Positions 1 to 64,000 of a stretch of 64,000 bases of DNA are shown piece after piece. Made by a program: the position numbers and the translations under genes. The DNA comes from Mesostigma viride (taxonomy: Eukaryota > Streptophyta > Mesostigmatophyceae > Mesostigmatales > Mesostigmataceae), in NCBI GenBank assembly GCA_009746045.1, contig RPFO01000189.1, positions 150,800-214,799 of the forward strand. Reading direction: 5' to 3'. Position 1 is the first letter of the stretch. Each line of letters opens with the position of its first letter. The notes under the pieces were generated by a model. The model was not told the DNA's origin. It ran no database searches and saw nothing but the letters and a program-made list of their open reading frames with translations.

Positions 1-3000
1 CTACCTCTGCACTTGTGCAAAGGCACAATTCGTAAGTAACAAAATGCATGCACATGCAATACTAGAAACCATGGGGTGCATACAACCATGGGGTGCATAC
101 AAGTGCAGGAACGCTGCTTGCAAAACACACACTGGGGCTATCCCCGCACACGGCTCGGTACCTTGGCACTGGACCATCCCCCTTTCACATCATCCTGACT
201 CTCATCCGACCCACCTGGCACTGGTTCAACTTCAAAACTTGCAAAATGCTTCAACCTTCCACCCACCATGTACTGGTACACCTCCCCCCGCACCTTGCAC
301 TGGTTGACGTTCCCATTCATTTTTGCCTTGATTTGTAATTGACCTCCCCACCCCTCATTTTGGACTGGGTGAACTCCCGTGCACCCCGTTAACACACCTC
401 ATGCCAGTTGACCTCCCCGTTTGTTCCTATGGAGCCCTCACTGCTCACCCTGTGCTGGTTGACTAACCCACCGTGTGCTGGTTGACCTCCCCATTCCTTT
501 TGTTCTAGTTCCTATATGACCTCCTTCCCACCCACCTCGTGCTGGTTCGCTAACCCACCTTGTACTGGTTCACCTCCAGTCGCGTGTTTTCCGCCACCTT
601 CTCCAACTCCTTTCGTGCGATCTGTGCCGCCTTCTCCATCTCCTCCAGGTGCGCGCGCTTGACGTCCGCCAGCTGCAACAACAACTGGGACAGCTCCTCG
701 GCCTGCGCCCGCTTGGCCACGGCTTCCGCGTCGGCCAGCTCGCGCAGCCCTGCGATCGTCTGCTCGGCGGCGGCGGTGCGCTGGTTGGCTTGCTCCAGCT
801 CCAATGCGGCCTGGTTATGGTGTAGGGTTTAGACACAAATACACACCAGAATGGTTACCCTGCGGCACAGTGAAGGAATCCGAACAGGAACCCATGACGC
901 GGCATCTAAAGGAAGAGCCCATCAGCAGGTGCAGGATATGGCCGCGCGGGATGTGGCCGGGAGATTTGCGAAGCGCATGTGGGCGTATGCAAGGTCTGTG
1001 CGCAAGCTCGTTCCGCAGGAAGCCAGAGGGGCACCAGGGAAGGGAGCGACAGGGAGGATGGGCCAGAACGCGCATGTCTCCAAGCAGGCAGGGATGCAGG
1101 GCCGGGAACGCGCGCGCGGTCCAACAAGGGGAATGGGTAAAGGCGCCGCTGGAAGCGATACTCTGCAGGAGACGGGTTCTGACATGTTTTTTTACCAGGG
1201 CTGATGTGTGGTTGCTCACCTGCTCGCGCATGGCCGTGTGCTGTCCGCCATGTTCACCCGACAGATTTGCCTAATCGACTTTAATCGGCACAGCTTCCCA
1301 CCTGCTAGGATCACATGTTTCAGACCCAGCTGCTCCTGCGTGGCTGTGCATGCTTGCGTCAAAGATCGCCCCACGAGGAAGCAACTGCACGGCCCCCACC
1401 AGCTTCTGTGCTGTGGCCAGCATTAGAATTCAATACCCATCTCTTTCTCTGTATCGCTTCTGTTTCCTTCACATGCATTTATCTAACCAACATCAATACC
1501 TCAATACCCACCTGTTTCTGTGCGGCGGCCATCTCTGCCTCCATCGCGGCGCACCGCTTGTTGGCCGCTCCATTCTCCGTGCGCAGTTTCTCCATCTCGT
1601 AGCCCAGCCGGGTGACGTCCGCCAGCTGCGACTTGAGGACGATCACTTCGCGCTTCTTCTCCTCCAGCGTCTGGTGGGGGGGTTGTTCGGGAAGTATGGT
1701 GCAGGAATATGTAAGAACAAGACGATGCCTGGAAAGATATGGAAGAAGCACCTCACGCCCCTTCTCCTCCCGCGATTGCCGGAAAAAGTTGGGAAGGAGG
1801 GAGAAGATGATGTGCAGGAATATAAATGTGCGGGACAAAGCACCGGGGGCAGAAGCCAGGGCAATGATCTTCTCGATCAGGGCAGGTGCAACACAAATAC
1901 GCCCACCCCCTGCTAGCAAGCAGCTTCCTTGGTCCATCCAGGAACAGCCTGGCGAGCATCCGTGGCAGTAAGACGATGCGAAAACCCTGACAAGGCGCCC
2001 CCAGGCTAGACTAAACTCTCTACCCCACTTGGAAAGGGGGAGATCTCACCGAGCCCAGGTATGGATGACCTCCTCACCCCCAAGTGCCACACAGCGGACA
2101 CCTCTGCAGCCCGCTCACGCTGTTCGCCTCCTTCCACATGCTACTCACGCTGTTGGCCTCCTTCCACTGCTGCTTCCACCGCTGCTTCTTCTTGCGCTTG
2201 TTCTCCAGCAGATTGTACAGCCGCCGCTCCTGCGCCGCCAGCTCCTCGCGCTCCCTGTCCACCAGCGCCTGCTGCTCTTCTTGCGTCCGCACCGCCGCCA
2301 GCATGCGCTCCATGGCACCGTCCGCCTCCAACCTGCTGGTGTCCACCAGCGCCTGAAGCGCGTCGTGTTCTGCTTGCAGCCGGCTCAGCTGCTGCCACAC
2401 GCGGGACAGCTCCTCGCGACACATGGCATCCTGCCGCGCCGCCATCTCCACCTGGGCCGACAGCTGGGCTGCCTGCTGCGTCAGCTCGTTCAGGCGCACC
2501 TTGTCGGCCACCACCTGGGAGCGGTTGGCGGAAAGGTCGCCTGCCAGGGGGGGGGGATGCAGAAGGGCGAAGGAGGGCGAAGGAGGGCGAAGGAGGGCGA
2601 AGGAGGGCGAAGGAGGGCGAAGGAGGGTAAAGGAGGGCAAAGGAGGGTGAAGGAGGCAAGGGAGGGCGAAGGAGGGCGAAAATGGTTGAAAGAGGGGAGA
2701 CGGGAATGAGTGGGCATTGTCAGCATAAAGGCGGCCCACAGCCACAAATGGTGGCAACCACGTGCCGCAAGTGTCCTGCACACAAGATGTGGCATAAAAA
2801 ACATACATCATTGTGGGACAAGCCATACCATGGGGAGGAAGAAGAAAGCCGTCACCCACGCAGGCAAATACCAGGCAGCCATGCCTAGCCATCCTCGAGA
2901 GAACGACTGTGGCAAACAGGGATCCGTGTCTGATACCTACTTACAACCTGCACTTGACTCAACCTGCCTCCAAACCACGCGGAGCACCACCACTAGACCA

Positions 3001-6000
3001 TGCCACTACCATGCCATTCTACGCTTGCCGTGTTTGCCCACGTATGTGCTAGACCACGGCCCCCGGTATGCTATTCAATGCACGTTCCGTCTTGGTGGGC
3101 GTTACCTACCTTGTGTGTGCTGCAGCACTGGCAGCTCATCCTCCACTTCCTTGGCCAACCACACTAGGCCACATGCTCGCACCTAAATGCTAGCCCTACA
3201 GCCTGTCCATGCCTCTACCTTGCGGCCTGGCATGTGTGCGCTGCAGTGCTGCCAGCTCGTCCTCTGCTTCCTTGGCTACCCATACGAGTTATACCACCAC
3301 CAATATTGTCGACACTCTACACCACGCCCCCACCCCGTCTCTTGGCATGTGCGTTTACCCACCCTGTCTCTTGGCATGTGCGTTTACCCACCCTGTCTCT
3401 TGGCACGTGCGCTTACCCACCCCGTCTCTTGGCATGTGCATTTACCCACCCCATCTCTTGGCATGTGCATTTACCCACCCCGTCTCTTGGCATGTGCGTT
3501 TATCCACCCCGTCTCTTGGCATGTGCGTTTACCCACCCCGTCTCTTGGCATGTGCGTTTACCCACCCCGTCTCTTGGCATGTGCGTTTACCCACCCTGTC
3601 CCTTGGCATGTGCGTTTACCCACCTTGCGTCTTGGCGTGTGCGCGCTGCAGCTTTTCCAGCTCGTCCTCTGCCTCCGTGGCGCGCTGCTCCGCCGCGTCG
3701 CGCATGCGGGAGATGTCCGCCACGCGGTCGTTGGCCGCCGACAGGCCCACCTGGGGGGGGGGGGGGGGGGGGGGGGGTAGAGCAGAACATACAGGAGGGG
3801 TGTCAGAGGACAGGGGACAGGGGAGAGGGGAGAGGGGACAGGGCACAGGGGGCAGGGGACAGGGGACAGGGGACAGGGGACAGGGGACAGGGGACAGGGG
3901 ACAGGGGACAGGGGACAGGGGACAGGGGACAGGGGACAGGGGACAGGGGACAGGGGACAGGGGACAGGGGACAGGGGAGTAAGGCCAGAGAAGCTACAGG
4001 GGACAGGGGACAGGGGACAGGGGACAGGGGACAGGGGACAGGGGACAGGGGACAGGGGACAGGGGACAGGGGACAGGGGACAGGGGACAGGGGACAGGGG
4101 ACAGGGGACAGGGGACAGGGGACAGGGGACAGGGGACAGGGGACAGGGGACAGGGGACAGGGGACAGGGGACAGGGACAGGGGACAGGGGACAGGGGACA
4201 GGGGACAGGGGACAGGGGACAGGGGACAGGGGACAGGGGACAGGGACAGGGGACAGGGGACAGGGGACAGGGGACAGGGGACAGGGGACAGGGGACAGGG
4301 GACAGGGGACAGGGGACAGGGGACAGGGGACAGGGGACAGGGGACAGGGGACAGGGGACAGGGGACAGGGGACAGGGGACAGGGACAGGGGACAGGGGAC
4401 AGGGGACAGGGGACAGGGGACAGGGGACAGGGGACAGGGGACAGGGACAGGGGACAGGGGACAGGGGACAGGGGACAGGGGACAGGGGACAGGGGACAGG
4501 GACAGGGGACAGGGGACAGGGGACAGGGGACAGGGGACAGGGGACAGGGGACAGGGGACAGGGGACAGGGGACAGGGGACAGGGGACAGGGGACAGGGGA
4601 CAGGGACAGGGGACAGGGGACAGGGGACAGGGGACAGGGACAGGGGACAGGGGACAGGGACAGGGGACAGGGGACAGGGGACAGGGGACAGGGGACAGGG
4701 GACAGGGGACAGGGGACAGGGGACAGGGGACAGGGGACAGGGGACAGGGGACAGGGGGCAGGGGACAGGGGACAGGGGACAGGGGACAGGGGACAGGGGA
4801 CAGGGGACAGGGGACAGGGGACAGGGGACAGGGGACAGGGGACAGGGGACGGGGACAGGGGACAGGGGACGGGGGACAGGGGACAGGGGACAGGGGACAG
4901 GGGACAGGGGACAGGGGACAGGGGACAGGGGACAGGGGACAGGGGACAGGGGACAGGGGACAGGGGACAGGGGACAGGGGACAGGGGACAGGGGACAGCG
5001 GACAGGGGACAGGGGACAGGGGACAGGGGACAGGGGACAGGGACAGGGACAGGGGACAGGGGACAGGGGACAGGGGACAGGGGACAGGGGACAGGGGACA
5101 GGGGACAGGGGACAGGGGACAGGGGACAGGGGACAGGGGACAGGGGACAGGGGACAGGGGACAGGGGACAGGGGACAGGGGACAGGGGACAGGGGACAGG
5201 GGACAGGGGACGGGGGACAGGGGACAGGGGACAGGGGACAAGAGCAACAAGCAAGATATACGTGTTTAGAGGGTGGGACAAGCATAATGAGCAGGCACAG
5301 AGAGAATATGTTCAGGCAGAACAAAAAACAGGAATTCACTCCATATTCAAGACATGTGTATATTACCCTACCGCCTGGCCCACACCCTCACCCTGCCAGT
5401 TCTCCTTCCCCTGGTCCACCACCCTCCCCCCTCCCCCCTCCCCCCTCCTCCCTTCACCTAATCCGCTTCCTAGCCCCTCACGTGGCCCATATTCAGCCCA
5501 CCCCACCCGCTAGACCTTTCTCCTCACTCTGCACTCTCCCTCCCCCCCTCACGTGGTAGACCTTCTGCCCTACCTCGCCTGGTAGACCTTCTGCGCCCCC
5601 TCACCTGGTAGACCTTCTGCCCCCCCTCACCTGGTAGACCTTCTGCCCCCCCTCACCTGGTAGACCTTTTGCCCCCCGTCACCTGGTAGACCTTCTGCCC
5701 CCCCTCACCTTGTAGACCTTCTGCCCCCCCTCACCTGGTAGACCTTCTGCCCCCCCCTCACCTGGTAGACCTTCTGCCCCCCCTCACCTGGTAGACCTTC
5801 TGCCCCCCCTCACCTAGTAGACCTTCTGCCCCCCCTCACCTGGTAGACCTTCTGCCCCAGCTCACCTGGTAGACCTTCTGTCCCCCCTAACCTGGTAGAC
5901 CTTCTGCCCCAGCTCACCTGGTAGACCTTCTGCCCCCCCTCACGTGGTAGACCTTCTGCCCCAGCTCACCTGGTAGACCTTCTGCCCCCCCTCACCTGGT

Positions 6001-9000
6001 AGACCTTCTGCGAGTGCGCCGCGTCGCGCTTCATCCCTGCGCGCTCGGCCGCCGCCTCCTTGAGCTTGGCCTTGAGCGCCTCCACCTCCTCCGCCGCAAC
6101 CGCAAGCGACTCCTCGCACGCATTCTCCACGTCCGAGCAGCGCGCCGCCCAGCGCTCAGCGTCCGCACGCGCGGTGGCCAGCTCCTTCTCGCACTCTTCC
6201 AGTTGGGTGGTCAGCTTGGCCTGCGCCTTCTCCGCCAGCTGGCGCCGGCGAGGGAGGAGATGGGGGGCAGGGTGACAGGGGGGGGGAAGGGGGGGGCAGA
6301 GAAAGTCGGGGGCAGGGGGGGGGCAGAGTGAGTGGGGGAGTGGGGGAGGAAAGAAGAGGAGTGGGGGGGAAGCGGGGCAGAGGGGGGAGGGGGGCACATT
6401 AGCGGAGCAGAGGGAGAGCAGTGGGGGAGGCCGGCAGAGTGGCGGTAGTGCAAGAAACAGGTGGCAAATCAGCAACGCTAATCAATATATTTAAGCCATC
6501 AGTAGTGATGATAGTGCTCAGTGCCTCACAAACATCGGTGCTGTGGTGGGGAGACCACAAGAAGCTTCATCCCACACCCAGCTGCATCTCCTACAAACCT
6601 TATTCCACCTTCAGTAAGTCCGCAACGATCCGTACCTCCACTTTCACCTCCCTGCTGGCTGGATACCATCTCACCACATTTTGGCCCTCATTTCATCATC
6701 AGCTTCATCCCGCTCTGGGTACGCCACACCTCCTCACTCTTAAACTCACCCTACCTGATGCTCAATGAACTGTGCCTCCTTTCTCCCTGTATGAACTCCT
6801 CTGCTTCTGACCTTCATCTTAAACTGACCTCCATCGCTTATTCCACTTCCTCTATTACTACCGCCCATCCTACACCAACCTTCGTGCATTCTCACCTTCA
6901 TCTTGTACTCGATGAGGCGCGCCTCCTTCTGCGTGGCCTCGGCCTGCTTGGACTGGTCGCGGTGCTCCACCACGCGCTGCAGCGACTCGGCCACCATCTT
7001 GTCTACTGCCGCACGCATCGCCATCACCTCCTCCGACGCCTCGCTGGCGGATGCACACGCATACATGGGTACAACACATGCCCCCGTTGACAAAGAGAGG
7101 TTGGAAGAGGTCACAAAAATGCGTGTGCAGAGGCCCACATGGCAGGAAGGGGGGGGGAGGCAGGGACGAGCGGCCGACCGAGGAGACAGCGGGGCTAGGA
7201 GACACACGAGGTGGGGTAGCCGTTCTAAAGTAGGTTTGCACGCGTTTGGGAGGGTGGTGCGAAAACATGGGTAAGGGCGGGGCAGATGGGGGCATGCACA
7301 CTGTTCAACTGTGACATCAACTGCATGCTCATTTCTCTCAGGAAACGCAGGTGGCAATTGGAAGTCTGCAACCCTATCATGTGCAGAGAAAGAAGCATAC
7401 CATGCCAAGGTGGGTGGAACCACAAATTGGGGCACTGCTCCAAAATGAAACAACTAAATAGGACAGCAGATGTGGCTGACGCCCTTTTTTACTTGCTACC
7501 ACCACCACAAGCATGGGAAAGTGCTGCGAATATCTCGATTACCTGCTGATGGTAAGGATTAACCCATCCAACATGATCCACCAAACCAAACAAGTCCACT
7601 GAGCATACTCTGGACCACAGTGCCATGGCTGGTTGGCCCGTACAACAGCATCCGATAAGCCAAAGGAAGCAATTCCTTGGCCAGCCAAACCAGTCAACAG
7701 AACACTGAAGCCAGAGAACAAGGAAGCCAGAAAGGAACAGAGCATGCCAAGCAGTCATCGCGTAGTGCTGGCACACGCACCGCAGCTCTCGCTCCATGCG
7801 TGTGTTCTCCGCCAGCAGCCGCGCGTTGTCCGAAAACACCTTGTTCTGCGGACAGCACAACCGCATGCACACAGCCCCTTGTTGTTTCATGGGAATGGTA
7901 GCTACAGAAACTAAACCGCCCATTAATGGGCACTACCTGCGCGGTAAAACGCGCATAGTAGCATACTTTTAGCCTGCATTCCATCACATGCAAGTTTAGA
8001 GGCTTGTCGCATTGACAAGCACGTGTCACGATGTCTTGTGAGGGGGAACAAGGGCGTGCGGTGTGTCTTGTGAGGGGGCCGGGCAGGGTCACAGAACAAA
8101 CAGCCATCCTTATGCTGGGGAGGCAGGCATGGGAAATAACCTTTTGGGGTGGACAGCACCCAAATCGGTTCATAGAGGTTACACCACTCATACTGCTGGT
8201 GAGAGTAGGCAGCTACCCAAAACCACGTCACCTTCCAACAGTGTTTCGATTAGTGGCGATACACCGCCAAATGTGGCGGTGTGGCACTTTTTTTGGCAAA
8301 ATGTGGCGTTGCCACCCTATTTGACAAGGCCCCCAAGAAGCCACAAATTGGCCGTGCTGTTCTACTTTCTAGTTTCGTTTCGCCACAGAGTGGCCGTGCC
8401 TGAAGTTCACTCTAGTACAGGTTACGCCACAATTGGCAGTGTCAGCCGAACTTCCGGCCGGCGTTCCGCCACGAATCTCCCTTTAGAAAAGTGCAACAGT
8501 GCATACCGCTTAGTGCATGTTAGTAGCGCCAAGTGGCCCGCTGGCCGCTGGACAGGCTGGGCACTGAGCAGTGACTACCGTAGTGAGCTAGACCGGTGCA
8601 GTGTGCAGTGAGCTAGGTAGAATTGTATTAGAAGAATCAACCAAAGTCTTGTCCAATCAAAATCATCGTCTTCGGAGCAGTGTCTTAGAGACGACAGTAT
8701 CCTCGAATCCATCGTCGAGAATGGGGACCGAATCGTTGCGACAACGATATAAAAAAGTACGAAAAAGTACGCAAAAGTACGAACACAAGCGAGCAAGTGC
8801 GGCAAAATGCGTCGAACTGAGGATTAATCTACACGGGCGGCCGGCAGGCAGAGACCCGCCCTGTATACTCAGCCAGTACGGCGCCGCGCCGCGCTGACCC
8901 CGCCGTTCTACTTCCAATGAATGGTTGGAAAGCCAGCCCGCCACACGTGGCCGTGCCAAGCCCAATTTTAATTTGCTTAAAGCCACACATTGGCCGAGTC

Positions 9001-12000
9001 AACGGAAGTTTTTGTAGTTCAAAACGCCACAAGTGGCCTAGCGCCACTAGCAACAAAAACCTTAATCGAATCACTGCCTTCCAACCCACTGTCCTTCAAA
9101 GTTTATACAAATGCGCACTGCAACTGACTGAATTATGGTCTTCCAACAAAGGCAACTCTCTCGCAAGCTGCATCCAGAGGGCATGCTTAACAGCCTCCCA
9201 AGAAAAACGTGGGCAGAAATACACAGGGACCATGAGCTCAATAACCTGCCGCAGGCGCGTAACCGTACCGTCACCGCACCTAGCTCTGCACAGGCTTTTT
9301 GCATGCAGCAGCAGCAGCGGCATGAAGACAGCCTAGCCTCCGGTATGCCTTCATGCCAAGCCCCGTATCCATGCCACAAGCATTACCACGGGCCCCTGTG
9401 GGTCTCGTGCCTCGACATCAGCGCGGTGTTGGCGCACAGTAAGAGCTATTGCCTCGCCAACCCTACCACATGGCCACTTGGTTGCATGGCACGCACCTCC
9501 TCGAGTGAGAAATCTCGCAGCTTTAGTGTCCTACGCACCGCTACAGTGTCCTTTGTGATGCTGTTGTGACCTACGTACCGCCTCGAGCGAGAACTTGGCC
9601 TTGAGCGCGACATTCCACAGCTTCTGGTAAAGCCTGGTGGGCAAACAGGGCAAGGGTGGATGCGAGGGAAGCGGGGGGCATGCCCATGCGGCACGTATTC
9701 AGTGGCAGGGTCAGTCTATATCCTGAAGCTTGTCCTAGTCAGAGAAAACATACCGAAGAAGGGCTAACAACAGCCGAAATACGTAAGAACTAACGAGGCA
9801 CAGGGTAGAGTGACCAGCTGTGCTCCTCGCACGCCAATAGGAAACAACACTCATAATTAATCATAATTACGTCTGGCTAATGTTCCAACAGGAAACTCAT
9901 AATGCTCTGTCAGCGTAAAGCTAGCCGGCAGCACACAGCACTGCCTCTGAAAACCAAACACCTGGCAATCCTATTGTTCAATCCTTGGATGCCAGCAGAC
10001 AGCCACACTCACCCCCACATGAGCGGCACTCACCCCCACATGAGCGTTTCAGTTGTATATGTTCTATTACGACGACTACGACGACTCTCACCCCCCCACG
10101 ACCGGTCCACTAGGACTGGCTGGACTCGTATTATAGACGGTGGCCACCCACCCACCCACGAGCAGTGCACGAGGAGTTTATGGACGGTTGCCACCCACCC
10201 ACCCACGAGCGGTGCACGAGGAGTTTATGGACGGTTGCCACCCCCCCCCCACGAGCGGTGCACGAGGAGTTTATAGACGGTTGCCACCCACCCACCCACC
10301 CACGAGCAGTGCACGAGGAGTTTATGGACGGTTGCCACCCACCCACCCACGAGCAGTGCAGGAGGAGTTTATGGACGGTTGCCACCCACCCACCCACGAT
10401 TACAGACGGTTGCCACCCACCCACCCACGAGCAGTGCACGAGGAGTTTATGGACAGTTGCCAACCACCTCCCCACGAGCGGTGCACGAGGAGTTTAGAGA
10501 CGGTTGCCACCCACCCACCCACGAGCAGTGCACGAGGAGTTCATGGACGGTTGCCACCCACCCACCCACCCACGAGCAGTGCACGAGGAGTTTATAGACG
10601 GTTGCCACCCACCCACCCACCCACGAGCAGTGCACGAGGAGTTTATGGACGGTTGCCACCCACCCACCCACGAGCAGTGCACGAGGAGTTATGGACGGTT
10701 GCCACCCACCCCCCCACGAGCGGTGCACGAGGAGTTTATGGACGGTTGCTACCCACCCACCCACGAGCGGTGCACGAGGAGTTCATGGACGGTCGCCACC
10801 CACCCCCCCACGAGCAGTGCACAAGGAGTTTATAGACAGTTGCTACCCACCCCCCCACGAGTGGCAGCGACGCCTTGCGGCCCATCAGCACATGCCCTAC
10901 TGCGGTCGCATCGCATCGCCACCCACCCCCACACGAGCGGCAGCAGTGCCTTGCGGTCGCGCGCTGGCTGCAGCACGTCATGGATCATCTCGTGGAAGCC
11001 CAGGCTGGCGCACGCCACCGCGTCATGATGATGGTGGCGCCACCGTGGTCCCCAGGTGGCACAGATCATTTGGCGAATGGCGCCACGTCATTATGATGGG
11101 GGAGCGGTCGCCGTGAAGGGCCGCAACAGGGGAGAAGAATGGCAAGGTTTAAAGTGAGATAACGGGCCTTGGCATGGTGAGATCGCGAGCCTTTGCATGA
11201 TGGACTCCACAGGTGGTGAGATCGCGAGCCTTTTCATGATGGACTCCACAGGCAGACGCATGAGGCAGGGATCGAATCCGACAATCAGCGGGAACATCAG
11301 CAAGCGCAACCCGAGGGTGGCGTGCTGGCTGGTTGCGCCCATGCGGGAGCCAGCAGCAGCGTGGAAGCGACGCAGGCGGGGCCATGGCAGTGCTGCACTG
11401 CTGTGGGCTTTGGCAAAAGCTCGGCCACCGAAGTGATGGCAATGCACAGGATGCGGATGGGGATGGGTGATGGACATGTACACAACCGGTGAGTTGGCAG
11501 GCCCAGCATGCAGCTATTGGACAAGGCCATCCTCGTTCCTATATACCAACCAATGCTACGACTAGCAACAAGAAGGCTTCTGCGCCAAAGGTGGCCTGGC
11601 GTCCTAAGTGCTGCCACCCCACACGTGATGGATGGCATATACCCCAACCGACACACAGGTGAATGGAGTACAACTGCAAGCAAAACAATGAGGATGTGGA
11701 TCTTCCCATCCTGCACTCTGGGTGGCCAAAGTACGAGCATGTTCCATACGCAAATGTCAACGGAAACGGAATGGCGTGCGCACCTGGCGGGATCCACAAG
11801 CAGCATGCGGCATGCATTTACAGCACGCGGCATCCACAAGCAGCACGCGCCGATGCTATGCAATCACTCTCTTCTGCTCGCGCCACCCTGCCACCCTGCG
11901 CAATGCGTGGTACCCACAGAAGCCACGCATGCGACGTCCTGCCACCTACACCGCTAACTGCCACTCGTACTGCTTACTGCCACCTCTCACAGTGGCGAGA

Positions 12001-12814
12001 AACCCATCTTCTGCAAGCCGGTTGTCCCACGCGACGCCAGCGACCCCCTGCCAATAATCAAGGATCTAATCAAGCACAAGCTGATGCATAATGATTGACG
12101 ATGACAGGGTACCATCACTCACCTGTACACGCGCAGGCCTCGGTACAGCCGGTAGATGCTGTCCTCCGACAACCCCTGCGCGCGCAGCAGCTCCGGCGCC
12201 AGCTGTCCCTTGAGGTCCACGATGCCCTTCTTCTCGTCGGCGTCCGCTTTGGGGCTGGTCACCCCCTCGCTGAACGACCCGCGCGCGTCACCGGTGGGGC
12301 TGACCATGTTCGTTGCGGCCGCCAGCTCTCGCCACGCGGAGGGGACGTCCATGCTGTCCCCGTCGCCGCCCCACGCCACCTGGGGCTGCTTACCGCCATT
12401 GCCCATGCTCATGGTACCCTGTGGCGAGGGCAGCCACGCCTTCTTCTCCCAGTGCTCGGTCTTGCCGAACGCGGCCGCCACCAGGGGGGGAGGGTCCCTG
12501 TAGATGCCCAGGCTGGTGTGGCTCCTCGGGGGGAGGTGCGCGTTTCCGCCTGGGGAGGCGGCGCCGCCATTCGGGCTCTGCAGCGGGGCCAGGTCGCGGG
12601 GAGAGAAGTTACCCGTGATGACCGGTCGTATCTTGGAGGACATGCTGTGGTGGCCATGGGATCCTAAGCTAGCCGGTGAAGCTCCTCCGTCTGAGGCCGA
12701 ACTGGAGTTTATTGGCAAAGAATTTTTCCGACTGAGGCCGGCCGGGCTGTCGGGCTCCGCCTTATCTTGGCGACTTGGCAGGGCCGCAGGATTCGTCGAA
12801 ATTGGAGGCAACAT
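1..12814 (-). CDS. Coiled-coil protein gene, ten exons, 3' end off the left edge
   Basis: Ten exons can be chained on the minus strand: 12814-12123, 11004-10927, 9633-9579, 7845-7781, 7043-6896, 6238-5996, 3750-3624, 2540-2149, 1670-1512 and 810-559. All have AG acceptors and GT donors, and each phase fits the next exon, giving 737 codons with no stop. The first about 230 residues are Ser/Pro/Gly-rich and end in a conserved-looking motif (LYRGLRVYSLGFHEM across exons 1-2). The rest is heptad-like, Glu/Lys/Ala-rich coiled coil. Long Ala-rich coiled coils of this kind are common in ciliary and basal-body proteins, but I do not recognise the family and give no function. The junction from exon 2 to exon 3 is the least certain, because a minisatellite blurs the donor. 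The gene continues beyond base 1. Confidence 0.85.
130..558 (-). repeat. Decayed copies of exon 10's 3' end and 5' splice site
   Basis: At least six degenerate copies of the exon tail plus donor (consensus on minus: GTNAACCAGTRCANGGTGGGT-like) are spread over the intron start, for example near 537-546, 469-488, 449-462, 290-306, 267-285 and 217-232. Several keep a usable-looking GT donor. The segment is otherwise C/T-rich on the plus strand and holds no ORF I would support. Confidence 0.65.
559..810 (-). CDS. Coiled-coil gene, exon 10
   Basis: An 84-codon, phase 0 exon after AACCAG, from AALELEQANQRTAAAEQTIA to ENTRLEVNQYK, with donor GTGGGT. An alternative donor GTGAAC lies 15 bases earlier. 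Further 3' exons are outside the window. Confidence 0.8.
1512..1670 (-). CDS. Coiled-coil gene, exon 9
   Basis: A 53-codon, phase 0/0 exon from TLEEKKREVIVLKSQLADVT to AAAQKQ, between CCACCAG and GTGGGT. A decayed copy of its end and donor lies near 1431-1456. Confidence 0.85.
2107..2148 (-). repeat. Duplicated exon 8 end and donor
   Basis: On the minus strand the sequence GTGGAAGGAGGCSAACAGC followed by GTGAG occurs twice in direct succession. The first copy is the exon 8 end, the second lies 30 bases into the intron. Confidence 0.85.
2149..2540 (-). CDS. Coiled-coil gene, exon 8
   Basis: The longest internal exon, 392 bases, after CTGGCAG. It runs from GDLSANRSQVVADKVRLNEL to a basic stretch (NKRKKKQRW) and QWKEANS before GTGAGT. 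The last 20-odd bases and the donor are duplicated directly downstream (2112-2140). Confidence 0.85.
2556..2692. repeat. 10-bp tandem repeat GGCGAAGGAG in intron upstream of exon 8
   Basis: About ten copies of a 10-bp unit. On the minus strand it is pyrimidine-rich (CTCCTTCGCC) and lies just before the 3' splice site of exon 8, so it extends the polypyrimidine tract. Confidence 0.85.
2700..3109. other. Intron sequence without recognised features
   Basis: Intron between exons 7 and 8 of the coiled-coil gene. I see no coding exon or repeat here. Confidence 0.6.
3110..3276 (-). repeat. Two long decayed copies of exon 7's 3' half
   Basis: At 3276-3219 the minus strand would read AKEAEDELAALQRTHARPQ followed by GTAGAG. 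At 3155-3110 it would read AKEVEDELPVLQHTQ followed by GTAGGT. Both match the exon 7 tail ATEAEDELEKLQRAHAKTQ. The first copy has TAG just upstream, so it could serve as an alternative exon; otherwise these are decaying partial exon duplications. Confidence 0.75.
3330..3623 (-). repeat. 29-bp minisatellite carrying exon 7 donor
   Basis: About ten units. On the minus strand each reads like GCACATGCCAAGAGACGGG then GTGGGTAAAC, the end of exon 7 (GCACACGCCAAGACGCAAG) plus its donor. The array begins at the real splice site. Confidence 0.9.
3624..3750 (-). CDS. Coiled-coil gene, exon 7
   Basis: A 127-base exon whose acceptor is preceded by an uninterrupted run of over 20 C. It encodes VGLSAANDRVADISRMRDAA and ends ELEKLQRAHAKTQ with donor GTGGGT. 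One base is carried over and is completed by GC of exon 8. Two larger copies of its 3' half lie at 3219-3276 and 3110-3155. Confidence 0.85.
3752..5240. repeat. Poly-C acceptor tract and about 1.4-kb (GGGGACA)n satellite
   Basis: The intron before exon 7 holds about 200 copies of a 7-bp unit (TGTCCCC in the pre-mRNA sense), with occasional 6-bp units and point variants. It is followed by a run of over 20 C directly at the exon 7 acceptor. Long ORFs on both strands across it are repeat artefacts. The template strand is G-run-rich and could form quadruplexes. Confidence 0.95.
5241..5544. other. Intron spacer, C-rich
   Basis: Links the GGGGACA satellite to the next minisatellite. It is increasingly C/T-rich on the plus strand; no gene seen. 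Confidence 0.6.
5545..5995 (-). repeat. 26-bp minisatellite carrying exon 6 end and donor
   Basis: About 17 units. On the minus strand each unit is a G-run followed by CAGAAGGTCTACCAG and GTGAG, identical to the last five codons of exon 6 and its donor. The G-run ends in CAG, so units could resemble micro-exons flanked by acceptor and donor. Confidence 0.92.
5996..6238 (-). CDS. Coiled-coil gene, exon 6
   Basis: An 81-codon, phase 0/0 exon from LAEKAQAKLTTQLEECEKEL to AHSQKVYQ, with donor GTGAGG. It is followed by the 26-bp minisatellite in which each unit repeats the codons for QKVYQ and the donor. Confidence 0.85.
6251..6890. other. Introns around exons 5 and 6
   Basis: 6251-6420 is G-rich on the plus strand (C-tract before the exon 6 acceptor). 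6430-6895 holds the decayed exon 5 end copies and otherwise nothing recognised. Confidence 0.6.
6896..7043 (-). CDS. Coiled-coil gene, exon 5
   Basis: A 148-base exon after CGCCAG, starting EASEEVMAMRAAVDKMVAES and ending IEYKMK before a GTGAGA donor. It is strongly heptad-like. The intron start holds decayed copies of the exon end and donor (near 6807-6832 and 6749-6779). Confidence 0.85.
7051..7775. other. Intron between exons 4 and 5
   Basis: No coding exon or clear repeat recognised. ORFs here on both strands have no coding character. Confidence 0.55.
7781..7845 (-). CDS. Coiled-coil gene, exon 4
   Basis: A 65-base exon after CCGCAG, encoding NKVFSDNARLLAENTRMEREL, with donor GTGCGT. 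It leaves two bases that join one base of exon 5 to make Arg. I saw no copy of its donor in the following intron, unlike most other exons of this gene. Confidence 0.75.
8239..9076. mobile_element. Non-autonomous hAT-like MITE
   Basis: 838 bp with terminal inverted repeats CAGTGTTTCGATTA / CAGTGATTCGATTA and a perfect 8-bp target duplication CCTTCCAA (8231-8238 and 9077-9084). An 8-bp duplication with CAGTG ends is diagnostic of the hAT superfamily. Both subterminal regions carry many short palindromes of the type CGCCACAnnTGGC, which may be transposase binding sites. No transposase ORF. It sits in the intron between exons 3 and 4. Confidence 0.9.
9085..9485. other. Intron sequence, no recognised feature
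   Basis: Between the hAT-like MITE and exon 3. A short CAG run is present near 9307; nothing else is supported. Confidence 0.5.
9579..9633 (-). CDS. Coiled-coil gene, exon 3
   Basis: A 55-base exon between CACCAG and GTACGT, encoding LYQKLWNVALKAKFSLEA. It starts with one codon-completing base and ends in phase 0, matching exon 4. A decayed copy of its last bases and donor lies about 75 bases into the intron (near 9490-9519). Confidence 0.75.
9641..10129. other. Intron sequence, no recognised feature
   Basis: Between exon 3 and the 47-bp minisatellite. I see a short direct repeat (CACCCCCACATGAGCG) near 10010-10045 and no exon. Confidence 0.5.
10130..10870 (-). repeat. About 47-bp minisatellite derived from exon 2 donor region
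   Basis: About 16 units. On the minus strand each contains CACTGCTCGTGGGTGGGTGG, matching the exon 2 end and intron start (GGCACTGCTGCCGCTCGTGT then GGGGGTGGGT). An intermediate, less decayed copy of the exon end (CGCAAGGCGTCGCTGCCACT) is at about 10860-10885. Open frames across the array are repeat artefacts. Confidence 0.88.
10927..11004 (-). CDS. Coiled-coil gene, exon 2
   Basis: The acceptor CCAG before 11004 supplies one base that completes the split codon of exon 1, giving VYSLGFHEMIHDVLQPARD. The donor is placed at GTGGGT after 10927, which leaves two bases and fits exon 3. Other GT or GC donors within 25 bases are possible. The 3' end of this exon has seeded the minisatellite at 10,130-10,870. 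Confidence 0.65.
11010..12110. other. Intron 1 of the coiled-coil gene
   Basis: Contains a two-copy direct repeat of about 40 bp near 11175-11252 (GATCGCGAGCCTTT...GGACTCCACAGG). No exon recognised. Confidence 0.55.
12123..12814 (-). CDS. Coiled-coil gene, exon 1 (N-terminal Ser/Pro-rich region)
   Basis: Open from ATG at 12814 to a GTGAGT donor after 12123, leaving two bases of a codon. An alternative start is the ATG at 12643 (MSSKIRPVITG). I prefer 12814 because the frame stays open and has coding-like low-complexity Ser/Asn/Pro composition upstream of 12643. The triplets directly before this ATG read ATG TAA, a minimal start-stop upstream ORF. The exon ends in SEDSIYRLYRGLRVY, which continues in exon 2. 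Confidence 0.8.
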
Positions 12815-12820
12815 TTACAT

Positions 12821-13015
12821 GCTCGTACGGCTCTAGTTAATGACAGGCACGCGCCAGGTAAGACTAGGCCCGGTTCATTGTGTGACCGAAAATCATGGCT
12901 AAGTAACTACAAAGCCAGGTTATTCCCGTACATGCTTCCGCATTCCGTCGGTCTATGCCTAGATGAGCCCATTGCAGTACGAGGAGCTCGTCTGAGCGAA
13001 GTTATTGTCGGTGAG
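12821..13015. other. Spacer between coiled-coil gene and tandem array
   Basis: Probably holds the upstream region of the coiled-coil gene; no TATA box or other motif I can support. The bases GTCGGTGAG precede the array start, and GTCGGTACA follows its end at 26,751. Confidence 0.4.
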
Positions 13016-13221
13016 ACTTGGTTGATTCCAAAATTGAAGGAATTCCGCAATTTTATACATTCCCCAGAATGCGCGATATGTGCCGAAATGTATCCTCACA
13101 TGGCCCTCGACATCCCGTCCCCCATGGACTTCAAACTCACGCCAACCTAGGTCAACAATACCCCAAAGCAGTGCTGAAACAACCGAGATATGCCTTCATT
13201 TGACCTACTATCTGCGGAGTA

Positions 13222-13515
13222 ATGGAACCAATTATCCGATCTAGTATTCTAAAGCTCCATATCCACCAAACATTCCTACATCTGGCCGAGAACTGTGCGC
13301 AATTATGGGAGTCTTCAATTGCAGTGCTATTTACGTGGGTATATTATTACCTGCGGGCTTCTGATTATAGAAACCGTGGCTACGAGCCTACGACTGCCTC
13401 AGTGCCAAGTGAATTTGCCTCCGGTGCGAACGGCAGCATACGTGAGATCTACAAGCGCATCATCATCAACAATTCCGGTGAAATGGGTGTTAGGACAGTT
13501 AGATATTCGTCGTAA
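13222..13515 (+). CDS. Hypothetical small ORF in U1 (97 aa)
   Basis: ORF of 97 codons in the AT-richer start of the unit, repeated at 17809-18102 (U2) and 22370-22663 (U3) without change. No domain, signal peptide or motif recognised. Conservation only reflects recent duplication, so it may not be coding. Confidence 0.25.
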   Translation: MEPIIRSSILKLHIHQTFLHLAENCAQLWESSIAVLFTWVYYYLRASDYRNRGYEPTTASVPSEFASGANGSIREIYKRIIINNSGEMGVRTVRYSS

Positions 13516-13694
13516 TAAGATATCTGTTAGTAGATATTCGTCTGACCGAGGTCTGTGAACATCATTCGTACACAAGTCCTGACGCAGCAATCAGGCAGGA
13601 AAGAGCACGACAGACTGACTAACTGGTTCGACAGCTCCGGGGCAGTGGCATGGGCAGCCGGAGCGTCTCTCTTGGTCACTTATAATTTGAAAAA

Positions 13695-14170
13695 AATACA
13701 CCCTCCGCATTGGAAGTTTGTTATTATGGGTCAATTTTTGCCGTATTTGCATTACGAATAACCCTGGATTGTTTGTTGGGGAGCCAGTTAGAGTCCCGGG
13801 TTTTTATTATTTAATTAAAACCTTTTGTTTGTTTGTTTGTCCTACAGCCGTTCAAGGCACATGGGTACTTATTTAATTAATAAATTTCTTTTGTTTGTTT
13901 GGTAGATATCGTACACGCCGTCCCCAATTCGGCCGGCAATCCGGCCCGGCGGCCCCCCTTCGGCGGCCATAGGCTAGAGTCAGTGGAGGTCAGTGATACC
14001 CAGAGCCCACATGAGTTAATTAATTAATTTTGTTTGTTTGTTTGTTGAGTCCAGTCCTCAGCCCCCGGAGTTAATTAATTAATTTTCTTTTGTTTTTTTT
14101 ATGGTTTTCAGCCAGAACATTTTCCAGAAGCTAATTATTTAGTTAGAACTTCCAATGCGGGCGGTGTATT
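13695..14170. mobile_element. MITE-like TIR element in U1
   Basis: Imperfect inverted repeats (AATACACCCTCCGCATTGGA at the left; the right end reads TCCAATGCGGGCGGTGTATT) bound 476 bp of AT-rich sequence with TTTG and TTAA runs. Outside them a 24-bp direct repeat (GCCGGAGCGTCTCTCTTGGT...) occurs at 13657-13680 and 14175-14198. This is too long for a usual target duplication, so boundaries are uncertain. Copies lie at equivalent places in U2 and U3. Confidence 0.5.
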
Positions 14171-14499
14171 CTCCGCCGGAGCGTCTCTCTTGGTCACTAA
14201 TGATCGATGATATTGATTTTGGCCGCCCTGAATTTTGGCTCCTTGGCCGGGGACCGGCCACAAAAAGTACAAGCTCTACATGGTGTCGCGGTATGACTAT
14301 GTCGCGGGCGAAGCCCGCAAAACTTGTTAATTAAGACAAGCTTAAGGGGGGGGGATGCTTCGCATCCCCCCAAAAGAAGGCGCAAAGCCGACCGTAACTC
14401 TAGTAGTCGAGTTTCGATCCGTCCGCCGACACATGGCAACTCGATTCAAGTCAACTGAAGCTTATGAAGGGGGCTGAAAAAAGGAAAAGGTCGGGAGAC

Positions 14500-15700
14500 A
14501 AATAACGACACCCTGTGTGGGCCTGTAACACCGCAGTCCGTCCGCCCTTCCCAGTTTCCACCCACCCGGAGGCCATTTGCCGCCTCAGTGAGACGCCCCG
14601 CCCCAGGCGAGGTCGCAACCCCCCCCCCCTCAGCAAGCCGATGGTCTTTACATGTATTGAGGTCGCAATGAGGCCCCCCACCCTCCTGAGCGAGACGACG
14701 CCAGAGTCTGCGGGATCCCCCCACTCACCCACCCGGAGGTTCCCCCCCCCCCCCCCTCAGCCATGATACGCCCCCCCGCCGACCGGCCCAGGATAAGTAC
14801 GAAGATCCGCCACAGGATGCCTCCCCGCTTGAGTGAGACGGCGAGGTCGCAAGGCCCCCCGCCCTCCTCAGCGAAACGCCAGAGTCTGCGGGATCCCCCG
14901 CCCCCCTCGCCCCCCACCCACCCGGAGGTCGGTACCCCCCCCCCCCCCGCTCTCCCCCCTCAGCCGGCCGGCATGATGCGCCCCCCGCCCCCCCCGAAAA
15001 GGCGTGGCGCGAAGGATAGGCGTCGACCACGAGGACCCCTGAAAAAGACCGGAAAAGTATGAAGATCCGCCACAGGATGCCTCCCCGCCTGAGTGAGACG
15101 GCGAGGTCGCAAGGCCCCCGCGCCCCCCACCCGCCACCCGGAGGTTCCCCCGCCTCCCCCCCCGAGGACATTAAGACGGTCCGCCCCGGCCGGGCGAGGT
15201 CGCAGGGCTCCCCGCCCTCCTGAGTGAGCAAGACGCCAGAGTCTGCGGGATCCCCCGCCCCCCCGCTCCCCACCCACCCGGAGTTCCTCCCCCCCCCCCC
15301 CCCCCCCCGCGCCCCCTTCCCCCACCCCCGCCCCCCCGCCCCCCACCCACCCGGAGTTCCTCCCCCCCCCCCCCCCCCCCCCCGCGCCCCCTTCCCCCCC
15401 CCCCCCCCCCCCCACCCACCCGGAGTTCCTCCCCCCCCCCGCCGCCCCCCCCCCCTTCCCCCCCCCCCTGCCCCCCCGCCCCACCCACCCGGAGTTCCTC
15501 CCCCCCCCCCCCACCCACCCGGAGCTCCTCCCCCCCCCCCCCCGCCCCCCCCGCCCCTTCCCCACCCCCGCCCCCCCGCCCCCCACCCACCCGGAGTTCC
15601 TCCCCCCCCGCCCCCCCCCCTCCCCTTCCCCCAACCCCCTGCCCCCCCGCCCCACCCACCCGGAGTTCCTCCCCCCGCCCCCCCGCCCCTCCCGCCCCCC
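14500..15700. repeat. C-run minisatellite and GC-rich tract in U1
   Basis: Includes about eight units of CCCACCCACCCGGAGTTCCT plus long C-runs (15270-15700), and duplicated modules with GCGAGGTCGCA and CGCCACAGGATGCC. Equivalent tracts are in U2 (19085-20260) and U3 (23645-24840), with differing C-run lengths. The complementary strand is quadruplex-prone. Gly-rich minus-strand ORFs here are artefacts. Confidence 0.85.
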
Positions 15701-16713
15701 CGCGGTTTTCGCAAGCTCGCTCGAGGCGCTAACGTCAACAATAATGTCGCGAGACGACTTGAAAGCCATTTAAAGATGCGAGCGAGTGAACGCGGCGCGA
15801 ACTGAGGACAGGGGTCGACGACGAGGAGCGAAAAGTACGGAGATCCGCCACCTATATATAGCCTTGCCGAATGCTATTGGAGATACGGCGTCTTCTAGTT
15901 GATAACCAGTACAGTGTAGTTAATCCCTGCTATACAACAGCGTCTCACTGAACAAACGCCTTTCGTCCTCCGCTCAAGATACGCCGTCTTCGATCCAGCC
16001 ACGCACGGAAGCCTGTACGATCTCCAAATTCCGACGACTTGTGCCCAACGGTAAAAGGCGAAAAGGACACCCGTCGATCACGAGTTATCCACTGAAATGT
16101 ACGGAAAGTTACGGCATACGGGCCACAGGGTGCCCGATGGTCTTTAGTACATGCAGGGCTTGACGGCTTTCGTCCGTCCAGCCGACCGTCAGGCTTGACG
16201 GCTTTCGTCCGTCAAGCTGACCGTCACGCTAGTAGGCGACCTATTTTCGGTAAGCCGACAGGTGGCAAGCGAAAAGACGAAAGCCGTCAAGCCGACCGTC
16301 ACTCTAGTAGGCGACCCAGTTTCGGTCAGCCGACAGGTGGCAAGTCTCAAGAGTTCGACCGAGTACCCGCCAGTCAAGCTCGATCGAGTCGCTAACGTCA
16401 AAATGTCGCGAGACGACTTTAAAGCCATTAAAGATGCGAGCGAGTGAACGCCACTGAGAACAAAGTCGCTCCGTCCGCCGCCCGAGATACGGCGTCTTCG
16501 GCCCAACCACATACGGAAGCCTCCACGATCTCCAAAGTCCGTCTACTTGCGCCCAACGGGAAACGGCGCCAAGGACACACGTCGACCACGAGGAGCTCCT
16601 GAAAAGTACGACAATTCTACGGAGATCCGCCACAGGATGCCCGATGGTTTTAAATATAGTTGGATATGCCCGATGGTTTTTAATATAGTTGGATACAGTC
16701 GGTTGCAGCTAAA
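15700..16713. repeat. Diverged duplicated modules in U1
   Basis: Two copies of an approximately 75-bp block (GCTAACGTCA...ATGTCGCGAGACGACTT...GATGCGAGCGAGTGAACG) at about 15713-15790 and 16378-16450; four diverged copies of a GTCGACCACGAGGA...AGATCCGCCAC block; and two copies of a block with GACCGTCACTCTAGTAGGCG. A CCTATATATAG box at about 15850 could be a TATA element. Repeated in U2 and U3. It may be an old LTR cluster, but I cannot prove it. Confidence 0.55.
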
Positions 16714-16950
16714 CCCCTCAGCCACCGTCGGTCGCTTAGGCGCCGCTTGATCTGCGGCTGGCGCGTTCTGACCGCCCTGCGATCCTTGGCTCTGATTATC
16801 TGGCACCTCAGCCTGGTCTCCCAGCGCCTGGCCGTCCCCGCGTCCATCGCGTCCACCGCGTCCATCGCGTCCATCTCGTACATCCATTCCAGCGCCGCGC
16901 CGCGCGAGGCCCATAAAGCCCGCTTGTTGGTTGATAGCACCCTCACTCAT
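16714..16950 (-). pseudogene. Truncated retroelement Gag start (U1)
   Basis: The first 79 codons match the Gag of retro-B (MxEGAI...DGRDGRDGRGGRDGRGD...KRPTVAEG), then homology stops abruptly. Identical fragments lie at 21275-21511 (U2) and 25854-26090 (U3). The break at the same codon in all units shows the truncation came before the duplications. Confidence 0.85.
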
Positions 16951-17052
16951 GATGGCTTCTGTTCAGATCTGCTACAGCCAGCCAAGTGGCCAAGCAGTAA
17001 TTAAAGCAATATAAGCTACTGAACAAGAAAGGAAAGTGCCAAGTGTTACCAC

Positions 17053-17602
17053 TCAGGCAAGACCACCACGGCTGGCCCCAGGCGCGTCCTGGTTCTCCTT
17101 GTCGCTGTCGTCGTCGCTGTCGCTCACCACAATCAGCTCTGGCACCCTGCTACCCGCTGCGCCGTCGTCGACCCGCTGTCGGCCCGCGATGACAGAATCG
17201 TCACCGTTGGTATAGTAGACAGGTGACAACCCGTCGTTGGCACCCCGCGGATTGTATCTTGGCACCTCGTGGTCGCCAAGTGTCTCGTCGCCTAGCCCAG
17301 CGACACCCCTGCTCCCACCTCAAGGTCACTATCGTACCCAAGAGGTGCAAACTCTTCCCAACGCGTCACACGAACGCGAAGGGGCTGGGGCAGTTCCTGA
17401 AAAGGAACTCTTGCTCGCTCCGGAAACCTGCCGACTCTTGCCGCGCGCTGTCCTCCGGTGATGGCTTCCGCTGTCACCCCGACCTCTGCAAGCCGCCTGT
17501 GATGCTCCGCTCCGCGTCGTTCACGCCTAACTGGTCCCGCTGCGACACCCTCGTCGCCGATGACGCCTGCGAAAGTACGTGGTAAACCCGCACCCGCTGC
17601 TT
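17053..17602 (-). pseudogene. Partial retroelement ORF1 (U1)
   Basis: The C-terminal part of ORF1 (ending SDSDDDSDKENQDAPGA), frameshifted by loss of one C near 17305, and cut at the unit boundary. The same fragment with the same deletion is in U2 (21614-22163). Confidence 0.8.
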
Positions 17603-20600
17603 ACTTGGTTGATTCCAAAATTGAAGGAATTCCGCAATTTTATACATTCCCCAGAATGCGCGATATGTGCCGAAATGTATCCTCACATGGCCCTCGACAT
17701 CCCGTCCCCCATGGACTTCAAACTCACGCCAACCTAGGTCAACAATACCCCAAAGCAGTGCTGAAACAACCGAGATATGCCTTCATTTGACCTACTATCT
17801 GCGGAGTAATGGAACCAATTATCCGATCTAGTATTCTAAAGCTCCATATCCACCAAACATTCCTACATCTGGCCGAGAACTGTGCGCAATTATGGGAGTC
17901 TTCAATTGCAGTGCTATTTACGTGGGTATATTATTACCTGCGGGCTTCTGATTATAGAAACCGTGGCTACGAGCCTACGACTGCCTCAGTGCCAAGTGAA
18001 TTTGCCTCCGGTGCGAACGGCAGCATACGTGAGATCTACAAGCGCATCATCATCAACAATTCCGGTGAAATGGGTGTTAGGACAGTTAGATATTCGTCGT
18101 AATAAGATATCTGTTAGTAGATATTCGTCTGACCGAGGTCTGTGAACATCATTCGTACACAAGTCCTGACGCAGCAATCAGGCAGGAAAGAGCACGACAG
18201 ACTGACTAACTGGTTCGACAGCTCCGGGGCAGTGGCATGGGCAGCCGGAGCGTCTCTCTTGGTCACTTATAATTTGAAAAAAATACACCCTCCGCATTGG
18301 AAGTTTGTTATTATGGGTCAATTTTTGCCGTATTTGCATTACGAATAACCCTGGATTGTTTGTTGGGGAGCCAGTTAGAGTCCCGGGTTTTTATTATTTA
18401 ATTAAAACCTTTTGTTTGTTTGTTTGTCCTACAGCCGTTCAAGGCACATGGGTACTTATTTAATTAATAAATTTCTTTTGTTTGTTTGGTAGATATCGTA
18501 CACGCCGTCCCCAATTCGGCCGGCAATCCGGCCCGGCGGCCCCCCTTCGGCGGCCATAGGCTAGAGTCAGTGGAGGTCAGTGATACCCAGAGCCCACATG
18601 AGTTAATTAATTAATTTTGTTTGTTTGTTTGTTGAGTCCAGTCCTCAGCCCCCGGAGTTAATTAATTAATTTTCTTTTGTTTTTTTTATGGTTTTCAGCC
18701 AGAACATTTTCCAGAAGCTAATTATTTAGTTAGAACTTCCAATGCGGGCGGTGTATTCTCCGCCGGAGCGTCTCTCTTGGTCACTAATGATCGATGATAT
18801 TGATTTTGGCCGCCCTGAATTTTGGCTCCTTGGCCGGGGACCGGCCACAAAAAGTACAAGCTCTACATGGTGTCGCGGTATGATGTCGCGGGCGAAGCCC
18901 GCAAAACTTGTTAATTAAGACAAGCTTAAGGGGGGGGGATGCTTCGCATCCCCCCAAAAGAAGGCGCAAAGCCGACCGTAACTCTAGTAGTCGAGTTTCG
19001 ATCCGTCCGCCGACACATGGCAACTCGATTCAAGTCAACTGAAGCTTATGAAGGGGGCTGAAAAAAGGAAAAGGTCGGGAGACAAATAACGACACCCTGT
19101 GTGGGCCTGTAACACCGCAGTCCGTCCGCCCTTCCCAGTTTCCACCCACCCGGAGGCCATTTGCCGCCTCAGTGAGACGCCCCGCCCCAGGCGAGGTCGC
19201 AACCCCCCCCCCCTCAGCAAGCCGATGGTCTTTACATGTATTGAGGTCGCAATGAGGCCCCCCACCCTCCTGAGCGAGACGACGCCAGAGTCTGCGGGAT
19301 CCCCCCCACTCACCCACCCGGAGGTTCCCCCCCCCCTCCCCCTCAGCCATGATACGCCCCCCCGCCGACCGGCCCAGGATAAGTACGAAGATCCGCCACA
19401 GGATGCCTCCCCGCTTGAGTGAGACGGCGAGGTCGCAAGGCCCCCCGCCCTCCTCAGCGAAACGCCAGAGTCTGCGGGATCCCCCGCCCCCCTCGCCCCC
19501 CACCCACCCGGAGGTCGGTACCCCCCCCCCCCCGCTCTCCCCCTCAGCCGGCCGGCATGATGCGCCCCCCGCCCCCCCCGAAAAGGCGTGGCGCGAAGGA
19601 TAGGCGTCGACCACGAGGACCCCTGAAAAAGACCGGAAAAGTATGAAGATCCGCCACAGGATGCCTCCCCGCCTGAGTGAGACGGCGAGGTCGCAAGGCC
19701 CCCGCGCCCCCCACCCGCCACCCGGAGGTTCCCCCGCCTCCCCCCCCGAGGACATTAAGACGGTCCGCCCCGGCCGGGCGAGGTCGCAGGGCTCCCCGCC
19801 CTCCTGAGTGAGCAAGACGCCAGAGTCTGCGGGATCCCCCGCCCCCCCGCTCCCCACCCACCCGGAGTTCCTCCCCCCCCCCCCCCGCGCCCCCTTCCCC
19901 ACCCCCCGCCCCCCCCCCCACCCACCCGGAGTTCCTCCCCCCCCCCCCCGCCCCCGCGCCCCCTTCCCCCCCCCCCCCCCGCCCCCCCCCACCCGGAGTT
20001 CCTCCCCCCCCGCCCCCCCCCCCCCTTCCCCCCCCCCTGCCCCCCCCACCCCCGGAGTTCCTCCCCCCCGCCCCCCACCCACCCGGAGCTCCTCCCCCCC
20101 CCCCCGCCCCCCGCGCCCCTTCCCCACCCCCCGCCCCCCCCCCCCACCCACCCGGAGTTCCTCCCCCCCCCCGCCGCCCCCCCTCCCCTTCCCCCAACCC
20201 CCTGCCCCCCCGCCCCACCCACCCGGAGTTCCTCCCCCCCGCCCCCGCCCCTCCCGCCCCCCGCGGTTTTCGCAAGCTCGCTCGAGGCGCTAACGTCAAC
20301 AATAATGTCGCGAGACGACTTGAAAGCCATTTAAAGATGCGAGCGAGTGAACGCGGCGCGAACTGAGGACAGGGGTCGACGACGAGGAGCGAAAAGTACG
20401 GAGATCCGCCACCTATATATAGCCTTGCCGAATGCTATTGGAGATACGGCGTCTTCTAGTTGATAACCAGTACAGTGTAGTTAATCCCTGCTATACAACA
20501 GCGTCTCACTGAACAAACGCCTTTCGTCCTCCGCTCAAGATACGCCGTCTTCGATCCAGCCACGCACGGAAGCCTGTACGATCTCCAAATTCCGACGACT

Positions 20601-22163
20601 TGTGCCCAACGGTAAAAGGCGAAAAGGACACCCGTCGATCACGAGTTATCCACTGAAATGTACGGAAAGTTACGGCATACGGGCCACAGGGTGCCCGATG
20701 GTCTTTAGTACATGCAGGGCTTGACGGCTTTCGTCCGTCCAGCCGACCGTCAGGCTTGACGGCTTTCGTCCGTCAAGCTGACCGTCACGCTAGTAGGCGA
20801 CCTATTTTCGGTAAGCCGACAGGTGGCAAGCGAAAAGACGAAAGCCGTCAAGCCGACCGTCACTCTAGTAGGCGACCCAGTTTCGGTCAGCCGACAGGTG
20901 GCAAGTCTCAAGAGTTCGACCGAGTACCCGCCAGTCAAGCTCGATCGAGTCGCTAACGTCAAAATGTCGCGAGACGACTTTAAAGCCATTAAAGATGCGA
21001 GCGAGTGAACGCCACTGAGAACAAAGTCGCTCCGTCCGCCGCCCGAGATACGGCGTCTTCGGCCCAACCACATACGGAAGCCTCCACGATCTCCAAAGTC
21101 CGTCTACTTGCGCCCAACGGGAAACGGCGCCAAGGACACACGTCGACCACGAGGAGCTCCTGAAAAGTACGACAATTCTACGGAGATCCGCCACAGGATG
21201 CCCGATGGTTTTAAATATAGTTGGATATGCCCGATGGTTTTTAATATAGTTGGATACAGTCGGTTGCAGCTAAACCCCTCAGCCACCGTCGGTCGCTTAG
21301 GCGCCGCTTGATCTGCGGCTGGCGCGTTCTGACCGCCCTGCGATCCTTGGCTCTGATTATCTGGCACCTCAGCCTGGTCTCCCAGCGCCTGGCCGTCCCC
21401 GCGTCCATCGCGTCCACCGCGTCCATCGCGTCCATCTCGTACATCCATTCCAGCGCCGCGCCGCGCGAGGCCCATAAAGCCCGCTTGTTGGTTGATAGCA
21501 CCCTCACTCATGATGGCTTCTGTTCAGATCTGCTACAGCCAGCCAAGTGGCCAAGCAGTAATTAAAGCAATATAAGCTACTGAACAAGAAAGGAAAGTGC
21601 CAAGTGTTACCACTCAGGCAAGACCACCACGGCTGGCCCCAGGCGCGTCCTGGTTCTCCTTGTCGCTGTCGTCGTCGCTGTCGCTCACCACAATCAGCTC
21701 TGGCACCCTGCTACCCGCTGCGCCGTCGTCGACCCGCTGTCGGCCCGCGATGACAGAATCGTCACCGTTGGTATAGTAGACAGGTGACAACCCGTCGTTG
21801 GCACCCCGCGGATTGTATCTTGGCACCTCGTGGTCGCCAAGTGTCTCGTCGCCTAGCCCAGCGACACCCCTGCTCCCACCTCAAGGTCACTATCGTACCC
21901 AAGAGGTGCAAACTCTTCCCAACGCGTCACACGAACGCGAAGGGGCTGGGGCAGTTCCTGAAAAGGAACTCTTGCTCGCTCCGGAAACCTGCCGACTCTT
22001 GCCGCGCGCTGTCCTCCGGTGATGGCTTCCGCTGTCACCCCGACCTCTGCAAGCCGCCTGTGATGCTCCGCTCCGCGTCGTTCACGCCTAACTGGTCCCG
22101 CTGCGACACCCTCGTCGCCGATGACGCCTGCGAAAGTACGTGGTAAACCCGCACCCGCTGCTT
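17603..22163. repeat. Tandem unit U2 (4,561 bp)
   Basis: Second unit. Its left half matches U3 at non-homopolymer markers (TATGATG near 18880; T interruption near 19338). Its right end matches U1 (no 8-base insertion near 21727, and four rather than five C at about 21866). Confidence 0.95.
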
Positions 22164-25100
22164 ACTTGGTTGATTCCAAAATTGAAGGAATTCCGCAATT
22201 TTATACATTCCCCAGAATGCGCGATATGTGCCGAAATGTATCCTCACATGGCCCTCGACATCCCGTCCCCCATGGACTTCAAACTCACGCCAACCTAGGT
22301 CAACAATACCCCAAAGCAGTGCTGAAACAACCGAGATATGCCTTCATTTGACCTACTATCTGCGGAGTAATGGAACCAATTATCCGATCTAGTATTCTAA
22401 AGCTCCATATCCACCAAACATTCCTACATCTGGCCGAGAACTGTGCGCAATTATGGGAGTCTTCAATTGCAGTGCTATTTACGTGGGTATATTATTACCT
22501 GCGGGCTTCTGATTATAGAAACCGTGGCTACGAGCCTACGACTGCCTCAGTGCCAAGTGAATTTGCCTCCGGTGCGAACGGCAGCATACGTGAGATCTAC
22601 AAGCGCATCATCATCAACAATTCCGGTGAAATGGGTGTTAGGACAGTTAGATATTCGTCGTAATAAGATATCTGTTAGTAGATATTCGTCTGACCGAGGT
22701 CTGTGAACATCATTCGTACACAAGTCCTGACGCAGCAATCAGGCAGGAAAGAGCACGACAGACTGACTAACTGGTTCGACAGCTCCGGGGCAGTGGCATG
22801 GGCAGCCGGAGCGTCTCTCTTGGTCACTTATAATTTGAAAAAAATACACCCTCCGCATTGGAAGTTTGTTATTATGGGTCAATTTTTGCCGTATTTGCAT
22901 TACGAATAACCCTGGATTGTTTGTTGGGGAGCCAGTTAGAGTCCCGGGTTTTTATTATTTAATTAAAACCTTTTGTTTGTTTGTTTGTCCTACAGCCGTT
23001 CAAGGCACATGGGTACTTATTTAATTAATAAATTTCTTTTGTTTGTTTGGTAGATATCGTACACGCCGTCCCCAATTCGGCCGGCAATCCGGCCCGGCGG
23101 CCCCCCTTCGGCGGCCATAGGCTAGAGTCAGTGGAGGTCAGTGATACCCAGAGCCCACATGAGTTAATTAATTAATTTTGTTTGTTTGTTTGTTGAGTCC
23201 AGTCCTCAGCCCCCGGAGTTAATTAATTAATTTTCTTTTGTTTTTTTTATGGTTTTCAGCCAGAACATTTTCCAGAAGCTAATTATTTAGTTAGAACTTC
23301 CAATGCGGGCGGTGTATTCTCCGCCGGAGCGTCTCTCTTGGTCACTAATGATCGATGATATTGATTTTGGCCGCCCTGAATTTTGGCTCCTTGGCCGGGG
23401 ACCGGCCACAAAAAGTACAAGCTCTACATGGTGTCGCGGTATGATGTCGCGGGCGAAGCCCGCAAAACTTGTTAATTAAGACAAGCTTAAGGGGGGGGGG
23501 ATGCTTCGCATCCCCCCCAAAAGAAGGCGCAAAGCCGACCGTAACTCTAGTAGTCGAGTTTCGATCCGTCCGCCGACACATGGCAACTCGATTCAAGTCA
23601 ACTGAAGCTTATGAAGGGGGCTGAAAAAAGGAAAAGGTCGGGAGACAAATAACGACACCCTGTGTGGGCCTGTAACACCGCAGTCCGTCCGCCCTTCCCA
23701 GTTTCCACCCACCCGGAGGCCATTTGCCGCCTCAGTGAGACGCCCCGCCCCAGGCGAGGTCGCAACCCCCCCCCCCCCTCAGCAAGCCGATGGTCTTTAC
23801 ATGTATTGAGGTCGCAATGAGGCCCCCCACCCTCCTGAGCGAGACGACGCCAGAGTCTGCGGGATCCCCCCCACTCACCCACCCGGAGGTTCCCCCCCCC
23901 TCCCCCCTCAGCCATGATACGCCCCCCCGCCGACCGGCCCAGGATAAGTACGAAGATCCGCCACAGGATGCCTCCCCGCTTGAGTGAGACGGCGAGGTCG
24001 CAAGGCCCCCCGCCCTCCTCAGCGAAACGCCAGAGTCTGCGGGATCCCCCGCCCCCCTCGCCCCCCACCCACCCGGAGGTCGGTACCCCCCCCCCCCCGC
24101 TCTCCCCCTCAGCCGGCCGGCATGATGCGCCCCCCCGCCCCCCCCGAAAAGGCGTGGCGCGAAGGATAGGCGTCGACCACGAGGACCCCTGAAAAAGACC
24201 GGAAAAGTATGAAGATCCGCCACAGGATGCCTCCCCGCCTGAGTGAGACGGCGAGGTCGCAAGGCCCCCGCGCCCCCCACCCGCCACCCGGAGGTTCCCC
24301 CGCCTCCCCCCCCGAGGACATTAAGACGGTCCGCCCCGGCCGGGCGAGGTCGCAGGGCTCCCCGCCCTCCTGAGTGAGCAAGACGCCAGAGTCTGCGGGA
24401 TCCCCCGCCCCCCCGCTCCCCCACCCACCCGGAGTTCCTCCCCCCCCCCCCCCCCCCCCGCCCCTTCCCCACCCCCGCCCCCCCCCCCACCCACCCGGAG
24501 TTCCTCCCCCCCCCCCCCGCCCCCGCGCCCCTTCCCCACCCCCGCCCCCCGCCCCCCACCCACCCGGAGTTCCTCCCCCCCGCCGCCCCCCCCCCCTTCC
24601 CCCCCCCTGCCCCCGCCCCACCCACCCGGAGTTCCTCCCCCCCCCCCCCCACCCACCCGGAGCTCCTCCCCCCCCCCCCCCCCCCCCCCCGCGCCCCTTC
24701 CCCCACCCCCCGCCCCCCCCCACCCACCCGGAGTTCCTCCCCCCCCCCCGCCGCCCCCCCCCCCTTCCCCCCAACCCCCTGCCCCCCCGCCCCACCCACC
24801 CGGAGTTCCTCCCCCCGCCCCCCCGCCCCTCCCGCCCCCCCGCGGTTTTCGCAAGCTCGCTCGAGGCGCTAACGTCAACAATAATGTCGCGAGACGACTT
24901 GAAAGCCATTTAAAGATGCGAGCGAGTGAACGCGGCGCGAACTGAGGACAGGGGTCGACGACGAGGAGCGAAAAGTACGGAGATCCGCCACCTATATATA
25001 GCCTTGCCGAATGCTATTGGAGATACGGCGTCTTCTAGTTGATAACCAGTACAGTGTAGTTAATCCCTGCTATACAACAGCGTCTCACTGAACAAACGCC

Positions 25101-26750
25101 TTTCGTCCTCCGCTCAAGATACGCCGTCTTCGATCCAGCCACGCACGGAAGCCTGTACGATCTCCAAATTCCGACGACTTGTGCCCAACGGTAAAAGGCG
25201 AAAAGGACACCCGTCGATCACGAGTTATCCACTGAAATGTACGGAAAGTTACGGCATACGGGCCACAGGGTGCCCGATGGTCTTTAGTACATGCAGGGCT
25301 TGACGGCTTTCGTCCGTCCAGCCGACCGTCAGGCTTGACGGCTTTCGTCCGTCAAGCTGACCGTCACGCTAGTAGGCGACCTATTTTCGGTAAGCCGACA
25401 GGTGGCAAGCGAAAAGACGAAAGCCGTCAAGCCGACCGTCACTCTAGTAGGCGACCCAGTTTCGGTCAGCCGACAGGTGGCAAGTCTCAAGAGTTCGACC
25501 GAGTACCCGCCAGTCAAGCTCGATCGAGTCGCTAACGTCAAAATGTCGCGAGACGACTTTAAAGCCATTAAAGATGCGAGCGAGTGAACGCCACTGAGAA
25601 CAAAGTCGCTCCGTCCGCCGCCCGAGATACGGCGTCTTCGGCCCAACCACATACGGAAGCCTCCACGATCTCCAAAGTCCGTCTACTTGCGCCCAACGGG
25701 AAACGGCGCCAAGGACACACGTCGACCACGAGGAGCTCCTGAAAAGTACGACAATTCTACGGAGATCCGCCACAGGATGCCCGATGGTTTTAAATATAGT
25801 TGGATATGCCCGATGGTTTTTAATATAGTTGGATACAGTCGGTTGCAGCTAAACCCCTCAGCCACCGTCGGTCGCTTAGGCGCCGCTTGATCTGCGGCTG
25901 GCGCGTTCTGACCGCCCTGCGATCCTTGGCTCTGATTATCTGGCACCTCAGCCTGGTCTCCCAGCGCCTGGCCGTCCCCGCGTCCATCGCGTCCACCGCG
26001 TCCATCGCGTCCATCTCGTACATCCATTCCAGCGCCGCGCCGCGCGAGGCCCATAAAGCCCGCTTGTTGGTTGATAGCACCCTCACTCATGATGGCTTCT
26101 GTTCAGATCTGCTACAGCCAGCCAAGTGGCCAAGCAGTAATTAAAGCAATATAAGCTACTGAACAAGAAAGGAAAGTGCCAAGTGTTACCACTCAGGCAA
26201 GACCACCACGGCTGGCCCCAGGCGCGTCCTGGTTCTCCTTGTCGCTGTCGTCGTCGCTGTCGCTCACCACAATCAGCTCTGGCACCCTGCTACCCGCTGC
26301 GCCGTCGTCGTCTCGTCGACCCGCTGTCGGCCCGCGATGACAAAATCGTCACCGTTGGTATAGTAGACAGGTGACAACCCGTCGTTGGCACCCCGCGGAT
26401 TGTATCTTGGCACCTCGTGGTCGCCAAGTGTCTCGTCGCCTAGCCCAGCGACACCCCCTGCTCCCACCTCAAGGTCACTATCGTACCCAAGAGGTGCAAA
26501 CTCTTCCCAACGCGTCACACGAACGCGAAGGGGCTGGGGCAGTTCCTGAAAAGGAACTCTTGCTCGCTCCGGAAACCTGCCGACTCTTGCCGCGCGCTGT
26601 CCTCCGGTGATGGCTTCCGCTGTCACCCCGACCTCTGCAAGCCGCCTGTGATGCTCCGCTCCGCGTCGTTCACGCCTAACTGGTCCCGCTGCGACACCCT
26701 CGTCGCCGATGACGCCTGCGAAAGTACGTGGTAAACCCGCACCCGCTGCT
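22164..26750. repeat. Tandem unit U3 (4,587 bp), continuous with retro-A
   Basis: Third unit. It differs from U1 and U2 near its right end by an 8-base insertion (about 26302), a substitution (GACAAAATCG) and one extra C that keeps ORF1 in frame. Past 26,750 the retroelement simply continues, so U3 is the copy joined to the original right flank. Confidence 0.95.
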
Positions 26751-27910
26751 GTCGGTACAAACTCGTGTCGCACTGCGCCAGCTGCCTCCGCAACCTCGCA
26801 ACGCCTTGCCGCCAACTCCGCACGCACTCGCTCAGCTACTGCTGTAATCACCGTCTGGATGCCGACCAAACCGTGAAGCTCCTGCTCGAGGTCGTCGATG
26901 CTCCGGTGCTTCGGAATGACGATGGTTTGTACGTGCCGCAGAATTCGCTCCCAATCTTCGACCTGGTCGTCGACGAATTGCACGAAGCTGCGATTAACAG
27001 GCGGACGATCTGCAAGCAATAAAGATAGATCCCGAACGACACGACGCAATTCAGGCGAAATCGAACCCCCAGCAGACTGCCGAAACCGGAAATCCTGCTG
27101 CCGTTGTTCTTCCTGCACCATTCACCACCGGACGAACTCCTTGTCGTCAACGCTGCACACCGCAACCAGCAACGACCCTCCTGGCCGTTCCGCTGAGACT
27201 GGTTGTAATTTGAGTTAACGTTCCTAGCAAACGCAATGTGAAGGATATGGTTGCAATGCAGCAATGTGTGAATATGGTTGGAAACGGAGCTTTGTTTAAA
27301 TTGGATAATGTTACAGCGCTCACACACTTGAGGCTTGTACACGCGCTTGCCAAGTCAAAGCACAACACGTGAGGCGGGCTCGCAAGAGATCTACCCAAAT
27401 GGCACTGGCCTATTGTTTATATACTTGTGCACTGTGCTTGCTAGTCCTGAGCAACCTAAGAGGTATGCTCAGTAATAACACCCCCGGTACAGTATTCACT
27501 ACCTGTACAGCGCCCAGCTCCTATACAGTAGGTCTGCCATACAGGCACAGTGACCACAGAGCACAGTCCACAGTGACTATTGCATCTGCACCTAGAAGTC
27601 CAGGACTAAGCCTGCGGTACCAACAGACCACAGGTTAAGGTTCCTATTTCCTGCGTACGACGTATTAATCCAATACCGTCGTAGGTACAGCACCTAATTC
27701 CTGTCAGCCCAGGAATTACTGTCGACCCCATATGTCGTCGGCAAATATTCACGTCCGACTTAGAAGAACAGCCGGCTCGCGCTCGCGCGCGACCGGGAAG
27801 TCGGAACGCCATAACTTTCTTGATACTTGTCGGAATGAACTCGTTCCGGTGCCGCTGGAATCGCAGAGATATGCCGAATCAGGATCACGCCAATGCGCTT
27901 GGCGTTAACT
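25854..27910 (-). mobile_element. Retro-A: truncated LTR-type retroelement
   Basis: Minus-strand copy of the element found again as retro-B. From 27910 (AGTTAACGCC) it comprises an LTR-like region to about 27,200, then ORF1 and the start of Gag, breaking at PTVAEG. A TATA-like box (TATATAA reading on the minus strand) is near 27,412-27,425. Its first bases hold the intact GTTAACGCCAAGCGCATTGG site, which is interrupted by Tn-B in retro-B. Confidence 0.85.
26273..27121 (-). CDS. Retro-A ORF1 (unknown retroelement protein, C-terminus altered)
   Basis: 282 codons from MVQEEQRQQDFRFRQ to a frameshifted end. The middle (DWERILRHVQTIVI, EELHGL-type helices) suggests a helical structural protein encoded ahead of Gag. 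An 8-base insertion near 26302 replaces the native acidic Asp-Ser end with TTTAQRVAGCQS. Retro-B's copy has a different lesion. Function unknown. Confidence 0.7.
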   Translation of the reverse strand: MVQEEQRQQDFRFRQSAGGSISPELRRVVRDLSLLLADRPPVNRSFVQFVDDQVEDWERILRHVQTIVIPKHRSIDDLEQELHGLVGIQTVITAVAERVRAELAARRCEVAEAAGAVRHEFVPTAAGAGLPRTFAGVIGDEGVAAGPVRRERRGAEHHRRLAEVGVTAEAITGGQRAARVGRFPERARVPFQELPQPLRVRVTRWEEFAPLGYDSDLEVGAGGVAGLGDETLGDHEVPRYNPRGANDGLSPVYYTNGDDFVIAGRQRVDETTTAQRVAGCQS

Positions 27911-28009
27911 GGTTGTGCCCTGTTGTGCTCCCTCTGCTCGGCATAAGCCGGGTGCAGGTTGTACTGCGGGGTCACCTCAGTTTCTTCTTTTTCTTCCTTC
28001 TCACACTCC
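27911..28009 (-). pseudogene. Broken minus-strand gene, downstream piece
   Basis: Open frame (CEKEEKEETEVTPQYN, then HPAYAEQREHNRAQP) that continues the acidic stretch ending at 34,986 once SDR-out is removed. It is cut by the start of retro-A at 27,910. Confidence 0.6.
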
Positions 28010-28103
28010 TGTCGCGTTTGCGTGCCATTATATCCTGGACTGATCATTACCGCTACTTGAATGTATCCACTATCAGCAGTAATCATGTGTGTGATATGCC
28101 ACC

Positions 28104-28136
28104 TTTTTTTTTTTTTTTTTTTCTTTTTTTTTTTTT
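28104..28136 (-). repeat. Poly(A) run between A2 and B2 of SDR-out
   Basis: On the element's strand, over 30 A with one G separate A2 from B2. B1 at the other place is preceded by a G-run instead. Suggests that a polyadenylated RNA end was copied. Confidence 0.7.
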
Positions 28137-29279
28137 GGAAATCCTGTGTGATGCAGGTCACGGACATACTTGGCCGCCGACCTCATGACAGGCAATTCCG
28201 TAGCCAGCCAGGTGTAGAATAAAACCATGATCATGCTTTATATATTTGGAAAGCAACCAAACCATTCACATTTAATTTCAAAAGACATCGACAAGAATAC
28301 AAGTGTTGTCTAGTCGTATAATGTCGTACTTGTGCGTCACTGTCCAAATAAGGCTAAGCGGTTCTTGATAACCTAGCAGGCCTCGGGTGACGCCACACTG
28401 CTCCGCTTGGCTTACGGCTGGCAGTGTCCTTTAGCGCCCCCTATCCTGTCTACCTATCCCGCTTACCCCAGCTATGGCTCACTGGCCAACGACGACCGGG
28501 TTCCTTCCCGAGTCTCGCCCACAATACACACATCATCTTGACGAAACCAAACAGTTATCACTTCCGTCAACCAATCTCATGACAATTACTCATTGCAACC
28601 ACTCTCGGGGGCTGCTCCGGATTGTTCCACTATTAAACCCCTTGACGACAACACCAAGTTGTGAGGGAGAGTAACGAGCGAACAACGACCACCATGGCCG
28701 CTGCTGTGCTCCTAAATACCTCCAAAAATCCCGGCATCCATGCGCTGTCGCATTTGCCAGCAAGCCGCCTGACGTGCAGTTAGACTGCCAGCAAAATGCA
28801 AAGCAAGTCTATTCGACAGCCACGTGCGAGCCAGCACACCGCACACTACGATCTGGGTATCTAGCTTTGTCCGATGGACTGAACATCATTCCGTCTGGAC
28901 AATACAAAAGATTCATAACTGCCAAATGTCACGCACCGGAATATTGCGCAAGCCACCAAGGCTTTGCGCCCCAAAGTCTTGCGCCCGAACCTAAGTCAGG
29001 TCACCTAAGACTGTCACTCTAGAAATTCAGGCCTTTCCGGCGCGGCGCTCTACACCGGCCCAAGGAACAAAGCCTGCGGCCTATACTGAATCGGAACCAA
29101 CCAAACGTCGGACGTAACGATTCCGATTACGGCAGTCGCGTAACTTCTTGAGTGCACGGACGTAAATGATCACGGACGTGACAGCTGTCGCGTTTGCGTG
29201 CCATTATATCCTGGACTGATCATTACCGCTACTTGAATGTATCCACTATCAGCAGTAATCATGTGTGTGATATGCCACC

Positions 29280-31344
29280 TCCCCCCCCACTCTTTAGCTC
29301 ACAACAACTTGAGAGCAAAAAGTGAAAGAAAGGCATCTCACACAACCGAAGGAAGCCCAAAGAGGGCGTCATTCCAGGCAGCAGCAAAAAGGAAAAAAAA
29401 AAATCCAGCTGCTCAAAGATGCTTTTCCAGGATCAGCAACAACCTTAACATGCATGCTTTTAACCCTTCAATTGTGTCAACTGGAACCGCCAGAACGGAC
29501 TGAGTATGGGCATCTTAGTAAGTATGAGAGTATCTAGCCAAATAACATTTTCTGGCCCACCCTTGGAACCAAGGATGCTTTTATATCAAATAACTTTGGG
29601 GTCATGTCATTGGTCACATATCTATGCCCCACAGCTGCTATAAATAGCACCCCCCCCAAGGGGGTACGGTGCATATGGGGTTCAAGAGATATATAATGCA
29701 ATATGGACCATTTCTCAAAATCTGCCGACCCTGGCCCTTTGAGGGGAGTTTAAGATAATCACAGGCATGCCATAGATGCATTCACAACATGACATGCCAT
29801 AGAACTGCACAGGCTAGCTAGCATACAGCCCAAAATAGCTCAGACCGTTATAACGGGTGCAGTTATTTTGGGGTGTCTTGCTAGCACTACCGTATAGGCA
29901 TTCAATTCCAACGTGGCACAAAACATCATAGATGGCCACACATGGATTCCCAAACACATTTCCAGCTTTAAAGTCACAACATCATGCTATACAACAAGTA
30001 TAAAGCTTGTGCCAAGGCCCCAAACCAAGCGTATAACGGGTTCACAAGGAGCTACATTATCAATGCATCCAACACACTGTAAAGCAATTCCAATGATTGG
30101 CAATGATAGAAAAAACAAAAGAACCAACCTGGTTATGCTTCCATGCAAGCAGGCCCTGGCCATTCATGTTTCTTGCATGCATTATGGACGCACAAGCAGA
30201 AGGATAACTTGGGCCAGCAAACCAAGAAGCAATGCCTAGAGCTGGCCAGAAAACCACTTGTCTCGCTATGTCTGTGCAGGGAAAAGCATCCCGTTATCAA
30301 GCCCACCATGTTTAGAGACAATACCAAACGCTACTTCACTGGTTTCGTTGAAGCCTCAGCTAATAGCAATCAAATCTGGTCCAAAATCTGCGTGACATAG
30401 TGGTATTCCCCAACCATCACAAGCGAACGCGTACAAGCACTAAAGCAACAAAACGACAAGCAAAAACCATCGATTACATGTCTACAACTAGTTTATAAAC
30501 GATAGGACGACTTGGTACTGTAATGTATAAACGCTAACACGTTAATACGTACCAGGTCGAAACCGCAGATTACCTGCTGTGCGGGAGCCATCACTCCCAC
30601 CTCACGGACATAGCCTCGAACCTTTCCTGGCCGTCATCGCTAATAAAACATGTCAAGAATAACGTAGCAAGTCTATCCACGCGCAAATATATGGACGTTT
30701 GCTGCCGAACAACAGGTAGCATACGCACTGTCACCGCCTGACCGCTGACAGGATCTGCCGCACCGATTAGAACCTAGAGACATACTTGCGCACATCCAGA
30801 CGCTTCACGGCCAGAGATATAACCTTTATAACACTCAAGGATAGTTACTACAAGATTTGAGTTCAAAATTCCAAGCCATGCTCTCGTACCAGTCATTTGC
30901 CTGCACCGCCATAGCCGCGGACGTCAATTATTTTCATTCACGTCGGTCCCGTTTGACCATGGTACCCCCCCAGCTTTGATTGAGTATATCTCCCTGGCCA
31001 GTTGTCCAAAGTACGGTCTGAATAGTGCCAGGCAAAGCTTACATCTAGATCTTTCGATCCCCCCAGGTTTGACCGTTGAATTATTTTTGGCGCGGCGCCT
31101 GGTTCTGCCACAAACTCAGTCCGTTAGAGTGGCGCGAGTTCAACTGGCGCCACGAAAACGGACTCAGTACAAATTAAGGGTTAAAGGCTTAGCAATAACC
31201 CCTTCAATTGCTTTTTACAGGGAAAAGCCTAACCTCTTCAGATGCTTTTGAAGGCTAAGCAATAACCTCTTCCTTGTGCTTCCCTGGGTGAAGCAGGAGG
31301 AACCCCAGGCTGGCCGAACTGAACCCGCCAAGGGTTGTTCGCTC
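29280..31344 (-). other. SDR-out body, no coding sequence
   Basis: About 2.07 kb. The minus-strand start matches the SDR-in body start, and diverged copies of the GAAGAGG...TTATCC-type repeat follow (31,200-31,260). The end has AAAGAGTGGGGGGGG before B1. No domain-bearing ORF was found. Confidence 0.7.
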
Positions 31345-32163
31345 GTTAAAATCCTGTGTGATGCAGGTCACGGACATACTTGGCCGCCGACCTCATGACA
31401 GGCAATTCCGTAGCCAGCCAGGTGTAGAATAAAACCATGATCATGCTTTATATATTTGGAAAGCAACCAAACCATTCACATTTAATTTCAAAAGACATCG
31501 ACAAGAATACAAGTGTTGTCTAGTCGTATAATGTCGTACTTGTGCGTCACTGTCCAAATAAGGCTAAGCGGTTCTTGATAACCTAGCAGGCCTCGGGTGA
31601 CGCCACACTGCTCCGCTTGGCTTACGGCTGGCAGTGTCCTTTAGCGCCCCCTATCCTGTCTACCTATCCCGCTTACCCCAGCTATGGCTCACTGGCCAAC
31701 GACGACCGGGTTCCTTCCCGAGTCTCGCCCACAATACACACATCATCTTGACGAAACCAAACAGTTATCACTTCCGTCAACCAATCTCATGACAATTACT
31801 CATTGCAACCACTCTCGGGGGCTGCTCCGGATTGTTCCACTATTAAACCCCTTGACGACAACACCAAGTTGTGAGGGAGAGTAACGAGCGAACAACGACC
31901 ACCATGGCCGCTGCTGTGCTCCTAAATACCTCCAAAAATCCCGGCATCCATGCGCTGTCGCATTTGCCAGCAAGCCGCCTGACGTGCAGTTAGACTGCCA
32001 GCAAAATGCAAAGCAAGTCTATTCGACAGCCACGTGCGAGCCAGCACACCGCACACTACGATCTGGGTATCTAGCTTTGTCCGATGGACTGAACATCATT
32101 CCGTCTGGACAATACAAAAGATTCATAACTGCCAAATGTCACGCACCGGAATATTGCGCAAGC

Positions 32164-34751
32164 TGTCACGTCCGTGATCATTTACGTCCGTGCACTCAAG
32201 AAGTTACGCGGTTGCCGTAATCGGAATCGTTACCGACGTTTGGTTGGTTCCGATTCAGTAGGCCGCAGGCTTTGTTCCTTGGGCCGGTGTGGAGCGCCGC
32301 GCCGGAAAGGCCTGAATTTCTAGAGTGACAGTCTTAGGTGACCTGACTTAGGTTCAGGCGCAAGACTTTGGGGCGCAAAGCCTTGGTGGCTTGCGCAATA
32401 TTCCGGTGCGTGACATTTGGCAGTTATGAATCTTTTGTATTGTCCAGACGGAATGATGTTCAGTCCATCTGACAAAGCTAGATACGCAGATCGTAGTGTG
32501 CGGTGTGTTGGCTCGCACGTGGTTGTCGAACAGACTTGCTCTGCATTTTGCTGGCAGTCTAACTGCACGTCAGGCGGCTTGCTGGCAAATGCGACAGCGC
32601 ATGGATGCCGGGATTTTTGGAGGTATTTAGGAGCAGCGCAGCGGCCATGGTGGTCGTTGTTCGCTCGTTTCTCTCCCTCACAACTAGTTTGTTGTCTTCA
32701 TGGGGTTAAACTTCTCGAACAGCCCGGAGCAGCCCCCGTGAGTGGTTGCATGTCGTTGCCATGACGATGGTTGATAAGATTGACAATGGTTTGATCCGGT
32801 TGGGATGTTGTTGGCATTGTGGACGAGAAACGTTCTGCTGACCCGGGAACAGTCCCGGGAAAGGGCCGGTTCGTCGTTGGCCAGTGTGCCAGTAACTGGG
32901 ACATGAGCGCAGAGTCACACAGTTGATATAGATTATGACGTAAGTAAACACTGTTGCGCCACAGTGGCGTCATGGTCGGTCTGTGGTGATTTCGATGGGT
33001 CTCAAGGATATGTAGTTACTCTTACAGTTGCGGCAGCACAACTCGGCATTCATTGTAATTTGTCAAATGTTATGGAATGAATGGTTTGGGCATTGCTTTC
33101 ATCATAAAGCATTATTGCAATCTTCATAATATAAATATCGGCTGGCTGCGCTGCCTGTCATGACGGTGGTGGTGCCGTCAAGGACCACACCTATCATTTC
33201 CACATTATTTAAACGAGCGAACAACCCTTGGCGGGTTCAGTTCGGACAGCCTGAGCCGGAGATATACCCAAGCTGCTTGCAGAATCAAGCACTTGGAAGA
33301 GGATTAAGCTTATCCTTTAAAAAGCTATGAAGAGGATTAGGCTTATCCTTGAAAAAGCCATGAAGAGGATTATGCTTATCCTTGAAAAAGCACTGAAGAG
33401 GTTATTGCTTAGCCTATTTGAAAAGCATGTGTGGTCCTGTCGTGGGAATTTTTTTTTCCCTATGTGATCCTCTTTTTGACTTTTTGGCTCTTCATTTTTT
33501 CGAGCTAAAAAGTGGGGGGGAATATAGTGGATCACACACAAGAGTACTCTATTGCTATGGATATGCCTTCCAAGTGATAGGCTAGGATATAATGGCACGC
33601 AAACGCGACAGCTGTCACGTCCGTGATCATTTACGTCCGTGCACTCAAGAAGTTACGCGGTTGCCGTAATCGGAATCGTTACCGACGTTTGGTTGGTTCC
33701 GATTCAGTAGGCCGCAGGCTTTGTTCCTTGGGCCGGTGTGGAGCGCCGCGCCGGAAAGGCCTGAATTTCTAGAGTGACAGTCTTAGGTGACCTGACTTAG
33801 GTTCAGGCGCAAGACTTTGGGGCGCAAAGCCTTGGTGGCTTGCGCAATATTCCGGTGCGTGACATTTGGCAGTTATGAATCTTTTGTATTGTCCAGACGG
33901 AATGATGTTCAGTCCATCTGACAAAGCTAGATACGCAGATCGTAGTGTGCGGTGTGTTGGCTCGCACGTGGTTGTCGAACAGACTTGCTCTGCATTTTGC
34001 TGGCAGTCTAACTGCACGTCAGGCGGCTTGCTGGCAAATGCGACAGCGCATGGATGCCGGGATTTTTGGAGGTATTTAGGAGCAGCGCAGCGGCCATGGT
34101 GGTCGTTGTTCGCTCGTTTCTCTCCCTCACAACTAGTTTGTTGTCTTCATGGGGTTAAACTTCTCGAACAGCCCGGAGCAGCCCCCGTGAGTGGTTGCAT
34201 GTCGTTGCCATGACGATGGTTGATAAGATTGACAATGGTTTGATCCGGTTGGGATGTTGTTGGCATTGTGGACGAGAAACGTTCTGCTGACCCGGGAACA
34301 GTCCCGGGAAAGGGCCGGTTCGTCGTTGGCCAGTGTGCCAGTAACTGGGACATGAGCGCAGAGTCACACAGTTGATATAGATTATGACGTAAGTAAACAC
34401 TGTTGCGCCACAGTGGCGTCATGGTCGGTCTGTGGTGATTTCGATGGGTCTCAAGGATATGTAGTTACTCTTACAGTTGCGGCAGCACAACTCGGCATTC
34501 ATTGTAATTTGTCAAATGTTATGGAATGAATGGTTTGGGCATTGCTTTCATCATAAAGCATTATTGCAATCTTCATAATATAAATATCGGCTGGCTGCGC
34601 TGCCTGTCATGAAGGTGGTGGTGCCGTCAAGGACCACACCTATCATTTCCACATTATTTATAATATAGTGGATCACACACAAGAGTACTCTATTGCTATG
34701 GATATGCCTTCCAAGTGATAGGCTAGGATATAATGGCACGCAAACGCGACA
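32164..34751 (+). mobile_element. Inner split-direct-repeat retroelement (SDR-in)
   Basis: A1 32164-33210, body 33211-33520, B1 33521-33610, GC 33611-33612, A2 33613-34659, B2 34662-34751. A1 and A2 are 1,047 bp and nearly identical; B1 and B2 are 90 bp. The ends are TGTCACG...GCGACA with a 4-bp duplication AAGC (32160-32163 and 34752-34755). It lies in A1 of SDR-out, in the opposite direction; the uninterrupted site is seen in the other A copy near 28,958. No coding capacity. Confidence 0.88.
33211..33520 (+). repeat. SDR-in body: primer-site-like start, tandem repeats, polypurine tract
   Basis: Starts with AACGAGCGAACAACCCTTGG, conserved at the same place in SDR-out (31308-31346, minus), the position of a primer-binding site. 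Then about four 37-bp units (GAAGAGGATTAGGCTTATCC...). Ends with AAAAAGTGGGGGGG directly before B1, in the place of a polypurine tract. Confidence 0.7.
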
Positions 34752-34985
34752 AAGCCACCAAGGCTTTGCGCCCCAAAGTCTTGCGCCCGAACCTAAGTCA
34801 GGTCACCTAAGACTGTCACTCTAGAAATTCAGGCCTTTCCGGCGCGGCGCTCTACACCGGCCCAAGGAACAAAGCCTGCGGCCTATACTGAATCGGAACC
34901 AACCAAACGTCGGACGTAACGATTCCGATTACGGCAGTCGCGTAACTTCTTGAGTGCACGGACGTAAATGATCACGGACTTGACA

Positions 34986-35676
34986 CTCCCCTTCCTCTGA
35001 ACCCTCGCCTTTTTCACTCTCCTCTCCTTCCACCACATTTTCGGTATCTCCGCTCGATTCATCGCTTAAAATGAAATTTCTGTTCCGTGTGGTGCGCGGG
35101 TTAAGCTCGAGTCGGCGGGGATGTCGTCGTCTTCAAGCTCATGCCGAGCCTGCCGGGCAGGCAGCGCCGACGGCGTCTGGCTTCTCGAGCTTGACCCGCT
35201 TCGACTGGCCGGCCGGTTTTTCGTCTTCGCCATCGTTAGATGCTGAAGATAAGTCGATAGTAGTTCGCGATCCGGATCGATCGACGGCAAGCCGGACACT
35301 CTTGGCCCAACGTCGTTCAGTATAATAATCCGTGACAAAGGCCTCCTTTTCGGGATCCACCCGGTGCGCCGGTAGCTGCGTTTCCCTTGGACGGGTCACG
35401 GTAGAAAGTAAGAGGGGGAGCAGGGGCTCCAGCTCAGCCGGTAAGTTCAGTCTGATTGTGTGGCAGAGGTCGTTCAGCTCTTTCAGGCGTTCTTCCTTGA
35501 TCTTTTTTGCACGGTCGTGATTCACCGACACGTTCTTGACATTCTGTTCGTAGGAAGTATCAATGTTGTTGCTGTGAATCTTCCGTGCGGCCAGAAGACT
35601 GTTGCCTGAATATAGCACCGCCTCTGCTTTGGCGGCCTTCTCAAGGCTATCTTTCTTGGCCTTGAGATTGTAGTAG
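34986..35676 (-). pseudogene. Broken minus-strand gene, middle piece
   Basis: Starts YYNLKAKKDSLEKAAKAEA at 35,676 and continues through a Lys/Glu-rich helical stretch and a region with RWAKSVRLAVDRSGS, then an acidic Ser/Glu tail. Two frame changes lie near 35,150 and 35,066, so the gene was decaying or has unseen introns. No family recognised. The upstream flank is Tn-A (target duplication TAG), the downstream flank SDR-out. Confidence 0.6.
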
Positions 35677-36719
35677 GGGTGGTTTTACCGGATTAGGATA
35701 CATTTGCACGGCTTCAAATGTATCCTAAATGCACCATTGGCAAACATGGTTTCTGGACATGGTCGATATCATTAATATGTTTGGCAAGCATAATATGATC
35801 ATGCTTGCCAAAGATGTTGTCTCTTTTCATATTTCACACATATATTATCGGCCTCGGCGTGCCATGCTTCCACGTTTGTTGTCTCTTTTCATATATTGTG
35901 AATATGATCAATAAAATTCCAAACATGACCATGTTGGAGACTTCAAGTGGAGCATCATGATTACTGTTTTCACTATTACGTAACCCATGGTTCATGTTAA
36001 CATGGCATAATGAGCAATCCTATTGACCCCATGACTAATGGTGAAGTTAATAAAGTTACATCGTGGCACGTCACTATAGCATCAAGTTGCATCATTGTGC
36101 ATAAAGTAGTTTAGCACTGAGTTGGCATGCCAACACCAGGTACACTAAATAAATTAAAACCAGAATTGATAAACAACCCAGTATCCAAATACAGTATCCA
36201 TATATATGCAGGTCGTACTACAGGTACAGCCACGGCTGCCACGCGGCTTCTGCAGCGATCACGCTCTTTCTCCTAGACAATTGCTCTACTGGTCCCTACA
36301 GGTCGGTCGACTTGGACCATGATGCGTCAAGAACAGTTAATTGACCGACTTAAACAAGATGTTTGTCTACATGCAGCTGTCTGCACCTAACTAACGCGAA
36401 ACCGCGTGCTACCAAATATAGGGGCAAATGCATGAGTAACACATGTCAACGCACAACCGGTGGAAATCACGCGATACCAACCGCGGCAACAGTGGTGTGA
36501 ACATAGCGGGCACTGACATGCAAAAAAGCACCAGCAGCGGCATCAGTAGCAAATTGTAGTAGCGGAACAATAGCCACTACATCAATGCAACAACACATCA
36601 GCCCAGCAACACAGCAGCAGCATGACCGTAGCACAGCAGCAGCACAACTGTAGCACATCAACACGGCCGCATAGCAGGAGCACAAGTCAGCGCAGCAGCA
36701 ACTTAGTATGCCGATTCCT

Positions 36720-36761
36720 GAATTTCCTATCAGTGGACTATAGTCCATTGATAGGAAATTC
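36720..36761. repeat. 42-bp near-perfect palindrome in Tn-A
   Basis: Two 21-base arms (GAATTTCCTATCARTGGACTA and its complement) with one mismatch and no loop, in the CAG-rich stretch just beyond the stop codon of the minus-strand gene. It could form a 3'-end hairpin. Confidence 0.8.
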
Positions 36762-36978
36762 ACTAATAGGCAGTACTAGCTCAGCAGCACGGCAGCAATG
36801 CAGCAGTGCATCAACACAGCAGCACGACAGCAATACATCAGCGGCACGGCAGCAATGCAGCAACACATCAGCACAATAGCACAGCAGCAGTACGGCAGCA
36901 ATGCAGCAGCAATAGCATGGCAGCACAGCAGCAGCAGCAGCACATGAGCAGCTCAATGACAACAACGCTGCTTGCGCT

Positions 36979-38196
36979 TCAGCAGTCGTCGTCGTCGTCA
37001 TCGTCATCGGCAAGGATGAGCGCTCGCTTCCGACGCCGGGAGGCGCCTGCGTTGTTGTTCTCCGCCACAACGTCGCTGGGTGGAACCATCTCGCGCAATC
37101 GAGCCTCGGCCAGGGTGATATCCGGCGCTTGCAACGCAGGGACGACCACACCGGGGCACCCGCAGATCTGTGCCTCCAGCTCGTGGAGAGGCACGCAAGA
37201 AACCGCGTCCTCCTCCCAACGGGCACCCCAGTACATGGCTACCATGTCGTTTTGCGTGTCGACAACAGCGACACGACCATGGTACCTGCCGTCCCGGCTT
37301 TCGGTGCGACCGTCCGCGGATGTCACACGCTCCGACGCCCAATGACACACGACTTGCCCTACGAGGTTGCGGCTGCCACTCTTGACCTGCAGCGTTACGC
37401 CTTCCCAGCATGCCTTCGCCATGCCGACGATGCCCTTCGAGCATTCAGCATCTTGCCACTTCACGACCGGGTGTTCCGCGTCATAGGGCACCTCCTTCAG
37501 CGCCTTTAGGCACTCCTTGGTGAGCTTTTCGTTCGCACCCAAGGAGACTCCATGGGGCGGCTGACCTCGCTTGCCCACCACTTGTGTCAAGACGAGGTCT
37601 GAGGCGGTGATGATCACCGTGTGCGCCGCAGTGGTTGGCGGATGGGGCCATTGCGCAATGTCTGTATTCCACGGGTGCCACGTGTCATGCAAATGCTTAG
37701 CGCGGTATACAAAGAGCTCAATAGAAGGTTGGCCGCCATCCTCCTTCGCAACCACCTCCTTGATGATGCCAACGAGGACTGGAGTCCACGTGAGCTTCGA
37801 GTTGCAGAGAATACCAGCTGAAGGGTGCCAGTATAGAACAGCGGAGCCTTTCTCAACGCCTTGCATGCGCTTCAAGTAAGCGACCTTGGCTGCCATGGCC
37901 CTGTCTTCTGCCGCCCATTCCTGCTGTGTGTGGCCATCATGACGAACTCGGTCTACCAGCGGGGTGACGCGCACCGCCTCTGCGTCGACCAACGCCATGA
38001 AGTGCTCTTCTTGCGTCGGTGGTGGTTCAGGCGCTGCATCGTGCTCACGCAGGGCGGAGATGTCCGCGCGAGATGGCCACGGCAAAGGGCGCCACTCCTC
38101 AGGCACCTCCTCAGGGGCATGTGGGACTTGACTTGCGAAAAAAGGCCTTGTTTGGCTTGATGGTGTCGGGCGGAAAGTACCACTGCCAGATGCCAT
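36979..38196 (-). CDS. Tn-A protein with unassigned conserved domain
   Basis: 405 codons. Residues about 116-365 match the Tn-B protein strongly (GSAVLYWHP; FVYRAKHLHDTWHPW; CWEGVTLQV; HGRVAVVDT; VAMYWGARWEE; ICGCPGVVVPALQA). A block with HGxVAxVDT...VAMxWGAxWEExAV has the look of a small beta-barrel such as Tudor or PWWP, but this is inference. The C-terminus is basic (SRRRKRALI) followed by eight Asp, echoing the Tn-B tail. Upstream at 38510-38111, another frame is coding-like (SMKVHHAVFFQVQG, PRCGKAMTQPYRFDAEGRP), so the true protein may be longer with a frameshift or intron at 38,111-38,196. Confidence 0.75.
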   Translation of the reverse strand: MASGSGTFRPTPSSQTRPFFASQVPHAPEEVPEEWRPLPWPSRADISALREHDAAPEPPPTQEEHFMALVDAEAVRVTPLVDRVRHDGHTQQEWAAEDRAMAAKVAYLKRMQGVEKGSAVLYWHPSAGILCNSKLTWTPVLVGIIKEVVAKEDGGQPSIELFVYRAKHLHDTWHPWNTDIAQWPHPPTTAAHTVIITASDLVLTQVVGKRGQPPHGVSLGANEKLTKECLKALKEVPYDAEHPVVKWQDAECSKGIVGMAKACWEGVTLQVKSGSRNLVGQVVCHWASERVTSADGRTESRDGRYHGRVAVVDTQNDMVAMYWGARWEEDAVSCVPLHELEAQICGCPGVVVPALQAPDITLAEARLREMVPPSDVVAENNNAGASRRRKRALILADDDDDDDDC

Positions 38197-38515
38197 GGGG
38201 CAACTTCTCGACCCTTGTTTTGATCGACTCCAGCTCCTTCCCCAGAAACTCCATGTTCAATGGTGCGAAGGCTGGGGTGTCCTGCAACATCGGAATGCGG
38301 TCTGGATCCACAAGTCGGACGCCAAACAGCGGCCGCCCCTCCGCATCAAACCTGTATGGCTGTGTCATCGCCTTCCCGCACCGTGGCGCGCCTTCCTGTC
38401 GAGTCCCCGCGGGCTGCCACGGCGTCTTTTGGGACTCCGTGGTCCGGTAGGACAACCAGGTCTCTGTGTTGCCCTGTACCTGGAAGAAGACGGCGTGGTG
38501 CACCTTCATTGAGCG
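38111..38515 (-). CDS. Probable N-terminal part of the Tn-A unassigned protein
   Basis: An open frame with non-repetitive composition (WLSYRTTESQKTPWQPAGT, FGVRLVDPDRIPMLQ, LPHGIWQWYFPPDTIK) that overlaps the start of the 405-codon ORF in another frame. Beyond 38,515 it runs into a GC-rich minisatellite, where open reading is uninformative. Confidence 0.5.
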   Translation of the reverse strand, partial: RSMKVHHAVFFQVQGNTETWLSYRTTESQKTPWQPAGTRQEGAPRCGKAMTQPYRFDAEGRPLFGVRLVDPDRIPMLQDTPAFAPLNMEFLGKELESIKTRVEKLPHGIWQWYFPPDTIKPNKAFFRKSSPTCP

Positions 38516-38519
38516 ACCG

Positions 38520-39540
38520 CGTTTTTCAGGCACCGGCTGTGCCGCTCCGCCGCTCCGCCGCTCCGCCGCCCGCCGGCTGCGCCGCCGGCCCGCCGCGCGC
38601 CGGCTGCCCCGCCCCGTAGCCCGTCGACAGGCTGCCCCGCCCCGCCGCATGCCAGCTGCGCCGGCCCGCCGCCCACGCGCGCCGGCAGCGCCGTTGGCCC
38701 CCCGCGCGCCGACGGCCCTGCCCCGCCGCCCGTTGACAGCCCCGCCCCGCCGCATGCCAGCTGCGCCGGCCCGCCGCCCATGCGCGCCGGCAGCGCCGCT
38801 GGCCCCCGCGCGCCGACGGCCCTGCCCCGCCGCCCGTCGACTGCCCCGCCCCGCCGCCCGTCGACAGCCCTGCCCCGCCGCATGCAGGCTGCGCCGCCGC
38901 TGCCACCTCGCTGCGCGCTGGCTGCGCCACCTCGCCGCCCGCCGACGGCGCCGCCCCGCCGCGCACCGGCTGCCCCGCCCCGCCGCCTGTCGACTGCCCC
39001 GCCCCGCCGCATGCCAGCTGCGCCGGCCCGCCGCCCACGCGCGCCGGCAGCGCCGCTGGCCCCCCGCGCGCTGACGGCCCTGCCCCGCCGCCCGTCGACT
39101 GCCCCGCCCCGCCGCCCGTCGACAGCCCCGACCCACCGCATGCCAGGTGCGCCGGCCCGCCGCCCGCGCGCGCCGGCAGCGCCGCTGGCCCCCCGCGCGC
39201 CGACGGCCCTGCCCCGCCGCCCGTCAACAGCCCTGCCCCGACGCCCGTCGACAGCCCCGCCCCGCCGCATGCCAGCTGCGCCGGCCCGCTGCCCACGCGC
39301 GCCGGCAGCGCCGCTGGCCCTGCCCCGCCGCCCGTCGACTGCCCCGCCCCGCCGCCCGTCGACAGCCCTGCCCCGCCGCATGCCAGGTGCGCCGGCCCGC
39401 CGCCCGCGCGCACCGGCAGCGCCGCTGGCCCCCCGCGCCGACGGCCCTGCCCCGCCGCCCGTCGACAGCCCCGCCCCGCCGCATGCCAGCTGCGCCGGCC
39501 GGCCGCCCATGCGCGCCATGCGCTTCGCAGGTCCATTGGG
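38520..39540. repeat. GC-rich minisatellite in Tn-A
   Basis: Repeats built from CCGCCCGTCGACAGCCCCGC, CCGCATGCCAGCTGCGCCGG and CGCGCCGGCAGCGCCGCTGG in mixed order, about 1 kb. Open in several frames on both strands purely because it lacks A/T. Confidence 0.9.
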
Positions 39541-39696
39541 ATCATGAGGCCTGCGCAGAATCTCACCTCGGAGGCCCGTGCTACTTCTAGTAAGATGCTT
39601 GCATTTTCAATGCGTCACCTATATGCAGGCATAGAGGGTGGTACATGGCGCTAGACTCATCAAGGGATAGGAGCCATGCCCTCAGCAATTACTCAC

Positions 39697-39738
39697 CTCC
39701 TGGCCCTTGCTGTTGCGGTCTCGGATGAAGATGATGGT
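39697..39738 (-). pseudogene. Captured exon resembling CFAP299 (b)
   Basis: A 14-codon, phase 0/0 exon TIIFIRDRNSKGQE between TGTAG and GTGAGT. Together with the exon at 40472-40428 it matches, from memory of the family, the conserved core of the cilium protein CFAP299. It lies inside Tn-A; no following exon of that core (expected to encode a GYIDY-type motif) was found. Confidence 0.5.
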
Positions 39739-39742
39739 CTAC

Positions 39743-40427
39743 ACGCCGCCGCATGCAAACAAGGAATGAGAGACAAAGCCGTGCGAGGCCAATATGGGCA
39801 CAGTGAGAGAAACAAGTCGACGCGAACCTACATCACGAGTGTCAGCGAAGGGGACCCATGGGAGAAGTCTCCCTCCCATGGTATCATTCACGGACACACG
39901 CAGCGGCCATGGGAACAGCCAAAACAGCAGGTTCACACACGCAAGGGCAACGACCTGCAGTGCCTGACCAGCATGTCGGTCAGTTGTGATTGGCAAGGCA
40001 GAGCCACACACACCAGGTACACGCTGCATGGGCAGGGAAGACGCTCTTACATGAGAAAAAGCGAGGAAACGTGCGCGAGAAGGATATTAAGAGCGATCCG
40101 CGCTAGAAGGATGCTACAATAGCATCATATATTCAAGAATTAGCAAAGAAAGATGTAGAAAAGAGACAAAAGAAAGAAATACGAGAGAAAGCAAAGACAG
40201 GGAGCTGCCAAACAGGGCAGACAAAAGGTTACGAGCGGCAAGAGTTGTGAACGCTGCACTTGATTGCTTTCTCTGACTTGTCAACTGCGAAGAGTGACTG
40301 ACTTACCTCTCTGGAAATGGTATGCTCAGCATCCCATGGTAATGAAATGGTGAGCTATGCTGTCAGACATGCCTATATAACATAGCTACCCTAGGGTCCT
40401 AATACAAAACTAGAAATCAAACCATAC
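39743..40427. other. Intron-like spacer between the two captured exons
   Basis: 685 bp with no coding character. If the exons were captured together, this is the host intron. Confidence 0.45.
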
Positions 40428-40472
40428 CGTGAGTTTCCCGGCTCGCACGGCCTCCTCCCTTTGTGCCGACGC
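40428..40472 (-). pseudogene. Captured exon resembling CFAP299 (a)
   Basis: A 15-codon, phase 0/0 exon ASAQREEAVRAGKLT between TTTGCAG and GTATGG. Its phase and protein sequence lead straight into TIIFIRDRNSKGQE of the next exon. Inside Tn-A, so probably a host gene piece picked up by the transposon. Identification rests on family memory. Confidence 0.5.
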
Positions 40473-40614
40473 CTGCAAACACAACGGGCCGTGGAGGAGG
40501 GTGGAAAGGTGGGCAAGTGTGGAGGAGTTTGGGGGGGACCGGGTTGAGCAGCGGTGGGGGAAAGATGTGCCGGTCATGATGTTGTCAACTACAGCTGTTG
40601 TATCGTGATTCACC

Positions 40615-40920
40615 TTCAATAAGTCTACTGTTCTACATCCGGTGGTGGATGGACACAAGCAATAAAGGCCCCGCCCACAACTCAGATTTCTTTAGAAAAT
40701 CTACTGATCTACATTCGATGGCGCCTTCACAGAAGCAGGAAACTCCGCCCACCGGTCAAATGTGACGCCCAACAAAGCCCCAACTTATTTCTTCAAGAAG
40801 TATACTGTTTTACATCCGGTAGTGCTTGGACAGAAGCAATATGTAAAGCCCGCCCACAAATCGGATTTCTTTACGAAAAACCTGTTTTACATTCGATGGG
40901 GTCTTGACAGATTCAAGCAG
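40615..40920. repeat. About four diverged 80-100-bp tandem units
   Basis: Each has a TCTACTGNTYTACATYCGRTGG core, a GACAGAAGCA stretch and CCCGCCCAC. Confidence 0.65.
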
Positions 40921-40974
40921 CAATACTCGTTTCTACCTGCGTGCGACTGCAGCGGCCGAGTGCTGCAACTTGCC

Positions 40975-42240
40975 TTCACGTCCCAGTCTTCACGTGTCAG
41001 TCCTGGTCTTCACGTCTTCACGTCTTCACGTCTTCACGTCTTCACGTCTTCACGTCTTCACGTCTTCACGACTTCACCTGAACTTGCGGCGTATCGTATC
41101 TTTGATACCTTGCATGCACGTCTTCACGTCTTCACGTCTTCACCGCGTCTTCACCTGTCTTCACCACGTCTTCACGTCTTCGCGTCTTCACGTCTTCACG
41201 GCTTCACCTGAACACCTGAACTTCACCTGAACTTGCCGTATCGTGTCTTCACGTCTTCACGTCTTCACGTCTTCACGTCTTCACCGCGTCTTCACCTGTC
41301 TTCACCACGTCTTCACGGCTTCACGGCTTCACGTCTTCACGGCTTCACCTGAACACCTGAACTTCACCTGAACTTGCCGTATCGTGTCTTCACGTCTTCA
41401 CGTCTTCACGTCTTCACGTCTTCACGTCTTCACCGCGTCTTCACCTGTCTTCACCACGTCTTCACGTCTTCGCGTCTTCACGTCTTCACGGCTTCACCTG
41501 AACACCTGAACTTCACCTGAACTTGCCGTATCGTGTCTTCACGTCTTCACGTCTTCACGTCTTCACGTCTTCACCGCGTCTTCACCTGTCTTCACCACGT
41601 CTTCACGGCTTCACGGCTTCACGTCTTCACGGCTTCACCTGAACACCTGAACTTCACCTGAACTTGCCGTATCGTGTCTTCACGTCTTCACGTCTTCACG
41701 TCTTCACGTCTTCACGTCTTCACCGCGTCTTCACCTGTCTTCACCACGTCTTCACGGCTTCACGGCTTCACGTCTTCACGGCTTCACCTGAACACCTGAA
41801 CTTCACCTGAACTTGCCGTATCGTGTCTTCACGTCTTCACGTCTTCACGTCTTCACGTCTTCACGTCTTCACCGCGTCTTCACCTGTCTTCACCACGTCT
41901 TCACGGCCTCACGGCTTCACGTCTTCACGGCTTCACCTGAACACCTGAACTTCACCTGAACTTGCCGTATCGTGTCTTCACGTCTTCACGTCTTCACGTC
42001 TTCACGTCTTCACGTCTTCACCGCGTCTTCACCTGTCTTCACCACGTCTTCACGGCTTCACGGCTTCACGTCTTCACGGCTTCACCTGAACACCTGAACT
42101 TCACCTGAACTTGCCGTATCGTGTCTTCACGTCTTCACGTCTTCACGTCTTCACGTCTTCACGTCTTCACCGCGTCTTCACCTGTCTTCACCACGTCTTC
42201 ACGGCTTCACCTGAACACCTGAACTTTGCGTATCGTATCT
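40975..42240. repeat. CTTCACGT minisatellite with higher-order repeat
   Basis: Basic 8-bp unit CTTCACGT arranged in higher-order units of 141 or 149 bp, each starting at GCCGTATCGTGTCTTC (41235, 41376, 41525, 41666, 41815, 41964, 42113). The two lengths differ by exactly one 8-bp unit. Confidence 0.92.
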
Positions 42241-42391
42241 TTCATACATTGCATCATTTGCATGCCTTGGAGCTGCACGTCTTCAAGCAGTGTCACCCAG
42301 TTCCCGCTTGATTCAAATGCACTTCGCGCTTGAATTCGTGACTTCGCCCCGCTCAAGGTGGAAAGAATGATGGGCACTAGCCACGGGAACT

Positions 42392-42739
42392 ATGCCCGAT
42401 GCTGATAGCCGAAGCGATGACATGGACGAATTGATTGATTTGTGTTATGCCGGGGACGATTGTAGAAAATGGGTGCTAGGAAAGAAATCTGGTGCCATGA
42501 AAGTAGATTTTTTGGCCGGTGCAAACCACCAATGCGCCGGCCGATGTGGCAAGGTCCTGCACGGCAGCCAGAGCGCACCCAGCCAGAGCGTACCCAGCCG
42601 CTGCCGCCGCCGACCCCCGTACTGGTGGGCGTGGAACAGACGATGAGAGAGATGCAACGAGCTATGGAGAACCAAAGCAAGAAGGTTGAAGAGCTTGGTT
42701 TGCAGCTGCGTCAAGAGGTGCAGAAACAAGTGGTCCAGC

Positions 42740-42778
<39 letters not shown>

Positions 42779-42815
42779 TGCAGCAGCAACTGCAGCAGCA
42801 ACTGCAGCAACAACT

Positions 42816-42887
<72 letters not shown>

Positions 42888-43023
42888 CTTCAGTTCCCGC
42901 AGGCAGCGTCGGCAATGTCGCAGTTTCCACAGGCATTGTCGGCACTGCAGCAGTTTTCGCAGGGACCGTCGGCAGCAGAGCAGTTCCCGCAGGGATCATC
43001 GGTGGTGCAGCAGTTCTTTGTGA
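42392..43023 (+). CDS. Tn-A PHD-like / poly-Q protein (frameshifted)
   Basis: Starts MPDADSRSDDMDELIDLCYA with a partial zinc-finger motif (CYAGDDC...GANHQCAGRCGKVLHG) matching the Tn-B PHD-like protein. The frame is lost shortly after HG, before the expected Cys pair. A second frame, open to 43,023, holds a coiled-coil stretch (VEQTMREMQRAMENQSKKVE) and a long CAG-encoded Gln tract (42739-42888). It is either spliced or a decayed copy. Confidence 0.6.
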
Positions 43024-43084
43024 GTCATTCGTGTAGTGTTGAGTGGGTGGGGTGGGGTGTGTGTGGGGGGGGGGTGTAGGGGGG

Positions 43085-43990
43085 TTTGACTGTGTGACTG
43101 CGTGGCTGCTTGGCTGGAAAGGAGGGTGCGTGGCTGTGTGGCTGCGTGGCTGCGCTGCTGCGTGGCTGCGTGGCTGCGTGGCTGCGTGGCTGCGTGGCTG
43201 CGCTGCTGCGTGGCTGCGTGGCTGCGTGGCTGTGTGGCTGCGTGGCTGCGTGGCTGCGTGGCTGCGCTGCTGCGTGGCTGCGTGGCTGGAAAGGAGGGTG
43301 CGTGGCTGTGTGGCTGCGTGGCTGCGCTGCTGCGTGGCTGCGTGGCTGCTTGGCTGGAAAGGAGGGTGCGTGGCTGTGTGGCTGCGTGGCTGCGCTGCTG
43401 CGTGGCTGCGTGGCTGCGTGGCTGCGTGGCTGCGTGGCTGCGTGGCTGCGTGGCTGCGTGGCTGCGTGGCTGCGTGGCTGGAAAGGAGGGTGCGTGGCTG
43501 TGTGGCTGCGTGGCTGCGCTGCTGCGTGGCTGCGTGGCTGCGTGGCTGCGCTGCTGCGTGGCTGCGTGGCTGCGTGGCTGTGTGGCTGCGTGGCTGCGCT
43601 GCTGCGTGGCTGCGTGGCTGCGTGGCTGCGTGGCTGCTTGGCTGGAAAGGAGGGTGCGTGGCTGTGTGGCTGCGTGGCTGCGCTGCTGCGTGGCTGCGTG
43701 GCTGCGTGGCTGGAAAGGAGGGTGCGTGGCTGTGTGGCTGCGTGGCTGCGCTGCTGCGTGGCTGCGTGGCTGCGTGGCTGCGTGGCTGCTTGGCTGGAAA
43801 GGAGGGTGCGTGGCTGTGTGGCTGCGTGTAGCTGCGCTGCTGCGTGGCTGCGTGGCTGCGTGGCTGCGTGGCTGCGTGGCTGCGTGGCTGCGTGGCTGGA
43901 AAGGAGGGTGCGTGGCTGTGTGGCTGCGTGGCTGCGCTGCTGCGTGGCTGCGTGGCTGCGTGGCTGCGTGGCTGGCTGGGGGGGGGGGGG
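43085..43990. repeat. GTGGCTGC minisatellite with higher-order pattern
   Basis: 8-bp unit GTGGCTGC with periodic GCTGCTGC and TGGAAAGGAGGGTGC variants that mark higher-order units of mixed length. Open frames on both strands (TrpLeuArgGlyCys and ArgSerHisAlaAla types) are artefacts. Followed by a G-run. Confidence 0.92.
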
Positions 43991-44099
43991 TGCCGGGTGC
44001 GTGGATGCGTGGATGTGTGGCTGGGTGGGTGCGTCACTGCGTGGCTGGCTGGCTCTGTGGCTGCGTGGGCGGCTGGATGGCCGGGTCAGCGTGGCTTCG

Positions 44100-44762
44100 T
44101 GTTCAATGGGATGCTAATATGTTGTTGCCTTTGGATGCCACAGTTCATGGATTCTTTTGTTCACATGCAGGTGCTGCCGTCTTCCCCATCGACGTCGTCA
44201 AGACCGATGTCGCCAAGAAGGATGATGCAATCACTCTCGGCCATGTTTAACTCATGTGGGCCTTCATGGCCATACGGGAAATATTATTGAATCAGTTCTT
44301 TGACACTGAGTTGGCACTACGCAACACCTTTGATGCACATGAGTGCAGGGCGCATGTGTTGAAACCATGCAACCATGGCGATCCCTCAAAAAGTTTGGTT
44401 ATGTAATAAGTGACACAATTATTCCGGACGTATGATGGCCCAACGTCCTGTAAGGTTGAGTTGTCTTGGAGGAGGAGCGTGATGACCGCGGAAGCCGCGT
44501 GGGTGTCTGTAGTGCTATATCTTGAAGATGTACGGTCTTGGAAGAGTTATGGTCTTGGAATCATATAATAATGAACTTGGAATAAAGTTGCGGGCAGCCT
44601 TCAATTGGCATATGTTGTCTCATTGATGTTGTCTCATTGCGTTAATGGGTCAATTGTCTTAGTTTATATAATGTATATCTTGGGAAACTCATTGCTTCAA
44701 TAAAATGCATGCTAGGCGCAATCAACCCCCACAAACACATCTGAAAACTGCACAGTGCATCA
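44100..44762 (+). other. Tn-A right end: possible last exon and 3' region
   Basis: CACATGCAG at about 44,170 could be an acceptor for a last exon (two frames stay open for 26-40 codons). The rest is AT-rich with no gene, up to the subterminal repeats. Confidence 0.35.
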
Positions 44763-44809
44763 AATGTATCCTAGACAAAAAAATGTATCCTAATCCGGTA
44801 AAACCACCC

Positions 44810-45122
44810 TAGGAGATGTCTTTGGAATACCGATCGAGATTCACCAGTTTGGAACGGATGACTGGGTGGTTGGCGAGTTCCTCCATTGTTCGCTGGGGAG
44901 GTAGTTGGCTGAGTTGGCGGTTCAGAGCCCACCGGTACCGCCACGTTTTAATAATCTTCGTAGATTTTCGAGTGCAGCGCCGGACCACGCGTTCTTCCAT
45001 TGGTTCATAATCCTCCACGCTTGCTTGCAAAGTAAAGACGGGTTCAGACTCTTATCCCATTGGTCCGCGGACGCTGTCCTGTTGTATATGCGCTGGCATA
45101 TGCGCTGGCATGTGCTTTCCAA
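44810..45122 (-). pseudogene. Broken minus-strand gene, upstream piece
   Basis: Ends NLDRYSKDIS, then TA of a codon completed on the far side of Tn-A: removal of Tn-A and one TAG gives ...DISYYNLK... in one frame. Two overlapping frames (one with NPSLLCKQAWRIMNQWKNAW) suggest a frameshift near 44,930. Function unknown. Confidence 0.6.
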
Positions 45123-45802
45123 ATTTTATTCTTCCTTCCAATCGTGCGTGTCCATTTGGAATCAAATGCCTCTGATGCGGATCTGAATATCGGATATTCT
45201 TCTTCCCTCCACAGATTCTGTCGTTTCATTTTTTCGTGGGACGCTGTCCAGTAGTATATGCGCTGTCATGTCCTTTCCAGAATGTCCTTTCCGAATGTTT
45301 TGTTCCGTTTTTGTATCCAATCGTGCGTCTCCATTTCGATTCCATGACTTGGCGTTAATTTTTTCCTCCAATCATGCGTTTCGAATCTGATTGCCTTTCA
45401 TGCGAATCTTTTTCCCTCTACGGGTTCTGTCCATGACTTGCCGTTTCATTTTTTCGTTCAATCCTGAGTGTTCATTCCTGCGTGTTTATAGCCTTTCCCT
45501 ATGATTTGGCGTTTCATCTCTGATGTCGTACACTGTGTACGACCCATATCAGTATATCCGTCCTGCCACAGACGAGTTTCCGTGTTGTACACTTGTCTTC
45601 TCCCGGTTAGGGCTAAGTTTTGCAAAAAAACTAAGTCCTAAGTCGAAACAATTTTTTCCTGCTGTTACACAGCCATTTTAAGTCACCCAGGTAAAGCTTT
45701 TGTGCTGAAGCCGTATGTCTCATCAAAACACCCTGTATCTAGACATGCACCTCTGTTTTCACATGCCGACCTCATCAAATCCCATGGCACGCATTTCTGC
45801 AT
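45123..45802. other. Spacer with imperfect internal repeats
   Basis: AT-rich. Diverged copies of a block with GGACGCTGTCC...GTATATGCGCTG (near 45,068 and 45,237) and of CCAATCGTGCGTNTCCATTT (near 45,138 and 45,318). No supported gene. Confidence 0.5.
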
Positions 45803-45988
45803 TCACATGCGCTGGGTTTTCTGCTCCAGTTCAGACTCAAGAAACTCGCTATTGCTGTCCACCCGAATAGGGCGTTGCTGCTGCTCATTGTTATTGCGGT
45901 CGTGTACCACTTTCTCAATGAGGGAGTCATCATCCAAGTTATTGTCGCGCGGAGGGCGTCGCACCCCATCGAGGATGGCGTCCATCAT
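45803..45988 (-). CDS. Possible exon (hypothetical acidic protein)
   Basis: ORF MMDAILDGVRRPPRDNNLDD... ending SELEQKTQRM, polar and Asp/Asn/Gln-rich, on the same strand as the broken gene and upstream of it. GTGAAT after CGCAT could be a donor. It may be the gene's first exon, but no link is demonstrable. Confidence 0.3.
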   Translation of the reverse strand: MMDAILDGVRRPPRDNNLDDDSLIEKVVHDRNNNEQQQRPIRVDSNSEFLESELEQKTQRM

Positions 45989-47069
45989 GACTACAACAGC
46001 GCTCGCTCTATGACACGTGCAATCACATGCAGTGAGTGGTCACCCCGCAACTATGGCGCTATACCATGATCTCAAAAGCAGATTGCGCACGGGGATAGTC
46101 CAGACCCCTTCCATAGTACACTCTCCTGCTAACCATGCAGGATTCTGGTTTCCTCCTGCCAACCATACAGACAAGTGGCCAGTCTTCATCATATGTGATA
46201 CATATGTAGCGTCCTGATAAGGTTTGGCTCGCGACTAATCCTTGCATTATCGTTGAACCAGCACACGGCTGCACTTCTGGTAAGTTGTACGCATTGAGAC
46301 ACGATATGTTAGATTCATGCAACACACTCGATCTATCTCCTACTTTTTCCTTTATCTTCTTCGTCAACAATACAATGTTCATACAGAATGTCGAACCCAG
46401 CTTAATTTTCCAATTTCAGGGGTACCCAAACAATCCAGAAAACTTGGTCTTGTGCGGCGCTTTGTACCCTCCGTAGTTTTAATTCTCGGTGTCTTGCTAA
46501 ATGCCGACTACATGTAGAATGGTACAAAGTCTCCCCGACGGCATCGACCGCCTCGTCTTCATCTTGCATGAGCCTCGTCCACGTCCACCTCGCCTTGCAT
46601 GGCCTTCTGCCTGAACACAAGATGCATATGTAGGCGACGCTGAAACAAGGAAATCAAGCTAGACCATAAACGATCAAACTTCTAATTAGACGGTCGGCTG
46701 AAAAAGATTTCTGGATGAAAATGACGGACAGTAAAACCGTGGCAGATCAGTAAAACATGGCAGCTAGATTATACTGTAAACCAATGTCGCGTTTGAGATT
46801 ATAAACCAATGTCGTGACCACCATCGGCGTTCCTTGCATAGGCTTCCCTGCATAGTCCACCGCTATCCTTATGAATTTAACGGTTGACACTGCCCTCAGC
46901 TTTCTTTCATGTCATCGCGCTCTTTTTTATCACGTCGGACAGATTCACCCGCTCGACAGACTTTGTGCTTATTGTCATTATATTTGATCAGGCACTCCGC
47001 AAAGGTGAAAACCATTTGCGTTCAGTACCGGGCCGCGGAAAACGCGGAAAAACGCGATCTGCAAATGAA
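45989..47069. other. Sparse region without supported genes
   Basis: Only short, non-coding-like ORFs on both strands. I see no repeats with clear boundaries. Confidence 0.5.
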
Positions 47070-47126
47070 TCCGACCGGAATCGAACTGGGGACCTCTCGC
47101 ACCAATTTTGCTGACTATAGGACGGA
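47070..47126 (-). tRNA. tRNA-like fragment (possible degenerate tRNA-Pro or SINE head)
   Basis: The minus strand has a T-arm-like CAGTTCGATTCC, a TTGGTGCGAGAGGTCCC stretch resembling tRNA-Pro(UGG) 3' halves, and 5' TCCGTCC that can pair with 3' GGTCGGA at six of seven positions. At 57 bases it is too short for an intact tRNA, and the anticodon stem is not complete. Likely a pseudogene or tRNA-derived repeat. Confidence 0.25.
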
Positions 47127-47390
47127 CGTCTCCGGTTACCATGGCATCGCCAACTTACACCTACAGTCATCCGCAAAAGTTCTCCTGTCCGGGGAGTGAT
47201 GCAAGCCTTTCGGATTTGGTACTAGATAAATCACTCGAGATCTGTGTGTAGGAGTACTACACACGTGTCTGCACGCGAGACTTGTTCAGTCTCGCACCGT
47301 GAGACGGGCTGAACACATTGTCATTATATATTCAACCAGAACTGTGGGAAACTTTGCAAACTGAAGACGTGTTAGTTAACGCCAAGCGCA

Positions 47391-47878
47391 GGGTGGTTTG
47401 TTTGGGTTAGGACAGATTTGTCCATTTAGGACAGTCCTGCAGCCAAAGCGTGAAAACATTAGCTTATTGGTGCCTTACGCATGCTTGCTTCTGCATGATA
47501 ATTTTTTGAATGGGATTCAACTGTTTTTATGTGTATATAACTGCCGTCTTGTTTCACGTGTATGTATGTGAATACACAAATGTTCTCAGCATTGAGTTAT
47601 GCACAATGCACATCAATTAATTTATTAAAAGTAATTAGTAATCATGTAGACTGCGTCACGTGAGCATAGATTAAGTGAGACAACTATTCCTTGACGCAAG
47701 GCGGTCCAACGTCGTGTAAGTACAAGCCGTTACTAGTTGTATGAGAAATAAATCGTTGTCCTGATTAGCCAAGATGTTGCACTACCACAATACCCATGAT
47801 GTTGCTCTTAATAATAATGCCATGTCCTATAATGCATGAATGGGCGGTGATCTAAGCATGTCATAAAACATCCTATTC
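47391..47878. other. Tn-B left end, non-coding
   Basis: TIR and subterminal repeats, then AT-rich sequence without a supported gene. Confidence 0.6.
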
Positions 47879-47879
47879 C

Positions 47880-48315
47880 AGCGAGCAGCGGGCAGCGGGC
47901 AGCGCGCAGCGGGCAGCGGGCAGCGGGCAGCGCGCAGCGGGCAGCGGGCAGCGGGCAGCGGGCAGCGGGCAGCGGGCAGCGGGCAGCGGGCAGCGCGCAG
48001 CGGGCAGCGCGCAGCGGGCAGCGGGCAGCGGGCAGCGGGCAGCGGGCAGCGGGCAGCGGGCAGCGGGCAGCGGGCAGCGGGCAGCGGGCAGCGGGCTGCG
48101 GGCAGCGGGCAGCGGGCAGCGGGCAGCGGGCAGCGGGCAGCGGGCAGCGGGCTGCGGGCAGCGGGCAGCGGGCAGCGGGCTGCGCGCAGCGGGCAGCGGG
48201 CAGCGGGCAGCGGGCAGCGGGCAGCGGGCAGCGGGCAGCGGGCAGCGGGCAGCGGGCAGCGGGCTGCGGGCAGCGGGCAGCGGGCAGCGGGCAGCGGGCA
48301 GCGGGCAGCGGGGCA
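47880..48315. repeat. (GGGCAGC)n satellite in Tn-B
   Basis: About 60 copies of a 7-bp unit with GCGCAGC and GGGCTGC variants, just beyond the stop codon of the minus-strand gene. Minus ORFs across it are artefacts. Confidence 0.93.
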
Positions 48316-48406
48316 AAGTACTGCCAAAAAAAGGGACCCTGCTTTGGGCTGGGCGGAGCCAGCGGGTTACTCTAGTAATAATTAGTCACAAGGTCCTGTT
48401 GGGACG

Positions 48407-49740
48407 CTAACGCGGTGGCGCAAATTCGTATGGCACATACATGCGTGGCGCCTCGCGTGGCGCAGATTCACATGGCACATACATGCGCGGCGCCTCGCGT
48501 GGCGCAGATTCACATGGCACATACATGCGCGGCGCCTCGCGTGGCGCAGATTCACATGGCACATACATGCGCGGCGCCTCGCGTGGCGCAGATTCGCATG
48601 GCACATACATGCGCGGCGCCTCGCGTGGCGCAGATTCGCATGGCACATACATGCGCGGCGCCTCGCGTGGCGCAGATTCGTACGGCACATACATGCGCGG
48701 TGCCTCGCGTGGCGCAGATTCGCATGGCACATACATGTGCGGCGCCTCGCGTGGCGCAGATTCACATGGCACATACATGCGCGGCGCCTCGCGTGGCGCA
48801 GATTCGCATGGCACATACATGCGCGGTGCCTCGCGTGGCGCAGATTCGCATGGCACATACATGCGCGGCGCCTCGCGTGGCGCAGATTCGCATGGCACAT
48901 ACATGCGCGGCGCAGATTCGCATGGCACATACATGCGCGGCGCCTCGCGTGGCGCAGATTCACATGGCACATACATGCGCGGCGCCTCGCGTGGCGCAGA
49001 TTCGCGTGGCACATACATGCGCGGCGCCTCGCGTGGCGCAGATTCGTATGGCACATACATGCGCGGCGCCTCGCGTGGCGCAGATTCGCATGGCACATAC
49101 ATGTGCGGCGCCTCGCGTGGCGCAGATTCACATGGCACATACATGCGCGGCGCCTCGCGTGGCGCAGATTCGCATGGCACATACATGCGCGGTGCCTCGC
49201 GTGGCGCAGATTCGCATGGCACATACATGCGCGGCGCCTCGCGTGGCGCAGATTCGCATGGCACATACATGCGCGGCGCAGATTCGCATGGCACATACAT
49301 GCGCGGCGCCTCGCGTGGCGCAGATTCGCATGGCACATACATGCGCGGTGCCTCGCGTGGCGCAGATTCGCATGGCACATACATGCGCGGCGCCTCGCGT
49401 GGCGCAGATTCGCATGGCACATACATGCGCGGCGCAGATTCGCATGGCACATACATGCGCGGCGCCTCGCGTGGCGCAGATTCACATGGCACATACATGC
49501 GCGGCGCCTCGCGTGGCGCAGATTCGTATGGCACATACATGCGCGGCGCCTCGCGTGGCGCATAGTCTGGTGCCGGCACCGCTGCCGCTGTTGCCGCAGG
49601 GGGCGCACTGGCTGCCGGCACCGCTGCCGCCGCTGCCGTGGTGGGCACACCGGCTGCCGCCACCGCTGCTTTGGTGGGTGCGGCGGCTGCCGCCCCCGCT
49701 GCCACTGCCGCCGCCGCCTCTTTATGCTTCTGCAGCAGTC

Positions 49741-49771
<31 letters not shown>

Positions 49772-51563
49772 CTGCTGCAGCTTTGTCATCATGGCATTAA
49801 ATTGCTGCTGTTGCTGTTGCTGTTGCTGCTTCATCATGCTGTCGAATTGCTGCAGCAGCGCTGCCATCCCCTTCGAATTTTCAGCCGGGGCGTCAGGCTG
49901 CTTGGCAGGCGCTGAGCCGTTTTCTGAGCGGCGCTGGCGCTTGACTGGTTTCGTCGCCGCAGCTTCTTTGGCAGGCTGCTTGCTCACGATGCGCTTGCCG
50001 CGCCCATGCACGTTGGTGACCTCCTGCAACGCGGGCAGCCCTGCAATTTGTGGGTCGGGCATGTCAGAGTCTTGTGTTATGCAAGCTGGCAGACGTGGCA
50101 GCGTAGCCGGGTATTTCGCCAAGAGGGCCGATCCTGGAAACTGCTCAGCGGACAAGATGAATGGCGGTGGGCCAGCACTCAATATCTGGGGCAGCAGGTC
50201 CGCCTTGTTCTTGATGGCCCAACTCATCACCGCCTGCATGTCCTCATTCCAAGCGGATGATGGGAGAACGCCCTTGTGCTCCAACCCCAGGGTAGTGGGA
50301 AACGTGGTGGCATTCTTGTCGTTGACAACGATGACCACTGCGTCGAAAAATCCGATCGCGGACGGTCGCCTGGTTGGGCTGCCTTTGAGTCGGTCGAGCA
50401 AGTTTTTAAATTTCTTGTAGCGGCTCTGCCTCACAAAATGCGCGCAGATTGACGAGCTCGCGATTGCCCCCACTACCACCCCCACATGAGGCCATTCGGG
50501 GATTGCAAGGGCCACGATATCATCCTCGCTGTCGCTGGTGGAAGCACCGCCTGGTGTTTTGTGCATCCCCGGCCCTGCCGGTGGAGGAGAAAAAGCTAGT
50601 TCTTTTCTTGTGTCGCCGACATCGAAATGACGCGACGCCGAAGCCCGAAAGGTACCAGCTGCAGGGCCCGGGGTGTTCTCCTTCTTGGAGGCGTCGCGCT
50701 CAACCACGGGAATGTGCGCGCCGCCAACAGCATGCTTGCCAACCGTGGGGCCCATCGCAGCACGCAAAGCTGCATCACCTTGGCCGCTCTTGTCCTGATT
50801 GCCATCACCCATCGCACCCTTGCCTGCGCCGTTCTTTTCCTCCTCGCCATCACCCATCGCACCATAGCCAGCGCCGTTCTTTTCCTCCTCGCCATCACCC
50901 ATCGCACCATTGCCGCCTGCGCCGTTCTTTTCCTCCTCGCCATCACCCATCGCACCATTGCCGCCTGCGCCGTTCTTTTCCTCCTCGCCATCACCCATCG
51001 CACCATTGCCGCCTGCGCCGCTCTCCTCCTCGACGCCACCACCAAGCGCAACACCGCCTGGGCCGTTCTTCTCCTCGACGCCACCACCCGTTGCATCATC
51101 ATCGACATGACCCTCGTCATGCAATATTATCACCAGAACCCAGCTCACCATCGTCGACCCTTCCATCCACGACTCTGGCTAGCTTAACGAGTTTCCGTGA
51201 TGGAACCTTAACGACCTTGCCCTTGCCGCCCAGCGAATAAAGAGCACCAAGGCCGGCCAGTTGGGCGTCGACCACCTTTTCCTTAAAATCGACAGGCGAG
51301 GCCTCCTTACTGATGGCGGTAGGCGGCCAAGGGCCGCCACACTCCTGGCAGGTCCACTCTGTGCCATCCTCACCCGCCGATGCATCCCTAAACATCCCGG
51401 TGCACAGCCCATGCAAGTGCTTGCCACACTGGCCTGAGCATGGATGGTTGGCTCCGCCCAGCAGCTCATTTTTGTCGACACTATCAAATCCGGTTGCATG
51501 ATCAGCGCCGGGCAATTTCTTGCATCTATCGCCTGCGTAGCAGGGGCCGCTTGACCCCTGCAT
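48407..51563 (-). CDS. Tn-B PHD-like, poly-Q, repeat-tailed protein
   Basis: Begins MQGSSGPCYAGDRCKKLPGA at 51,563. The first about 80 residues have a PHD-type pattern: CX5C, CX3C, HGLC (HX2C) and WTCQEC (W before CX2C). A frame change near 51,140 (frameshift or small intron) leads into the 919-codon ORF: acidic GNGAMGDGEEEKNGA repeats, an unassigned domain (IPEWPHVGVVVGAIAS; FFDAVVIVVNDKNATTFPTT; MSWAIKNKADLLPQI), a basic stretch (KPVKRQRRSEN, a likely nuclear signal), Gln-rich coiled coil, Ala/Pro linker and about 27 tandem copies of MYVPCESAPREAPR. PHD fingers usually bind histone tails; a chromatin-targeting role is inference. Confidence 0.7.
48418..49562 (-). repeat. About 42-bp coding minisatellite (MYVPCESAPREAPR)
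   Basis: About 27 units in frame with the preceding protein, some missing the PREA half. Synonymous and Cys/Tyr/Arg variants are shared between blocks, which points to internal duplications. Confidence 0.9.
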
Positions 51564-51764
51564 TCTTCGCTTGCTACAGATTTAACCACCGGAAAATAGA
51601 CAAAGATTGCACGCAACCTTCCAATAATGCCGGCTGCGATTTAACCTTCGTTTGCTGGGCGCTGCACGCTGCAATGTATCGAGTCAATTTGCGCGGGATC
51701 TGGAACTTTGAATAGGTATATGTTTAGGCAAGAGGCTGCGGCGTCATTTGGCTGCAGCTGGGTA

Positions 51765-52460
51765 ACTACTTGCGTCTTGCGGCCAAGATACGCAGCCTGC
51801 CTCGAGAGGGCTGCGTATCTTTGCCGCAGCCTGCCTCACCAGCTAAAAACCTTGCGGCCAAGATACGCAGCCTGCCTCCTCGAGGATATCCTCGAGGAGG
51901 CAGGCTGCGTATCTTGGCCGCAAGGTTTTTAGCTGGTCATTTGGCTGCCAGGGTAACTACTTGCGTCTTGCGGCCAAGATACGCAGCCTGCCTCGAGAGT
52001 CGAGGCAGGCTGCGTATCTTGGCCGCAAGACGCAAGTAGTTACTTCCCCAGCTGCCGAGGCAGGCTGCGTATCTTTGCCGCAGCCTGCCTCACCAGCTAA
52101 AAACCTTGCGGCCAAGATACGCAGCCTGCCTCCTCGAGGATATCCTCGAGGAGGCAGGCTGCGTATCTTGGCCGCAAGACGCAAGTAGTTACTTCCCCAG
52201 CTGCCGAGGCAGGCTGCGTATCTTTGCCGCAGCCTGCCTCACCAGCTAAAAACCTTGCGGCCAAGATACGCAGCCTGCCTCCTCGAGGATATCCTCGAGG
52301 AGGCAGGCTGCGTATCTTGGCCGCAAGGTTTTTAGCTGGTGAGGCAGGCTGCGGCAAAGATACGCAGCCCTCTCGAGGCAGGCTGCGTATCTTGGCCGCA
52401 AGACGCAAGTAATTACTTCCCCAGCTGCCGAGGCAGGCTGCGTACATTTTGGCGGCAAGT
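51765..52460. repeat. Cluster of long perfect palindromes between Tn-B genes
   Basis: Built from a 26-bp unit (GGCAGGCTGCGTATCTTGGC...) in alternating orientation. Perfect inverted repeats: 51838-51937 (100 bp), 51953-52043 (44-bp arms, 3-base loop), 52105-52178 (74 bp) and 52212-52369 (158 bp); three have the centre CTCGAGGATATCCTCGAG. It lies in the divergent intergenic region of Tn-B, the place of a shared promoter. Confidence 0.93.
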
Positions 52461-52870
52461 TCCCCAGCTGTTCGCTGCTTAGGCAAGTTGTTGCAACGAC
52501 TTCGCCACGTGACTGCCAACAGGGGCGCCTGCGTTCAAGTCTTCAGTGCGTGCCCTGGCGGCACATCATTATTACGTAAATAGCCGTGAAGCTTTCGGTA
52601 CCTTAGCAGTTTATAGTTGGATTTATGGCAGACAAGGCTGACTGCAGGATATTATTTTGTGGTTTAACAAGTGACGCCGAAATGAATAGGCACGGAGCCG
52701 AAAAATAGCCGACGTAGTTGATTTGGAGACGAGTTGTTAGCATTGATGACAAAAATGGGATTAGGTTTACACAGGACAGTAATAGGCGCTGAGCTGCTTA
52801 CTCTTATGAGGTCCGGCATCCATTCAGCGCCGGGGGAGTCCTGCTTTTGGTTTAGGTTGAAACTTTTATA
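52461..52870. other. Upstream region of Tn-B plus-strand gene
   Basis: No repeat or ORF of note; probably part of the promoter region. No TATA box I would defend. Confidence 0.45.
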
Positions 52871-52871
52871 A

Positions 52872-55800
52872 ATGTTAGAGATAAAGGCTAGGATAGCAAA
52901 ATGGCCGAACATGTCGAGTGGGACGGAGGTATTGTCTCCGACTCGGACGACGATGACGATTTTGCGTACCATGACGGAGGGCTCGGTCGTGCTATACTGG
53001 CATCCCACGTGCCAAATGCTCTGCAACACCGACGTCCCCTGGCCCCCCATGTTGGTGGGGGTGGTGAAGAAGGTAGAGCAGCCTGCCGATGAGGGGGGCA
53101 GCGAGCCTCACCTGGTCCTCTCTGTATACCGTGCCAGGAGCATGACCGATGCTTGGCATCAGTGGGACCCGAACAGCGCCACATGGCCTCTGCCGAGCAA
53201 GTCGTCCGCAAACTCCCACACAGTCACCATCGCAGCATCCGAGGTCATCCTCACCTATTGGATCCCGGCGAAGAAGCCCACCTCGCGCCACTTGGTGTCT
53301 TTGGATGCCAAGAAAAAGCTGTCTGCTGCGTGCCTGACCGCGCTCAAGCAGGTGCCAAGGGACGCAGGTCACCCGACGGTTGACTGGCAACTAGCTTCAA
53401 CTCCCAAGGGTGTGGTGCACATGGCTGAACGTTGCTGGCAAACGATCTTGGAGCAGGTGATGGGTGGCAAGCTCTGCCTGGTAGGACAACTTGTGTGCAG
53501 CTATGAGATTGTGCACGAGTCCGTCGGCGGCCGCACAGTGAACCGTCCTAGAAGATTCCATGGTCAAGTGGCAGCTGTGGACACGGAACATGGCAAGGTG
53601 GCTATGTTTTGGGGTGCTCAATGGGAAGAGCTGGCGGTGACGTGTGTGGACCTCCCAGAATTGGGGAAGAAAATCTGTGGATGCCCCGGTGTGTCGGTCC
53701 CTCCTCTGCAAGCGTCTGAGATCGCCGTTGCCGAGTCCCGCTTACGTGCGGAGGTGCACGCTGCGCTGACCAGCGCAACTGCGCGCAGCTCGCCTGAGGC
53801 AGCGCGCGGCACGGCCGACACAACTAAGCGCAAGCCGCCTGCGCCTGCAGCAACCAGCACAGCCACGCGCAACCCACGTGCGGTGGCGACCAACTTGCGC
53901 GCAGCAGTGCGCGCCCTGAATGATAAGGCTGCAAGTGACTTGCGTGCGCCCGCGCGTGCGGCCACCGGCGCGGCTGCACCTGCCAACTCGCCTGCGCCTG
54001 CACTCACGACCACCGGCGCGGCTGCACCTAGCAAGTCGCCTACGCCCGCGCGCGCGGCAGCCGGCGTGGCTGCACCTGCCAACTCGCCTGCGCCTGCACT
54101 CACGACCACCGGCGCGGCTGCACCTAGCAAGTCGCCTACGCCCGCGCCTGCGGCCCCCGGCGCGGCTGCACCTGCCAACTCGCCTGCGCCCGCGCCTGCG
54201 GCCACCGGCGTGGCTGCACCTGCCAACTCGCCTACGCCCGCGCCTGCGGCCACCGGCGCGGCTGCACCTGCCAACTCGCCTGCGCCTGCGCGCGCGGCAG
54301 CACCTGCCAACTCGCCTGCGCCTGCGCGCGCGGCCACCGGTGTGGCTGCACCTGCCAACTCGCTTGCGCCTGCGCGCGCGGCAGCACCTGCCAACTCGCC
54401 TGCGCCTGCGCGCGCGGCCACCTGCGCGGCTGCACCTGCCAACTCGCTTGCGCCTGCGCGCGCGGCAGCACCTGCCAACTCGCCTGCGCCTGCGCGCGCG
54501 GCCACCTGCGCGGCTGCACCTGCCAACTCGCCTACGCCCGCGCCTGCGGCCACCGGCGCGGCTGCACCTGCCAACTCGCTTGCGCCTGCGCGCGCGGCAG
54601 CACCTGCCAACTGGCCTGCGCCTGCGCGCGCGGCAGCACCTGCCAACTCGCTTGCGCCTGCGCGCGCGGCAGCACCTGCCGACTCGCCTGCGCCTGCGCG
54701 CGCGGCCACCGGCGTGGCTGCACCTGCCAACTCGCCTACGCCCGCGCCTGCGGCCACCGGCGTGGCTGCACCTGCCAACTCGCCTACGCCCGCGCCTGTG
54801 GCCACCGGCGCGGCTGCACCTGCCAACTCGCTTGCGCCTGCGCGCGCGGCAGCACCTGCCAACTCGCCTGCGCCTGCGCGCGCGGCCACTGGCGTGGCTG
54901 CACCTGCCAACTTGCCTACGCCCGCGCCTGCGGCCACCGGCGCGGCTGCACCTGCCAACTCGCTTGCGCCTGCGCGCGCGGCATCACCTGCCAACTCGCC
55001 TGCGCCTGCGCGCGCGGCCACCGGCGTGGCTGCACCTGCCAACTCGCCTACGCCCGCGCCTGCGGCCACCGGCGCGGCTGCACCTGCCAACTCGCTTGCG
55101 CCTGCGCGCGCGGCAGCACCTGCCAACTCGCCTGCGCCTGCGCGCGCGGCAGCACCTGCCAACTCGCTTGCGCCTGCGCGCGCGGCAGCACCTGCCGACT
55201 CGCCTGCGCCTGCGCGCGCGGCCACCGGCGTGGCTGCACCTGCCAACTCGCCTACGCCCGCGCCTGCGGCCACCGGCGTGGCTGCACCTGCCAACTCGCC
55301 TACGCCCGCGCCTGTGGCCACCGGCGCGGCTGCACCTGCCAACTCGCTTGCGCCTGCGCGCGCGGCAGCACCTGCCAACTCGCCTGCGCCTGCGCGCGCG
55401 GCCACTGGCGTGGCTGCACCTGCCAACTTGCCTACGCCCGCGCCTGCGGCCACCGGCGCGGCTGCACCTGCCAACTCGCTTGCGCCTGCGCGCGCGGCAT
55501 CACCTGCCAACTCGCCTGCGCCTGCGCGCGCGGCCACCGGCGTGGCTGCACCTGCCAACTCGCCTACGCCCGCGCCTGCGGCCACCGGCGCGGCTGCACC
55601 TGCCAACTCGCTTGCGCCTGCGCGCGCGGCAGCACCTGCCAACTCGCCTGCGCCTGCGCGCGCGGCCACCTGCGCGGCTGCACCTGCCAACTCGCTTGCG
55701 CCTGCGCGCGCGGCAGCACCTGCCAACTCGCCTGCGCCTGCGCGCGCGGCCACCGGCGTGGCTGCACCTGCCAACTCGCCTACGCCCGCGCCTGCGGCCA

Positions 55801-56393
55801 CCGGCGCGGCTGCACCTGCCAACTTGCTTGCGCCTGCGCGCGCGGCAGCACCTGCCAACTCGCCTGCGCCTGCGCGCGCGGCCACCGGCGTGGCTGCACC
55901 TGCCAACTCGCCTACGCCCGCGCCTGCGGCCACCGGCGCGGCTGCACCTGCCAACTCGCTTGCGCCTGCGCGCGCGGCAGCACCTGCCAACTCGCCTGCG
56001 CCTGCGCGCGCGGCCACCTGCGCGGCTGCACCTGCCAACTCGCTTGCGCCTGCGCGCGCGGCAGCACCTGCCAACTCGCCTGCGCCTGCGCGCGCGGCCA
56101 CCGGCGTGGCTGCACCTGCCAACTCGCCTACGCCCGCGCCTGCGGCCACCGGCGCGGCTGCACCTGCCAACTTGCTTGCGCCTGCGCGCGCGGCAGCACC
56201 TGCCAACTCGCCTGCGCCTGCGCGCGCGGCCACCTGCGCGGCTGCACCTCCCGACTCGCCTGCGCCTGCGCGCGCGGCAGCCGGCGCGGCTGAAGAAGAT
56301 ATGTTGTCTGATTCCCGTCGTCGCCGGGCACACCGTTACATAGTGTGTCCGGACAGTGATAGCGATGGAGCCCCGGAGGCTATGGAAACATGA
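52872..56393 (+). CDS. Tn-B protein with unassigned conserved domain and Pro/Ala repeat
   Basis: The 1,173-codon frame starts at 52,872, but the ATG at 52,901 in another frame gives a better N-terminus (MAEHVEWDGGIVSDSDDDDD), needing a one-base shift near 52,980. From GSVVLYWHP (residue about 36) to about 290 it matches the Tn-A protein along its length (VYRARSMTDAWHQW; ALKQVPRDAGHPTVDWQ; CWQTILEQV; HGQVAAVDT; VAMFWGAQWEE; ICGCPGVSVPPLQA). Residues about 355-1135 are an Ala/Pro tandem repeat. The tail (SRRRRAHRYIVCPDSDSD) again resembles Tn-A. Function unknown. Confidence 0.75.
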   Translation: MLEIKARIAKWPNMSSGTEVLSPTRTTMTILRTMTEGSVVLYWHPTCQMLCNTDVPWPPMLVGVVKKVEQPADEGGSEPHLVLSVYRARSMTDAWHQWDPNSATWPLPSKSSANSHTVTIAASEVILTYWIPAKKPTSRHLVSLDAKKKLSAACLTALKQVPRDAGHPTVDWQLASTPKGVVHMAERCWQTILEQVMGGKLCLVGQLVCSYEIVHESVGGRTVNRPRRFHGQVAAVDTEHGKVAMFWGAQWEELAVTCVDLPELGKKICGCPGVSVPPLQASEIAVAESRLRAEVHAALTSATARSSPEAARGTADTTKRKPPAPAATSTATRNPRAVATNLRAAVRALNDKAASDLRAPARAATGAAAPANSPAPALTTTGAAAPSKSPTPARAAAGVAAPANSPAPALTTTGAAAPSKSPTPAPAAPGAAAPANSPAPAPAATGVAAPANSPTPAPAATGAAAPANSPAPARAAAPANSPAPARAATGVAAPANSLAPARAAAPANSPAPARAATCAAAPANSLAPARAAAPANSPAPARAATCAAAPANSPTPAPAATGAAAPANSLAPARAAAPANWPAPARAAAPANSLAPARAAAPADSPAPARAATGVAAPANSPTPAPAATGVAAPANSPTPAPVATGAAAPANSLAPARAAAPANSPAPARAATGVAAPANLPTPAPAATGAAAPANSLAPARAASPANSPAPARAATGVAAPANSPTPAPAATGAAAPANSLAPARAAAPANSPAPARAAAPANSLAPARAAAPADSPAPARAATGVAAPANSPTPAPAATGVAAPANSPTPAPVATGAAAPANSLAPARAAAPANSPAPARAATGVAAPANLPTPAPAATGAAAPANSLAPARAASPANSPAPARAATGVAAPANSPTPAPAATGAAAPANSLAPARAAAPANSPAPARAATCAAAPANSLAPARAAAPANSPAPARAATGVAAPANSPTPAPAATGAAAPANLLAPARAAAPANSPAPARAATGVAAPANSPTPAPAATGAAAPANSLAPARAAAPANSPAPARAATCAAAPANSLAPARAAAPANSPAPARAATGVAAPANSPTPAPAATGAAAPANLLAPARAAAPANSPAPARAATCAAAPPDSPAPARAAAGAAEEDMLSDSRRRRAHRYIVCPDSDSDGAPEAMET
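53940..56275 (+). repeat. Ala/Pro-coding minisatellite with higher-order duplications
   Basis: Units of 36 and 48 bp (CCTGCCAACTCGCCTGCGCC...) in frame throughout. Larger blocks repeat almost exactly with periods of about 516 bp (54532 vs 55048) and 348 bp (55564 vs 55912). The frame is open on both strands because units are multiples of three and stop-free. Confidence 0.9.
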
Positions 56394-57178
56394 AGTCGCG
56401 GTTGCTACCATTGTTGCTACCAATGATTGCTATGTGTGCACCATGGCTGCCAACATTGCTGCTTCCTTTGCTGCTTCTCCGCTGATATGCCGTGCTTTTG
56501 ATTCACTCTCTGCCATGCATGCCAGTATAGTGCTGCCACCATTGTCATGATGTAACTTGTCAACACCAATGCATGTTCTGATTCTGATGTGATTGATTAT
56601 ATTCCTGGCCTGCATGAGTCTGTTGAGGTTGTTTGTCGCTGCTGCGGCTGCTATGACCATTACTAGTGTGCTCATGTGAGTTTTTTGCCATGTCCATTTG
56701 CGCAGTCATGGAGCATTTCAAGGTTTGCCCGAGATTTACGAGACCCAAGTGTCAGTCATTTTCCGCGAAGCCGCGATATAATCCCTGACAGAAACTGGCA
56801 AAAACCACATGGAACATATGCAGAATCCTCCTTGATAATGTCTCATGTAGTAGATACATTCCAGCCTTTGCAATTACAATCACGTCACTAAATTTTTAAG
56901 TATGCAAAATTACAAGCTGTGAGTGCAATTGTCTCTACTCATCATAAGATACCAGCTTGACAATCATGAATGCCCATTTGGTTACAGCATATAAGGCAAC
57001 TTGTCATTATATAACACAATTATTGACTTGAAACTCCTCGACCAATGCAAAAATTTGCCCAAACCTTCTATCAAACTATTTTGGGAAGTCCACAGCATCC
57101 AAAAAACACATTTTTCAAATTTTCATTTAGGACAGACCTGCAGCCTCCCAAATCTGTCCTAACCCAAACAAACCACCC
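56394..57178. other. Tn-B right end, non-coding
   Basis: AT-rich 3' region of the plus-strand gene, then subterminal repeats and the TIR. No other gene seen. Confidence 0.6.
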
Positions 57179-57780
57179 GCATTGGCGTGATCCTGATTCG
57201 GCATATCTCTGCGATTCCAGCGGCACCGGAACGAGTTCATTCCGACAAGTATCAAGAAAGTTATGGCGTTCCGACTTCCCGGTCGCGCGCGAGCGCGAGC
57301 CGGCTGTTCTTCTAAGTCGGACGTGAATATTTGCCGACGACATATGGGGTCGACAGTAATTCCTGGGCTGACAGGAATTAGGTGCTGAACCTACGACGGT
57401 ATTGGGTTAATACGTCGTACGCAGGAAATAGGAACCTTAACCTGTGGTCTGGTGGTACCGCAGGCCTAGTCCTGGACTTCTAGGTGCAGATGCAATAATC
57501 ACTGTGGTGACTGTACTCTGTGGTCACTGTGCCTGTATGGCAGACCTACTGTATAGGAACTGGGCGCTGTACAGGTAGTGAATACTGTACCGGGGGTGTT
57601 ATTACTGAGCAGGCCTCTTAGGCTGCTCAGGACTAGCAAGCACAGTGCACAAGTATATAAACAATAGGCCAGTGCCAATTGGGCATCTCTTGCGAGCCCG
57701 CCTCACGTGTTTTGCCTTGACTTGGCAAGCGCGTGTACAAGCCTCAAGTGTGTGAGCGCTGTAACATTATCCAATTTAAA
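57179..57780 (+). repeat. Retro-B LTR-like region (after Tn-B)
   Basis: Matches 27,895-27,300 of retro-A inverted. It contains AGTTATGGCG-type sequence shared with the second LTR at 62 kb and a CTGTGGTC-rich stretch, and ends after a TATA box. Exact LTR end not determined. Confidence 0.65.
57652..57661 (+). promoter_or_regulatory. TATA box of retro-B
   Basis: AGTATATAAAC about 300 bases upstream of ORF1. The same box is conserved in retro-A. Confidence 0.6.
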
Positions 57781-57955
57781 CAAAGCTCCGTTTCCAACCA
57801 TATTCACACATTGCTGCATTGCAACCATATCCTTCACATTGCGTTTGCTAAGAACGTTAACTCAAATTACAACCAGTCTCAGCGGAGCGGCCAGGAGGGT
57901 CGTTGCTGGTTGCGGTGTGCAGCGGTGACGACGCTAGGAGCTCGTCCGGTGGTGA

Positions 57956-58803
57956 ATGGTGCAGGAAGAACAACGGCAGCAGGATTTCCGGTTTCGGCAG
58001 TCTGCTGGGGGTTCGATTTCGCCTGAATTGCGTCGTGTCGTTCGAGATCTATCTTTATTGCTTGCAGATCGTCCGCCTGTTAATCGCAGCTTCGTGCAAT
58101 TCGTCGACGACCAGGTCAAAGATTGGGAGCGAATTCTGCGGCACGTCCAAACCATCGTCATTCCGGAGCACCGGAGCATCGACGACCTCGAGCAGGAGCT
58201 TCACGGTTTGGTCGGCATCCAGACGGTGATTACAGCAGTAGCTGAGCGGGTGCGGTCGGAGTTGGCGGCGAGGCGAGGAGAGGCTGCGGAGGCAGCTGGC
58301 GCAGTGCGACACGAGTTCGTGCCGGCAGCAGCGGTTGCGGGTGTACCACGTACTGTCGCAGGCGTAATCGGCGACGAGGGTGTTGCAGCGGGACCAGTTA
58401 GGCGTGAACGACGCGGAGCGGAGCATCACAGGCGGCTTGCAGAGGTCGGGGCGACAGCGGAAGCCATCACCGGGGACAGCGCGCGGCAAGAGTCGGCAGG
58501 TTTCCGGAGCGAGCAAGGGTTCCTTTTCAGGAACTGCCCCAACCCCTTCGCGTTCGTGTGACGCGTTGGGAAGAGTTTGCCCCTCTTGGTTACGATAGTG
58601 ACCTTGAGGTGGTAGCAGGGGGCGTCGCTGGGCTAGGCGACGAGGCACTTGGCGACCACGAGGTGCCAAGATACAATCCGCGGGGTGCCAACGACGGGTT
58701 GTCACCTGTCTACTATACCAACGGTGACGATTCTGTCATCGCGGGCCGACAGCGGGTCGACGACGGCGCAGCGGGGAGCAGGGTGCCAGAGCTGATTGTG
58801 GTG

Positions 58804-58882
<79 letters not shown>

Positions 58883-58929
58883 AGGAGAACCAGGACGCGC
58901 CTGGGGCCAACCGTGGTGGTCTTGCCTGA
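57956..58929 (+). CDS. Retro-B ORF1 (frameshifted)
   Basis: Starts MVQEEQRQQDFRFRQ. The frame breaks near 58,472, where one base is missing relative to the third tandem unit (ACCGGGGACAG vs ACCGGAGGACAG). It continues in the frame 58558-58929 with RWEEFAPLGYDSDLE, a long Asp-Ser run encoded by GACAGC repeats, and DKENQDAPG. Helical, acidic-tailed; no known family. It precedes Gag by about 100 bases. Confidence 0.7.
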
Positions 58930-59031
58930 GTGGTAACACTTGGCACTTTCCTTTCTTGTTCAGTAGCTTATATTGCTTTAATTGCTGCTTGGCCACTTGG
59001 CTGGCTGTAGCAGATCTGAACAGAGGCCATC

Positions 59032-60219
59032 ATGGATGAGGGAGCTATTGACCAACAAGCACGCTTTATGGGCTTTGCGCGGCGCGGCGCTGGGATGGAT
59101 GGACGAGATGGACGCGATGGACGCGGTGGACGCGATGGACGCGGGGACGGCCAGGCGCTGGGAGACCAGGCTGCGGTGCCAGATGATCAGAGCCAAGGAT
59201 CGCAGGGCGGTCAGAACGCGCCAGCCGCAGATCAAGCGGCGCCTAAGCGACCGACGGTGGCTGAGGGGTACGCGGTGCTAGGCCAGTTTCAGTCCATCAA
59301 GGACAATTGGCAGCCCCGGGACGCTGAGAGGATGTTAGAGGACATGAACTTGTACACGGAGATATACACCGGTGACAAGCTTCGCATCCTGGCGTCTAGT
59401 GCCTACATAAGGCAGTCGGCGAGGCGGCTGTTCAAGTTTGTTCGGGAGCGACACGCGGCGGGGGACACCTGGGCGGCGTTTATGACGCGACTCAGGGTGT
59501 TCCTGAGTGACAAGAGGACCATAGATGGGTCCCACCTGAAGCAAGAATACCTGGACTACAAGCCCATCAAGGGGCAGCTAGTGGTCCACGCCTTTGAAGA
59601 CTTCGTCAAGCTGAGGGAGGACGCCATGGCCAAGGGATTCTTCGTTGCAGATCGGATGGCCATGGGCGACTTTCTCAAGTCGCTGCAGCTGGATCCGGTC
59701 ACCATGGATAATGTGACCATCCACATGCGACAGGTCCATGGCTGGGCAGCCATGACGGACCAGTTGTATGAGTGTTTCAGCGGCAAGTACGTGGGTGGTA
59801 AGCGCCCTCGTCAGGGTGACGAGGAGGCCGCTGAACCTACGGTTAAGTCCATGAGGGGATCGGGCCACGGGGGCCCAGCGCCCTCGAGAGGGCCTGAGAC
59901 CTCTTCAAGGGGTCGAGGAAGGTCCAGGAGGGGGCGTGACAGAAGGGCTGGACGGGGGACCCCGCCGAAGTCGGGACATCCACAGTCCCAGTTTGACTTC
60001 AAGAGGGTGGGTGGTCCTCCCAAGGCTGGGCCCAGCAGTGGGACCTCACGGGACATCAGTCAGGTGGAATGTTATTTCTGCCAGGGGAAGGGTCACTTCA
60101 GGAATGAGTGTCCCTCGTACCTGAGGCAGGAAGGTCAGAGCAAGCCAGCTCAGGGTGGCAGCAAGGACAAGGCTGGTCCATCCCAGGATAAGGGCAAGGG
60201 CAAGGCTGCTGATCATTGA
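59032..60219 (+). CDS. Retro-B Gag-like protein with zinc knuckle
   Basis: 395 codons. An N-terminal Asp/Arg/Gly repeat, a central helical region with features of a retrotransposon Gag (SAYIRQSARRLFKFVRE; AAFMTRLRVFLSD; FEDFVKLREDAMAKGF), a basic Arg/Gly stretch, and a CX2CX4HX4C knuckle (CYFCQGKGHFRNEC) near residue 346. It ends at a TGA, followed in the same frame by the integrase ORF. Gag packages the element RNA; the assignment is firm from the knuckle and context. Confidence 0.85.
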   Translation: MDEGAIDQQARFMGFARRGAGMDGRDGRDGRGGRDGRGDGQALGDQAAVPDDQSQGSQGGQNAPAADQAAPKRPTVAEGYAVLGQFQSIKDNWQPRDAERMLEDMNLYTEIYTGDKLRILASSAYIRQSARRLFKFVRERHAAGDTWAAFMTRLRVFLSDKRTIDGSHLKQEYLDYKPIKGQLVVHAFEDFVKLREDAMAKGFFVADRMAMGDFLKSLQLDPVTMDNVTIHMRQVHGWAAMTDQLYECFSGKYVGGKRPRQGDEEAAEPTVKSMRGSGHGGPAPSRGPETSSRGRGRSRRGRDRRAGRGTPPKSGHPQSQFDFKRVGGPPKAGPSSGTSRDISQVECYFCQGKGHFRNECPSYLRQEGQSKPAQGGSKDKAGPSQDKGKGKAADH

Positions 60220-60252
60220 CTTGAGCCTGCACACATCCCTGAACCCTGGAGG

Positions 60253-61413
60253 GTGCCCCCAGGGGTGTGTAACGTAGCTGCTAGTGACGGCAGTGAGGGG
60301 CAGCCCCATGCTCTAGGGACAGAGCCTATTGGATACGATGGGGCAAGCTTGGTTACCACGGAGAGTATGCCAGCTGTAGCTGCAGTGGTTACTCGCCAAC
60401 GTGCCCGCCATGGCGGTGCTGAGCCTGAGGTAGGACCTGGTGATGTGGACCCAGGTGGATCTCAGAAGCATTCTGACCGTGCAGGACTGGCACAGGATGG
60501 TCAGGATGAGGATAGGGCTGGAGACAGTCTGACAGGCACGACCCTGGTGCCTCCTGTACATAAGGGATCTGTACATACCTTGAGTGCTAATAATGACAAT
60601 AAAAGGTTTTCTCTCTTGTATGACATTGCCTCAAGGTTGCATACCATGTTTGGCCATGCAGCTCAGTCTTTGCAAGTTGCTAGACGGCTGGGAGGAAGTG
60701 AGTTGTACTCCATCTGCCAACAGGTTGCTCAAGCTTGCAAGTGCAGGCTAGTTGCTAGAAAGCCCAAGCAGTCTCATGCCAGGACTCCTATTTTGCAGCC
60801 AGGCCATGTGCAGGTAGATATTCAGAGAATCAGGGGTTTGAAGCTGCTGGTGGCAGTGGACAGATATACCAAGTACAAGACCCTAGAGATCCTGCCTGAC
60901 ATGAAGAAGCCTACATTGATTGCTGCTCTGAAGTTGACAAGGAGCAGGTACCCTGGGTTGGAGTTGTTGCAGTGTGACATTCAGTTTGAGTGCTGTGAGA
61001 ACCTGCCAGAGTTTCCAGAGTTGCTGATTACACCCAGGGAGAGCCACGGCCAGCAAGGGGTGGTGGAGAGAGCCATCCAAGAGATCAAGACTGTGCTGCT
61101 GGTGGAGAGGATTCCAAGGACGTCATCTGCCATTGTGACATCTGCATGGCTACGTTCTGTGGAGGATAGGCTGAACCTCAGGACTCCCATGTTCTTTGGT
61201 GACATTGCCATCAATCCTCTTATGCTGCATACCAGGATGCTGCCAGCTGATGCTGAGCAGGCATGGAAGGAGAAGCTAGAGGCCAAGTTCCTCAAGCTGA
61301 GGCAGAAAGACAAGGGCTGGAGTGTCCTAGAACCTAACGTTGGACAACAGGTTGTTGTGTGGAAGGAACCAAGCTTTCCAGGAAACGTGGCAGCTGGCAT
61401 GATGGGGTGGTGA
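60253..61413 (+). CDS. Retro-B integrase
   Basis: In the same frame as Gag, open from directly after its TGA. A zinc-binding-like HX4H (LHTMFGH) with Cys further on (CQQVAQACKC), then the DDE core: Asp189 (VQVDIQ), Asp242 (LQCDIQ) and Glu272 (GVVERAIQ). The last two are 29 residues apart, shorter than the usual 35. The frame ends at MMGW*, where a shift leads into the C-terminal part in other frames (RGSWHDGVVTRVEAAGHKCW). Integrase joins element DNA to the genome. This copy is disrupted. Confidence 0.85.
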   Translation: MPPGVCNVAASDGSEGQPHALGTEPIGYDGASLVTTESMPAVAAVVTRQRARHGGAEPEVGPGDVDPGGSQKHSDRAGLAQDGQDEDRAGDSLTGTTLVPPVHKGSVHTLSANNDNKRFSLLYDIASRLHTMFGHAAQSLQVARRLGGSELYSICQQVAQACKCRLVARKPKQSHARTPILQPGHVQVDIQRIRGLKLLVAVDRYTKYKTLEILPDMKKPTLIAALKLTRSRYPGLELLQCDIQFECCENLPEFPELLITPRESHGQQGVVERAIQEIKTVLLVERIPRTSSAIVTSAWLRSVEDRLNLRTPMFFGDIAINPLMLHTRMLPADAEQAWKEKLEAKFLKLRQKDKGWSVLEPNVGQQVVVWKEPSFPGNVAAGMMGW

Positions 61414-61438
61414 CCCGAGTAGAAGCCGCTGGCCATAA

Positions 61439-62086
61439 GTGCTGGTGGCCATTGATGGCTCCCAAGCAGTGCACCGTCTGTCCTGGTCAAAGATCCGTCC
61501 CCGGGGAGGTAATCAAGGAGACCTCTTCCAGGTGCCCGCTGGTGTACAAGGCGGGGGTGACGTGGAGCTTCCTGATCAGGGTGCTACAGCTGTATCGAGC
61601 CCTCAGGGTGACCCTGGCCCGGCCCCTGGGGTACCTTCACATACGGTGGTTGGGCAAGCAGGTGGACAGGCTGCACCTCCGGAACGGCCCGACACCAGGC
61701 CTAGGGGTGTGCGTCTATCAGATATTGTACAGGCTTTACAAAGAGCCAAGAAGGAGCCTAAGGTGTCCAAGCTTGTCCAGTTGGATGAACCTGAGGTAGC
61801 TGCCATGGAGATAGATACCAATGCACAGGTTTCTGTCATGGGACCTCAGCATACAGGAGAACTGCTGGTCGGAGAACCAAGTTGCCCCTGGGTGTCTGAT
61901 TTCAGTGGTAGGACGCATCTAAGGGTGTTGGGAGAGGTTACTACCCCTGTCATGGGTGTGGATGTGACCTTCCTTGTCCTAGAGGACTATGATGGCCCTG
62001 TGATTTTGGGTCAGAATTTTCTGGGCAATCCTGGGATTTCTATCAGAGCTACAGCTCTGAAAAGAGATGGCTGGGAGTTAACTTAA
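61439..62086 (+). CDS. Integrase tail, linker and retropepsin-like domain
   Basis: The frame begins inside the integrase C-terminal barrel (VAIDGSQAVHRLSWSKIRPR), continues through a Pro/Gly linker and RLSDIVQALQRAKKEPK, then a retropepsin-like domain: IDTNAQVSVMG in the place of the DTG active site, then VTFLVLEDYDGPVILGQNFL. The third active-site residue is Asn rather than Gly, so activity is doubtful. It ends 8 bases inside the LTR-like start. The order integrase then protease is unusual. Confidence 0.7.
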   Translation: MLVAIDGSQAVHRLSWSKIRPRGGNQGDLFQVPAGVQGGGDVELPDQGATAVSSPQGDPGPAPGVPSHTVVGQAGGQAAPPERPDTRPRGVRLSDIVQALQRAKKEPKVSKLVQLDEPEVAAMEIDTNAQVSVMGPQHTGELLVGEPSCPWVSDFSGRTHLRVLGEVTTPVMGVDVTFLVLEDYDGPVILGQNFLGNPGISIRATALKRDGWELT

Positions 62087-62660
62087 AGGATTTACGTTAG
62101 ATGGATAGAGATTGTTACGCTCTTTCCAACGGCACCTTGAACGCCTCATTTGGTTAAGGAACGTAAAAGTTATGACGTTTCCTAGGCTGTGCCGACAGTA
62201 CCCGGCGCGCCACTGTGGGCGCGTACGGACACCAGGATGTACAAGTGTCACTTTGATAGTCCGCAGGACGTTGACAGGACTTGTACAGGACTTGATGGTC
62301 AATTGATAGGTAGGCGCACTGTAGCGCGCCAGGACCTATGAGACAATTGATGCTGAGTAGTGTACGGATAGGTCCACAGGACTAGCCGTATGGACAATTG
62401 ATAGATCTGCGCGCCAAAGGCGTGCCAGAGTCTGTGTAATCAATTGATTGACAGTTCGGCTGTGACAGTGCAGCTGATTACTTGGACGCGTCCCTAACAA
62501 CCTATATGTGTGACTTGGTCGCACCGGGACGCTAGTTCTTGCGTGCACGTTCTCTGGGCACTGCGACCCTGTCGTCTGTGCTGCGTGCAGTCTTGGAAGT
62601 GACGTGACTTACGTCCGTGTTTCCTGTTATTAATAAAGGCAACTTCCTGCAAGAACCATG
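62076..62660 (+). repeat. Second LTR-like region (between retro-B and retro-C)
   Basis: Starts AGTTAAC like the retro-A/B LTR and shares CCAACGGCACC...GAACG and AAAGTTATGACGTT with it, but is unrelated beyond about 110 bases. It has several CAATTGAT motifs and a TATTAATAAAGG box (62,631). It probably serves as the 5' LTR of retro-C. Confidence 0.6.
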
Positions 62661-62716
62661 GCGGAATTCGTGGCATTCTCACGCTTACAACTCGTATTAC
62701 ACGCCTCGTTAAAAAG

Positions 62717-63236
62717 ATGCCAAATTCTGAAGAATTCCGGATTCCCGCCGATGAGGAAATAGCCGCTCCGCCGGCTGGTCCTCCGTCAAGACCGACTGCG
62801 CCGTCGTGGCAGCAATTGCTCGACGAAGTCACGATCTCGCTCGACGAACTTCATCGTCGGCAGCGCGCAGTTCTTCGTTGCTCGGGGATAACCCCGAGGA
62901 CCCCGATTTGCCAGCACTGGTGCCGGCTATACGCGCATTGTTGGACCAGATTCGCAACATTTTATCGCAGTTTACGGTCCAGGTGCGGGGAGGTTTGCGG
63001 TCGGTGAACGAGGTCACCACTGCCATCGAGGAGCTGGATAACGCCATCTCTTCGCTCACCGGTTACCAGAGAACTTGCAAAACTGGGCATCGCTACGCAC
63101 GGGGGGCGCGCCGGCGGTGTCGACAAATTTATTTCAGGATCTCGCGTTGCTGTCGCTGCTCACACGCGGCGTACGCAGTCGCGAACGCCAGGTTCTTATT
63201 AACCTGGTAGCTTTTCTCTGCGTCTCTGCGAGAGTG
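62717..63236 (+). CDS. Retro-C ORF1-like protein (frameshifted)
   Basis: Starts MPNSEEFRIPADEEIAAPPA, then helical LLDEVTISLDELHRRQRAVL. The frame shifts near 62,880 to SLLGDNPEDPDLPALVPAIR and IEELDNAISSLTGYQR, and shifts again near 63,075. Placement after an LTR-like region and before a Gag-like start matches retro-B ORF1; the sequence itself is too diverged for me to align. Confidence 0.5.
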
Positions 63237-63595
63237 GATTCCCGCAGGGTGGGAATTGTTATCCATTTTTACTCATCCTCTGCGCCTCGTCGCGCGTCGG
63301 GCGCGCGCAACTTTCGCGACGGGAAGCACACCGGTTTTAATACATACCGGTGCAGGTCCGGCACACACGCCGGATATGGAGGATCCTGAGTTCACTACGA
63401 GTACTGTGATTTCCGGGGCCTCGACTACTGAGTCAGCCAAATTTTTATCCAGTGCTCGTCGACATTTTTGTCGAATTTTCGGCGGCAATTCGCGGGGGCG
63501 GCGGCGACACCGGCGCAGGCGGCAGTTGTGACAAAATTTTGTACATACTTTTTCTGCTGCTTTGCTGAGGTGTTCTTGAATAGCTTGTAGTGCAG
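63237..63595 (+). other. Retro-C spacer, basic-coding stretch
   Basis: Short frames, one ending in an Arg-rich run (RGRRRHRRRR). May be the decayed ORF1 C-terminus. Confidence 0.4.
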
Positions 63596-63596
63596 A

Positions 63597-64000
63597 ATGG
63601 CAGACGGGCGCCGTAGCAAAGGGCCCCAGCCAGTGGGAACAATGGTGGTGCTGGTAGTGGGACCGCTCACGTAGATGACGTGGGGGTTACCGGAGAGATT
63701 ACCAACATTCATCACAATAATAATAATGCACAAGCTGTTCATGGCTTTGATCTCACCACACAGGGTCTTTTAATTGTTAATCAGCTGCAGCCTGTAACCT
63801 CAGACTCCAAGCCTAAGCAGGCTGAAGAGTTTGTGGAAGGATTGGAAGGTTCCTAGCTTGTACGGTGGTACAAAATTACTATCCAAATTGATAGGAAGTA
63901 GCACTTTTGGCAAGTGTACTGACCAGATTAAGGACCTGACCAGGGAGTGCAAGAAGGCCAATAAGCCTGGGCATGTATGTAAGCTGAGCTGAAGGAGCTG
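63597..64000 (+). CDS. Retro-C Gag-like start (decayed, off right edge)
   Basis: ATG at 63,597 (MADGRRSKGPQ) is followed by a frame change to VTGEITNIHHNNNNAQAVHG and SDSKPKQAEEFVEGLEG, which recalls the Gag head of retro-B (KRPTVAEG then a helical start). Too short to be sure. Confidence 0.4.

Follow-up and report, generated by a model that had tools for sequence, protein, structure and literature searches.

Two diverged TIR elements of Mesostigma viride with 3-bp target duplications, a shared divergent gene pair and no recognisable transposase

Introduction

Transposons of the PIF/Harbinger (PHIS) group are the described elements to which Tn-A and Tn-B, the two elements reported here, can be compared most closely. 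They share the 3-bp length of the target site duplication (TSD), and their ends likewise start with GG or GGG and carry GTTTGTTTGG-like runs. In the extracts of the literature that we drew on, PIF/Harbinger elements often have two genes, one of which encodes an accessory protein, and their mobility is described as needing two proteins (PMC2836001). Their TSDs are given as TWA, with ANT, CWG and TNA for other 3-bp PHIS groups (extract of PMC4482050). Differences lie in the TSD sequence, here TAG and GCA, and in the proteins: Tn-A and Tn-B encode a finger protein and a Tudor-like protein, with no Myb/SANT match and no DDE transposase found.

Accessory proteins are also described in other groups. 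TransibSU, of the RAG1-RAG2 type, is a TIR transposon in which a PHD-finger accessory protein stands beside the transposase, a likeness in the way of working; it differs in its 5-bp TSD, Transib transposase and Kelch-type propeller, the comparison being one of descriptions (extract of PMC4411706). VANDAL elements (vanB/vanC) are plant DNA transposons with extra proteins, among them the anti-silencing factor VANC, and are alike in this functional sense; they differ in having a MULE transposase and TIRs that are absent or short and degenerate. The MULE-related Rehavkus elements share with the present ones a PHD finger and an internal minisatellite, whereas their TSD is 9 bp, the PHD finger lies within the transposase, and they are known from Arthropoda and Annelida (both groups from an extract of PMC6446971).

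Results

The window, the whole stretch of DNA analysed, comprises 64,000 nucleotides of the Mesostigma viride genome. Tn-A occupies positions 35677–44809 (9133 bp) and is bounded by perfect 29-bp TIRs, the left one, GGGTGGTTTTACCGGATTAGGATACATTT, at 35677–35705 on the plus strand and the right one at 44781–44809 on the minus strand. TAG is duplicated at 35674–35676 and 44810–44812. Tn-B occupies 47391–57178 (9788 bp), with perfect 30-bp TIRs at 47391–47420 (plus, GGGTGGTTTGTTTGGGTTAGGACAGATTTG) and 57149–57178 (minus), and the TSD GCA at 47388–47390 and 57179–57181. A sequence-only reading had placed the ends and duplications exactly here, with element lengths of 9.1 and 9.8 kb.

The sequence GGGTGGTTT occurs four times in the window, each time at one of the four proposed ends, and none of 100 shuffles gave four copies. 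A scan for maximal perfect inverted pairs, each 20 bp or longer and spaced 0.2–20 kb apart, returned 63 pairs; a 3-bp direct repeat flanks only two of them, Tn-A and Tn-B. The motif TTAGGAYA, which the same reading had noted, lies near the tip at both ends of each element. Seven of its ten occurrences in the window are at or near the four ends, and the other three are in a triplicated unit at 13–27 kb. The related sequence TAGGAYANATTT, with at most one mismatch, is found nine times, six of them at element ends.

Both insertions entered previously unbroken sequence. Deletion of Tn-A and one TAG in silico gives an unbroken minus-strand ORF of 258 residues across the junction, composed of 35139–35676 and about 44813–45050. 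The ORF is without a recognised domain (its sole Pfam match, E 0.39, is below the cut-off) and may be a host gene or a gene of another element. For Tn-B the target repeat has a second copy at about 26240–27910 on the minus strand, 96% identical to 57178–58828 over 1662 bp, and within it the paralogous empty site (27894–27910, minus strand) reads AGTTAACGCCAAGCGCATTGGCGTG, with a single GCA at 27894–27896. The reading of both as genuine TIR elements with 3-bp TSDs is supported, and so is their membership of a single family.

The target of Tn-B resembles an LTR retrotransposon and is probably one, present in two copies at 57182–61413 and 26240–27910. The ORF at 59020–60219 has a zinc knuckle (22.2 bits against the Pfam cut-off of 20.8), and the next ORF a sub-threshold match to the integrase core. 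Tn-B is inserted within the sequence common to both copies, about 17 bp from one of its ends.

Several other repeats lie in the window. A unit of about 4.57 kb is present in three tandem copies at 13016–26750 with about 99% identity, and in it 17100–17601 and 21661–22162 match part of the retroelement targeted by Tn-B at 96%. Left of Tn-A, 28139–34985 contains nested direct and inverted repeats of 0.2–1 kb with about 93–100% identity, including several palindromic pairs. A weak match to Rol_Rep_N, a rolling-circle replication initiator, is found in this repeat-rich stretch at about 31887–31982 on the minus strand (E 6.1e-4, 20.4 bits against a cut-off of 23.7). The ORF at 10498–11028, near a tandem repeat, has a Pfam Salyut domain match above cut-off (E 3.6e-9), which may be repeat-driven.

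The divergent gene pair that had been read in both elements is real. Among the tblastx matches listed between Tn-A and Tn-B, only these two genes appear besides the ends and low-complexity sequence. Gene 2, the domain gene, lies at 36979–38578 on the minus strand in Tn-A, with the conserved domain at 37084–37848; its Mesostigma relatives are P0004 and P0005. In Tn-B its stop-to-stop frame is 52872–56393 on the plus strand, with the domain at 52980–53756, 36 codons into the frame, followed by Pro/Ala/Thr-type repeats at 53958–56292. The domain, of about 250 residues, is 50% identical between the elements (131/260), and acidic residues are conserved within it. At the C-terminal end both proteins have a basic run and then acidic residues. 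The N-terminal region of Tn-A gene 2, about 38132–38578, has no counterpart found in Tn-B, and upstream the reading frame of the gene continues into a minisatellite.

Over 254 codons, the NG86 method gives gene 2 a dN of 0.39 and a dS of 1.62, the latter near saturation. Differences at the three codon positions are 0.34, 0.28 and 0.56, and 61% of the 77 fourfold sites differ. These values and the codon-position pattern indicate that the domain gene has evolved under purifying selection. A comparison of predicted structures matches the better-modelled half of the domain weakly to Tudor domains, of the Tudor/SH3-like barrel type; the N-terminal half has no confident model. The 50 structure matches listed for the domain do not name an RNase H fold, an absence that excludes nothing, and a sequence search of the PDB with the domain gene gave no match at E up to 1.

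Gene 1, the finger gene, is at 42386–43015 on the plus strand of Tn-A, where a truncated PHD-like finger (42443–42565) is followed by a Gln-rich coil in another frame. In Tn-B it is at 49566–51563 on the minus strand and comprises a PHD-like finger (51261–51563), a middle region (about 50141–50803) with no counterpart found in Tn-A, and a Gln-rich coil (about 49700–49870). A minisatellite at 48407–49565, minus strand, is open in frame with its C-terminal part. The Tn-A finger shares a cysteine-rich stretch of 45 residues, with the pattern CYAGxxCxK..GANHxCxGxCGKxLHG, with P0006, a close relative of Tn-B gene 1; 20 of the 45 are identical (E 2e-10 in a single comparison). The Pfam PHD finger model PF00628 scores 17.3 bits on the Tn-B exon (E 0.005, cut-off 24) and 14.6 bits on P0006 (E 0.033), and does not match P0007 at E 0.05. 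Since these scores are below the gathering cut-off, we use the label PHD-like only. The structure prediction of gene 1 is without a confident model (mean pLDDT 30), and a PDB sequence search with it gave one chance-level match, YY1 (E 0.69).

Each copy shows at least one change of frame inside a gene relative to Mesostigma gene models, near 38130 in Tn-A gene 2 and near 51120 in Tn-B gene 1, and related models without these changes exist. The changes look like frameshifts, which the related models may hide with unusual introns. P0005 differs in frame from Tn-A at a second place too, so damaged copies seem common.

Between the two genes, Tn-A has on its minus strand two exons captured from a host gene, at 40428–40472 and 39697–39738, with hand-counted GT-AG borders. 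Spliced, they encode 29 residues that match PF14713 (DUF4464) at E 9.2e-8, 32.3 bits against a cut-off of 27. DUF4464 is presumably CFAP299, a cilia-associated protein. Because these exons lie inside the TIRs, Tn-A is also a Pack-type element; it resembles Pack-MULEs and similar elements in its host exons, and differs from them in having conserved element genes besides. In Tn-B, nested palindromes lie between the two genes at 51762–52416. Tandem repeats make up 3322 of the 9133 bp of Tn-A and 4694 of the 9788 bp of Tn-B, so that little space is left. The captured exons, the apparent frameshifts, the extra region of the Tn-B finger gene and the N-terminal region of the Tn-A domain gene are additions to the sequence-only reading.

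That reading had also found no recognisable transposase, and Pfam profiles detect none in either element, within a scan that has a blind spot for short exons. The six-frame scans of Tn-A and Tn-B, with stops read as X, gave no transposase, no DDE domain and no Myb/SANT; apart from DUF677 and a herpesvirus glycoprotein model, both below cut-off in low-complexity stretches of Tn-B, nothing was matched. The blind spot is real: DUF4464, in its two short exons, went unreported. Twenty further ORFs of the window matched no transposase at an E value of 0.01 or better, and the read-through scan covered the minus strand of 26001–35676 and the plus strand of 57179–64000. NCBIfam gave no match, and PHROGs only matches at E 0.07–0.42.

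The ends were compared with 17 published PIF/Harbinger ends (extracts of PMC2213677 and PMC6327408) and 3000 shuffles, with no other superfamily's ends as control. The Tn-B end scores highest with MtPH-A5 and next with AtPIF2. With GGG kept, its best score is reached by 44 of 3000 shuffles and its mean by 95, and with full shuffling by 10 and 14, numbers to be read within that uncontrolled comparison. The corresponding numbers for the Tn-A end are 355 and 343 with GGG kept, where the similarity is not significant, and 59 and 50 with full shuffling, again uncontrolled. The contrast earlier drawn with PIF/Harbinger thus holds in part: the Tn-B end resembles PIF/Harbinger ends beyond most shuffles, while the TSD sequences differ, TAG and GCA matching none of TWA, ANT, CWG and TNA. 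VANDAL elements have TSDs longer than the 3 bp of Tn-A and Tn-B.

In Repbase, non-autonomous elements are grouped when their TSDs are equally long and their first 11 bp contain no more than one mismatch (extract of PMC4455052). The ends of Tn-A and Tn-B differ at positions 10 and 11; it is therefore the shared genes that unite the two elements. Two superfamilies were rejected. The termini of EnSpm/CACTA are required to be CAC..GTG (extract of PMC12730594), and those of Tn-A and Tn-B are GGGTGG. Kyakuja-Dileera-Zisupton, considered because of the cysteine-rich finger, has TSDs of 7–8 bp, as reported for Kyakuja-1/2_LB and Zisupton in the same extract, against 3 bp here.

Every relative found for the two genes is a EukProt model from Mesostigma viride, an early streptophyte alga, with 89–100% identity over the aligned parts. 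They fall into clusters of 7 and 1 members for the domain gene and of 2, 1, 1 and 6 for the finger gene, so both genes are multicopy. The Tn-B branch is recent. Word-based searches among 5.8 billion protein sequences gave no relative of either gene outside Mesostigma; searches of this type depend on exact words in common and on similar length, and in part scoring was confined to the roughly 8000 candidates with the most words in common. Viral contigs and prokaryote genomes (the latter with the domain gene only) gave 39, 27 and 27 pattern matches, none of them confirmed by tblastn. Nor is the family described among the matches listed in the open-licence literature on Mesostigma and transposons or on PHD fingers and transposons; the Mesostigma genome paper used MITE-Hunter, LTRharvest and RepeatModeler (extract of PMC7027972). 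To call the family new, as the sequence-only reading did, is fair within these protein, viral-contig and prokaryote searches.

Discussion

The most probable account, which we hold with some reserve, is that Tn-A and Tn-B, although diverged, belong to a single Mesostigma family of TIR elements of the cut-and-paste type, carry accessory genes, and are non-autonomous, with the transposase supplied in trans. The ends and TSDs, the insertion into unbroken sequence and the shared divergent gene pair are observed directly, and the codon comparison places the domain gene under purifying selection. The finger protein, with its PHD-like finger and Gln-rich coil, and the Tudor/SH3-like protein would then be accessory factors encoded by the element. 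Both may act as chromatin readers or bind to the TTAGGAYA repeats in the subterminal DNA, and could thereby help in target choice, in escape from silencing, or in assembling the transposase at the ends. The present copies are probably non-autonomous; catalysis would come from the DDE transposase of an autonomous relative, which may be PIF/Harbinger-like.

The sequence-only reading had left two options, conserved genes in large non-autonomous elements or a new transposition machinery. The first fits better because both copies appear damaged, not much of the non-repeat sequence is left unassigned, and the best-modelled half of the domain resembles Tudor domains, albeit weakly. The second, in which genes 1 and 2 are themselves the machinery of a new superfamily and a catalytic domain invisible to profiles lies in one or the other, is unlikely. 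It accords with the joint retention of both genes in diverged elements, where they are the only tblastx matches listed besides ends and low-complexity sequence, with purifying selection on gene 2 and its conserved acidic residues, and with the lack of a confident model for gene 1 as a whole and for the N-terminal half of the gene 2 domain. Yet the better-modelled half of this domain resembles Tudor domains, if weakly, a PHD-like finger is a reader-type domain, and both elements jumped even though the gene 2 N-terminal region is not found in Tn-B nor the gene 1 middle region in Tn-A. We also regard as improbable the specific claim that a PHD-like protein and a Tudor-like protein with a cryptic catalytic part form a two-protein system that moves TIR elements with 3-bp duplications, and so make up a new superfamily known to date from this early streptophyte alga only.

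Gene 2 could instead be what remains, at the C-terminal side, of a larger transposase whose catalytic N-terminal part was deleted in both elements, the Tudor-like part being a chromatin-targeting tail. The upstream extension of the Tn-A frame into the minisatellite, the start of the Tn-B domain 36 codons into its frame, and the greater length of N-terminal protein in P0005 than in Tn-B are consistent with such a loss. The Pfam scans, however, gave no catalytic remnant, and the stretch upstream in Tn-A consists of repeat and captured host exons; we consider a deleted transposase unlikely.

A passive origin of the gene pair, as host genes or cargo that were acquired a single time and have since travelled in non-autonomous elements without a role in transposition, is very unlikely. 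The captured host gene fragment in Tn-A speaks for it, and the searches outside Mesostigma gave no homologue by which the genes could be recognised as part of an element's machinery. Against it, the same two genes keep the same divergent arrangement despite 50% protein divergence, with gene 2 under purifying selection, and their relatives are multicopy. That chance repeats or an artefact of assembly account for the ends, in a window where repeats are abundant, has a negligible probability, the Tn-B empty site and the ORF restored at the Tn-A site being decisive against it and the 3-bp flanking repeats falling, among the 63 inverted pairs, on these two elements.

Accessory proteins of this kind have published precedents in the RAG2-type PHD protein of TransibSU (extract of PMC4411706) and the anti-silencing VANC of VANDAL (extract of PMC6446971). 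If no transposase exists at all, the machinery of catalysis would be new. A family of an early-diverging streptophyte alga that encodes a PHD-like and a Tudor-like protein, with no visible transposase, would lend itself to testing whether proteins of this sort guide insertion or counteract silencing.
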